This document shows positions 1-64,000 of a DNA stretch of 64,000 nucleotides, piece by piece. A model generated the notes under the pieces. It was not told the origin of the DNA and did no database searches. It saw only the letters and a program-made list of their open reading frames with translations. The stretch covers positions 124,001-188,000 of the forward strand of contig NW_026912148.1 of NCBI RefSeq assembly GCF_963662255.1. Direction: 5' to 3'. Both the position numbers and the translations under genes were made by a program. Position 1 is the stretch's first letter; each line of letters opens with the position of its first letter. Origin of the DNA: Cinclus cinclus (taxonomy: Eukaryota > Chordata > Aves > Passeriformes > Cinclidae).

Positions 1-175
1 TGCAGAGAGGCGGCAAAGCTGAATGCCGTGCCAGAGCTTCACTTCTCGCTGGAGCACAGGAAGGCAAGAATGAAGAGGCAGAACACAGTCTTGGTTTCAG
101 CAGCCTCCGGGACCGCAAAAGTTCAGCAATAGCTCTGTCAAAGCAGAACTCGGCTGAGAATGCTCTCGCAGCTTG

Positions 176-268
176 AGAAAGTTAGGCGCAGCTGTTGACC
201 AGCTCTGCCCGTGGCCACAGGCTGCTTCTTCGACCTTCACTGTGGCAGAGCTTTTGCGGAGCAGAGAC
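176..268. other. Variable segment of the unit (8 of 22 variant sites in 93 bp)
   Basis: Sites p176, p195, p198, p207, p211, p232, p261 and p268 fall here, against about 1.5 expected if sites were spread evenly. The neighbouring stretches p269-427, p429-582 and p603-731 show none. Coordinates are given for U1 and the pattern is summed over all units. The segment distinguishes classes b, d and y. Confidence 0.7.
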
Positions 269-315
269 GGCATTCTTCAAGGGCGTGTTCTCCAAGGTGC
301 TGTGAAACAGAGCCT

Positions 316-345
316 AGCACGCTGTCTCGCTGATCCTGGCTTTCG
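316..345 (+). repeat. Internal sub-repeat, partner of p780-801
   Basis: AGCACGCTG (316-324) and TCCTGGCTTTCG (334-345) occur again at 780-788 and 790-801, separated by 9 bases here and by 1 base there. This is the best internal similarity I found. The flanks do not match, so it may be a remnant of an old internal duplication or chance. The unit shows no obvious short-monomer ladder by eye. Confidence 0.4.
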
Positions 346-381
346 GCAAGCAGGCGTGCCAGACCGCCGACATTCTGCACT

Positions 382-400
382 CTGGCAGCCTAGTTGCCAG
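382..400. other. 6-bp inverted repeat, 7-nt spacer
   Basis: CTGGCA (382-387) and TGCCAG (395-400) are exact inverted repeats. They lie next to the 8-bp palindrome GCAGCTGC at 407-414, in the variant-free stretch p269-427. Confidence 0.55.
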
Positions 401-602
401 CTTTCGGCAGCTGCTGTCCTAGCAAGGCAGCTCAGGGAGTCAAAGCCAGTGCCGGGCGGCACCTTTCTGCTTTGCCCGCCTAAGCGGCGTCACGCTCCCT
501 CGGATACTGTGTCCTTTCCCTCTGCACTGCGTCTGCCGAGGTGCTCTCTGCCTCTCGGAGCAGAAGGGCAAAGGACAATGTTATCCACAGCAGGGTAGAA
601 AT

Positions 603-630
603 GGCATTGCTAGCAGGAAAGCTAGATGCC
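603..630. other. Bulged hairpin, repeated in every unit at p603-630
   Basis: GGCAT (603-607) pairs with ATGCC (626-630), and CTAGC (610-614) pairs with GCTAG (621-625). The two unpaired bases TG at 608-609 form a 5'-side bulge, and AGGAAA is the 6-nt loop. The ten base pairs carry no variable site in any unit. p602, just outside, is variable. Whether the strand ever folds this way is inference. Confidence 0.7.
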
Positions 631-681
631 TTGGAACTGTCCCCTTAGCCCTTGCCACTCACTTCAGGCTCGTACGCTGAG

Positions 682-701
682 CAGAACAGCCTGCTGTTCT
701 G
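682..701. other. Perfect 8-bp dyad with 4-nt spacer
   Basis: CAGAACAG (682-689) and CTGTTCTG (694-701) are exact inverted repeats around CCTG. A second, overlapping option pairs CTTCAG (662-667) with CTGAAG (699-704). The arms resemble a nuclear-receptor-type half-site palindrome (AGAACA...TGTTCT), but the 6-nt spacing between those half-sites differs from the 3-nt spacing of the glucocorticoid-receptor class, so I do not call it one. Confidence 0.7.
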
Positions 702-773
702 AAGCTTCGCTGGCTGCCGTTCGTGCCCAGACGCCATTTCCTTCCCAAGGAGGCGAAGCGCCGTCTACTTCTC

Positions 774-789
774 GCAGCGAGCACGCTGC
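774..789. other. 6-bp inverted repeat, 4-nt spacer
   Basis: GCAGCG (774-779) and CGCTGC (784-789) flank AGCA. An alternative pairing in the same place is GAGCA (779-783) with TGCTC (787-791). GCTCG/CGAGC follows at 817-829, making p770-830 dyad-rich and CpG-dense. Confidence 0.55.
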
Positions 790-1010
790 TCCTGGCTTTC
801 GCTTCTGCCGCAACGAGCTCGCTACGAGCACTTTTCTTCTCAACCCTCTAGACCATTGCGTTCTGCTTTTCTTGTCTCGTGAATGGAGACGGAAAGCTTC
901 TCGGCTACAATCTCGCCTAGAACAACTGCGGCTACACATTAAGCTCGCCCGGAACGCCCTGCTGAAACTTGCCTTCTGGCACCCCATTCGCGGGGCAGCC
1001 GTCTTTCTTC

Positions 1011-1029
1011 GGCCACCTGCCAAGTGGCC
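1011..1029. other. 6-bp inverted repeat, 7-nt spacer
   Basis: GGCCAC (1011-1016) and GTGGCC (1024-1029) are exact inverted repeats. The same hexamer pair, without spacer, forms the palindrome at p211-218. Confidence 0.55.
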
Positions 1030-1167
1030 CCATATCGCCGCGCTCGTTGCACTCCGCTTGTCAGATTGGCTTCCCGTGGCGCTGATTTCAGCCTGGCCAA
1101 ATACTAGCGCTGCGGAGAGCTGTCTCGCAGACAATCATGTTCCAGCATAGAAATTTGTCCTGCAATG

Positions 1168-1184
1168 TTCCCCCCTCTTTTCCC
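1168..1184. other. 17-nt polypyrimidine tract
   Basis: An unbroken run of C and T, including a run of six C, is followed by GCATGG. In the three y units (U21, U31, U36) G at p1185 becomes C and the run extends to 19 nt. It has no mirror symmetry strong enough to predict a stable triplex. Confidence 0.6.
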
Positions 1185-1322
1185 GCATGGTGTTGCTCTG
1201 ATGAATGCCTTGAGCATGGAACGACTTAAGCCAGCAAGTATTCCTCGCCGGCCACCGCTCGCTGTGCAAGAGGTATGCCGTGGAGCCTTTGAACGCTGCC
1301 AAGCAAAAAGCAGAGCAGTGAC

Positions 1323-1330
1323 CATAAAAG
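1323..1330 (+). promoter_or_regulatory. TATA-like motif CATAAAAG (weak candidate)
   Basis: CATAAAAG is a functional TATA-box variant in some vertebrate genes. It lies about 30 bp upstream of the bulged hairpin at p1351-1374, where a transcription start would be expected. It is unchanged in all units. One such motif per 1,379 bp is close to chance, and no initiator or downstream element is convincing, so this is only a place to look for satellite transcripts. Confidence 0.2.
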
Positions 1331-1350
1331 CGAGGAGAGAGCATGCACGA

Positions 1351-1374
1351 AGCACACTAGTTCTGTCTAGTGCT
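1351..1374. other. Bulged hairpin, repeated in every unit at p1351-1374
   Basis: CACTAG (1355-1360) pairs with CTAGTG (1367-1372) around the 6-nt loop TTCTGT. AG (1351-1352) pairs with CT (1373-1374) across a 2-nt 5'-side bulge, CA. The layout is the same as the hairpin at p603-630: a CTAG-containing inner stem, a 2-nt 5' bulge and a 6-nt loop. No variable site falls inside it. Confidence 0.7.
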
Positions 1375-1379
1375 TTCCG

Positions 1380-2758
1380 TGCAGAGAGGCGGCAAAGCTG
1401 AATGCCGTGCCAGAGCTTCACTTCTCGCTGGAGCACAGGAAGGCAAGAATGAAGAGGCAGAACACAGCCTTGGTTTCAGCAGCCTCCGGGACCGCAAAAG
1501 TTCAGCAATAGCTCTGTCAAAGCAGAACTCGGCTGAGAATGCTCTCGCAGCTTGGGAAAGTTAGGCGCAGCTGCTGACCAGCTCTGCCCGTGGCCACAGG
1601 CTGCTTCTTCCACCTTCACTGTGGCAGAGCTTTTGCGGAGCAGAGAGGGCATTCTTCAAGGGCGTGTTCTCCAAGGTGCTGTGAAACAGAGCCTAGCACG
1701 CTGTCTCGCTGATCCTGGCTTTCGGCAAGCAGGCGTGCCAGACCGCCGACATTCTGCACTCTGGCAGCCTAGTTGCCAGCTTTCGGCAGCTGCTGTCCTA
1801 GCAAGGAAGCTCAGGGAGTCAAAGCCAGTGCCGGGCGGCACCTTTCTGCTTTGCCCGCCTAAGCGGCGTCACGCTCCCTCGGATACTGTGTCCTTTCCCT
1901 CTGCACTGCGTCTGCCGAGGTGCTCTCTGCCTCTCGGAGCAGAAGGGCAAAGGACAATGTTATCCACAGCAGGGTAGAAATGGCATTGCTAGCAGGAAAG
2001 CTAGATGCCTTGGAACTGTCCCCTTAGCCCTTGCCACTCACTTCAGGCTCGTACGCTGAGCAGAACAGCCTGCTGTTCTGAAGCTTCGCTGGCTGCCGTT
2101 CGTGCCCAGACGCCATTTCCTTCCCAAGGAGGCGAAGCGCCGTCTACTTCTCGCAGCGAGCACGCTGCTCCTGGCTTTCGCTTCTGCCGCAACGAGCTCG
2201 CTACGAGCACTTTTCTTCTCAACCCTCTAGACCATTGCGTTCTGCTTTTCTTGTCTCGTGAATGGAGACGGAAAGCTTCTCGGCTACAATCTCGCCCAGA
2301 ACAACTGCGGCTACACATTAAGCTCGCCCGGAACGCCCTGCTGAAACTTGCCTTCTGGCACCCCATTCGCGGGGCAGCCGTCTTTCTTCGGCCACCTGCC
2401 AAGTGGCCCCATATCGCCGCGCTCGTTGCACTCCGCTTGTCAGATTGGCTTCCCGTGGCGCTGATTTCAGCCTGGCCAAATACTCGCGCTGCGGAGAGCT
2501 GTCTCGCAGACAATCATGTTCCAGCATAGAAATTTGTCCTGCAATGTTCCCCCCTCTTTTCCCGCATGGTGTTGCTCTGATGAATGCCTTGAGCATGGAA
2601 CGACTTAAGCCAGCAAGTATTCCTCGCCGGCCACCGCTCGCTGTGCAAGAGGTATGCCGTGGAGCCTTTGAACGCTGCCAAGCAAAAAGCAGAGCAGTGA
2701 CCATAAAAGCGAGGAGAGAGCATGCACGAAGCACACTAGTTCTGTCTAGTGCTTTCCG
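1380..2758. repeat. Unit U2, class b
   Basis: Departures: p195C p232C p268G p583A p602T p1106C. First of 12 units with C at p1106, which removes an in-frame stop on both strands. Confidence 0.97.
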
Positions 2759-4137
2759 TGCAGAGAGGCGGCAAAGCTGAATGCCGTGCCAGAGCTTCAC
2801 TTCTCGCTGGAGCACAGGAAGGCAAGAATGAAGAGGCAGAACACAGCCTTGGTTTCAGCAGCCTCCGGGACCGCAAAAGTTCAGCAATAGCTCTGTCAAA
2901 GCAGAACTCGGCTGAGAATGCTCTCGCAGCTTGGGAAAGTTAGGCGCAGCTGTTGACCAGCTCTGCCCGTGGCCACAGGCTGCTTCTTCGACCTTCACTG
3001 TGGCAGAGCTTTTGCGGAGCAGAGACGGCATTCTTCAAGGGCGTGTTCTCCAAGGTGCTGTGAAACAGAGCCTAGCACGCTGTCTCGCTGATCCTGGCTT
3101 TCGGCAAGCAGGCGTGCCAGACCGCCGACATTCTGCACTCTGGCAGCCTAGTTGCCAGCTTTCGGCAGCTGCTGTCCTAGCAAGGAAGCTCAGGGAGTCA
3201 AAGCCAGTGCCGGGCGGCACCTTTCTGCTTTGCCCGCCTAAGCGGCGTCACGCTCCCTCGGATACTGTGTCCTTTCCCTCTGCACTGCGTCTGCCGAGGT
3301 GCTCTCTGCCTCTCGGAGCAGAAGGGCAAAGGACAATGTTTTCCACAGCAGGGTAGAAACGGCATTGCTAGCAGGAAAGCTAGATGCCTTGGAACTGTCC
3401 CCTTAGCCCTTGCCACTCACTTCAGGCTCGTACGCTGAGCAGAACAGCCTGCTGTTCTGAAGCTTCGCTGGCTGCCGTTCGTGCCCAGACGCCATTTCCT
3501 TCCCAAGGAGGCGAAGCGCCGTCTACTTCTCGCAGCGAGCACGCTGCTCCTGGCTTTCGCTTCTGCCGCAACGAGCTCGCTACGAGCACTTTTCTTCTCA
3601 ACCCTCTAGACCATTGCGTTCTGCTTTTCTTGTCTCGTGAATGGAGACGGAAAGCTTCTCGGCTACAATCTCGCCCAGAACAACTGCGGCTACACATTAA
3701 GCTCGCCCGGGACGCCCTGCTGAAACTTGCCTTCTGGCACCCCATTCGCGGGGCAGCCGTCTTTCTTCGGCCACCTGCCAAGTGGCCCCATATCGCCGCG
3801 CTCGTTGCACTCCGCTTGTCAGATTGGCTTCCCGTGGCGCTGATTTCAGCCTGGCCAAATACTAGCGCTGCGGAGAGCTGTCTCGCAGACAATCATGTTC
3901 CAGCATAGAAATTTGTCCTGCAATGTTCCCCCCTCTTTTCCCGCATGGTGTTGCTCTGATGAATGCCTTGAGCATGGAACGACTTAAGCCAGCAAGTATT
4001 CCTCGCCGGCCACCGCTCGCTGTGCAAGAGGTATGCCGTGGAGCCTTTGAACGCTGCCAAGCAAAAAGCAGAGCAGTGACCATAAAAGCGAGGAGAGAGC
4101 ATGCACGAAGCACACTAGTTCTGTCTAGTGCTTTCCG
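2759..4137. repeat. Unit U3, class c
   Basis: Only departure: p953G. The same state recurs at U12, U18, U27, U28, U34 and U39. Confidence 0.97.
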
Positions 4138-5516
4138 TGCAGAGAGGCGGCAAAGCTGAATGCCGTGCCAGAGCTTCACTTCTCGCTGGAGCACAGGAAG
4201 GCAAGAATGAAGAGGCAGAACACAGCCTTGGTTTCAGCAGCCTCCGGGACCGCAAAAGTTCAGCAATAGCTCTGTCAAAGCAGAACTCGGCTGAGAATGC
4301 TCTCGCAGCTTGAGAAAGTTAGGCGCAGCTGTTGACCAGCTCTGCCCCTGGCCACAGGCTGCTTCTTCCACCTTCACTGTGGCAGAGCTTTTGCGGAGCA
4401 GAGAGGGCATTCTTCAAGGGCGTGTTCTCCAAGGTGCTGTGAAACAGAGCCTAGCACGCTGTCTCGCTGATCCTGGCTTTCGGCAAGCAGGCGTGCCAGA
4501 CCGCCGACATTCTGCACTCTGGCAGCCTAGTTGCCAGCTTTCGGCAGCTGCTGTCCTAGCAAGGAAGCTCAGGGAGTCAAAGCCAGTGCCGGGCGGCACC
4601 TTTCTGCTTTGCCCGCCTAAGCGGCGTCACGCTCCCTCGGATACTGTGTCCTTTCCCTCTGCACTGCGTCTGCCGAGGTGCTCTCTGCCTCTCGGAGCAG
4701 AAGGGCAAAGGACAATGTTTTCCACAGCAGGGTAGAAACGGCATTGCTAGCAGGAAAGCTAGATGCCTTGGAACTGTCCCCTTAGCCCTTGCCACTCACT
4801 TCAGGCTCGTACGCTGAGCAGAACAGCCTGCTGTTCTGAAGCTTCGCTGGCTGCCGTTCGTGCCCAGACGCCATTTCCTTCCCAAGGAGGCGAAGCGCCG
4901 TCTACTTCTCGCAGCGAGCACGCTGCTCCTGGCTTTCGCTTCTGCCGCAACGAGCTCGCTACGAGCACTTTTCTTCTCAACCCTCTAGACCATTGCGTTC
5001 TGCTTTTCTTGTCTCGTGAATGGAGACGGAAAGCTTCTCGGCTACAATCTCGCCCAGAACAACTGCGGCTACACATTAAGCTCGCCCGGAACGCCCTGCT
5101 GAAACTTGCCTTCTGGCACCCCATTCGCGGGGCAGCCGTCTTTCTTCGGCCACCTGCCAAGTGGCCCCATATCGCCGCGCTCGTTGCACTCCGCTTGTCA
5201 GATTGGCTTCCCGTGGCGCTGATTTCAGCCTGGCCAAATACTAGCGCTGCGGAGAGCTGTCTCGCAGACAATCATGTTCCAGCATAGAAATTTGTCCTGC
5301 AATGTTCCCCCCTCTTTTCCCGCATGGTGTTGCTCTGATGAATGCCTTGAGCATGGAACGACTTAAGCCAGCAAGTATTCCTCGCCGGCCACCGCTCGCT
5401 GTGCAAGAGGTATGCCGTGGAGCCTTTGAACGCTGCCAAGCAAAAAGCAGAGCAGTGACCATAAAAGCGAGGAGAGAGCATGCACGAAGCACACTAGTTC
5501 TGTCTAGTGCTTTCCG
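4138..5516. repeat. Unit U4, class d
   Basis: Departures: p176A p211C p232C p268G. The p211C change breaks the 8-bp palindrome GTGGCCAC at p211-218. Opens the first hexamer; identical to U13. Confidence 0.97.
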
Positions 5517-6895
5517 TGCAGAGAGGCGGCAAAGCTGAATGCCGTGCCAGAGCTTCACTTCTCGCTGGAGCACAGGAAGGCAAGAATGAAGAGGCAGAAC
5601 ACAGTCTTGGTTTCAGCAGCCTCCGGGACCGCAAAAGTTCAGCAATAGCTCTGTCAAAGCAGAACTCGGCTGAGAATGCTCTCGCAGCTTGAGAAAGTTA
5701 GGCGCAGCTGTTGACCAGCTCTGCCCGTGGCCACAGGCTGCTTCTTCGACCTTCACTGTGGCAGAGCTTTTGCGGAGCAGAGACGGCATTCTTCAAGGGC
5801 GTGTTCTCCAAGGTGCTGTGAAACAGAGCCTAGCACGCTGTCTCGCTGATCCTGGCTTTCGGCAAGCAGGCGTGCCAGACCGCCGACATTCTGCACTCTG
5901 GCAGCCTAGTTGCCAGCTTTCGGCAGCTGCTGTCCTAGCAAGGCAGCTCAGGGAGTCAAAGCCAGTGCCGGGCGGCACCTTTCTGCTTTGCCCGCCTAAG
6001 CGGCGTCACGCTCCCTCGGATACTGTGTCCTTTCCCTCTGCACTGCGTCTGCCGAGGTGCTCTCTGCCTCTCGGAGCAGAAGGGCAAAGGACAATGTTAT
6101 CCACAGCAGGGTAGAAATGGCATTGCTAGCAGGAAAGCTAGATGCCTTGGAACTGTCCCCTTAGCCCTTGCCACTCACTTCAGGCTCGTACGCTGAGCAG
6201 AACAGCCTGCTGTTCTGAAGCTTCGCTGGCTGCCGTTCGTGCCCAGACGCCATTTCCTTCCCAAGGAGGCGAAGCGCCGTCTACTTCTCGCAGCGAGCAC
6301 GCTGCTCCTGGCTTTCGCTTCTGCCGCAACGAGCTCGCTACGAGCACTTTTCTTCTCAACCCTCTAGACCATTGCGTTCTGCTTTTCTTGTCTCGTGAAT
6401 GGAGACGGAAAGCTTCTCGGCTACAATCTCGCCCAGAACAACTGCGGCTACACATTAAGCTCGCCCGGAACGCCCTGCTGAAACTTGCCTTCTGGCACCC
6501 CATTCGCGGGGCAGCCGTCTTTCTTCGGCCACCTGCCAAGTGGCCCCATATCGCCGCGCTCGTTGCACTCCGCTTGTCAGATTGGCTTCCCGTGGCGCTG
6601 ATTTCAGCCTGGCCAAATACTAGCGCTGCGGAGAGCTGTCTCGCAGACAATCATGTTCCAGCATAGAAATTTGTCCTGCAATGTTCCCCCCTCTTTTCCC
6701 GCATGGTGTTGCTCTGATGAATGCCTTGAGCATGGAACGACTTAAGCCAGCAAGTATTCCTCGCCGGCCACCGCTCGCTGTGCAAGAGGTATGCCGTGGA
6801 GCCTTTGAACGCTGCCAAGCAAAAAGCAGAGCAGTGACCATAAAAGCGAGGAGAGAGCATGCACGAAGCACACTAGTTCTGTCTAGTGCTTTCCG
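5517..6895. repeat. Unit U5, class a without p918T
   Basis: Departures: p89T p176A p428C p583A p602T. Its counterpart in the second 9-mer, U14, has p918T. Confidence 0.97.
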
Positions 6896-8274
6896 TGCAG
6901 AGAGGCGGCAAAGCTGAATGCCGTGCCAGAGCTTCACTTCTCGCTGGAGCACAGGAAGGCAAGAATGAAGAGGCAGAACACAGCCTTGGTTTCAGCAGCC
7001 TCCGGGACCGCAAAAGTTCAGCAATAGCTCTGTCAAAGCAGAACTCGGCTGAGAATGCTCTCGCAGCTTGGGAAAGTTAGGCGCAGCTGTTGACCAGCTC
7101 TGCCCGTGGCCACAGGCTGCTTCTTCGACCTTCACTGTGGCAGAGCTTTTGCGGAGCAGAGACGGCATTCTTCAAGGGCGTGTTCTCCAAGGTGCTGTGA
7201 AACAGAGCCTAGCACGCTGTCTCGCTGATCCTGGCTTTCGGCAAGCAGGCGTGCCAGACCGCCGACATTCTGCACTCTGGCAGCCTAGTTGCCAGCTTTC
7301 GGCAGCTGCTGTCCTAGCAAGGAAGCTCAGGGAGTCAAAGCCAGTGCCGGGCGGCACCTTTCTGCTTTGCCCGCCTAAGCGGCGTCACGCTCCCTCGGAT
7401 ACTGTGTCCTTTCCCTCTGCACTGCGTCTGCCGAGGTGCTCTCTGCCTCTCGGAGCAGAAGGGCAAAGGACAATGTTTTCCACAGCAGGGTAGAAACGGC
7501 ATTGCTAGCAGGAAAGCTAGATGCCTTGGAACTGTCCCCTTAGCCCTTGCCACTCACTTCAGGCTCGTACGCTGAGCAGAACAGCCTGCTGTTCTGAAGC
7601 TTCGCTGGCTGCCGTTCGTGCCCAGACGCCATTTCCTTCCCAAGGAGGCGAAGCGCCGTCTACTTCTCGCAGCGAGCACGCTGCTCCTGGCTTTCGCTTC
7701 TGCCGCAACGAGCTCGCTACGAGCACTTTTCTTCTCAACCCTCTAGACCATTGCGTTCTGCTTTTCTTGTCTCGTGAATGGAGACGGAAAGCTTCTCGGC
7801 TACAATCTCGCCCAGAACAACTGCGGCTACACATTAAGCTCGCCCGGAACGCCCTGCTGAAACTTGCCTTCTGGCACCCCATTCGCGGGGCAGCCGTCTT
7901 TCTTCGGCCACCTGCCAAGTGGCCCCATATCGCCGCGCTCGTTGCACTCCGCTTGTCAGATTGGCTTCCCGTGGCGCTGATTTCAGCCTGGCCAAATACT
8001 AGCGCTGCGGAGAGCTGTCTCGCAGACAATCATGTTCCAGCATAGAAATTTGTCCTGCAATGTTCCCCCCTCTTTTCCCGCATGGTGTTGCTCTGATGAA
8101 TGCCTTGAGCATGGAACGACTTAAGCCAGCAAGTATTCCTCGCCGGCCACCGCTCGCTGTGCAAGAGGTATGCCGTGGAGCCTTTGAACGCTGCCAAGCA
8201 AAAAGCAGAGCAGTGACCATAAAAGCGAGGAGAGAGCATGCACGAAGCACACTAGTTCTGTCTAGTGCTTTCCG
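6896..8274. repeat. Unit U6, class c0 (matches majority at all sites)
   Basis: No departure from the majority base, so with U9 and U29 it can serve as the array consensus. Confidence 0.97.
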
Positions 8275-9653
8275 TGCAGAGAGGCGGCAAAGCTGAATGC
8301 CGTGCCAGAGCTTCACTTCTCGCTGGAGCACAGGAAGGCAAGAATGAAGAGGCAGAACACAGTCTTGGTTTCAGCAGCCTCCGGGACCGCAAAAGTTCAG
8401 CAATAGCTCTGTCAAAGCAGAACTCGGCTGAGAATGCTCTCGCAGCTTGAGAAAGTTAGGCGCAGCTGTTGACCAGCTCTGCCCGTGGCCACAGGCTGCT
8501 TCTTCGACCTTCACTGTGGCAGAGCTTTTGCGGAGCAGAGACGGCATTCTTCAAGGGCGTGTTCTCCAAGGTGCTGTGAAACAGAGCCTAGCACGCTGTC
8601 TCGCTGATCCTGGCTTTCGGCAAGCAGGCGTGCCAGACCGCCGACATTCTGCACTCTGGCAGCCTAGTTGCCAGCTTTCGGCAGCTGCTGTCCTAGCAAG
8701 GCAGCTCAGGGAGTCAAAGCCAGTGCCGGGCGGCACCTTTCTGCTTTGCCCGCCTAAGCGGCGTCACGCTCCCTCGGATACTGTGTCCTTTCCCTCTGCA
8801 CTGCGTCTGCCGAGGTGCTCTCTGCCTCTCGGAGCAGAAGGGCAAAGGACAATGTTATCCACAGCAGGGTAGAAATGGCATTGCTAGCAGGAAAGCTAGA
8901 TGCCTTGGAACTGTCCCCTTAGCCCTTGCCACTCACTTCAGGCTCGTACGCTGAGCAGAACAGCCTGCTGTTCTGAAGCTTCGCTGGCTGCCGTTCGTGC
9001 CCAGACGCCATTTCCTTCCCAAGGAGGCGAAGCGCCGTCTACTTCTCGCAGCGAGCACGCTGCTCCTGGCTTTCGCTTCTGCCGCAACGAGCTCGCTACG
9101 AGCACTTTTCTTCTCAACCCTCTAGACCATTGCGTTCTGCTTTTCTTGTCTCGTGAATGGAGACGGAAAGCTTCTCGGCTACAATCTCGCCTAGAACAAC
9201 TGCGGCTACACATTAAGCTCGCCCGGAACGCCCTGCTGAAACTTGCCTTCTGGCACCCCATTCGCGGGGCAGCCGTCTTTCTTCGGCCACCTGCCAAGTG
9301 GCCCCATATCGCCGCGCTCGTTGCACTCCGCTTGTCAGATTGGCTTCCCGTGGCGCTGATTTCAGCCTGGCCAAATACTAGCGCTGCGGAGAGCTGTCTC
9401 GCAGACAATCATGTTCCAGCATAGAAATTTGTCCTGCAATGTTCCCCCCTCTTTTCCCGCATGGTGTTGCTCTGATGAATGCCTTGAGCATGGAACGACT
9501 TAAGCCAGCAAGTATTCCTCGCCGGCCACCGCTCGCTGTGCAAGAGGTATGCCGTGGAGCCTTTGAACGCTGCCAAGCAAAAAGCAGAGCAGTGACCATA
9601 AAAGCGAGGAGAGAGCATGCACGAAGCACACTAGTTCTGTCTAGTGCTTTCCG
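8275..9653. repeat. Unit U7, class a
   Basis: Same six departures as U1. Confidence 0.97.
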
Positions 9654-11032
9654 TGCAGAGAGGCGGCAAAGCTGAATGCCGTGCCAGAGCTTCACTTCTC
9701 GCTGGAGCACAGGAAGGCAAGAATGAAGAGGCAGAACACAGCCTTGGTTTCAGCAGCCTCCGGGACCGCAAAAGTTCAGCAATAGCTCTGTCAAAGCAGA
9801 ACTCGGCTGAGAATGCTCTCGCAGCTTGGGAAAGTTAGGCGCAGCTGCTGACCAGCTCTGCCCGTGGCCACAGGCTGCTTCTTCCACCTTCACTGTGGCA
9901 GAGCTTTTGCGGAACAGAGACGGCATTCTTCAAGGGCGTGTTCTCCAAGGTGCTGTGAAACAGAGCCTAGCACGCTGTCTCGCTGATCCTGGCTTTCGGC
10001 AAGCAGGCGTGCCAGACCGCCGACATTCTGCACTCTGGCAGCCTAGTTGCCAGCTTTCGGCAGCTGCTGTCCTAGCAAGGAAGCTCAGGGAGTCAAAGCC
10101 AGTGCCGGGCGGCACCTTTCTGCTTTGCCCGCCTAAGCGGCGTCACGCTCCCTCGGATACTGTGTCCTTTCCCTCTGCACTGCGTCTGCCGAGGTGCTCT
10201 CTGCCTCTCGGAGCAGAAGGGCAAAGGACAATGTTATCCACAGCAGGGTAGAAATGGCATTGCTAGCAGGAAAGCTAGATGCCTTGGAACTGTCCCCTTA
10301 GCCCTTGCCACTCACTTCAGGCTCGTACGCTGAGCAGAACAGCCTGCTGTTCTGAAGCTTCGCTGGCTGCCGTTCGTGCCCAGACGCCATTTCCTTCCCA
10401 AGGAGGCGAAGCGTCGTCTACTTCTCGCAGCGAGCACGCTGCTCCTGGCTTTCGCTTCTGCCGCAACGAGCTCGCTACGAGCACTTTTCTTCTCAACCCT
10501 CTAGACCATTGCGTTCTGCTTTTCTTGTCTCGTGAATGGAGACGGAAAGCTTCTCGGCTACAATCTCGCCCAGAACAACTGCGGCTACACATTAAGCTCG
10601 CCCGGAACGCCCTGCTGAAACTTGCCTTCTGGCACCCCATTCGCGGGGCAGCCGTCTTTCTTCGGCCACCTGCCAAGTGGCCCCATATCGCCGCGCTCGT
10701 TGCACTCCGCTTGTCAGATTGGCTTCCCGTGGTGCTGATTTCAGCCTGGCCAAATACTCGCGCTGCGGAGAGCTGTCTCGCAGACAATCATGTTCCAGCA
10801 TAGAAATTTGTCCTGCAATGTTCCCCCCTCTTTTCCCGCATGGTGTTGCTCTGATGAATGCCTTGAGCATGGAACGACTTAAGCCAGCAAGTATTCCTCG
10901 CCGGCCACCGCTCGCTGTGCAAGAGGTATGCCGTGGAGCCTTTGAACGCTGCCAAGCAAAAAGCAGAGCAGTGACCATAAAAGCGAGGAGAGAGCATGCA
11001 CGAAGCACACTAGTTCTGTCTAGTGCTTTCCG
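9654..11032. repeat. Unit U8, class b with private base
   Basis: Departures: p195C p232C p261A p583A p602T p761T p1080T p1106C. The p1080T base (10733) is found nowhere else in the window and looks like a recent CpG-to-TpG transition. p261A is otherwise a y marker. Confidence 0.97.
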
Positions 11033-12411
11033 TGCAGAGAGGCGGCAAAGCTGAATGCCGTGCCAGAGCTTCACTTCTCGCTGGAGCACAGGAAGGCAAG
11101 AATGAAGAGGCAGAACACAGCCTTGGTTTCAGCAGCCTCCGGGACCGCAAAAGTTCAGCAATAGCTCTGTCAAAGCAGAACTCGGCTGAGAATGCTCTCG
11201 CAGCTTGGGAAAGTTAGGCGCAGCTGTTGACCAGCTCTGCCCGTGGCCACAGGCTGCTTCTTCGACCTTCACTGTGGCAGAGCTTTTGCGGAGCAGAGAC
11301 GGCATTCTTCAAGGGCGTGTTCTCCAAGGTGCTGTGAAACAGAGCCTAGCACGCTGTCTCGCTGATCCTGGCTTTCGGCAAGCAGGCGTGCCAGACCGCC
11401 GACATTCTGCACTCTGGCAGCCTAGTTGCCAGCTTTCGGCAGCTGCTGTCCTAGCAAGGAAGCTCAGGGAGTCAAAGCCAGTGCCGGGCGGCACCTTTCT
11501 GCTTTGCCCGCCTAAGCGGCGTCACGCTCCCTCGGATACTGTGTCCTTTCCCTCTGCACTGCGTCTGCCGAGGTGCTCTCTGCCTCTCGGAGCAGAAGGG
11601 CAAAGGACAATGTTTTCCACAGCAGGGTAGAAACGGCATTGCTAGCAGGAAAGCTAGATGCCTTGGAACTGTCCCCTTAGCCCTTGCCACTCACTTCAGG
11701 CTCGTACGCTGAGCAGAACAGCCTGCTGTTCTGAAGCTTCGCTGGCTGCCGTTCGTGCCCAGACGCCATTTCCTTCCCAAGGAGGCGAAGCGCCGTCTAC
11801 TTCTCGCAGCGAGCACGCTGCTCCTGGCTTTCGCTTCTGCCGCAACGAGCTCGCTACGAGCACTTTTCTTCTCAACCCTCTAGACCATTGCGTTCTGCTT
11901 TTCTTGTCTCGTGAATGGAGACGGAAAGCTTCTCGGCTACAATCTCGCCCAGAACAACTGCGGCTACACATTAAGCTCGCCCGGAACGCCCTGCTGAAAC
12001 TTGCCTTCTGGCACCCCATTCGCGGGGCAGCCGTCTTTCTTCGGCCACCTGCCAAGTGGCCCCATATCGCCGCGCTCGTTGCACTCCGCTTGTCAGATTG
12101 GCTTCCCGTGGCGCTGATTTCAGCCTGGCCAAATACTAGCGCTGCGGAGAGCTGTCTCGCAGACAATCATGTTCCAGCATAGAAATTTGTCCTGCAATGT
12201 TCCCCCCTCTTTTCCCGCATGGTGTTGCTCTGATGAATGCCTTGAGCATGGAACGACTTAAGCCAGCAAGTATTCCTCGCCGGCCACCGCTCGCTGTGCA
12301 AGAGGTATGCCGTGGAGCCTTTGAACGCTGCCAAGCAAAAAGCAGAGCAGTGACCATAAAAGCGAGGAGAGAGCATGCACGAAGCACACTAGTTCTGTCT
12401 AGTGCTTTCCG
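11033..12411. repeat. Unit U9, class c0
   Basis: No departures. Closes the first 9-mer; its counterpart U18 has p953G. Confidence 0.97.
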
Positions 12412-13790
12412 TGCAGAGAGGCGGCAAAGCTGAATGCCGTGCCAGAGCTTCACTTCTCGCTGGAGCACAGGAAGGCAAGAATGAAGAGGCAGAACACAGT
12501 CTTGGTTTCAGCAGCCTCCGGGACCGCAAAAGTTCAGCAATAGCTCTGTCAAAGCAGAACTCGGCTGAGAATGCTCTCGCAGCTTGAGAAAGTTAGGCGC
12601 AGCTGTTGACCAGCTCTGCCCGTGGCCACAGGCTGCTTCTTCGACCTTCACTGTGGCAGAGCTTTTGCGGAGCAGAGACGGCATTCTTCAAGGGCGTGTT
12701 CTCCAAGGTGCTGTGAAACAGAGCCTAGCACGCTGTCTCGCTGATCCTGGCTTTCGGCAAGCAGGCGTGCCAGACCGCCGACATTCTGCACTCTGGCAGC
12801 CTAGTTGCCAGCTTTCGGCAGCTGCTGTCCTAGCAAGGCAGCTCAGGGAGTCAAAGCCAGTGCCGGGCGGCACCTTTCTGCTTTGCCCGCCTAAGCGGCG
12901 TCACGCTCCCTCGGATACTGTGTCCTTTCCCTCTGCACTGCGTCTGCCGAGGTGCTCTCTGCCTCTCGGAGCAGAAGGGCAAAGGACAATGTTATCCACA
13001 GCAGGGTAGAAATGGCATTGCTAGCAGGAAAGCTAGATGCCTTGGAACTGTCCCCTTAGCCCTTGCCACTCACTTCAGGCTCGTACGCTGAGCAGAACAG
13101 CCTGCTGTTCTGAAGCTTCGCTGGCTGCCGTTCGTGCCCAGACGCCATTTCCTTCCCAAGGAGGCGAAGCGCCGTCTACTTCTCGCAGCGAGCACGCTGC
13201 TCCTGGCTTTCGCTTCTGCCGCAACGAGCTCGCTACGAGCACTTTTCTTCTCAACCCTCTAGACCATTGCGTTCTGCTTTTCTTGTCTCGTGAATGGAGA
13301 CGGAAAGCTTCTCGGCTACAATCTCGCCTAGAACAACTGCGGCTACACATTAAGCTCGCCCGGAACGCCCTGCTGAAACTTGCCTTCTGGCACCCCATTC
13401 GCGGGGCAGCCGTCTTTCTTCGGCCACCTGCCAAGTGGCCCCATATCGCCGCGCTCGTTGCACTCCGCTTGTCAGATTGGCTTCCCGTGGCGCTGATTTC
13501 AGCCTGGCCAAATACTAGCGCTGCGGAGAGCTGTCTCGCAGACAATCATGTTCCAGCATAGAAATTTGTCCTGCAATGTTCCCCCCTCTTTTCCCGCATG
13601 GTGTTGCTCTGATGAATGCCTTGAGCATGGAACGACTTAAGCCAGCAAGTATTCCTCGCCGGCCACCGCTCGCTGTGCAAGAGGTATGCCGTGGAGCCTT
13701 TGAACGCTGCCAAGCAAAAAGCAGAGCAGTGACCATAAAAGCGAGGAGAGAGCATGCACGAAGCACACTAGTTCTGTCTAGTGCTTTCCG
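12412..13790. repeat. Unit U10, class a
   Basis: Same departures as U1. Opens the second 9-mer. Confidence 0.97.
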
Positions 13791-15169
13791 TGCAGAGAGG
13801 CGGCAAAGCTGAATGCCGTGCCAGAGCTTCACTTCTCGCTGGAGCACAGGAAGGCAAGAATGAAGAGGCAGAACACAGCCTTGGTTTCAGCAGCCTCCGG
13901 GACCGCAAAAGTTCAGCAATAGCTCTGTCAAAGCAGAACTCGGCTGAGAATGCTCTCGCAGCTTGGGAAAGTTAGGCGCAGCTGCTGACCAGCTCTGCCC
14001 GTGGCCACAGGCTGCTTCTTCCACCTTCACTGTGGCAGAGCTTTTGCGGAGCAGAGAGGGCATTCTTCAAGGGCGTGTTCTCCAAGGTGCTGTGAAACAG
14101 AGCCTAGCACGCTGTCTCGCTGATCCTGGCTTTCGGCAAGCAGGCGTGCCAGACCGCCGACATTCTGCACTCTGGCAGCCTAGTTGCCAGCTTTCGGCAG
14201 CTGCTGTCCTAGCAAGGAAGCTCAGGGAGTCAAAGCCAGTGCCGGGCGGCACCTTTCTGCTTTGCCCGCCTAAGCGGCGTCACGCTCCCTCGGATACTGT
14301 GTCCTTTCCCTCTGCACTGCGTCTGCCGAGGTGCTCTCTGCCTCTCGGAGCAGAAGGGCAAAGGACAATGTTATCCACAGCAGGGTAGAAATGGCATTGC
14401 TAGCAGGAAAGCTAGATGCCTTGGAACTGTCCCCTTAGCCCTTGCCACTCACTTCAGGCTCGTACGCTGAGCAGAACAGCCTGCTGTTCTGAAGCTTCGC
14501 TGGCTGCCGTTCGTGCCCAGACGCCATTTCCTTCCCAAGGAGGCGAAGCGCCGTCTACTTCTCGCAGCGAGCACGCTGCTCCTGGCTTTCGCTTCTGCCG
14601 CAACGAGCTCGCTACGAGCACTTTTCTTCTCAACCCTCTAGACCATTGCGTTCTGCTTTTCTTGTCTCGTGAATGGAGACGGAAAGCTTCTCGGCTACAA
14701 TCTCGCCCAGAACAACTGCGGCTACACATTAAGCTCGCCCGGAACGCCCTGCTGAAACTTGCCTTCTGGCACCCCATTCGCGGGGCAGCCGTCTTTCTTC
14801 GGCCACCTGCCAAGTGGCCCCATATCGCCGCGCTCGTTGCACTCCGCTTGTCAGATTGGCTTCCCGTGGCGCTGATTTCAGCCTGGCCAAATACTAGCGC
14901 TGCGGAGAGCTGTCTCGCAGACAATCATGTTCCAGCATAGAAATTTGTCCTGCAATGTTCCCCCCTCTTTTCCCGCATGGTGTTGCTCTGATGAATGCCT
15001 TGAGCATGGAACGACTTAAGCCAGCAAGTATTCCTCGCCGGCCACCGCTCGCTGTGCAAGAGGTATGCCGTGGAGCCTTTGAACGCTGCCAAGCAAAAAG
15101 CAGAGCAGTGACCATAAAAGCGAGGAGAGAGCATGCACGAAGCACACTAGTTCTGTCTAGTGCTTTCCG
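13791..15169. repeat. Unit U11, class b lacking p1106C
   Basis: Departures: p195C p232C p268G p583A p602T. Differs from U2 only at p1106, where it has the majority A. Confidence 0.97.
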
Positions 15170-16548
15170 TGCAGAGAGGCGGCAAAGCTGAATGCCGTGC
15201 CAGAGCTTCACTTCTCGCTGGAGCACAGGAAGGCAAGAATGAAGAGGCAGAACACAGCCTTGGTTTCAGCAGCCTCCGGGACCGCAAAAGTTCAGCAATA
15301 GCTCTGTCAAAGCAGAACTCGGCTGAGAATGCTCTCGCAGCTTGGGAAAGTTAGGCGCAGCTGTTGACCAGCTCTGCCCGTGGCCACAGGCTGCTTCTTC
15401 GACCTTCACTGTGGCAGAGCTTTTGCGGAGCAGAGACGGCATTCTTCAAGGGCGTGTTCTCCAAGGTGCTGTGAAACAGAGCCTAGCACGCTGTCTCGCT
15501 GATCCTGGCTTTCGGCAAGCAGGCGTGCCAGACCGCCGACATTCTGCACTCTGGCAGCCTAGTTGCCAGCTTTCGGCAGCTGCTGTCCTAGCAAGGAAGC
15601 TCAGGGAGTCAAAGCCAGTGCCGGGCGGCACCTTTCTGCTTTGCCCGCCTAAGCGGCGTCACGCTCCCTCGGATACTGTGTCCTTTCCCTCTGCACTGCG
15701 TCTGCCGAGGTGCTCTCTGCCTCTCGGAGCAGAAGGGCAAAGGACAATGTTTTCCACAGCAGGGTAGAAACGGCATTGCTAGCAGGAAAGCTAGATGCCT
15801 TGGAACTGTCCCCTTAGCCCTTGCCACTCACTTCAGGCTCGTACGCTGAGCAGAACAGCCTGCTGTTCTGAAGCTTCGCTGGCTGCCGTTCGTGCCCAGA
15901 CGCCATTTCCTTCCCAAGGAGGCGAAGCGCCGTCTACTTCTCGCAGCGAGCACGCTGCTCCTGGCTTTCGCTTCTGCCGCAACGAGCTCGCTACGAGCAC
16001 TTTTCTTCTCAACCCTCTAGACCATTGCGTTCTGCTTTTCTTGTCTCGTGAATGGAGACGGAAAGCTTCTCGGCTACAATCTCGCCCAGAACAACTGCGG
16101 CTACACATTAAGCTCGCCCGGGACGCCCTGCTGAAACTTGCCTTCTGGCACCCCATTCGCGGGGCAGCCGTCTTTCTTCGGCCACCTGCCAAGTGGCCCC
16201 ATATCGCCGCGCTCGTTGCACTCCGCTTGTCAGATTGGCTTCCCGTGGCGCTGATTTCAGCCTGGCCAAATACTAGCGCTGCGGAGAGCTGTCTCGCAGA
16301 CAATCATGTTCCAGCATAGAAATTTGTCCTGCAATGTTCCCCCCTCTTTTCCCGCATGGTGTTGCTCTGATGAATGCCTTGAGCATGGAACGACTTAAGC
16401 CAGCAAGTATTCCTCGCCGGCCACCGCTCGCTGTGCAAGAGGTATGCCGTGGAGCCTTTGAACGCTGCCAAGCAAAAAGCAGAGCAGTGACCATAAAAGC
16501 GAGGAGAGAGCATGCACGAAGCACACTAGTTCTGTCTAGTGCTTTCCG
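15170..16548. repeat. Unit U12, class c
   Basis: Departure p953G only; matches U3. Confidence 0.97.
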
Positions 16549-17927
16549 TGCAGAGAGGCGGCAAAGCTGAATGCCGTGCCAGAGCTTCACTTCTCGCTGG
16601 AGCACAGGAAGGCAAGAATGAAGAGGCAGAACACAGCCTTGGTTTCAGCAGCCTCCGGGACCGCAAAAGTTCAGCAATAGCTCTGTCAAAGCAGAACTCG
16701 GCTGAGAATGCTCTCGCAGCTTGAGAAAGTTAGGCGCAGCTGTTGACCAGCTCTGCCCCTGGCCACAGGCTGCTTCTTCCACCTTCACTGTGGCAGAGCT
16801 TTTGCGGAGCAGAGAGGGCATTCTTCAAGGGCGTGTTCTCCAAGGTGCTGTGAAACAGAGCCTAGCACGCTGTCTCGCTGATCCTGGCTTTCGGCAAGCA
16901 GGCGTGCCAGACCGCCGACATTCTGCACTCTGGCAGCCTAGTTGCCAGCTTTCGGCAGCTGCTGTCCTAGCAAGGAAGCTCAGGGAGTCAAAGCCAGTGC
17001 CGGGCGGCACCTTTCTGCTTTGCCCGCCTAAGCGGCGTCACGCTCCCTCGGATACTGTGTCCTTTCCCTCTGCACTGCGTCTGCCGAGGTGCTCTCTGCC
17101 TCTCGGAGCAGAAGGGCAAAGGACAATGTTTTCCACAGCAGGGTAGAAACGGCATTGCTAGCAGGAAAGCTAGATGCCTTGGAACTGTCCCCTTAGCCCT
17201 TGCCACTCACTTCAGGCTCGTACGCTGAGCAGAACAGCCTGCTGTTCTGAAGCTTCGCTGGCTGCCGTTCGTGCCCAGACGCCATTTCCTTCCCAAGGAG
17301 GCGAAGCGCCGTCTACTTCTCGCAGCGAGCACGCTGCTCCTGGCTTTCGCTTCTGCCGCAACGAGCTCGCTACGAGCACTTTTCTTCTCAACCCTCTAGA
17401 CCATTGCGTTCTGCTTTTCTTGTCTCGTGAATGGAGACGGAAAGCTTCTCGGCTACAATCTCGCCCAGAACAACTGCGGCTACACATTAAGCTCGCCCGG
17501 AACGCCCTGCTGAAACTTGCCTTCTGGCACCCCATTCGCGGGGCAGCCGTCTTTCTTCGGCCACCTGCCAAGTGGCCCCATATCGCCGCGCTCGTTGCAC
17601 TCCGCTTGTCAGATTGGCTTCCCGTGGCGCTGATTTCAGCCTGGCCAAATACTAGCGCTGCGGAGAGCTGTCTCGCAGACAATCATGTTCCAGCATAGAA
17701 ATTTGTCCTGCAATGTTCCCCCCTCTTTTCCCGCATGGTGTTGCTCTGATGAATGCCTTGAGCATGGAACGACTTAAGCCAGCAAGTATTCCTCGCCGGC
17801 CACCGCTCGCTGTGCAAGAGGTATGCCGTGGAGCCTTTGAACGCTGCCAAGCAAAAAGCAGAGCAGTGACCATAAAAGCGAGGAGAGAGCATGCACGAAG
17901 CACACTAGTTCTGTCTAGTGCTTTCCG
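16549..17927. repeat. Unit U13, class d
   Basis: Departures p176A p211C p232C p268G; matches U4. Confidence 0.97.
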
Positions 17928-19306
17928 TGCAGAGAGGCGGCAAAGCTGAATGCCGTGCCAGAGCTTCACTTCTCGCTGGAGCACAGGAAGGCAAGAATGA
18001 AGAGGCAGAACACAGTCTTGGTTTCAGCAGCCTCCGGGACCGCAAAAGTTCAGCAATAGCTCTGTCAAAGCAGAACTCGGCTGAGAATGCTCTCGCAGCT
18101 TGAGAAAGTTAGGCGCAGCTGTTGACCAGCTCTGCCCGTGGCCACAGGCTGCTTCTTCGACCTTCACTGTGGCAGAGCTTTTGCGGAGCAGAGACGGCAT
18201 TCTTCAAGGGCGTGTTCTCCAAGGTGCTGTGAAACAGAGCCTAGCACGCTGTCTCGCTGATCCTGGCTTTCGGCAAGCAGGCGTGCCAGACCGCCGACAT
18301 TCTGCACTCTGGCAGCCTAGTTGCCAGCTTTCGGCAGCTGCTGTCCTAGCAAGGCAGCTCAGGGAGTCAAAGCCAGTGCCGGGCGGCACCTTTCTGCTTT
18401 GCCCGCCTAAGCGGCGTCACGCTCCCTCGGATACTGTGTCCTTTCCCTCTGCACTGCGTCTGCCGAGGTGCTCTCTGCCTCTCGGAGCAGAAGGGCAAAG
18501 GACAATGTTATCCACAGCAGGGTAGAAATGGCATTGCTAGCAGGAAAGCTAGATGCCTTGGAACTGTCCCCTTAGCCCTTGCCACTCACTTCAGGCTCGT
18601 ACGCTGAGCAGAACAGCCTGCTGTTCTGAAGCTTCGCTGGCTGCCGTTCGTGCCCAGACGCCATTTCCTTCCCAAGGAGGCGAAGCGCCGTCTACTTCTC
18701 GCAGCGAGCACGCTGCTCCTGGCTTTCGCTTCTGCCGCAACGAGCTCGCTACGAGCACTTTTCTTCTCAACCCTCTAGACCATTGCGTTCTGCTTTTCTT
18801 GTCTCGTGAATGGAGACGGAAAGCTTCTCGGCTACAATCTCGCCTAGAACAACTGCGGCTACACATTAAGCTCGCCCGGAACGCCCTGCTGAAACTTGCC
18901 TTCTGGCACCCCATTCGCGGGGCAGCCGTCTTTCTTCGGCCACCTGCCAAGTGGCCCCATATCGCCGCGCTCGTTGCACTCCGCTTGTCAGATTGGCTTC
19001 CCGTGGCGCTGATTTCAGCCTGGCCAAATACTAGCGCTGCGGAGAGCTGTCTCGCAGACAATCATGTTCCAGCATAGAAATTTGTCCTGCAATGTTCCCC
19101 CCTCTTTTCCCGCATGGTGTTGCTCTGATGAATGCCTTGAGCATGGAACGACTTAAGCCAGCAAGTATTCCTCGCCGGCCACCGCTCGCTGTGCAAGAGG
19201 TATGCCGTGGAGCCTTTGAACGCTGCCAAGCAAAAAGCAGAGCAGTGACCATAAAAGCGAGGAGAGAGCATGCACGAAGCACACTAGTTCTGTCTAGTGC
19301 TTTCCG
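17928..19306. repeat. Unit U14, class a
   Basis: Six class-a departures, including p918T. Confidence 0.97.
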
Positions 19307-20685
19307 TGCAGAGAGGCGGCAAAGCTGAATGCCGTGCCAGAGCTTCACTTCTCGCTGGAGCACAGGAAGGCAAGAATGAAGAGGCAGAACACAGCCTTGG
19401 TTTCAGCAGCCTCCGGGACCGCAAAAGTTCAGCAATAGCTCTGTCAAAGCAGAACTCGGCTGAGAATGCTCTCGCAGCTTGGGAAAGTTAGGCGCAGCTG
19501 TTGACCAGCTCTGCCCGTGGCCACAGGCTGCTTCTTCCACCTTCACTGTGGCAGAGCTTTTGCGGAGCAGAGACGGCATTCTTCAAGGGCGTGTTCTCCA
19601 AGGTGCTGTGAAACAGAGCCTAGCACGCTGTCTCGCTGATCCTGGCTTTCGGCAAGCAGGCGTGCCAGACCGCCGACATTCTGCACTCTGGCAGCCTAGT
19701 TGCCAGCTTTCGGCAGCTGCTGTCCTAGCAAGGAAGCTCAGGGAGTCAAAGCCAGTGCCGGGCGGCACCTTTCTGCTTTGCCCGCCTAAGCGGCGTCACG
19801 CTCCCTCGGATACTGTGTCCTTTCCCTCTGCACTGCGTCTGCCGAGGTGCTCTCTGCCTCTCGGAGCAGAAGGGCAAAGGACAATGTTTTCCACAGCAGG
19901 GTAGAAACGGCATTGCTAGCAGGAAAGCTAGATGCCTTGGAACTGTCCCCTTAGCCCTTGCCACTCACTTCAGGCTCGTACGCTGAGCAGAACAGCCTGC
20001 TGTTCTGAAGCTTCGCTGGCTGCCGTTCGTGCCCAGACGCCATTTCCTTCCCAAGGAGGCGAAGCGCCGTCTACTTCTCGCAGCGAGCACGCTGCTCCTG
20101 GCTTTCGCTTCTGCCGCAACGAGCTCGCTACGAGCACTTTTCTTCTCAACCCTCTAGACCATTGCGTTCTGCTTTTCTTGTCTCGTGAATGGAGACGGAA
20201 AGCTTCTCGGCTACAATCTCGCCCAGAACAACTGCGGCTACACATTAAGCTCGCCCGGGACGCCCTGCTGAAACTTGCCTTCTGGCACCCCATTCGCGGG
20301 GCAGCCGTCTTTCTTCGGCCACCTGCCAAGTGGCCCCATATCGCCGCGCTCGTTGCACTCCGCTTGTCAGATTGGCTTCCCGTGGCGCTGATTTCAGCCT
20401 GGCCAAATACTAGCGCTGCGGAGAGCTGTCTCGCAGACAATCATGTTCCAGCATAGAAATTTGTCCTGCAATGTTCCCCCCTCTTTTCCCGCATGGTGTT
20501 GCTCTGATGAATGCCTTGAGCATGGAACGACTTAAGCCAGCAAGTATTCCTCGCCGGCCACCGCTCGCTGTGCAAGAGGTATGCCGTGGAGCCTTTGAAC
20601 GCTGCCAAGCAAAAAGCAGAGCAGTGACCATAAAAGCGAGGAGAGAGCATGCACGAAGCACACTAGTTCTGTCTAGTGCTTTCCG
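19307..20685. repeat. Unit U15, class c with p232C
   Basis: Departures p232C p953G. The only unit combining these two. Confidence 0.97.
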
Positions 20686-22064
20686 TGCAGAGAGGCGGCA
20701 AAGCTGAATGCCGTGCCAGAGCTTCACTTCTCGCTGGAGCACAGGAAGGCAAGAATGAAGAGGCAGAACACAGTCTTGGTTTCAGCAGCCTCCGGGACCG
20801 CAAAAGTTCAGCAATAGCTCTGTCAAAGCAGAACTCGGCTGAGAATGCTCTCGCAGCTTGAGAAAGTTAGGCGCAGCTGTTGACCAGCTCTGCCCGTGGC
20901 CACAGGCTGCTTCTTCGACCTTCACTGTGGCAGAGCTTTTGCGGAGCAGAGACGGCATTCTTCAAGGGCGTGTTCTCCAAGGTGCTGTGAAACAGAGCCT
21001 AGCACGCTGTCTCGCTGATCCTGGCTTTCGGCAAGCAGGCGTGCCAGACCGCCGACATTCTGCACTCTGGCAGCCTAGTTGCCAGCTTTCGGCAGCTGCT
21101 GTCCTAGCAAGGCAGCTCAGGGAGTCAAAGCCAGTGCCGGGCGGCACCTTTCTGCTTTGCCCGCCTAAGCGGCGTCACGCTCCCTCGGATACTGTGTCCT
21201 TTCCCTCTGCACTGCGTCTGCCGAGGTGCTCTCTGCCTCTCGGAGCAGAAGGGCAAAGGACAATGTTATCCACAGCAGGGTAGAAATGGCATTGCTAGCA
21301 GGAAAGCTAGATGCCTTGGAACTGTCCCCTTAGCCCTTGCCACTCACTTCAGGCTCGTACGCTGAGCAGAACAGCCTGCTGTTCTGAAGCTTCGCTGGCT
21401 GCCGTTCGTGCCCAGACGCCATTTCCTTCCCAAGGAGGCGAAGCGCCGTCTACTTCTCGCAGCGAGCACGCTGCTCCTGGCTTTCGCTTCTGCCGCAACG
21501 AGCTCGCTACGAGCACTTTTCTTCTCAACCCTCTAGACCATTGCGTTCTGCTTTTCTTGTCTCGTGAATGGAGACGGAAAGCTTCTCGGCTACAATCTCG
21601 CCTAGAACAACTGCGGCTACACATTAAGCTCGCCCGGAACGCCCTGCTGAAACTTGCCTTCTGGCACCCCATTCGCGGGGCAGCCGTCTTTCTTCGGCCA
21701 CCTGCCAAGTGGCCCCATATCGCCGCGCTCGTTGCACTCCGCTTGTCAGATTGGCTTCCCGTGGCGCTGATTTCAGCCTGGCCAAATACTAGCGCTGCGG
21801 AGAGCTGTCTCGCAGACAATCATGTTCCAGCATAGAAATTTGTCCTGCAATGTTCCCCCCTCTTTTCCCGCATGGTGTTGCTCTGATGAATGCCTTGAGC
21901 ATGGAACGACTTAAGCCAGCAAGTATTCCTCGCCGGCCACCGCTCGCTGTGCAAGAGGTATGCCGTGGACCCTTTGAACGCTGCCAAGCAAAAAGCAGAG
22001 CAGTGACCATAAAAGCGAGGAGAGAGCATGCACGAAGCACACTAGTTCTGTCTAGTGCTTTCCG
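20686..22064. repeat. Unit U16, class a with p1285C
   Basis: Class-a departures plus p1285C (21970). First appearance of p1285C, which then recurs in U19, U22, U24, U25, U32 and U44 on different backgrounds. Confidence 0.97.
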
Positions 22065-23443
22065 TGCAGAGAGGCGGCAAAGCTGAATGCCGTGCCAGAG
22101 CTTCACTTCTCGCTGGAGCACAGGAAGGCAAGAATGAAGAGGCAGAACACAGCCTTGGTTTCAGCAGCCTCCGGGACCGCAAAAGTTCAGCAATAGCTCT
22201 GTCAAAGCAGAACTCGGCTGAGAATGCTCTCGCAGCTTGGGAAAGTTAGGCGCAGCTGCTGACCAGCTCTGCCCGTGGCCACAGGCTGCTTCTTCCACCT
22301 TCACTGTGGCAGAGCTTTTGCGGAGCAGAGAGGGCATTCTTCAAGGGCGTGTTCTCCAAGGTGCTGTGAAACAGAGCCTAGCACGCTGTCTCGCTGATCC
22401 TGGCTTTCGGCAAGCAGGCGTGCCAGACCGCCGACATTCTGCACTCTGGCAGCCTAGTTGCCAGCTTTCGGCAGCTGCTGTCCTAGCAAGGAAGCTCAGG
22501 GAGTCAAAGCCAGTGCCGGGCGGCACCTTTCTGCTTTGCCCGCCTAAGCGGCGTCACGCTCCCTCGGATACTGTGTCCTTTCCCTCTGCACTGCGTCTGC
22601 CGAGGTGCTCTCTGCCTCTCGGAGCAGAAGGGCAAAGGACAATGTTATCCACAGCAGGGTAGAAATGGCATTGCTAGCAGGAAAGCTAGATGCCTTGGAA
22701 CTGTCCCCTTAGCCCTTGCCACTCACTTCAGGCTCGTACGCTGAGCAGAACAGCCTGCTGTTCTGAAGCTTCGCTGGCTGCCGTTCGTGCCCAGACGCCA
22801 TTTCCTTCCCAAGGAGGCGAAGCGTCGTCTACTTCTCGCAGCGAGCACGCTGCTCCTGGCTTTCGCTTCTGCCGCAACGAGCTCGCTACGAGCACTTTTC
22901 TTCTCAACCCTCTAGACCATTGCGTTCTGCTTTTCTTGTCTCGTGAATGGAGACGGAAAGCTTCTCGGCTACAATCTCGCCCAGAACAACTGCGGCTACA
23001 CATTAAGCTCGCCCGGAACGCCCTGCTGAAACTTGCCTTCTGGCACCCCATTCGCGGGGCAGCCGTCTTTCTTCGGCCACCTGCCAAGTGGCCCCATATC
23101 GCCGCGCTCGTTGCACTCCGCTTGTCAGATTGGCTTCCCGTGGCGCTGATTTCAGCCTGGCCAAATACTCGCGCTGCGGAGAGCTGTCTCGCAGACAATC
23201 ATGTTCCAGCATAGAAATTTGTCCTGCAATGTTCCCCCCTCTTTTCCCGCATGGTGTTGCTCTGATGAATGCCTTGAGCATGGAACGACTTAAGCCAGCA
23301 AGTATTCCTCGCCGGCCACCGCTCGCTGTGCAAGAGGTATGCCGTGGAGCCTTTGAACGCTGCCAAGCAAAAAGCAGAGCAGTGACCATAAAAGCGAGGA
23401 GAGAGCATGCACGAAGCACACTAGTTCTGTCTAGTGCTTTCCG
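22065..23443. repeat. Unit U17, class b
   Basis: Departures p195C p232C p268G p583A p602T p761T p1106C. Carries both the p268G of U2 and the p761T of U8. Confidence 0.97.
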
Positions 23444-24822
23444 TGCAGAGAGGCGGCAAAGCTGAATGCCGTGCCAGAGCTTCACTTCTCGCTGGAGCAC
23501 AGGAAGGCAAGAATGAAGAGGCAGAACACAGCCTTGGTTTCAGCAGCCTCCGGGACCGCAAAAGTTCAGCAATAGCTCTGTCAAAGCAGAACTCGGCTGA
23601 GAATGCTCTCGCAGCTTGGGAAAGTTAGGCGCAGCTGTTGACCAGCTCTGCCCGTGGCCACAGGCTGCTTCTTCGACCTTCACTGTGGCAGAGCTTTTGC
23701 GGAGCAGAGACGGCATTCTTCAAGGGCGTGTTCTCCAAGGTGCTGTGAAACAGAGCCTAGCACGCTGTCTCGCTGATCCTGGCTTTCGGCAAGCAGGCGT
23801 GCCAGACCGCCGACATTCTGCACTCTGGCAGCCTAGTTGCCAGCTTTCGGCAGCTGCTGTCCTAGCAAGGAAGCTCAGGGAGTCAAAGCCAGTGCCGGGC
23901 GGCACCTTTCTGCTTTGCCCGCCTAAGCGGCGTCACGCTCCCTCGGATACTGTGTCCTTTCCCTCTGCACTGCGTCTGCCGAGGTGCTCTCTGCCTCTCG
24001 GAGCAGAAGGGCAAAGGACAATGTTTTCCACAGCAGGGTAGAAACGGCATTGCTAGCAGGAAAGCTAGATGCCTTGGAACTGTCCCCTTAGCCCTTGCCA
24101 CTCACTTCAGGCTCGTACGCTGAGCAGAACAGCCTGCTGTTCTGAAGCTTCGCTGGCTGCCGTTCGTGCCCAGACGCCATTTCCTTCCCAAGGAGGCGAA
24201 GCGCCGTCTACTTCTCGCAGCGAGCACGCTGCTCCTGGCTTTCGCTTCTGCCGCAACGAGCTCGCTACGAGCACTTTTCTTCTCAACCCTCTAGACCATT
24301 GCGTTCTGCTTTTCTTGTCTCGTGAATGGAGACGGAAAGCTTCTCGGCTACAATCTCGCCCAGAACAACTGCGGCTACACATTAAGCTCGCCCGGGACGC
24401 CCTGCTGAAACTTGCCTTCTGGCACCCCATTCGCGGGGCAGCCGTCTTTCTTCGGCCACCTGCCAAGTGGCCCCATATCGCCGCGCTCGTTGCACTCCGC
24501 TTGTCAGATTGGCTTCCCGTGGCGCTGATTTCAGCCTGGCCAAATACTAGCGCTGCGGAGAGCTGTCTCGCAGACAATCATGTTCCAGCATAGAAATTTG
24601 TCCTGCAATGTTCCCCCCTCTTTTCCCGCATGGTGTTGCTCTGATGAATGCCTTGAGCATGGAACGACTTAAGCCAGCAAGTATTCCTCGCCGGCCACCG
24701 CTCGCTGTGCAAGAGGTATGCCGTGGAGCCTTTGAACGCTGCCAAGCAAAAAGCAGAGCAGTGACCATAAAAGCGAGGAGAGAGCATGCACGAAGCACAC
24801 TAGTTCTGTCTAGTGCTTTCCG
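23444..24822. repeat. Unit U18, class c
   Basis: Departure p953G only. Closes the second 9-mer. Confidence 0.97.
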
Positions 24823-26201
24823 TGCAGAGAGGCGGCAAAGCTGAATGCCGTGCCAGAGCTTCACTTCTCGCTGGAGCACAGGAAGGCAAGAATGAAGAGG
24901 CAGAACACAGCCTTGGTTTCAGCAGCCTCCGGGACCGCAAAAGTTCAGCAATAGCTCTGTCAAAGCAGAACTCGGCTGAGAATGCTCTCGCAGCTTGAGA
25001 AAGTTAGGCGCAGCTGTTGACCAGCTCTGCCCGTGGCCACAGGCTGCTTCTTCGACCTTCACTGTGGCAGAGCTTTTGCGGAGCAGAGACGGCATTCTTC
25101 AAGGGCGTGTTCTCCAAGGTGCTGTGAAACAGAGCCTAGCACGCTGTCTCGCTGATCCTGGCTTTCGGCAAGCAGGCGTGCCAGACCGCCGACATTCTGC
25201 ACTCTGGCAGCCTAGTTGCCAGCTTTCGGCAGCTGCTGTCCTAGCAAGGCAGCTCAGGGAGTCAAAGCCAGTGCCGGGCGGCACCTTTCTGCTTTGCCCG
25301 CCTAAGCGGCGTCACGCTCCCTCGGATACTGTGTCCTTTCCCTCTGCACTGCGTCTGCCGAGGTGCTCTCTGCCTCTCGGAGCAGAAGGGCAAAGGACAA
25401 TGTTTTCCACAGCAGGGTAGAAACGGCATTGCTAGCAGGAAAGCTAGATGCCTTGGAACTGTCCCCTTAGCCCTTGCCACTCACTTCAGGCTCGTACGCT
25501 GAGCAGAACAGCCTGCTGTTCTGAAGCTTCGCTGGCTGCCGTTCGTGCCCAGACGCCATTTCCTTCCCAAGGAGGCGAAGCGCCGTCTACTTCTCGCAGC
25601 GAGCACGCTGCTCCTGGCTTTCGCTTCTGCCGCAACGAGCTCGCTACGAGCACTTTTCTTCTCAACCCTCTAGACCATTGCGTTCTGCTTTTCTTGTCTC
25701 GTGAATGGAGACGGAAAGCTTCTCGGCTACAATCTCGCCCAGAACAACTGCGGCTACACATTAAGCTCGCCCGGAACGCCCTGCTGAAACTTGCCTTCTG
25801 GCACCCCATTCGCGGGGCAGCCGTCTTTCTTCGGCCACCTGCCAAGTGGCCCCATATCGCCGCGCTCGTTGCACTCCGCTTGTCAGATTGGCTTCCCGTG
25901 GCGCTGATTTCAGCCTGGCCAAATACTAGCGCTGCGGAGAGCTGTCTCGCAGACAATCATGTTCCAGCATAGAAATTTGTCCTGCAATGTTCCCCCCTCT
26001 TTTCCCGCATGGTGTTGCTCTGATGAATGCCTTGAGCATGGAACGACTTAAGCCAGCAAGTATTCCTCGCCGGCCACCGCTCGCTGTGCAAGAGGTATGC
26101 CGTGGACCCTTTGAACGCTGCCAAGCAAAAAGCAGAGCAGTGACCATAAAAGCGAGGAGAGAGCATGCACGAAGCACACTAGTTCTGTCTAGTGCTTTCC
26201 G
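24823..26201. repeat. Unit U19, mosaic of class a and consensus
   Basis: Departures p176A p428C p1285C. It has a-class bases at p176, p428 and p1285 but consensus at p89, p583, p602 and p918, so at least three switches are needed to build it from known classes. Confidence 0.95.
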
Positions 26202-27580
26202 TGCAGAGAGGCGGCAAAGCTGAATGCCGTGCCAGAGCTTCACTTCTCGCTGGAGCACAGGAAGGCAAGAATGAAGAGGCAGAACACAGCCTTGGTTTCA
26301 GCAGCCTCCGGGACCGCAAAAGTTCAGCAATAGCTCTGTCAAAGCAGAACTCGGCTGAGAATGCTCTCGCAGCTTGGGAAAGTTAGGCGCAGCTGTTGAC
26401 CAGCTCTGCCCGTGGCCACAGGCTGCTTCTTCCACCTTCACTGTGGCAGAGCTTTTGCGGAGCAGAGACGGCATTCTTCAAGGGCGTGTTCTCCAAGGTG
26501 CTGTGAAACAGAGCCTAGCACGCTGTCTCGCTGATCCTGGCTTTCGGCAAGCAGGCGTGCCAGACCGCCGACATTCTGCACTCTGGCAGCCTAGTTGCCA
26601 GCTTTCGGCAGCTGCTGTCCTAGCAAGGAAGCTCAGGGAGTCAAAGCCAGTGCCGGGCGGCACCTTTCTGCTTTGCCCGCCTAAGCGGCGTCACGCTCCC
26701 TCGGATACTGTGTCCTTTCCCTCTGCACTGCGTCTGCCGAGGTGCTCTCTGCCTCTCGGAGCAGAAGGGCAAAGGACAATGTTTTCCACAGCAGGGTAGA
26801 AACGGCATTGCTAGCAGGAAAGCTAGATGCCTTGGAACTGTCCCCTTAGCCCTTGCCACTCACTTCAGGCTCGTACGCTGAGCAGAACAGCCTGCTGTTC
26901 TGAAGCTTCGCTGGCTGCCGTTCGTGCCCAGACGCCATTTCCTTCCCAAGGAGGCGAAGCGCCGTCTACTTCTCGCAGCGAGCACGCTGCTCCTGGCTTT
27001 CGCTTCTGCCGCAACGAGCTCGCTACGAGCACTTTTCTTCTCAACCCTCTAGACCATTGCGTTCTGCTTTTCTTGTCTCGTGAATGGAGACGGAAAGCTT
27101 CTCGGCTACAATCTCGCCCAGAACAACTGCGGCTACACATTAAGCTCGCCCGGAACGCCCTGCTGAAACTTGCCTTCTGGCACCCCATTCGCGGGGCAGC
27201 CGTCTTTCTTCGGCCACCTGCCAAGTGGCCCCATATCGCCGCGCTCGTTGCACTCCGCTTGTCAGATTGGCTTCCCGTGGCGCTGATTTCAGCCTGGCCA
27301 AATACTCGCGCTGCGGAGAGCTGTCTCGCAGACAATCATGTTCCAGCATAGAAATTTGTCCTGCAATGTTCCCCCCTCTTTTCCCGCATGGTGTTGCTCT
27401 GATGAATGCCTTGAGCATGGAACGACTTAAGCCAGCAAGTATTCCTCGCCGGCCACCGCTCGCTGTGCAAGAGGTATGCCGTGGAGCCTTTGAACGCTGC
27501 CAAGCAAAAAGCAGAGCAGTGACCATAAAAGCGAGGAGAGAGCATGCACGAAGCACACTAGTTCTGTCTAGTGCTTTCCG
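26202..27580. repeat. Unit U20, class r
   Basis: Departures p232C p1106C on an otherwise consensus unit. Confidence 0.97.
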
Positions 27581-28959
27581 TGCAGAGAGGCGGCAAAGCT
27601 GAATGCCGTGCCAGAGCTTCACTTCTCGCTGGAGCACAGGAAGGCAAGAATGAAGAGGCAGAACACAGCCTTGGTTTCAGCAGCCTCCGGGACCGCAAAA
27701 GTTCAGCAATAGCTCTGTCAAAGCAGAACTCGGCTGAGAATGCTCTCGCAGCTTGGGAAAGTTAGGCGCAGCTGCTGACCAGCTCTACCCGTGGCCACAG
27801 GCTGCTTCTTCCACCTTCACTGTGGCAGAGCTTTTGCGGAACAGAGACGGCATTCTTCAAGGGCGTGTTCTCCAAGGTGCTGTGAAACAGAGCCTAGCAC
27901 GCTGTCTCGCTGATCCTGGCTTTCGGCAAGCAGGCGTGCCAGACCGCCGACATTCTGCACTCTGGCAGCCTAGTTGCCAGCTTTCGGCAGCTGCTGTCCT
28001 AGCAAGGAAGCTCAGGGAGTCAAAGCCAGTGCCGGGCGGCACCTTTCTGCTTTGCCCGCCTAAGCGGCGTCACGCTCCCTCGGATACTGTGTCCTTTCCC
28101 TCTGCACTGCGTCTGCCGAGGTGCTCTCTGCCTCTCGGAGCAGAAGGGCAAAGGACAATGTTTTCCACAGCAGGGTAGAAACGGCATTGCTAGCAGGAAA
28201 GCTAGATGCCTTGGAACTGTCCCCTTAGCCCTTGCCACTCACTTCAGGCTCGTACGCTGAGCAGAACAGCCTGCTGTTCTGAAGCTTCGCTGGCTGCCGT
28301 TCGTGCCCAGACGCCATTTCCTTCCCAAGGAGGCGAAGCGCCGTCTACTTCTCGCAGCGAGCACGCTGCTCCTGGCTTTCGCTTCTGCCGCAACGAGCTC
28401 GCTACGAGCACTTTTCTTCTCAACCCTCTAGACCATTGCGTTCTGCTTTTCTTGTCTCGTGAATGGAGACGGAAAGCTTCTCGGCTACAATCTCGCCCAG
28501 AACAACTGCGGCTACACATTAAGCTCGCCCGGAACGCCCTGCTGAAACTTGCCTTCTGGCACCCCATTCGCGGGGCAGCCGTCTTTCTTCGGCCACCTGC
28601 CAAGTGGCCCCATATCGCCGCGCTCGTTGCACTCCGCTTGTCAGATTGGCTTCCCGTGGCGCTGATTTCAGCCTGGCCAAATACTAGCGCTGCGGAGAGC
28701 TGTCTCGCAGACAATCATGTTCCAGCATAGAAATTTGTCCTGCAATGTTCCCCCCTCTTTTCCCCCATGGTGTTGCTCTGATGAATGCCTTGAGCATGGA
28801 ACGACTTAAGCCAGCAAGTATTCCTCGCCGGCCACCGCTCGCTGTGCAAGAGGTATGCCGTGGAGCCTTTGAACGCTGCCAAGCAAAAAGCAGAGCAGTG
28901 ACCATAAAAGCGAGGAGAGAGCATGCACGAAGCACACTAGTTCTGTCTAGTGCTTTCCG
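27581..28959. repeat. Unit U21, class y
   Basis: Departures p195C p207A p232C p261A p1185C. p1185C (28765) creates an NcoI site (CCATGG), present only in U21, U31 and U36, and lengthens the polypyrimidine tract to 19 nt. Confidence 0.97.
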
Positions 28960-30338
28960 TGCAGAGAGGCGGCAAAGCTGAATGCCGTGCCAGAGCTTCA
29001 CTTCTCGCTGGAGCACAGGAAGGCAAGAATGAAGAGGCAGAACACAGTCTTGGTTTCAGCAGCCTCCGGGACCGCAAAAGTTCAGCAATAGCTCTGTCAA
29101 AGCAGAACTCGGCTGAGAATGCTCTCGCAGCTTGAGAAAGTTAGGCGCAGCTGTTGACCAGCTCTGCCCGTGGCCACAGGCTGCTTCTTCGACCTTCACT
29201 GTGGCAGAGCTTTTGCGGAGCAGAGACGGCATTCTTCAAGGGCGTGTTCTCCAAGGTGCTGTGAAACAGAGCCTAGCACGCTGTCTCGCTGATCCTGGCT
29301 TTCGGCAAGCAGGCGTGCCAGACCGCCGACATTCTGCACTCTGGCAGCCTAGTTGCCAGCTTTCGGCAGCTGCTGTCCTAGCAAGGCAGCTCAGGGAGTC
29401 AAAGCCAGTGCCGGGCGGCACCTTTCTGCTTTGCCCGCCTAAGCGGCGTCACGCTCCCTCGGATACTGTGTCCTTTCCCTCTGCACTGCGTCTGCCGAGG
29501 TGCTCTCTGCCTCTCGGAGCAGAAGGGCAAAGGACAATGTTATCCACAGCAGGGTAGAAATGGCATTGCTAGCAGGAAAGCTAGATGCCTTGGAACTGTC
29601 CCCTTAGCCCTTGCCACTCACTTCAGGCTCGTACGCTGAGCAGAACAGCCTGCTGTTCTGAAGCTTCGCTGGCTGCCGTTCGTGCCCAGACGCCATTTCC
29701 TTCCCAAGGAGGCGAAGCGCCGTCTACTTCTCGCAGCGAGCACGCTGCTCCTGGCTTTCGCTTCTGCCGCAACGAGCTCGCTACGAGCACTTTTCTTCTC
29801 AACCCTCTAGACCATTGCGTTCTGCTTTTCTTGTCTCGTGAATGGAAACGGAAAGCTTCTCGGCTACAATCTCGCCCAGAACAACTGCGGCTACACATTA
29901 AGCTCGCCCGGAACGCCCTGCTGAAACTTGCCTTCTGGCACCCCATTCGCGGGGCAGCCGTCTTTCTTCGGCCACCTGCCAAGTGGCCCCATATCGCCGC
30001 GCTCGTTGCACTCCGCTTGTCAGATTGGCTTCCCGTGGCGCTGATTTCAGCCTGGCCAAATACTAGCGCTGCGGAGAGCTGTCTCGCAGACAATCATGTT
30101 CCAGCATAGAAATTTGTCCTGCAATGTTCCCCCCTCTTTTCCCGCATGGTGTTGCTCTGATGAATGCCTTGAGCATGGAACGACTTAAGCCAGCAAGTAT
30201 TCCTCGCCGGCCACCGCTCGCTGTGCAAGAGGTATGCCGTGGACCCTTTGAACGCTGCCAAGCAAAAAGCAGAGCAGTGACCATAAAAGCGAGGAGAGAG
30301 CATGCACGAAGCACACTAGTTCTGTCTAGTGCTTTCCG
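28960..30338. repeat. Unit U22, class a, p888A form
   Basis: Departures p89T p176A p428C p583A p602T p888A p1285C, without p918T. p888A is limited to U22, U32 and U37. Confidence 0.97.
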
Positions 30339-31717
30339 TGCAGAGAGGCGGCAAAGCTGAATGCCGTGCCAGAGCTTCACTTCTCGCTGGAGCACAGGAA
30401 GGCAAGAATGAAGAGGCAGAACACAGCCTTGGTTTCAGCAGCCTCCGGGACCGCAAAAGTTCAGCAATAGCTCTGTCAAAGCAGAACTCGGCTGAGAATG
30501 CTCTCGCAGCTTGGGAAAGTTAGGCGCAGCTGTTGACCAGCTCTGCCCGTGGCCACAGGCTGCTTCTTCCACCTTCACTGTGGCAGAGCTTTTGCGGAGC
30601 AGAGACGGCATTCTTCAAGGGCGTGTTCTCCAAGGTGCTGTGAAACAGAGCCTAGCACGCTGTCTCGCTGATCCTGGCTTTCGGCAAGCAGGCGTGCCAG
30701 ACCGCCGACATTCTGCACTCTGGCAGCCTAGTTGCCAGCTTTCGGCAGCTGCTGTCCTAGCAAGGAAGCTCAGGGAGTCAAAGCCAGTGCCGGGCGGCAC
30801 CTTTCTGCTTTGCCCGCCTAAGCGGCGTCACGCTCCCTCGGATACTGTGTCCTTTCCCTCTGCACTGCGTCTGCCGAGGTGCTCTCTGCCTCTCGGAGCA
30901 GAAGGGCAAAGGACAATGTTATCCACAGCAGGGTAGAAATGGCATTGCTAGCAGGAAAGCTAGATGCCTTGGAACTGTCCCCTTAGCCCTTGCCACTCAC
31001 TTCAGGCTCGTACGCTGAGCAGAACAGCCTGCTGTTCTGAAGCTTCGCTGGCTGCCGTTCGTGCCCAGATGCCATTTCCTTCCCAAGGAGGCGAAGCGCC
31101 GTCTACTTCTCGCAGCGAGCACGCTGCTCCTGGCTTTCGCTTCTGCCGCAACGAGCTCGCTACGAGCACTTTTCTTCTCAACCCTCTAGACCATTGCGTT
31201 CTGCTTTTCTTGTCTCGTGAATGGAGACGGAAAGCTTCTCGGCTACAATCTCGCCCAGAACAACTGCGGCTACACATTAAGCTCGCCCGGAACGCCCTGC
31301 TGAAACTTGCCTTCTGGCACCCCATTCGCGGGGCAGCCGTCTTTCTTCGGCCACCTGCCAAGTGGCCCCATATCGCCGCGCTCGTTGCACTCCGCTTGTC
31401 AGATTGGCTTCCCGTGGCGCTGATTTCAGCCTGGCCAAATACTCGCGCTGCGGAGAGCTGTCTCGCAGACAATCATGTTCCAGCATAGAAATTTGTCCTG
31501 CAATGTTCCCCCCTCTTTTCCCGCATGGTGTTGCTCTGATGAATGCCTTGAGCATGGAACGACTTAAGCCAGCAAGTATTCCTCGCCGGCCACCGCTCGC
31601 TGTGCAAGAGGTATGCCGTGGAGCCTTTGAACGCTGCCAAGCAAAAAGCAGAGCAGTGACCATAAAAGCGAGGAGAGAGCATGCACGAAGCACACTAGTT
31701 CTGTCTAGTGCTTTCCG
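30339..31717. repeat. Unit U23, class b, p732T form
   Basis: Departures p232C p583A p602T p732T p1106C, with consensus at p195. p732T (31070) is a CpG-to-TpG change shared with U38 and U42. Confidence 0.97.
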
Positions 31718-33096
31718 TGCAGAGAGGCGGCAAAGCTGAATGCCGTGCCAGAGCTTCACTTCTCGCTGGAGCACAGGAAGGCAAGAATGAAGAGGCAGAA
31801 CACAGCCTTGGTTTCAGCAGCCTCCGGGACCGCAAAAGTTCAGCAATAGCTCTGTCAAAGCAGAACTCGGCTGAGAATGCTCTCGCAGCTTGGGAAAGTT
31901 AGGCGCAGCTGTTGACCAGCTCTGCCCGTGGCCACAGGCTGCTTCTTCGACCTTCACTGTGGCAGAGCTTTTGCGGAGCAGAGACGGCATTCTTCAAGGG
32001 CGTGTTCTCCAAGGTGCTGTGAAACAGAGCCTAGCACGCTGTCTCGCTGATCCTGGCTTTCGGCAAGCAGGCGTGCCAGACCGCCGACATTCTGCACTCT
32101 GGCAGCCTAGTTGCCAGCTTTCGGCAGCTGCTGTCCTAGCAAGGAAGCTCAGGGAGTCAAAGCCAGTGCCGGGCGGCACCTTTCTGCTTTGCCCGCCTAA
32201 GCGGCGTCACGCTCCCTCGGATACTGTGTCCTTTCCCTCTGCACTGCGTCTGCCGAGGTGCTCTCTGCCTCTCGGAGCAGAAGGGCAAAGGACAATGTTT
32301 TCCACAGCAGGGTAGAAACGGCATTGCTAGCAGGAAAGCTAGATGCCTTGGAACTGTCCCCTTAGCCCTTGCCACTCACTTCAGGCTCGTACGCTGAGCA
32401 GAACAGCCTGCTGTTCTGAAGCTTCGCTGGCTGCCGTTCGTGCCCAGACGCCATTTCCTTCCCAAGGAGGCGAAGCGCCGTCTACTTCTCGCAGCGAGCA
32501 CGCTGCTCCTGGCTTTCGCTTCTGCCGCAACGAGCTCGCTACGAGCACTTTTCTTCTCAACCCTCTAGACCATTGCGTTCTGCTTTTCTTGTCTCGTGAA
32601 TGGAGACGGAAAGCTTCTCGGCTACAATCTCGCCCAGAACAACTGCGGCTACACATTAAGCTCGCCCGGGACGCCCTGCTGAAACTTGCCTTCTGGCACC
32701 CCATTCGCGGGGCAGCCGTCTTTCTTCGGCCACCTGCCAAGTGGCCCCATATCGCCGCGCTCGTTGCACTCCGCTTGTCAGATTGGCTTCCCGTGGCGCT
32801 GATTTCAGCCTGGCCAAATACTAGCGCTGCGGAGAGCTGTCTCGCAGACAATCATGTTCCAGCATAGAAATTTGTCCTGCAATGTTCCCCCCTCTTTTCC
32901 CGCATGGTGTTGCTCTGATGAATGCCTTGAGCATGGAACGACTTAAGCCAGCAAGTATTCCTCGCCGGCCACCGCTCGCTGTGCAAGAGGTATGCCGTGG
33001 ACCCTTTGAACGCTGCCAAGCAAAAAGCAGAGCAGTGACCATAAAAGCGAGGAGAGAGCATGCACGAAGCACACTAGTTCTGTCTAGTGCTTTCCG
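31718..33096. repeat. Unit U24, class c with p1285C
   Basis: Departures p953G p1285C, a combination unique in the window. Confidence 0.97.
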
Positions 33097-34475
33097 TGCA
33101 GAGAGGCGGCAAAGCTGAATGCCGTGCCAGAGCTTCACTTCTCGCTGGAGCACAGGAAGGCAAGAATGAAGAGGCAGAACACAGCCTTGGTTTCAGCAGC
33201 CTCCGGGACCGCAAAAGTTCAGCAATAGCTCTGTCAAAGCAGAACTCGGCTGAGAATGCTCTCGCAGCTTGGGAAAGTTAGGCGCAGCTGCTGACCAGCT
33301 CTGCCCGTGGCCACAGGCTGCTTCTTCCACCTTCACTGTGGCAGAGCTTTTGCGGAGCAGAGAGGGCATTCTTCAAGGGCGTGTTCTCCAAGGTGCTGTG
33401 AAACAGAGCCTAGCACGCTGTCTCGCTGATCCTGGCTTTCGGCAAGCAGGCGTGCCAGACCGCCGACATTCTGCACTCTGGCAGCCTAGTTGCCAGCTTT
33501 CGGCAGCTGCTGTCCTAGCAAGGAAGCTCAGGGAGTCAAAGCCAGTGCCGGGCGGCACCTTTCTGCTTTGCCCGCCTAAGCGGCGTCACGCTCCCTCGGA
33601 TACTGTGTCCTTTCCCTCTGCACTGCGTCTGCCGAGGTGCTCTCTGCCTCTCGGAGCAGAAGGGCAAAGGACAATGTTTTCCACAGCAGGGTAGAAATGG
33701 CATTGCTAGCAGGAAAGCTAGATGCCTTGGAACTGTCCCCTTAGCCCTTGCCACTCACTTCAGGCTCGTACGCTGAGCAGAACAGCCTGCTGTTCTGAAG
33801 CTTCGCTGGCTGCCGTTCGTGCCCAGACGCCATTTCCTTCCCAAGGAGGCGAAGCGCCGTCTACTTCTCGCAGCGAGCACGCTGCTCCTGGCTTTCGCTT
33901 CTGCCGCAACGAGCTCGCTACGAGCACTTTTCTTCTCAACCCTCTAGACCATTGCGTTCTGCTTTTCTTGTCTCGTGAATGGAGACGGAAAGCTTCTCGG
34001 CTACAATCTCGCCTAGAACAACTGCGGCTACACATTAAGCTCGCCCGGAACGCCCTGCTGAAACTTGCCTTCTGGCACCCCATTCGCGGGGCAGCCGTCT
34101 TTCTTCGGCCACCTGCCAAGTGGCCCCATATCGCCGCGCTCGTTGCACTCCGCTTGTCAGATTGGCTTCCCGTGGCGCTGATTTCAGCCTGGCCAAATAC
34201 TAGCGCTGCGGAGAGCTGTCTCGCAGACAATCATGTTCCAGCATAGAAATTTGTCCTGCAATGTTCCCCCCTCTTTTCCCGCATGGTGTTGCTCTGATGA
34301 ATGCCTTGAGCATGGAACGACTTAAGCCAGCAAGTATTCCTCGCCGGCCACCGCTCGCTGTGCAAGAGGTATGCCGTGGACCCTTTGAACGCTGCCAAGC
34401 AAAAAGCAGAGCAGTGACCATAAAAGCGAGGAGAGAGCATGCACGAAGCACACTAGTTCTGTCTAGTGCTTTCCG
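33097..34475. repeat. Unit U25, b/a hybrid
   Basis: Left markers p195C p232C p268G as in U2 and U17; right markers p602T p918T p1285C as in U16, but with consensus T at p583. The switch from b to a lies between p268 and p602. Confidence 0.95.
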
Positions 34476-35854
34476 TGCAGAGAGGCGGCAAAGCTGAATG
34501 CCGTGCCAGAGCTTCACTTCTCGCTGGAGCACAGGAAGGCAAGAATGAAGAGGCAGAACACAGCCTTGGTTTCAGCAGCCTCCGGGACCGCAAAAGTTCA
34601 GCAATAGCTCTGTCAAAGCAGAACTCGGCTGAGAATGCTCTCGCAGCTTGGGAAAGTTAGGCGCAGCTGTTGACCAGCTCTGCCCGTGGCCACAGGCTGC
34701 TTCTTCGACCTTCACTGTGGCAGAGCTTTTGCGGAGCAGAGACGGCATTCTTCAAGGGCGTGTTCTCCAAGGTGCTGTGAAACAGAGCCTAGCACGCTGT
34801 CTCGCTGATCCTGGCTTTCGGCAAGCAGGCGTGCCAGACCGCCGACATTCTGCACTCTGGCAGCCTAGTTGCCAGCTTTCGGCAGCTGCTGTCCTAGCAA
34901 GGAAGCTCAGGGAGTCAAAGCCAGTGCCGGGCGGCACCTTTCTGCTTTGCCCGCCTAAGCGGCGTCACGCTCCCTCGGATACTGTGTCCTTTCCCTCTGC
35001 ACTGCGTCTGCCGAGGTGCTCTCTGCCTCTCGGAGCAGAAGGGCAAAGGACAATGTTATCCACAGCAGGGTAGAAATGGCATTGCTAGCAGGAAAGCTAG
35101 ATGCCTTGGAACTGTCCCCTTAGCCCTTGCCACTCACTTCAGGCTCGTACGCTGAGCAGAACAGCCTGCTGTTCTGAAGCTTCGCTGGCTGCCGTTCGTG
35201 CCCAGACGCCATTTCCTTCCCAAGGAGGCGAAGCGTCGTCTACTTCTCGCAGCGAGCACGCTGCTCCTGGCTTTCGCTTCTGCCGCAACGAGCTCGCTAC
35301 GAGCACTTTTCTTCTCAACCCTCTAGACCATTGCGTTCTGCTTTTCTTGTCTCGTGAATGGAGACGGAAAGCTTCTCGGCTACAATCTCGCCCAGAACAA
35401 CTGCGGCTACACATTAAGCTCGCCCGGAACGCCCTGCTGAAACTTGCCTTCTGGCACCCCATTCGCGGGGCAGCCGTCTTTCTTCGGCCACCTGCCAAGT
35501 GGCCCCATATCGCCGCGCTCGTTGCACTCCGCTTGTCAGATTGGCTTCCCGTGGCGCTGATTTCAGCCTGGCCAAATACTCGCGCTGCGGAGAGCTGTCT
35601 CGCAGACAATCATGTTCCAGCATAGAAATTTGTCCTGCAATGTTCCCCCCTCTTTTCCCGCATGGTGTTGCTCTGATGAATGCCTTGAGCATGGAACGAC
35701 TTAAGCCAGCAAGTATTCCTCGCCGGCCACCGCTCGCTGTGCAAGAGGTATGCCGTGGAGCCTTTGAACGCTGCCAAGCAAAAAGCAGAGCAGTGACCAT
35801 AAAAGCGAGGAGAGAGCATGCACGAAGCACACTAGTTCTGTCTAGTGCTTTCCG
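34476..35854. repeat. Unit U26, class b with consensus left end
   Basis: Departures p583A p602T p761T p1106C; all sites left of p583 are consensus, so a c-like left half is joined to a b right half. Confidence 0.96.
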
Positions 35855-37233
35855 TGCAGAGAGGCGGCAAAGCTGAATGCCGTGCCAGAGCTTCACTTCT
35901 CGCTGGAGCACAGGAAGGCAAGAATGAAGAGGCAGAACACAGCCTTGGTTTCAGCAGCCTCCGGGACCGCAAAAGTTCAGCAATAGCTCTGTCAAAGCAG
36001 AACTCGGCTGAGAATGCTCTCGCAGCTTGGGAAAGTTAGGCGCAGCTGTTGACCAGCTCTGCCCGTGGCCACAGGCTGCTTCTTCGACCTTCACTGTGGC
36101 AGAGCTTTTGCGGAGCAGAGACGGCATTCTTCAAGGGCGTGTTCTCCAAGGTGCTGTGAAACAGAGCCTAGCACGCTGTCTCGCTGATCCTGGCTTTCGG
36201 CAAGCAGGCGTGCCAGACCGCCGACATTCTGCACTCTGGCAGCCTAGTTGCCAGCTTTCGGCAGCTGCTGTCCTAGCAAGGAAGCTCAGGGAGTCAAAGC
36301 CAGTGCCGGGCGGCACCTTTCTGCTTTGCCCGCCTAAGCGGCGTCACGCTCCCTCGGATACTGTGTCCTTTCCCTCTGCACTGCGTCTGCCGAGGTGCTC
36401 TCTGCCTCTCGGAGCAGAAGGGCAAAGGACAATGTTTTCCACAGCAGGGTAGAAACGGCATTGCTAGCAGGAAAGCTAGATGCCTTGGAACTGTCCCCTT
36501 AGCCCTTGCCACTCACTTCAGGCTCGTACGCTGAGCAGAACAGCCTGCTGTTCTGAAGCTTCGCTGGCTGCCGTTCGTGCCCAGACGCCATTTCCTTCCC
36601 AAGGAGGCGAAGCGCCGTCTACTTCTCGCAGCGAGCACGCTGCTCCTGGCTTTCGCTTCTGCCGCAACGAGCTCGCTACGAGCACTTTTCTTCTCAACCC
36701 TCTAGACCATTGCGTTCTGCTTTTCTTGTCTCGTGAATGGAGACGGAAAGCTTCTCGGCTACAATCTCGCCCAGAACAACTGCGGCTACACATTAAGCTC
36801 GCCCGGGACGCCCTGCTGAAACTTGCCTTCTGGCACCCCATTCGCGGGGCAGCCGTCTTTCTTCGGCCACCTGCCAAGTGGCCCCATATCGCCGCGCTCG
36901 TTGCACTCCGCTTGTCAGATTGGCTTCCCGTGGCGCTGATTTCAGCCTGGCCAAATACTAGCGCTGCGGAGAGCTGTCTCGCAGACAATCATGTTCCAGC
37001 ATAGAAATTTGTCCTGCAATGTTCCCCCCTCTTTTCCCGCATGGTGTTGCTCTGATGAATGCCTTGAGCATGGAACGACTTAAGCCAGCAAGTATTCCTC
37101 GCCGGCCACCGCTCGCTGTGCAAGAGGTATGCCGTGGAGCCTTTGAACGCTGCCAAGCAAAAAGCAGAGCAGTGACCATAAAAGCGAGGAGAGAGCATGC
37201 ACGAAGCACACTAGTTCTGTCTAGTGCTTTCCG
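35855..37233. repeat. Unit U27, class c
   Basis: Departure p953G only. Confidence 0.97.
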
Positions 37234-38612
37234 TGCAGAGAGGCGGCAAAGCTGAATGCCGTGCCAGAGCTTCACTTCTCGCTGGAGCACAGGAAGGCAA
37301 GAATGAAGAGGCAGAACACAGCCTTGGTTTCAGCAGCCTCCGGGACCGCAAAAGTTCAGCAATAGCTCTGTCAAAGCAGAACTCGGCTGAGAATGCTCTC
37401 GCAGCTTGGGAAAGTTAGGCGCAGCTGTTGACCAGCTCTGCCCGTGGCCACAGGCTGCTTCTTCGACCTTCACTGTGGCAGAGCTTTTGCGGAGCAGAGA
37501 CGGCATTCTTCAAGGGCGTGTTCTCCAAGGTGCTGTGAAACAGAGCCTAGCACGCTGTCTCGCTGATCCTGGCTTTCGGCAAGCAGGCGTGCCAGACCGC
37601 CGACATTCTGCACTCTGGCAGCCTAGTTGCCAGCTTTCGGCAGCTGCTGTCCTAGCAAGGAAGCTCAGGGAGTCAAAGCCAGTGCCGGGCGGCACCTTTC
37701 TGCTTTGCCCGCCTAAGCGGCGTCACGCTCCCTCGGATACTGTGTCCTTTCCCTCTGCACTGCGTCTGCCGAGGTGCTCTCTGCCTCTCGGAGCAGAAGG
37801 GCAAAGGACAATGTTTTCCACAGCAGGGTAGAAACGGCATTGCTAGCAGGAAAGCTAGATGCCTTGGAACTGTCCCCTTAGCCCTTGCCACTCACTTCAG
37901 GCTCGTACGCTGAGCAGAACAGCCTGCTGTTCTGAAGCTTCGCTGGCTGCCGTTCGTGCCCAGACGCCATTTCCTTCCCAAGGAGGCGAAGCGCCGTCTA
38001 CTTCTCGCAGCGAGCACGCTGCTCCTGGCTTTCGCTTCTGCCGCAACGAGCTCGCTACGAGCACTTTTCTTCTCAACCCTCTAGACCATTGCGTTCTGCT
38101 TTTCTTGTCTCGTGAATGGAGACGGAAAGCTTCTCGGCTACAATCTCGCCCAGAACAACTGCGGCTACACATTAAGCTCGCCCGGGACGCCCTGCTGAAA
38201 CTTGCCTTCTGGCACCCCATTCGCGGGGCAGCCGTCTTTCTTCGGCCACCTGCCAAGTGGCCCCATATCGCCGCGCTCGTTGCACTCCGCTTGTCAGATT
38301 GGCTTCCCGTGGCGCTGATTTCAGCCTGGCCAAATACTAGCGCTGCGGAGAGCTGTCTCGCAGACAATCATGTTCCAGCATAGAAATTTGTCCTGCAATG
38401 TTCCCCCCTCTTTTCCCGCATGGTGTTGCTCTGATGAATGCCTTGAGCATGGAACGACTTAAGCCAGCAAGTATTCCTCGCCGGCCACCGCTCGCTGTGC
38501 AAGAGGTATGCCGTGGAGCCTTTGAACGCTGCCAAGCAAAAAGCAGAGCAGTGACCATAAAAGCGAGGAGAGAGCATGCACGAAGCACACTAGTTCTGTC
38601 TAGTGCTTTCCG
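37234..38612. repeat. Unit U28, class c, duplicate of U27
   Basis: Departure p953G only; scored as identical to the unit directly before it. Confidence 0.97.
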
Positions 38613-39991
38613 TGCAGAGAGGCGGCAAAGCTGAATGCCGTGCCAGAGCTTCACTTCTCGCTGGAGCACAGGAAGGCAAGAATGAAGAGGCAGAACACAG
38701 CCTTGGTTTCAGCAGCCTCCGGGACCGCAAAAGTTCAGCAATAGCTCTGTCAAAGCAGAACTCGGCTGAGAATGCTCTCGCAGCTTGGGAAAGTTAGGCG
38801 CAGCTGTTGACCAGCTCTGCCCGTGGCCACAGGCTGCTTCTTCGACCTTCACTGTGGCAGAGCTTTTGCGGAGCAGAGACGGCATTCTTCAAGGGCGTGT
38901 TCTCCAAGGTGCTGTGAAACAGAGCCTAGCACGCTGTCTCGCTGATCCTGGCTTTCGGCAAGCAGGCGTGCCAGACCGCCGACATTCTGCACTCTGGCAG
39001 CCTAGTTGCCAGCTTTCGGCAGCTGCTGTCCTAGCAAGGAAGCTCAGGGAGTCAAAGCCAGTGCCGGGCGGCACCTTTCTGCTTTGCCCGCCTAAGCGGC
39101 GTCACGCTCCCTCGGATACTGTGTCCTTTCCCTCTGCACTGCGTCTGCCGAGGTGCTCTCTGCCTCTCGGAGCAGAAGGGCAAAGGACAATGTTTTCCAC
39201 AGCAGGGTAGAAACGGCATTGCTAGCAGGAAAGCTAGATGCCTTGGAACTGTCCCCTTAGCCCTTGCCACTCACTTCAGGCTCGTACGCTGAGCAGAACA
39301 GCCTGCTGTTCTGAAGCTTCGCTGGCTGCCGTTCGTGCCCAGACGCCATTTCCTTCCCAAGGAGGCGAAGCGCCGTCTACTTCTCGCAGCGAGCACGCTG
39401 CTCCTGGCTTTCGCTTCTGCCGCAACGAGCTCGCTACGAGCACTTTTCTTCTCAACCCTCTAGACCATTGCGTTCTGCTTTTCTTGTCTCGTGAATGGAG
39501 ACGGAAAGCTTCTCGGCTACAATCTCGCCCAGAACAACTGCGGCTACACATTAAGCTCGCCCGGAACGCCCTGCTGAAACTTGCCTTCTGGCACCCCATT
39601 CGCGGGGCAGCCGTCTTTCTTCGGCCACCTGCCAAGTGGCCCCATATCGCCGCGCTCGTTGCACTCCGCTTGTCAGATTGGCTTCCCGTGGCGCTGATTT
39701 CAGCCTGGCCAAATACTAGCGCTGCGGAGAGCTGTCTCGCAGACAATCATGTTCCAGCATAGAAATTTGTCCTGCAATGTTCCCCCCTCTTTTCCCGCAT
39801 GGTGTTGCTCTGATGAATGCCTTGAGCATGGAACGACTTAAGCCAGCAAGTATTCCTCGCCGGCCACCGCTCGCTGTGCAAGAGGTATGCCGTGGAGCCT
39901 TTGAACGCTGCCAAGCAAAAAGCAGAGCAGTGACCATAAAAGCGAGGAGAGAGCATGCACGAAGCACACTAGTTCTGTCTAGTGCTTTCCG
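38613..39991. repeat. Unit U29, class c0
   Basis: No departures. Confidence 0.97.
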
Positions 39992-41370
39992 TGCAGAGAG
40001 GCGGCAAAGCTGAATGCCGTGCCAGAGCTTCACTTCTCGCTGGAGCACAGGAAGGCAAGAATGAAGAGGCAGAACACAGCCTTGGTTTCAGCAGCCTCCG
40101 GGACCGCAAAAGTTCAGCAATAGCTCTGTCAAAGCAAAACTCGGCTGAGAATGCTCTCGCAGCTTGGGAAAGTTAGGCGCAGCTGTTGACCAGCTCTGCC
40201 CGTGGCCACAGGCTGCTTCTTCGACCTTCACTGTGGCAGAGCTTTTGCGGAGCAGAGACGGCATTCTTCAAGGGCGTGTTCTCCAAGGTGCTGTGAAACA
40301 GAGCCTAGCACGCTGTCTCGCTGATCCTGGCTTTCGGCAAGCAGGCGTGCCAGACCGCCGACATTCTGCACTCTGGCAGCCTAGTTGCCAGCTTTCGGCA
40401 GCTGCTGTCCTAGCAAGGAAGCTCAGGGAGTCAAAGCCAGTGCCGGGCGGCACCTTTCTGCTTTGCCCGCCTAAGCGGCGTCACGCTCCCTCGGATACTG
40501 TGTCCTTTCCCTCTGCACTGCGTCTGCCGAGGTGCTCTCTGCCTCTCGGAGCAGAAGGGCAAAGGACAATGTTTTCCACAGCAGGGTAGAAACGGCATTG
40601 CTAGCAGGAAAGCTAGATGCCTTGGAACTGTCCCCTTAGCCCTTGCCACTCACTTCAGGCTCGTACGCTGAGCAGAACAGCCTGCTGTTCTGAAGCTTCG
40701 CTGGCTGCCGTTCGTGCCCAGACGCCATTTCCTTCCCAAGGAGGCGAAGCGCCGTCTACTTCTCGCAGCGAGCACGCTGCTCCTGGCTTTCGCTTCTGCC
40801 GCAACGAGCTCGCTACGAGCACTTTTCTTCTCAACCCTCTAGACCATTGCGTTCTGCTTTTCTTGTCTCGTGAATGGAGACGGAAAGCTTCTCGGCTACA
40901 ATCTCGCCCAGAACAACTGCGGCTACACATTAAGCTCGCCCGGAACGCCCTGCTGAAACTTGCCTTCTGGCACCCCATTCGCGGGGCAGCCGTCTTTCTT
41001 CGGCCACCTGCCAAGTGGCCCCATATCGCCGCGCTCGTTGCACTCCGCTTGTCAGATTGGCTTCCCGTGGCGCTGATTTCAGCCTGGCCAAATACTCGCG
41101 CTGCGGAGAGCTGTCTCGCAGACAATCATGTTCCAGCATAGAAATTTGTCCTGCAATGTTCCCCCCTCTTTTCCCGCATGGTGTTGCTCTGATGAATGCC
41201 TTGAGCATGGAACGACTTAAGCCAGCAAGTATTCCTCGCCGGCCACCGCTCGCTGTGCAAGAGGTATGCCGTGGAGCCTTTGAACGCTGCCAAGCAAAAA
41301 GCAGAGCAGTGACCATAAAAGCGAGGAGAGAGCATGCACGAAGCACACTAGTTCTGTCTAGTGCTTTCCG
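39992..41370. repeat. Unit U30, class r with p146A
   Basis: Departures p146A (40137) and p1106C. p146A is shared only with U41, eleven units away. Confidence 0.97.
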
Positions 41371-42749
41371 TGCAGAGAGGCGGCAAAGCTGAATGCCGTG
41401 CCAGAGCTTCACTTCTCGCTGGAGCACAGGAAGGCAAGAATGAAGAGGCAGAACACAGCCTTGGTTTCAGCAGCCTCCGGGACCGCAAAAGTTCAGCAAT
41501 AGCTCTGTCAAAGCAGAACTCGGCTGAGAATGCTCTCGCAGCTTGGGAAAGTTAGGCGCAGCTGCTGACCAGCTCTACCCGTGGCCACAGGCTGCTTCTT
41601 CCACCTTCACTGTGGCAGAGCTTTTGCGGAACAGAGACGGCATTCTTCAAGGGCGTGTTCTCCAAGGTGCTGTGAAACAGAGCCTAGCACGCTGTCTCGC
41701 TGATCCTGGCTTTCGGCAAGCAGGCGTGCCAGACCGCCGACATTCTGCACTCTGGCAGCCTAGTTGCCAGCTTTCGGCAGCTGCTGTCCTAGCAAGGAAG
41801 CTCAGGGAGTCAAAGCCAGTGCCGGGCGGCACCTTTCTGCTTTGCCCGCCTAAGCGGCGTCACGCTCCCTCGGATACTGTGTCCTTTCCCTCTGCACTGC
41901 GTCTGCCGAGGTGCTCTCTGCCTCTCGGAGCAGAAGGGCAAAGGACAATGTTTTCCACAGCAGGGTAGAAACGGCATTGCTAGCAGGAAAGCTAGATGCC
42001 TTGGAACTGTCCCCTTAGCCCTTGCCACTCACTTCAGGCTCGTACGCTGAGCAGAACAGCCTGCTGTTCTGAAGCTTCGCTGGCTGCCGTTCGTGCCCAG
42101 ACGCCATTTCCTTCCCAAGGAGGCGAAGCGCCGTCTACTTCTCGCAGCGAGCACGCTGCTCCTGGCTTTCGCTTCTGCCGCAACGAGCTCGCTACGAGCA
42201 CTTTTCTTCTCAACCCTCTAGACCATTGCGTTCTGCTTTTCTTGTCTCGTGAATGGAGACGGAAAGCTTCTCGGCTACAATCTCGCCCAGAACAACTGCG
42301 GCTACACATTAAGCTCGCCCGGAACGCCCTGCTGAAACTTGCCTTCTGGCACCCCATTCGCGGGGCAGCCGTCTTTCTTCGGCCACCTGCCAAGTGGCCC
42401 CATATCGCCGCGCTCGTTGCACTCCGCTTGTCAGATTGGCTTCCCGTGGCGCTGATTTCAGCCTGGCCAAATACTAGCGCTGCGGAGAGCTGTCTCGCAG
42501 ACAATCATGTTCCAGCATAGAAATTTGTCCTGCAATGTTCCCCCCTCTTTTCCCCCATGGTGTTGCTCTGATGAATGCCTTGAGCATGGAACGACTTAAG
42601 CCAGCAAGTATTCCTCGCCGGCCACCGCTCGCTGTGCAAGAGGTATGCCGTGGAGCCTTTGAACGCTGCCAAGCAAAAAGCAGAGCAGTGACCATAAAAG
42701 CGAGGAGAGAGCATGCACGAAGCACACTAGTTCTGTCTAGTGCTTTCCG
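41371..42749. repeat. Unit U31, class y
   Basis: Same departures as U21; NcoI-creating base at 42555. Confidence 0.97.
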
Positions 42750-44128
42750 TGCAGAGAGGCGGCAAAGCTGAATGCCGTGCCAGAGCTTCACTTCTCGCTG
42801 GAGCACAGGAAGGCAAGAATGAAGAGGCAGAACACAGTCTTGGTTTCAGCAGCCTCCGGGACCGCAAAAGTTCAGCAATAGCTCTGTCAAAGCAGAACTC
42901 GGCTGAGAATGCTCTCGCAGCTTGAGAAAGTTAGGCGCAGCTGTTGACCAGCTCTGCCCGTGGCCACAGGCTGCTTCTTCGACCTTCACTGTGGCAGAGC
43001 TTTTGCGGAGCAGAGACGGCATTCTTCAAGGGCGTGTTCTCCAAGGTGCTGTGAAACAGAGCCTAGCACGCTGTCTCGCTGATCCTGGCTTTCGGCAAGC
43101 AGGCGTGCCAGACCGCCGACATTCTGCACTCTGGCAGCCTAGTTGCCAGCTTTCGGCAGCTGCTGTCCTAGCAAGGCAGCTCAGGGAGTCAAAGCCAGTG
43201 CCGGGCGGCACCTTTCTGCTTTGCCCGCCTAAGCGGCGTCACGCTCCCTCGGATACTGTGTCCTTTCCCTCTGCACTGCGTCTGCCGAGGTGCTCTCTGC
43301 CTCTCGGAGCAGAAGGGCAAAGGACAATGTTATCCACAGCAGGGTAGAAATGGCATTGCTAGCAGGAAAGCTAGATGCCTTGGAACTGTCCCCTTAGCCC
43401 TTGCCACTCACTTCAGGCTCGTACGCTGAGCAGAACAGCCTGCTGTTCTGAAGCTTCGCTGGCTGCCGTTCGTGCCCAGACGCCATTTCCTTCCCAAGGA
43501 GGCGAAGCGCCGTCTACTTCTCGCAGCGAGCACGCTGCTCCTGGCTTTCGCTTCTGCCGCAACGAGCTCGCTACGAGCACTTTTCTTCTCAACCCTCTAG
43601 ACCATTGCGTTCTGCTTTTCTTGTCTCGTGAATGGAAACGGAAAGCTTCTCGGCTACAATCTCGCCCAGAACAACTGCGGCTACACATTAAGCTCGCCCG
43701 GAACGCCCTGCTGAAACTTGCCTTCTGGCACCCCATTCGCGGGGCAGCCGTCTTTCTTCGGCCACCTGCCAAGTGGCCCCATATCGCCGCGCTCGTTGCA
43801 CTCCGCTTGTCAGATTGGCTTCCCGTGGCGCTGATTTCAGCCTGGCCAAATACTAGCGCTGCGGAGAGCTGTCTCGCAGACAATCATGTTCCAGCATAGA
43901 AATTTGTCCTGCAATGTTCCCCCCTCTTTTCCCGCATGGTGTTGCTCTGATGAATGCCTTGAGCATGGAACGACTTAAGCCAGCAAGTATTCCTCGCCGG
44001 CCACCGCTCGCTGTGCAAGAGGTATGCCGTGGACCCTTTGAACGCTGCCAAGCAAAAAGCAGAGCAGTGACCATAAAAGCGAGGAGAGAGCATGCACGAA
44101 GCACACTAGTTCTGTCTAGTGCTTTCCG
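42750..44128. repeat. Unit U32, class a, p888A form
   Basis: Same departures as U22. Confidence 0.97.
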
Positions 44129-45507
44129 TGCAGAGAGGCGGCAAAGCTGAATGCCGTGCCAGAGCTTCACTTCTCGCTGGAGCACAGGAAGGCAAGAATG
44201 AAGAGGCAGAACACAGCCTTGGTTTCAGCAGCCTCCGGGACCGCAAAAGTTCAGCAATAGCTCTGTCAAAGCAGAACTCGGCTGAGAATGCTCTCGCAGC
44301 TTGGGAAAGTTAGGCGCAGCTGCTGACCAGCTCTGCCCGTGGCCACAGGCTGCTTCTTCCACCTTCACTGTGGCAGAGCTTTTGCGGAGCAGAGACGGCA
44401 TTCTTCAAGGGCGTGTTCTCCAAGGTGCTGTGAAACAGAGCCTAGCACGCTGTCTCGCTGATCCTGGCTTTCGGCAAGCAGGCGTGCCAGACCGCCGACA
44501 TTCTGCACTCTGGCAGCCTAGTTGCCAGCTTTCGGCAGCTGCTGTCCTAGCAAGGAAGCTCAGGGAGTCAAAGCCAGTGCCGGGCGGCACCTTTCTGCTT
44601 TGCCCGCCTAAGCGGCGTCACGCTCCCTCGGATACTGTGTCCTTTCCCTCTGCACTGCGTCTGCCGAGGTGCTCTCTGCCTCTCGGAGCAGAAGGGCAAA
44701 GGACAATGTTATCCACAGCAGGGTAGAAATGGCATTGCTAGCAGGAAAGCTAGATGCCTTGGAACTGTCCCCTTAGCCCTTGCCACTCACTTCAGGCTCG
44801 TACGCTGAGCAGAACAGCCTGCTGTTCTGAAGCTTCGCTGGCTGCCGTTCGTGCCCAGACGCCATTTCCTTCCCAAGGAGGCGAAGCGTCGTCTACTTCT
44901 CGCAGCGAGCACGCTGCTCCTGGCTTTCGCTTCTGCCGCAACGAGCTCGCTACGAGCACTTTTCTTCTCAACCCTCTAGACCATTGCGTTCTGCTTTTCT
45001 TGTCTCGTGAATGGAGACGGAAAGCTTCTCGGCTACAATCTCGCCCAGAACAACTGCGGCTACACATTAAGCTCGCCCGGAACGCCCTGCTGAAACTTGC
45101 CTTCTGGCACCCCATTCGCGGGGCAGCCGTCTTTCTTCGGCCACCTGCCAAGTGGCCCCATATCGCCGCGCTCGTTGCACTCCGCTTGTCAGATTGGCTT
45201 CCCGTGGCGCTGATTTCAGCCTGGCCAAATACTCGCGCTGCGGAGAGCTGTCTCGCAGACAATCATGTTCCAGCATAGAAATTTGTCCTGCAATGTTCCC
45301 CCCTCTTTTCCCGCATGGTGTTGCTCTGATGAATGCCTTGAGCATGGAACGACTTAAGCCAGCAAGTATTCCTCGCCGGCCACCGCTCGCTGTGCAAGAG
45401 GTATGCCGTGGAGCCTTTGAACGCTGCCAAGCAAAAAGCAGAGCAGTGACCATAAAAGCGAGGAGAGAGCATGCACGAAGCACACTAGTTCTGTCTAGTG
45501 CTTTCCG
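44129..45507. repeat. Unit U33, class b
   Basis: Departures p195C p232C p583A p602T p761T p1106C. Confidence 0.97.
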
Positions 45508-46886
45508 TGCAGAGAGGCGGCAAAGCTGAATGCCGTGCCAGAGCTTCACTTCTCGCTGGAGCACAGGAAGGCAAGAATGAAGAGGCAGAACACAGCCTTG
45601 GTTTCAGCAGCCTCCGGGACCGCAAAAGTTCAGCAATAGCTCTGTCAAAGCAGAACTCGGCTGAGAATGCTCTCGCAGCTTGGGAAAGTTAGGCGCAGCT
45701 GTTGACCAGCTCTGCCCGTGGCCACAGGCTGCTTCTTCGACCTTCACTGTGGCAGAGCTTTTGCGGAGCAGAGACGGCATTCTTCAAGGGCGTGTTCTCC
45801 AAGGTGCTGTGAAACAGAGCCTAGCACGCTGTCTCGCTGATCCTGGCTTTCGGCAAGCAGGCGTGCCAGACCGCCGACATTCTGCACTCTGGCAGCCTAG
45901 TTGCCAGCTTTCGGCAGCTGCTGTCCTAGCAAGGAAGCTCAGGGAGTCAAAGCCAGTGCCGGGCGGCACCTTTCTGCTTTGCCCGCCTAAGCGGCGTCAC
46001 GCTCCCTCGGATACTGTGTCCTTTCCCTCTGCACTGCGTCTGCCGAGGTGCTCTCTGCCTCTCGGAGCAGAAGGGCAAAGGACAATGTTTTCCACAGCAG
46101 GGTAGAAACGGCATTGCTAGCAGGAAAGCTAGATGCCTTGGAACTGTCCCCTTAGCCCTTGCCACTCACTTCAGGCTCGTACGCTGAGCAGAACAGCCTG
46201 CTGTTCTGAAGCTTCGCTGGCTGCCGTTCGTGCCCAGACGCCATTTCCTTCCCAAGGAGGCGAAGCGCCGTCTACTTCTCGCAGCGAGCACGCTGCTCCT
46301 GGCTTTCGCTTCTGCCGCAACGAGCTCGCTACGAGCACTTTTCTTCTCAACCCTCTAGACCATTGCGTTCTGCTTTTCTTGTCTCGTGAATGGAGACGGA
46401 AAGCTTCTCGGCTACAATCTCGCCCAGAACAACTGCGGCTACACATTAAGCTCGCCCGGGACGCCCTGCTGAAACTTGCCTTCTGGCACCCCATTCGCGG
46501 GGCAGCCGTCTTTCTTCGGCCACCTGCCAAGTGGCCCCATATCGCCGCGCTCGTTGCACTCCGCTTGTCAGATTGGCTTCCCGTGGCGCTGATTTCAGCC
46601 TGGCCAAATACTAGCGCTGCGGAGAGCTGTCTCGCAGACAATCATGTTCCAGCATAGAAATTTGTCCTGCAATGTTCCCCCCTCTTTTCCCGCATGGTGT
46701 TGCTCTGATGAATGCCTTGAGCATGGAACGACTTAAGCCAGCAAGTATTCCTCGCCGGCCACCGCTCGCTGTGCAAGAGGTATGCCGTGGAGCCTTTGAA
46801 CGCTGCCAAGCAAAAAGCAGAGCAGTGACCATAAAAGCGAGGAGAGAGCATGCACGAAGCACACTAGTTCTGTCTAGTGCTTTCCG
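45508..46886. repeat. Unit U34, class c
   Basis: Departure p953G only. Confidence 0.97.
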
Positions 46887-48265
46887 TGCAGAGAGGCGGC
46901 AAAGCTGAATGCCGTGCCAGAGCTTCACTTCTCGCTGGAGCACAGGAAGGCAAGAATGAAGAGGCAGAACACAGCCTTGGTTTCAGCAGCCTCCGGGACC
47001 GCAAAAGTTCAGCAATAGCTCTGTCAAAGCAGAACTCGGCTGAGAATGCTCTCGCAGCTTGAGAAAGTTAGGCGCAGCTGTTGACCAGCTCTGCCCCTGG
47101 CCACAGGCTGCTTCTTCCACCTTCACTGTGGCAGAGCTTTTGCGGAGCAGAGAGGGCATTCTTCAAGGGCGTGTTCTCCAAGGTGCTGTGAAACAGAGCC
47201 TAGCACGCTGTCTCGCTGATCCTGGCTTTCGGCAAGCAGGCGTGCCAGACCGCCGACATTCTGCACTCTGGCAGCCTAGTTGCCAGCTTTCGGCAGCTGC
47301 TGTCCTAGCAAGGAAGCTCAGGGAGTCAAAGCCAGTGCCGGGCGGCACCTTTCTGCTTTGCCCGCCTAAGCGGCGTCACGCTCCCTCGGATACTGTGTCC
47401 TTTCCCTCTGCACTGCGTCTGCCGAGGTGCTCTCTGCCTCTCGGAGCAGAAGGGCAAAGGACAATGTTTTCCACAGCAGGGTAGAAACGGCATTGCTAGC
47501 AGGAAAGCTAGATGCCTTGGAACTGTCCCCTTAGCCCTTGCCACTCACTTCAGGCTCGTACGCTGAGCAGAACAGCCTGCTGTTCTGAAGCTTCGCTGGC
47601 TGCCGTTCGTGCCCAGACGCCATTTCCTTCCCAAGGAGGCGAAGCGCCGTCTACTTCTCGCAGCGAGCACGCTGCTCCTGGCTTTCGCTTCTGCCGCAAC
47701 GAGCTCGCTACGAGCACTTTTCTTCTCAACCCTCTAGACCATTGCGTTCTGCTTTTCTTGTCTCGTGAATGGAGACGGAAAGCTTCTCGGCTACAATCTC
47801 GCCCAGAACAACTGCGGCTACACATTAAGCTCGCCCGGAACGCCCTGCTGAAACTTGCCTTCTGGCACCCCATTCGCGGGGCAGCCGTCTTTCTTCGGCC
47901 ACCTGCCAAGTGGCCCCATATCGCCGCGCTCGTTGCACTCCGCTTGTCAGATTGGCTTCCCGTGGCGCTGATTTCAGCCTGGCCAAATACTCGCGCTGCG
48001 GAGAGCTGTCTCGCAGACAATCATGTTCCAGCATAGAAATTTGTCCTGCAATGTTCCCCCCTCTTTTCCCGCATGGTGTTGCTCTGATGAATGCCTTGAG
48101 CATGGAACGACTTAAGCCAGCAAGTATTCCTCGCCGGCCACCGCTCGCTGTGCAAGAGGTATGCCGTGGAGCCTTTGAACGCTGCCAAGCAAAAAGCAGA
48201 GCAGTGACCATAAAAGCGAGGAGAGAGCATGCACGAAGCACACTAGTTCTGTCTAGTGCTTTCCG
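46887..48265. repeat. Unit U35, d/r hybrid
   Basis: Departures p176A p211C p232C p268G p1106C: class d on the left, class r on the right. No marker separates the classes between p268 and p1106, so the junction cannot be placed more closely. Confidence 0.95.
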
Positions 48266-49644
48266 TGCAGAGAGGCGGCAAAGCTGAATGCCGTGCCAGA
48301 GCTTCACTTCTCGCTGGAGCACAGGAAGGCAAGAATGAAGAGGCAGAACACAGCCTTGGTTTCAGCAGCCTCCGGGACCGCAAAAGTTCAGCAATAGCTC
48401 TGTCAAAGCAGAACTCGGCTGAGAATGCTCTCGCAGCTTGGGAAAGTTAGGCGCAGCTGCTGACCAGCTCTACCCGTGGCCACAGGCTGCTTCTTCCACC
48501 TTCACTGTGGCAGAGCTTTTGCGGAACAGAGACGGCATTCTTCAAGGGCGTGTTCTCCAAGGTGCTGTGAAACAGAGCCTAGCACGCTGTCTCGCTGATC
48601 CTGGCTTTCGGCAAGCAGGCGTGCCAGACCGCCGACATTCTGCACTCTGGCAGCCTAGTTGCCAGCTTTCGGCAGCTGCTGTCCTAGCAAGGAAGCTCAG
48701 GGAGTCAAAGCCAGTGCCGGGCGGCACCTTTCTGCTTTGCCCGCCTAAGCGGCGTCACGCTCCCTCGGATACTGTGTCCTTTCCCTCTGCACTGCGTCTG
48801 CCGAGGTGCTCTCTGCCTCTCGGAGCAGAAGGGCAAAGGACAATGTTTTCCACAGCAGGGTAGAAACGGCATTGCTAGCAGGAAAGCTAGATGCCTTGGA
48901 ACTGTCCCCTTAGCCCTTGCCACTCACTTCAGGCTCGTACGCTGAGCAGAACAGCCTGCTGTTCTGAAGCTTCGCTGGCTGCCGTTCGTGCCCAGACGCC
49001 ATTTCCTTCCCAAGGAGGCGAAGCGCCGTCTACTTCTCGCAGCGAGCACGCTGCTCCTGGCTTTCGCTTCTGCCGCAACGAGCTCGCTACGAGCACTTTT
49101 CTTCTCAACCCTCTAGACCATTGCGTTCTGCTTTTCTTGTCTCGTGAATGGAGACGGAAAGCTTCTCGGCTACAATCTCGCCCAGAACAACTGCGGCTAC
49201 ACATTAAGCTCGCCCGGAACGCCCTGCTGAAACTTGCCTTCTGGCACCCCATTCGCGGGGCAGCCGTCTTTCTTCGGCCACCTGCCAAGTGGCCCCATAT
49301 CGCCGCGCTCGTTGCACTCCGCTTGTCAGATTGGCTTCCCGTGGCGCTGATTTCAGCCTGGCCAAATACTAGCGCTGCGGAGAGCTGTCTCGCAGACAAT
49401 CATGTTCCAGCATAGAAATTTGTCCTGCAATGTTCCCCCCTCTTTTCCCCCATGGTGTTGCTCTGATGAATGCCTTGAGCATGGAACGACTTAAGCCAGC
49501 AAGTATTCCTCGCCGGCCACCGCTCGCTGTGCAAGAGGTATGCCGTGGAGCCTTTGAACGCTGCCAAGCAAAAAGCAGAGCAGTGACCATAAAAGCGAGG
49601 AGAGAGCATGCACGAAGCACACTAGTTCTGTCTAGTGCTTTCCG
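48266..49644. repeat. Unit U36, class y
   Basis: Same departures as U21; NcoI-creating base at 49450. Confidence 0.97.
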
Positions 49645-51023
49645 TGCAGAGAGGCGGCAAAGCTGAATGCCGTGCCAGAGCTTCACTTCTCGCTGGAGCA
49701 CAGGAAGGCAAGAATGAAGAGGCAGAACACAGTCTTGGTTTCAGCAGCCTCCGGGACCGCAAAAGTTCAGCAATAGCTCTGTCAAAGCAGAACTCGGCTG
49801 AGAATGCTCTCGCAGCTTGAGAAAGTTAGGCGCAGCTGTTGACCAGCTCTGCCCGTGGCCACAGGCTGCTTCTTCGACCTTCACTGTGGCAGAGCTTTTG
49901 CGGAGCAGAGACGGCATTCTTCAAGGGCGTGTTCTCCAAGGTGCTGTGAAACAGAGCCTAGCACGCTGTCTCGCTGATCCTGGCTTTCGGCAAGCAGGCG
50001 TGCCAGACCGCCGACATTCTGCACTCTGGCAGCCTAGTTGCCAGCTTTCGGCAGCTGCTGTCCTAGCAAGGCAGCTCAGGGAGTCAAAGCCAGTGCCGGG
50101 CGGCACCTTTCTGCTTTGCCCGCCTAAGCGGCGTCACGCTCCCTCGGATACTGTGTCCTTTCCCTCTGCACTGCGTCTGCCGAGGTGCTCTCTGCCTCTC
50201 GGAGCAGAAGGGCAAAGGACAATGTTTTCCACAGCAGGGTAGAAATGGCATTGCTAGCAGGAAAGCTAGATGCCTTGGAACTGTCCCCTTAGCCCTTGCC
50301 ACTCACTTCAGGCTCGTACGCTGAGCAGAACAGCCTGCTGTTCTGAAGCTTCGCTGGCTGCCGTTCGTGCCCAGACGCCATTTCCTTCCCAAGGAGGCGA
50401 AGCGCCGTCTACTTCTCGCAGCGAGCACGCTGCTCCTGGCTTTCGCTTCTGCCGCAACGAGCTCGCTACGAGCACTTTTCTTCTCAACCCTCTAGACCAT
50501 TGCGTTCTGCTTTTCTTGTCTCGTGAATGGAAACGGAAAGCTTCTCGGCTACAATCTCGCCCAGAACAACTGCGGCTACACATTAAGCTCGCCCGGAACG
50601 CCCTGCTGAAACTTGCCTTCTGGCACCCCATTCGCGGGGCAGCCGTCTTTCTTCGGCCACCTGCCAAGTGGCCCCATATCGCCGCGCTCGTTGCACTCCG
50701 CTTGTCAGATTGGCTTCCCGTGGCGCTGATTTCAGCCTGGCCAAATACTAGCGCTGCGGAGAGCTGTCTCGCAGACAATCATGTTCCAGCATAGAAATTT
50801 GTCCTGCAATGTTCCCCCCTCTTTTCCCGCATGGTGTTGCTCTGATGAATGCCTTGAGCATGGAACGACTTAAGCCAGCAAGTATTCCTCGCCGGCCACC
50901 GCTCGCTGTGCAAGAGGTATGCCGTGGAGCCTTTGAACGCTGCCAAGCAAAAAGCAGAGCAGTGACCATAAAAGCGAGGAGAGAGCATGCACGAAGCACA
51001 CTAGTTCTGTCTAGTGCTTTCCG
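49645..51023. repeat. Unit U37, class a with converted p583
   Basis: Departures p89T p176A p428C p602T p888A. p583 is the consensus T although p428 and p602, on either side, are class a. That implies a conversion patch under 174 bp, or a back mutation. Confidence 0.96.
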
Positions 51024-52402
51024 TGCAGAGAGGCGGCAAAGCTGAATGCCGTGCCAGAGCTTCACTTCTCGCTGGAGCACAGGAAGGCAAGAATGAAGAG
51101 GCAGAACACAGCCTTGGTTTCAGCAGCCTCCGGGACCGCAAAAGTTCAGCAATAGCTCTGTCAAAGCAGAACTCGGCTGAGAATGCTCTCGCAGCTTGGG
51201 AAAGTTAGGCGCAGCTGCTGACCAGCTCTGCCCGTGGCCACAGGCTGCTTCTTCCACCTTCACTGTGGCAGAGCTTTTGCGGAGCAGAGACGGCATTCTT
51301 CAAGGGCGTGTTCTCCAAGGTGCTGTGAAACAGAGCCTAGCACGCTGTCTCGCTGATCCTGGCTTTCGGCAAGCAGGCGTGCCAGACCGCCGACATTCTG
51401 CACTCTGGCAGCCTAGTTGCCAGCTTTCGGCAGCTGCTGTCCTAGCAAGGAAGCTCAGGGAGTCAAAGCCAGTGCCGGGCGGCACCTTTCTGCTTTGCCC
51501 GCCTAAGCGGCGTCACGCTCCCTCGGATACTGTGTCCTTTCCCTCTGCACTGCGTCTGCCGAGGTGCTCTCTGCCTCTCGGAGCAGAAGGGCAAAGGACA
51601 ATGTTATCCACAGCAGGGTAGAAATGGCATTGCTAGCAGGAAAGCTAGATGCCTTGGAACTGTCCCCTTAGCCCTTGCCACTCACTTCAGGCTCGTACGC
51701 TGAGCAGAACAGCCTGCTGTTCTGAAGCTTCGCTGGCTGCCGTTCGTGCCCAGATGCCATTTCCTTCCCAAGGAGGCGAAGCGCCGTCTACTTCTCGCAG
51801 CGAGCACGCTGCTCCTGGCTTTCGCTTCTGCCGCAACGAGCTCGCTACGAGCACTTTTCTTCTCAACCCTCTAGACCATTGCGTTCTGCTTTTCTTGTCT
51901 CGTGAATGGAGACGGAAAGCTTCTCGGCTACAATCTCGCCCAGAACAACTGCGGCTACACATTAAGCTCGCCCGGAACGCCCTGCTGAAACTTGCCTTCT
52001 GGCACCCCATTCGCGGGGCAGCCGTCTTTCTTCGGCCACCTGCCAAGTGGCCCCATATCGCCGCGCTCGTTGCACTCCGCTTGTCAGATTGGCTTCCCGT
52101 GGCGCTGATTTCAGCCTGGCCAAATACTCGCGCTGCGGAGAGCTGTCTCGCAGACAATCATGTTCCAGCATAGAAATTTGTCCTGCAATGTTCCCCCCTC
52201 TTTTCCCGCATGGTGTTGCTCTGATGAATGCCTTGAGCATGGAACGACTTAAGCCAGCAAGTATTCCTCGCCGGCCACCGCTCGCTGTGCAAGAGGTATG
52301 CCGTGGAGCCTTTGAACGCTGCCAAGCAAAAAGCAGAGCAGTGACCATAAAAGCGAGGAGAGAGCATGCACGAAGCACACTAGTTCTGTCTAGTGCTTTC
52401 CG
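51024..52402. repeat. Unit U38, class b, p732T form
   Basis: Departures p195C p232C p583A p602T p732T p1106C. Differs from U23 at p195. Confidence 0.97.
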
Positions 52403-53781
52403 TGCAGAGAGGCGGCAAAGCTGAATGCCGTGCCAGAGCTTCACTTCTCGCTGGAGCACAGGAAGGCAAGAATGAAGAGGCAGAACACAGCCTTGGTTTC
52501 AGCAGCCTCCGGGACCGCAAAAGTTCAGCAATAGCTCTGTCAAAGCAGAACTCGGCTGAGAATGCTCTCGCAGCTTGGGAAAGTTAGGCGCAGCTGTTGA
52601 CCAGCTCTGCCCGTGGCCACAGGCTGCTTCTTCGACCTTCACTGTGGCAGAGCTTTTGCGGAGCAGAGACGGCATTCTTCAAGGGCGTGTTCTCCAAGGT
52701 GCTGTGAAACAGAGCCTAGCACGCTGTCTCGCTGATCCTGGCTTTCGGCAAGCAGGCGTGCCAGACCGCCGACATTCTGCACTCTGGCAGCCTAGTTGCC
52801 AGCTTTCGGCAGCTGCTGTCCTAGCAAGGAAGCTCAGGGAGTCAAAGCCAGTGCCGGGCGGCACCTTTCTGCTTTGCCCGCCTAAGCGGCGTCACGCTCC
52901 CTCGGATACTGTGTCCTTTCCCTCTGCACTGCGTCTGCCGAGGTGCTCTCTGCCTCTCGGAGCAGAAGGGCAAAGGACAATGTTTTCCACAGCAGGGTAG
53001 AAACGGCATTGCTAGCAGGAAAGCTAGATGCCTTGGAACTGTCCCCTTAGCCCTTGCCACTCACTTCAGGCTCGTACGCTGAGCAGAACAGCCTGCTGTT
53101 CTGAAGCTTCGCTGGCTGCCGTTCGTGCCCAGACGCCATTTCCTTCCCAAGGAGGCGAAGCGCCGTCTACTTCTCGCAGCGAGCACGCTGCTCCTGGCTT
53201 TCGCTTCTGCCGCAACGAGCTCGCTACGAGCACTTTTCTTCTCAACCCTCTAGACCATTGCGTTCTGCTTTTCTTGTCTCGTGAATGGAGACGGAAAGCT
53301 TCTCGGCTACAATCTCGCCCAGAACAACTGCGGCTACACATTAAGCTCGCCCGGGACGCCCTGCTGAAACTTGCCTTCTGGCACCCCATTCGCGGGGCAG
53401 CCGTCTTTCTTCGGCCACCTGCCAAGTGGCCCCATATCGCCGCGCTCGTTGCACTCCGCTTGTCAGATTGGCTTCCCGTGGCGCTGATTTCAGCCTGGCC
53501 AAATACTAGCGCTGCGGAGAGCTGTCTCGCAGACAATCATGTTCCAGCATAGAAATTTGTCCTGCAATGTTCCCCCCTCTTTTCCCGCATGGTGTTGCTC
53601 TGATGAATGCCTTGAGCATGGAACGACTTAAGCCAGCAAGTATTCCTCGCCGGCCACCGCTCGCTGTGCAAGAGGTATGCCGTGGAGCCTTTGAACGCTG
53701 CCAAGCAAAAAGCAGAGCAGTGACCATAAAAGCGAGGAGAGAGCATGCACGAAGCACACTAGTTCTGTCTAGTGCTTTCCG
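52403..53781. repeat. Unit U39, class c
   Basis: Departure p953G only. Confidence 0.97.
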
Positions 53782-55160
53782 TGCAGAGAGGCGGCAAAGC
53801 TGAATGCCGTGCCAGAGCTTCACTTCTCGCTGGAGCACAGGAAGGCAAGAATGAAGAGGCAGAACACAGCCTTGGTTTCAGCAGCCTCCGGGACCGCAAA
53901 AGTTCAGCAATAGCTCTGTCAAAGCAGAACTCGGCTGAGAATGCTCTCGCAGCTTGAGAAAGTTAGGCGCAGCTGTTGCCCAGCTCTGCCCCTGGCCACA
54001 GGCTGCTTCTTCCACCTTCACTGTGGCAGAGCTTTTGCGGAGCAGAGAGGGCATTCTTCAAGGGCGTGTTCTCCAAGGTGCTGTGAAACAGAGCCTAGCA
54101 CGCTGTCTCGCTGATCCTGGCTTTCGGCAAGCAGGCGTGCCAGACCGCCGACATTCTGCACTCTGGCAGCCTAGTTGCCAGCTTTCGGCAGCTGCTGTCC
54201 TAGCAAGGAAGCTCAGGGAGTCAAAGCCAGTGCCGGGCGGCACCTTTCTGCTTTGCCCGCCTAAGCGGCGTCACGCTCCCTCGGATACTGTGTCCTTTCC
54301 CTCTGCACTGCGTCTGCCGAGGTGCTCTCTGCCTCTCGGAGCAGAAGGGCAAAGGACAATGTTTTCCACAGCAGGGTAGAAACGGCATTGCTAGCAGGAA
54401 AGCTAGATGCCTTGGAACTGTCCCCTTAGCCCTTGCCACTCACTTCAGGCTCGTACGCTGAGCAGAACAGCCTGCTGTTCTGAAGCTTCGCTGGCTGCCG
54501 TTCGTGCCCAGACGCCATTTCCTTCCCAAGGAGGCGAAGCGCCGTCTACTTCTCGCAGCGAGCACGCTGCTCCTGGCTTTCGCTTCTGCCGCAACGAGCT
54601 CGCTACGAGCACTTTTCTTCTCAACCCTCTAGACCATTGCGTTCTGCTTTTCTTGTCTCGTGAATGGAGACGGAAAGCTTCTCGGCTACAATCTCGCCCA
54701 GAACAACTGCGGCTACACATTAAGCTCGCCCGGAACGCCCTGCTGAAACTTGCCTTCTGGCACCCCATTCGCGGGGCAGCCGTCTTTCTTCGGCCACCTG
54801 CCAAGTGGCCCCATATCGCCGCGCTCGTTGCACTCCGCTTGTCAGATTGGCTTCCCGTGGCGCTGATTTCAGCCTGGCCAAATACTAGCGCTGCGGAGAG
54901 CTGTCTCGCAGACAATCATGTTCCAGCATAGAAATTTGTCCTGCAATGTTCCCCCCTCTTTTCCCGCATGGTGTTGCTCTGATGAATGCCTTGAGCATGG
55001 AACGACTTAAGCCAGCAAGTATTCCTCGCCGGCCACCGCTCGCTGTGCAAGAGGTATGCCGTGGAGCCTTTGAACGCTGCCAAGCAAAAAGCAGAGCAGT
55101 GACCATAAAAGCGAGGAGAGAGCATGCACGAAGCACACTAGTTCTGTCTAGTGCTTTCCG
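53782..55160. repeat. Unit U40, class d with private base
   Basis: Departures p176A p198C p211C p232C p268G. p198C (53979) occurs only here. Confidence 0.97.
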
Positions 55161-56539
55161 TGCAGAGAGGCGGCAAAGCTGAATGCCGTGCCAGAGCTTC
55201 ACTTCTCGCTGGAGCACAGGAAGGCAAGAATGAAGAGGCAGAACACAGCCTTGGTTTCAGCAGCCTCCGGGACCGCAAAAGTTCAGCAATAGCTCTGTCA
55301 AAGCAAAACTCGGCTGAGAATGCTCTCGCAGCTTGGGAAAGTTAGGCGCAGCTGTTGACCAGCTCTGCCCGTGGCCACAGGCTGCTTCTTCCACCTTCAC
55401 TGTGGCAGAGCTTTTGCGGAGCAGAGACGGCATTCTTCAAGGGCGTGTTCTCCAAGGTGCTGTGAAACAGAGCCTAGCACGCTGTCTCGCTGATCCTGGC
55501 TTTCGGCAAGCAGGCGTGCCAGACCGCCGACATTCTGCACTCTGGCAGCCTAGTTGCCAGCTTTCGGCAGCTGCTGTCCTAGCAAGGAAGCTCAGGGAGT
55601 CAAAGCCAGTGCCGGGCGGCACCTTTCTGCTTTGCCCGCCTAAGCGGCGTCACGCTCCCTCGGATACTGTGTCCTTTCCCTCTGCACTGCGTCTGCCGAG
55701 GTGCTCTCTGCCTCTCGGAGCAGAAGGGCAAAGGACAATGTTTTCCACAGCAGGGTAGAAACGGCATTGCTAGCAGGAAAGCTAGATGCCTTGGAACTGT
55801 CCCCTTAGCCCTTGCCACTCACTTCAGGCTCGTACGCTGAGCAGAACAGCCTGCTGTTCTGAAGCTTCGCTGGCTGCCGTTCGTGCCCAGACGCCATTTC
55901 CTTCCCAAGGAGGCGAAGCGCCGTCTACTTCTCGCAGCGAGCACGCTGCTCCTGGCTTTCGCTTCTGCCGCAACGAGCTCGCTACGAGCACTTTTCTTCT
56001 CAACCCTCTAGACCATTGCGTTCTGCTTTTCTTGTCTCGTGAATGGAGACGGAAAGCTTCTCGGCTACAATCTCGCCCAGAACAACTGCGGCTACACATT
56101 AAGCTCGCCCGGAACGCCCTGCTGAAACTTGCCTTCTGGCACCCCATTCGCGGGGCAGCCGTCTTTCTTCGGCCACCTGCCAAGTGGCCCCATATCGCCG
56201 CGCTCGTTGCACTCCGCTTGTCAGATTGGCTTCCCGTGGCGCTGATTTCAGCCTGGCCAAATACTCGCGCTGCGGAGAGCTGTCTCGCAGACAATCATGT
56301 TCCAGCATAGAAATTTGTCCTGCAATGTTCCCCCCTCTTTTCCCGCATGGTGTTGCTCTGATGAATGCCTTGAGCATGGAACGACTTAAGCCAGCAAGTA
56401 TTCCTCGCCGGCCACCGCTCGCTGTGCAAGAGGTATGCCGTGGAGCCTTTGAACGCTGCCAAGCAAAAAGCAGAGCAGTGACCATAAAAGCGAGGAGAGA
56501 GCATGCACGAAGCACACTAGTTCTGTCTAGTGCTTTCCG
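55161..56539. repeat. Unit U41, class r with p146A
   Basis: Departures p146A (55306) p232C p1106C. Confidence 0.97.
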
Positions 56540-57918
56540 TGCAGAGAGGCGGCAAAGCTGAATGCCGTGCCAGAGCTTCACTTCTCGCTGGAGCACAGGA
56601 AGGCAAGAATGAAGAGGCAGAACACAGCCTTGGTTTCAGCAGCCTCCGGGACCGCAAAAGTTCAGCAATAGCTCTGTCAAAGCAGAACTCGGCTGAGAAT
56701 GCTCTCGCAGCTTGGGAAAGTTAGGCGCAGCTGCTGACCAGCTCTACCCGTGGCCACAGGCTGCTTCTTCCACCTTCACTGTGGCAGAGCTTTTGCGGAA
56801 CAGAGACGGCATTCTTCAAGGGCGTGTTCTCCAAGGTGCTGTGAAACAGAGCCTAGCACGCTGTCTCGCTGATCCTGGCTTTCGGCAAGCAGGCGTGCCA
56901 GACCGCCGACATTCTGCACTCTGGCAGCCTAGTTGCCAGCTTTCGGCAGCTGCTGTCCTAGCAAGGAAGCTCAGGGAGTCAAAGCCAGTGCCGGGCGGCA
57001 CCTTTCTGCTTTGCCCGCCTAAGCGGCGTCACGCTCCCTCGGATACTGTGTCCTTTCCCTCTGCACTGCGTCTGCCGAGGTGCTCTCTGCCTCTCGGAGC
57101 AGAAGGGCAAAGGACAATGTTATCCACAGCAGGGTAGAAATGGCATTGCTAGCAGGAAAGCTAGATGCCTTGGAACTGTCCCCTTAGCCCTTGCCACTCA
57201 CTTCAGGCTCGTACGCTGAGCAGAACAGCCTGCTGTTCTGAAGCTTCGCTGGCTGCCGTTCGTGCCCAGATGCCATTTCCTTCCCAAGGAGGCGAAGCGC
57301 CGTCTACTTCTCGCAGCGAGCACGCTGCTCCTGGCTTTCGCTTCTGCCGCAACGAGCTCGCTACGAGCACTTTTCTTCTCAACCCTCTAGACCATTGCGT
57401 TCTGCTTTTCTTGTCTCGTGAATGGAGACGGAAAGCTTCTCGGCTACAATCTCGCCCAGAACAACTGCGGCTACACATTAAGCTCGCCCGGAACGCCCTG
57501 CTGAAACTTGCCTTCTGGCACCCCATTCGCGGGGCAGCCGTCTTTCTTCGGCCACCTGCCAAGTGGCCCCATATCGCCGCGCTCGTTGCACTCCGCTTGT
57601 CAGATTGGCTTCCCGTGGCGCTGATTTCAGCCTGGCCAAATACTCGCGCTGCGGAGAGCTGTCTCGCAGACAATCATGTTCCAGCATAGAAATTTGTCCT
57701 GCAATGTTCCCCCCTCTTTTCCCGCATGGTGTTGCTCTGATGAATGCCTTGAGCATGGAACGACTTAAGCCAGCAAGTATTCCTCGCCGGCCACCGCTCG
57801 CTGTGCAAGAGGTATGCCGTGGAGCCTTTGAACGCTGCCAAGCAAAAAGCAGAGCAGTGACCATAAAAGCGAGGAGAGAGCATGCACGAAGCACACTAGT
57901 TCTGTCTAGTGCTTTCCG
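56540..57918. repeat. Unit U42, y/b hybrid
   Basis: Departures p195C p207A p232C p261A p583A p602T p732T p1106C. The left third is class y, the right half is b of the p732T form, and the y marker p1185C is absent. The switch lies between p261 and p583. Confidence 0.96.
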
Positions 57919-59297
57919 TGCAGAGAGGCGGCAAAGCTGAATGCCGTGCCAGAGCTTCACTTCTCGCTGGAGCACAGGAAGGCAAGAATGAAGAGGCAGA
58001 ACACAGCCTTGGTTTCAGCAGCCTCCGGGACCGCAAAAGTTCAGCAATAGCTCTGTCAAAGCAGAACTCGGCTGAGAATGCTCTCGCAGCTTGGGAAAGT
58101 TAGGCGCAGCTGTTGACCAGCTCTGCCCGTGGCCACAGGCTGCTTCTTCCACCTTCACTGTGGCAGAGCTTTTGCGGAGCAGAGACGGCATTCTTCAAGG
58201 GCGTGTTCTCCAAGGTGCTGTGAAACAGAGCCTAGCACGCTGTCTCGCTGATCCTGGCTTTCGGCAAGCAGGCGTGCCAGACCGCCGACATTCTGCACTC
58301 TGGCAGCCTAGTTGCCAGCTTTCGGCAGCTGCTGTCCTAGCAAGGAAGCTCAGGGAGTCAAAGCCAGTGCCGGGCGGCACCTTTCTGCTTTGCCCGCCTA
58401 AGCGGCGTCACGCTCCCTCGGATACTGTGTCCTTTCCCTCTGCACTGCGTCTGCCGAGGTGCTCTCTGCCTCTCGGAGCAGAAGGGCAAAGGACAATGTT
58501 TTCCACAGCAGGGTAGAAACGGCATTGCTAGCAGGAAAGCTAGATGCCTTGGAACTGTCCCCTTAGCCCTTGCCACTCACTTCAGGCTCGTACGCTGAGC
58601 AGAACAGCCTGCTGTTCTGAAGCTTCGCTGGCTGCCGTTCGTGCCCAGACGCCATTTCCTTCCCAAGGAGGCGAAGCGCCGTCTACTTCTCGCAGCGAGC
58701 ACGCTGCTCCTGGCTTTCGCTTCTGCCGCAACGAGCTCGCTACGAGCACTTTTCTTCTCAACCCTCTAGACCATTGCGTTCTGCTTTTCTTGTCTCGTGA
58801 ATGGAGACGGAAAGCTTCTCGGCTACAATCTCGCCCAGAACAACTGCGGCTACACATTAAGCTCGCCCGGAACGCCCTGCTGAAACTTGCCTTCTGGCAC
58901 CCCATTCGCGGGGCAGCCGTCTTTCTTCGGCCACCTGCCAAGTGGCCCCATATCGCCGCGCTCGTTGCACTCCGCTTGTCAGATTGGCTTCCCGTGGCGC
59001 TGATTTCAGCCTGGCCAAATACTAGCGCTGCGGAGAGCTGTCTCGCAGACAATCATGTTCCAGCATAGAAATTTGTCCTGCAATGTTCCCCCCTCTTTTC
59101 CCGCATGGTGTTGCTCTGATGAATGCCTTGAGCATGGAACGACTTAAGCCAGCAAGTATTCCTCGCCGGCCACCGCTCGCTGTGCAAGAGGTATGCCGTG
59201 GAGCCTTTGAACGCTGCCAAGCAAAAAGCAGAGCAGTGACCATAAAAGCGAGGAGAGAGCATGCACGAAGCACACTAGTTCTGTCTAGTGCTTTCCG
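57919..59297. repeat. Unit U43, class c0 with p232C
   Basis: Departure p232C only; same as U45. Confidence 0.97.
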
Positions 59298-60676
59298 TGC
59301 AGAGAGGCGGCAAAGCTGAATGCCGTGCCAGAGCTTCACTTCTCGCTGGAGCACAGGAAGGCAAGAATGAAGAGGCAGAACACAGTCTTGGTTTCAGCAG
59401 CCTCCGGGACCGCAAAAGTTCAGCAATAGCTCTGTCAAAGCAGAACTCGGCTGAGAATGCTCTCGCAGCTTGGGAAAGTTAGGCGCAGCTGTTGACCAGC
59501 TCTGCCCGTGGCCACAGGCTGCTTCTTCGACCTTCACTGTGGCAGAGCTTTTGCGGAGCAGAGACGGCATTCTTCAAGGGCGTGTTCTCCAAGGTGCTGT
59601 GAAACAGAGCCTAGCACGCTGTCTCGCTGATCCTGGCTTTCGGCAAGCAGGCGTGCCAGACCGCCGACATTCTGCACTCTGGCAGCCTAGTTGCCAGCTT
59701 TCGGCAGCTGCTGTCCTAGCAAGGAAGCTCAGGGAGTCAAAGCCAGTGCCGGGCGGCACCTTTCTGCTTTGCCCGCCTAAGCGGCGTCACGCTCCCTCGG
59801 ATACTGTGTCCTTTCCCTCTGCACTGCGTCTGCCGAGGTGCTCTCTGCCTCTCGGAGCAGAAGGGCAAAGGACAATGTTATCCACAGCAGGGTAGAAATG
59901 GCATTGCTAGCAGGAAAGCTAGATGCCTTGGAACTGTCCCCTTAGCCCTTGCCACTCACTTCAGGCTCGTACGCTGAGCAGAACAGCCTGCTGTTCTGAA
60001 GCTTCGCTGGCTGCCGTTCGTGCCCAGACGCCATTTCCTTCCCAAGGAGGCGAAGCGCCGTCTACTTCTCGCAGCGAGCACGCTGCTCCTGGCTTTCGCT
60101 TCTGCCGCAACGAGCTCGCTACGAGCACTTTTCTTCTCAACCCTCTAGACCATTGCGTTCTGCTTTTCTTGTCTCGTGAATGGAGACGGAAAGCTTCTCG
60201 GCTACAATCTCGCCTAGAACAACTGCGGCTACACATTAAGCTCGCCCGGAACGCCCTGCTGAAACTTGCCTTCTGGCACCCCATTCGCGGGGCAGCCGTC
60301 TTTCTTCGGCCACCTGCCAAGTGGCCCCATATCGCCGCGCTCGTTGCACTCCGCTTGTCAGATTGGCTTCCCGTGGCGCTGATTTCAGCCTGGCCAAATA
60401 CTAGCGCTGCGGAGAGCTGTCTCGCAGACAATCATGTTCCAGCATAGAAATTTGTCCTGCAATGTTCCCCCCTCTTTTCCCGCATGGTGTTGCTCTGATG
60501 AATGCCTTGAGCATGGAACGACTTAAGCCAGCAAGTATTCCTCGCCGGCCACCGCTCGCTGTGCAAGAGGTATGCCGTGGACCCTTTGAACGCTGCCAAG
60601 CAAAAAGCAGAGCAGTGACCATAAAAGCGAGGAGAGAGCATGCACGAAGCACACTAGTTCTGTCTAGTGCTTTCCG
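59298..60676. repeat. Unit U44, partial class a
   Basis: Departures p89T p583A p602T p918T p1285C. Matches U16 except that p176 and p428 are consensus, so a stretch within p90-p582 was replaced. Confidence 0.96.
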
Positions 60677-62055
60677 TGCAGAGAGGCGGCAAAGCTGAAT
60701 GCCGTGCCAGAGCTTCACTTCTCGCTGGAGCACAGGAAGGCAAGAATGAAGAGGCAGAACACAGCCTTGGTTTCAGCAGCCTCCGGGACCGCAAAAGTTC
60801 AGCAATAGCTCTGTCAAAGCAGAACTCGGCTGAGAATGCTCTCGCAGCTTGGGAAAGTTAGGCGCAGCTGTTGACCAGCTCTGCCCGTGGCCACAGGCTG
60901 CTTCTTCCACCTTCACTGTGGCAGAGCTTTTGCGGAGCAGAGACGGCATTCTTCAAGGGCGTGTTCTCCAAGGTGCTGTGAAACAGAGCCTAGCACGCTG
61001 TCTCGCTGATCCTGGCTTTCGGCAAGCAGGCGTGCCAGACCGCCGACATTCTGCACTCTGGCAGCCTAGTTGCCAGCTTTCGGCAGCTGCTGTCCTAGCA
61101 AGGAAGCTCAGGGAGTCAAAGCCAGTGCCGGGCGGCACCTTTCTGCTTTGCCCGCCTAAGCGGCGTCACGCTCCCTCGGATACTGTGTCCTTTCCCTCTG
61201 CACTGCGTCTGCCGAGGTGCTCTCTGCCTCTCGGAGCAGAAGGGCAAAGGACAATGTTTTCCACAGCAGGGTAGAAACGGCATTGCTAGCAGGAAAGCTA
61301 GATGCCTTGGAACTGTCCCCTTAGCCCTTGCCACTCACTTCAGGCTCGTACGCTGAGCAGAACAGCCTGCTGTTCTGAAGCTTCGCTGGCTGCCGTTCGT
61401 GCCCAGACGCCATTTCCTTCCCAAGGAGGCGAAGCGCCGTCTACTTCTCGCAGCGAGCACGCTGCTCCTGGCTTTCGCTTCTGCCGCAACGAGCTCGCTA
61501 CGAGCACTTTTCTTCTCAACCCTCTAGACCATTGCGTTCTGCTTTTCTTGTCTCGTGAATGGAGACGGAAAGCTTCTCGGCTACAATCTCGCCCAGAACA
61601 ACTGCGGCTACACATTAAGCTCGCCCGGAACGCCCTGCTGAAACTTGCCTTCTGGCACCCCATTCGCGGGGCAGCCGTCTTTCTTCGGCCACCTGCCAAG
61701 TGGCCCCATATCGCCGCGCTCGTTGCACTCCGCTTGTCAGATTGGCTTCCCGTGGCGCTGATTTCAGCCTGGCCAAATACTAGCGCTGCGGAGAGCTGTC
61801 TCGCAGACAATCATGTTCCAGCATAGAAATTTGTCCTGCAATGTTCCCCCCTCTTTTCCCGCATGGTGTTGCTCTGATGAATGCCTTGAGCATGGAACGA
61901 CTTAAGCCAGCAAGTATTCCTCGCCGGCCACCGCTCGCTGTGCAAGAGGTATGCCGTGGAGCCTTTGAACGCTGCCAAGCAAAAAGCAGAGCAGTGACCA
62001 TAAAAGCGAGGAGAGAGCATGCACGAAGCACACTAGTTCTGTCTAGTGCTTTCCG
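60677..62055. repeat. Unit U45, class c0 with p232C
   Basis: Departure p232C only. Confidence 0.97.
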
Positions 62056-63434
62056 TGCAGAGAGGCGGCAAAGCTGAATGCCGTGCCAGAGCTTCACTTC
62101 TCGCTGGAGCACAGGAAGGCAAGAATGAAGAGGCAGAACACAGTCTTGGTTTCAGCAGCCTCCGGGACCGCAAAAGTTCAGCAATAGCTCTGTCAAAGCA
62201 GAACTCGGCTGAGAATGCTCTCGCAGCTTGAGAAAGTTAGGCGCAGCTGTTGACCAGCTCTGCCCGTGGCCACAGGCTGCTTCTTCGACCTTCACTGTGG
62301 CAGAGCTTTTGCGGAGCAGAGACGGCATTCTTCAAGGGCGTGTTCTCCAAGGTGCTGTGAAACAGAGCCTAGCACGCTGTCTCGCTGATCCTGGCTTTCG
62401 GCAAGCAGGCGTGCCAGACCGCCGACATTCTGCACTCTGGCAGCCTAGTTGCCAGCTTTCGGCAGCTGCTGTCCTAGCAAGGAAGCTCAGGGAGTCAAAG
62501 CCAGTGCCGGGCGGCACCTTTCTGCTTTGCCCGCCTAAGCGGCGTCACGCTCCCTCGGATACTGTGTCCTTTCCCTCTGCACTGCGTCTGCCGAGGTGCT
62601 CTCTGCCTCTCGGAGCAGAAGGGCAAAGGACAATGTTATCCACAGCAGGGTAGAAATGGCATTGCTAGCAGGAAAGCTAGATGCCTTGGAACTGTCCCCT
62701 TAGCCCTTGCCACTCACTTCAGGCTCGTACGCTGAGCAGAACAGCCTGCTGTTCTGAAGCTTCGCTGGCTGCCGTTCGTGCCCAGACGCCATTTCCTTCC
62801 CAAGGAGGCGAAGCGCCGTCTACTTCTCGCAGCGAGCACGCTGCTCCTGGCTTTCGCTTCTGCCGCAACGAGCTCGCTACGAGCACTTTTCTTCTCAACC
62901 CTCTAGACCATTGCGTTCTGCTTTTCTTGTCTCGTGAATGGAGACGGAAAGCTTCTCGGCTACAATCTCGCCTAGAACAACTGCGGCTACACATTAAGCT
63001 CGCCCGGAACGCCCTGCTGAAACTTGCCTTCTGGCACCCCATTCGCGGGGCAGCCGTCTTTCTTCGGCCACCTGCCAAGTGGCCCCATATCGCCGCGCTC
63101 GTTGCACTCCGCTTGTCAGATTGGCTTCCCGTGGCGCTGATTTCAGCCTGGCCAAATACTAGCGCTGCGGAGAGCTGTCTCGCAGACAATCATGTTCCAG
63201 CATAGAAATTTGTCCTGCAATGTTCCCCCCTCTTTTCCCGCATGGTGTTGCTCTGATGAATGCCTTGAGCATGGAACGACTTAAGCCAGCAAGTATTCCT
63301 CGCCGGCCACCGCTCGCTGTGCAAGAGGTATGCCGTGGAGCCTTTGAACGCTGCCAAGCAAAAAGCAGAGCAGTGACCATAAAAGCGAGGAGAGAGCATG
63401 CACGAAGCACACTAGTTCTGTCTAGTGCTTTCCG
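62056..63434. repeat. Unit U46, class a lacking p428C
   Basis: Departures p89T p176A p583A p602T p918T. Compared with U1, only p428 is consensus. Confidence 0.97.
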
Positions 63435-64000
63435 TGCAGAGAGGCGGCAAAGCTGAATGCCGTGCCAGAGCTTCACTTCTCGCTGGAGCACAGGAAGGCA
63501 AGAATGAAGAGGCAGAACACAGCCTTGGTTTCAGCAGCCTCCGGGACCGCAAAAGTTCAGCAATAGCTCTGTCAAAGCAGAACTCGGCTGAGAATGCTCT
63601 CGCAGCTTGGGAAAGTTAGGCGCAGCTGTTGACCAGCTCTGCCCGTGGCCACAGGCTGCTTCTTCCACCTTCACTGTGGCAGAGCTTTTGCGGAGCAGAG
63701 ACGGCATTCTTCAAGGGCGTGTTCTCCAAGGTGCTGTGAAACAGAGCCTAGCACGCTGTCTCGCTGATCCTGGCTTTCGGCAAGCAGGCGTGCCAGACCG
63801 CCGACATTCTGCACTCTGGCAGCCTAGTTGCCAGCTTTCGGCAGCTGCTGTCCTAGCAAGGAAGCTCAGGGAGTCAAAGCCAGTGCCGGGCGGCACCTTT
63901 CTGCTTTGCCCGCCTAAGCGGCGTCACGCTCCCTCGGATACTGTGTCCTTTCCCTCTGCACTGCGTCTGCCGAGGTGCTCTCTGCCTCTCGGAGCAGAAG
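63435..64000. repeat. Unit U47, partial (first 566 bp), c0-like
   Basis: Cut by the window edge. Of the sites covered (p89-p428) only p232C departs from consensus, as in U43 and U45. Confidence 0.97.

What the first reader, a model, noticed from the sequence alone, without database searches (positions are those of the whole stretch)
1..24822. Nine-unit (12,411-bp) higher-order repeat made of a trimer plus a hexamer
U1-U9 and U10-U18 share the class order a-b-c-d-a-c-a-b-c with 9 differences that I could find in 12.4 kb (about 0.07%), while adjacent units differ by up to about 0.9%. Nested periodicity (1,379, 4,137 and 12,411 bp) in a unit this long is unusual. HORs are best known for short monomers such as the 171-bp alpha satellite.
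Basis: seen in the sequence. Interest (0 to 1): 0.75.

Follow-up and report, generated by a model that had tools for sequence, protein, structure and literature searches.

The report
Mosaic 1,379-bp satellite DNA array
The whole stretch is one apparently non-coding repeat of exactly 1,379 bases copied head to tail, and a nine-copy block in it was recently doubled; this is a clear but fairly ordinary example of how satellite DNA grows.

Summary
All 64,000 bases are one tandem array: 46 whole units of exactly 1,379 bp plus 566 bp, no indels. U1-U9 and U10-U18 differ at exactly 9 of 12,411 positions. Among the first 18 units, distance 9 averages 1.00 difference per unit pair, against 6.18, 7.10 and 7.38 at distances 7, 8 and 10; none of 20,000 permutations was as low.

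The nonamer occurs twice in the window, is cut by the window's left edge, and breaks down in U19. Distance 9 carries no signal in U19-U46 (p 0.75), where 10- and 5-unit spacings appear. The nested trimer is not supported (distance 3, p 0.17), and the hexamer rests on three unit pairs. Over the window distance 15 is at least as strong as 9.

Best reading: a satellite that evolves by duplication and deletion of multi-unit blocks plus sub-unit exchange. Simulated blocks with a mean of 9 units give such a 9-unit repeat in over half of runs. Kilobase-monomer HORs are known in human DNA. Organism unknown; no relative found.

The parts
1..64000 (.). tandem array filling the window: 46 full units of exactly 1,379 bp plus 566 bp of unit 47; neither end of the array is visible
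1..12411 (.). first copy of the nonamer block (U1-U9, class order ABCDACABC); left end is the window's edge
12412..24822 (.). second copy of the nonamer block (U10-U18); 9 differences from the first copy in 12,411 bp
23444..33096 (.). U18-U24, first copy of a 7-unit block repeated 10 units further on with 9 differences (at most 3 per unit pair)
37234..46886 (.). U28-U34, second copy of that 7-unit block; it holds the second copy of the longest exact repeat of the window (4,099 bp, first copy 26434-30532, 10 units away)
41371..48265 (.). U31-U35, first copy of a head-to-tail pentamer block (class order EABCD)
48266..55160 (.). U36-U40, second copy of the pentamer block; 6 differences in 6,895 bp
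35855..38612 (.). U27 and U28, identical neighbouring units of class C: sign of a single-unit duplication (a 2,604-bp exact repeat at lag 1,379 starts at 35582)

Best explanation
This is an array of apparently non-coding satellite DNA, most likely from a eukaryotic chromosome, with a 1,379-bp GC-rich monomer. It grows and shrinks by out-of-register exchange (or replication-based duplication) of blocks of several whole units, and it is homogenised by shorter sub-unit exchanges. The nonamer pair U1-9 / U10-18 is the largest block duplication in view; the pentamer pair U31-35 / U36-40 is another; the 10-unit spacing of U18-24 and U28-34 is a third. After each duplication the copies diverged mainly by swapping alleles already present in the array, not by new mutation. 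The apparent nesting comes from a class order (A then B then C; E then A) that block copying preserves and deletions interrupt. Shown: block identities, class order (largely carried by the recent copies), within-unit mosaicism, sufficiency of block duplication in a simple model. Inferred: eukaryotic host, the molecular mechanism (unequal sister exchange or break-induced replication), and lack of a sequence-specific function for the nonamer.
For: Exact 1,379-bp register over 46 units and only 22 variable sites, each with two alleles. Block pairs of at least 3 units with at most 2 differences per unit pair: 10, against 2.58 in 1,000 permutations (p 0.004); in U19-46 alone 4 against 0.52 (p 0.002). 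Eight of the 9 differences between the nonamer copies lie at sites that also vary elsewhere in the array, binomial 2.6e-14 if differences fell at random. Four gametes at 57 of 190 pairs of informative sites, at least 5 exchange intervals inside the unit (Rmin 5), and linkage falling from r2 0.18-0.21 below 150 bp to about 0.06 near 1 kb (alleles seen fewer than 4 times were left out of the linkage table). Neighbours differ more than average (6.78 vs 5.85; 99.9% of permutations are lower or equal); in the simulation one-unit duplication never gives that ratio (0 of 200 runs; mean ratio 0.17), while blocks with a mean of 9 units give it in 17.5% and 16.0% of 200 runs each (arrays of 60 and 150 units) and a 9-unit repeat with at most 9 differences in 53% and 62%. 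The longest open frame is within the range of shuffles; no Rfam or tRNA match; no relatives at E 0.001 for three ORFs.
Against: Host and chromosomal place are unknown: no genome is held and the searches found no relative, so 'satellite' rests on structure alone. With so few differences (5.85 per unit pair) class calls are soft: the successor test, once U10-18, U31-34 and U36-40 are left out, is p 0.012, 0.018, 0.071, 0.24 and 0.51 for 4, 5, 6, 7 and 8 classes. At the strictest setting (at most 1 difference per pair) the number of block pairs is not above permutation (2 vs 0.77, p 0.18), though the longest is (5 units, p 0.010). The 9-block statistic does not by itself separate the simulated models: one-unit duplication also reaches it in 53% of runs, through runs of like neighbours. 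The neighbour ratio of 1.16 is in the upper tail even for mean blocks of 9. Sub-unit conversion was not in the simulation.
Confidence: 0.72

Rival explanations
1. A regular nonamer HOR array that lies mostly to the left of the window; the window shows only its last two copies and its edge.
For: The first copy starts at the window's edge, so further copies to the left cannot be excluded; the period breaks in U19 as at an array border (U19 vs U10: 5 differences).
Against: Only two copies are seen; the last 28 of 46 units show no distance-9 signal (p 0.75). Nothing outside the window could be read.
Confidence: 0.15
2. Assembly or polishing artefact: an assembler went twice round a repeat graph, or polishing swapped alleles between near-identical units, so that the block order is partly false.
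For: Units differ by 0.42% on average (5.85 of 1,379), so paths through the array are easy to confuse; 8 of 9 differences are swaps of known alleles, which mis-phased polishing would also make; only 2 of 22 variable sites are singletons.
Against: A graph loop walked twice would give identical copies, not 9 spread differences; there is no indel, hence no homopolymer-length error; block spacings differ (9, 10, 5 and 1 units) rather than reflecting one read length; the allele spectrum is near neutral (Tajima's D 0.55).
Confidence: 0.15
3. A tandem gene array: each unit carries an unrecognised gene (a short protein or a non-coding RNA) and homogenisation keeps it in step.
For: Unit length is exactly constant; a 174-codon open frame exists on the + strand (unit positions 626-1150) and a 156-codon one on the - strand.
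Against: The longest frame is reached by 32% of 500 dinucleotide shuffles; no Pfam family at its cut-off in the 8 frames scanned (of 16 ORFs of at least 60 aa listed for U1-U2), only three weak sub-threshold matches; no Rfam match up to E 1 in the three units scanned; no tRNA; no relatives of three frames in about 5.8 billion proteins by a word-based search. Spliced genes with short exons are not excluded.
Confidence: 0.08
4. Rolling-circle copying: a nine-unit extrachromosomal circle was cut from the array, copied and reinserted, giving two perfect-register nonamers in one step.
For: Whole-unit, head-to-tail, in-register copies are what such a circle gives (general knowledge); the copies are only 0.073% apart.
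Against: Unequal exchange makes the same product, and block duplication is enough in the simulation; no feature seen in the window tells the two apart.
Confidence: 0.1

Closest known systems
Human NBPF 3mer HOR (Olduvai triplets), PMC9584774 (passages seen)
   Same: HOR built of kilobase monomers (about 1.6 kb; 3mer about 4.77 kb), head-to-tail
   Different: NBPF monomers carry exons and, in the NBPF20 array, differ by about 18% within a HOR and copies by about 1.6%; here units differ by 0.42% on average and no exon is seen; no sequence comparison was run
Human LTR-derived arrays on 13q11, 18p11 and 21q11 with a HOR of six 3.5-kb monomers, PMC2588610 (passages seen)
   Same: long monomer, HOR, and irregular copies explained by unequal crossing over that removes whole monomers
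   Different: monomers there are made of retrotransposon pieces and marked by an insertion; here no indel separates any two units; no sequence comparison was run
Arabidopsis CEN178 HORs as defined by TRASH, PMC10199239 (passages seen)
   Same: HORs are pairs of blocks with matching order, found without fixed monomer classes or one fixed period
   Different: 178-bp centromeric monomer against 1,379 bp here; a centromeric role is not testable here
Alpha-satellite HORs (171-bp monomer), PMC8122249 and PMC2588610 (passages seen)
   Same: block amplification makes units within a block more different from each other than units one period apart
   Different: distinct monomer classes and large arrays; here shallow classes, two copies, and a period that changes along the array

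Membership tests
Satellite DNA | long head-to-tail array of near-identical units | tested here: met
   46.4 units over 64 kb, no indels
Satellite DNA | non-coding unit | tested here: met
   longest frame within shuffles, no Pfam at cut-off in 8 frames, no Rfam, no tRNA; spliced genes with short exons not excluded
Satellite DNA | eukaryotic heterochromatin, centromere or telomere location | not testable with these tools
   no genome held, array ends not in the window
Higher-order repeat (TRASH definition: pair of blocks of at least 3 monomers, similar position by position) | block pairs beyond chance | tested here: met
   longest pair 9 units at distance 9 with at most 3 differences per unit pair, p 0.002 in 1,000 permutations; the number of pairs is above permutation for limits of 2, 3 and 5 differences (p 0.004, 0.003, 0.024), not for 1 (p 0.18)
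Higher-order repeat (classical alpha-satellite type: many tandem copies of one multimer) | several consecutive copies with one period | tested here: inconclusive
   two copies in the window, left edge open; no distance-9 signal in U19-46
Nested HOR of trimer plus hexamer | identity peaks at distances 3 and 6 inside the nonamer | tested here: not met
   distance 3: p 0.38 in U1-9, p 0.17 in U1-18; distance 6: p 0.006 in U1-9 on three pairs, p 0.008 in U1-18 on twelve pairs that are not independent of the nonamer
Trans-splicing leader RNA gene array | spliced-leader sequence in the unit | tested here: not met
   full dinoflagellate and kinetoplastid leaders (recalled) absent at up to 5 mismatches; the 15-base dinoflagellate core only with 5 mismatches on the - strand; an 8-base Euglena-type core with 1 mismatch, which chance explains; no Rfam match

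The most novel reading that the evidence does not exclude
A GC-rich satellite, not found in the collections searched, whose 1,379-bp length is locked (no indel in 46 units) and whose HOR register switches along one array from 9 to 10 to 5 units, so that one 64-kb stretch records several successive block duplications and may mark a functional site (such as a centromere) in an unidentified eukaryote.
Probability: 0.15. Interest if true: 0.5.

Novelty: new member of a known kind. Interest (0 to 1): 0.27.

Why it matters
It is a clean natural record of satellite turnover: low divergence and no indels let block duplications at spacings of 9, 10, 5 and 1 units, and the sub-unit swaps that followed, be read directly. 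Neighbours that differ more than average argue, in the model used here, against one-unit slippage as the main process. It does not by itself open a new kind of system.

Tried and rejected
Gene array: rejected on shuffles and family searches; one search listed 38 stop-to-stop frames of at least 35 codons around unit 6, which were not scanned further. Three protein searches gave 181, 107 and 89 word-sharing candidates and no hit at E 0.001. Structured RNA or tRNA units: none. Spliced-leader, telomere and CENP-B-like motifs: nothing convincing; the telomere strings matched only with 4-5 mismatches and the CENP-B box with 2. Sub-repeats inside the unit, including the seven-nucleosome idea (1,379 = 7 x 197): lag 197 matches at 0.249, the average being 0.255; the best internal direct repeat scores 16 against a mean of 12.7 and a maximum of 18 in 60 shuffles. 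Phage, plasmid, viral-contig and bacterial or archaeal relatives: none with one 1,500-bp query in each of phages and plasmids, two exact patterns in each of viral and genome contigs, and one protein query in viral contigs, where 5 stretches matched a pattern and none was confirmed. Exact patterns miss diverged relatives. Bacterial promoter and terminator scan of U6-U7: 2 promoter-like sites (one per unit; 0.5 expected) and 4 terminator-like sites (3.6 expected), not informative. A dinoflagellate host was my first guess from recalled composition; nothing tests it and I do not claim it. Rows dropped before a count: the successor test was repeated without U10-18, U31-34 and U36-40; linkage used only alleles seen at least 4 times. 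Literature: (satellite DNA with 1379 bp) gave no paper; (HOR, satellite, dinoflagellate) one listing, off topic; (tandem repeat, dinoflagellate) 3 listings, not read; some searches were seen as listings, and from them passages only of PMC9584774, PMC2588610, PMC10199239 and PMC8122249 were read. No whole paper was read.

Full report
What is there. The window is a single head-to-tail array. Of all lags from 50 to 29,999, self-matching is at least 99.5% at 1,379 and its 20 multiples, and the best other lag reaches 29.6%. Cut at 1,379 there are 46 full units and 566 bp; all units line up without gaps, 22 positions vary, each with two alleles, and 20 of the 22 vary in at least two units. The mean difference between two units is 5.85 positions, 0.42%. 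The 566-bp rest differs from the majority sequence at one known variable site and at no new one.

U1-9 against U10-18: 9 differences in 12,411 bp. Six-class clustering gives ABCDACABC twice. Distance 9 in the first 18 units averages 1.00 against 5.64 expected; none of 20,000 permutations was as low (p about 5e-5). Distances 7, 8 and 10 average 6.18, 7.10 and 7.38.

Where the interpretation goes too far. The period of 3 is not significant in U1-18 (4.93, p 0.17) or in U1-9 (5.50, p 0.38); the period of 6 in U1-9 (p 0.006) rests on three pairs with 0, 4 and 1 differences, and in U1-18 (3.58, p 0.008) it is not independent of the nonamer. From U19 on distance 9 is no better than chance (6.21, p 0.75), while distances 15 (4.00, p 0.002) and 10 (4.89, p 0.03) are better and distance 5 is borderline (5.13, p 0.052). 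Over the whole window distance 15 (4.45, 31 pairs, p 0.0007) is slightly better than distance 9 (4.62, 37 pairs, p 0.0013). I read 15 as 9 plus 6 in the first part and 10 plus 5 in the second, so one number has two origins; that is inference. These p values are not corrected for the number of distances tried.

Block structure over the window. With at most 3 differences per unit pair the four longest block pairs are U1-9 / U10-18 (9 differences), U18-24 / U28-34 (9), U20-24 / U35-39 (7) and U31-35 / U36-40 (6); 15 pairs in all against 6.26 in permutations (p 0.003). With at most 2 differences 10 pairs of three or more units are found against 2.58 in 1,000 permutations (p 0.004), covering 36 of 46 units. 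With at most 1 difference the number is not above chance (2 vs 0.77, p 0.18) but the longest block is (5 units, p 0.010). With at most 5 differences, TRASH's default limit, 45 pairs against 34.08 (p 0.024). In the six-class string B is followed by C in 9 of 9 cases, E by A in 3 of 3, and A by B in 7 of 10. After leaving out U10-18, U31-34 and U36-40 the order remains significant for 4 and 5 classes (p 0.012, 0.018) and not for 6, 7 or 8 (0.071, 0.24, 0.51), so much of the order is carried by the recent block copies.

How it changes. Eight of the 9 nonamer differences are at sites that vary elsewhere, which new mutation would hardly do (binomial 2.6e-14). Within units, 57 of 190 pairs of informative sites show all four allele combinations, Rmin is 5, and linkage decays over roughly a kilobase. 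So blocks of whole units are copied and pieces smaller than a unit are swapped afterwards. Mis-phased polishing could imitate the second step; I cannot exclude it without reads. The allele spectrum is close to neutral (Tajima's D 0.55), a figure that treats units as independent, which they are not.

Is block copying enough? With one-unit steps neighbours are nearly alike (ratio 0.17 to the mean) and 0 of 200 runs reach the observed 1.16; with mean 2, 0 of 200; with mean 4, 3.5% (array of 60) and 3.0% (array of 150); with mean 9, 17.5% and 16.0%. A 9-unit repeat with at most 9 differences occurs in 53% and 62% of runs with mean 9, in 32% with mean 4 (both array sizes), in 28% with mean 2, and also in 53% with one-unit steps, there, as I read it, through runs of like neighbours (66% of neighbours identical). 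So the nonamer pair alone is unsurprising, and it is the dissimilar neighbours that point to multi-unit steps.

What the unit is. GC 57%; the longest open frame (174 codons) is matched by 32% of 500 dinucleotide shuffles; no Pfam match reaches its cut-off in 8 frames, no Rfam match up to E 1 in the first three units, no tRNA in the window, no internal direct or inverted repeat beyond the shuffle maximum. No relative was found in phages, plasmids, viral contigs, or bacterial and archaeal contigs with the few queries used, nor in the protein collection with three frames, and no genome is held for the window. I infer a eukaryotic satellite; organism and chromosomal place are open.

Comparison. 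Kilobase-monomer HORs are in print: NBPF triplets of about 1.6-kb monomers (PMC9584774, passages) and human LTR arrays with six 3.5-kb monomers per HOR, with whole-monomer deletions put down to unequal crossing over (PMC2588610, passages). A review also mentions a 5.9-kb potato repeat made of two 3-kb monomers and recounts Smith's simulations of unequal crossover (PMC8122249, passages). Under the TRASH definition (PMC10199239, passages) the nonamer is an HOR. The finding is therefore a new member of a known kind, well observed and over-interpreted in its nesting.

Noticed in passing
window 1-64000: No insertion or deletion separates any of the 46 units although 22 substitution sites segregate; I did not test whether length is under constraint.
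   Followed up: no
window 35582-38185: 2,604-bp exact repeat at lag 1,379 (U27 and U28 identical): the longest exact match between neighbouring units, as after a single-unit duplication.
   Followed up: partly
window 56540-57918 (U42): U42 joins the left alleles of class E to right alleles like those of U38 (class B), as an exchange point within a unit would leave.
   Followed up: partly
unit positions 1-300: 10 of the 22 variable sites fall in the first 300 bp of the unit; deviation from uniform is not significant (KS p 0.083).
   Followed up: yes
unit (any): Strong dinucleotide bias: AG/CT 1.48 and GC 1.49 in excess, TA 0.44 and AT 0.55 scarce; may help to name the host.
   Followed up: no
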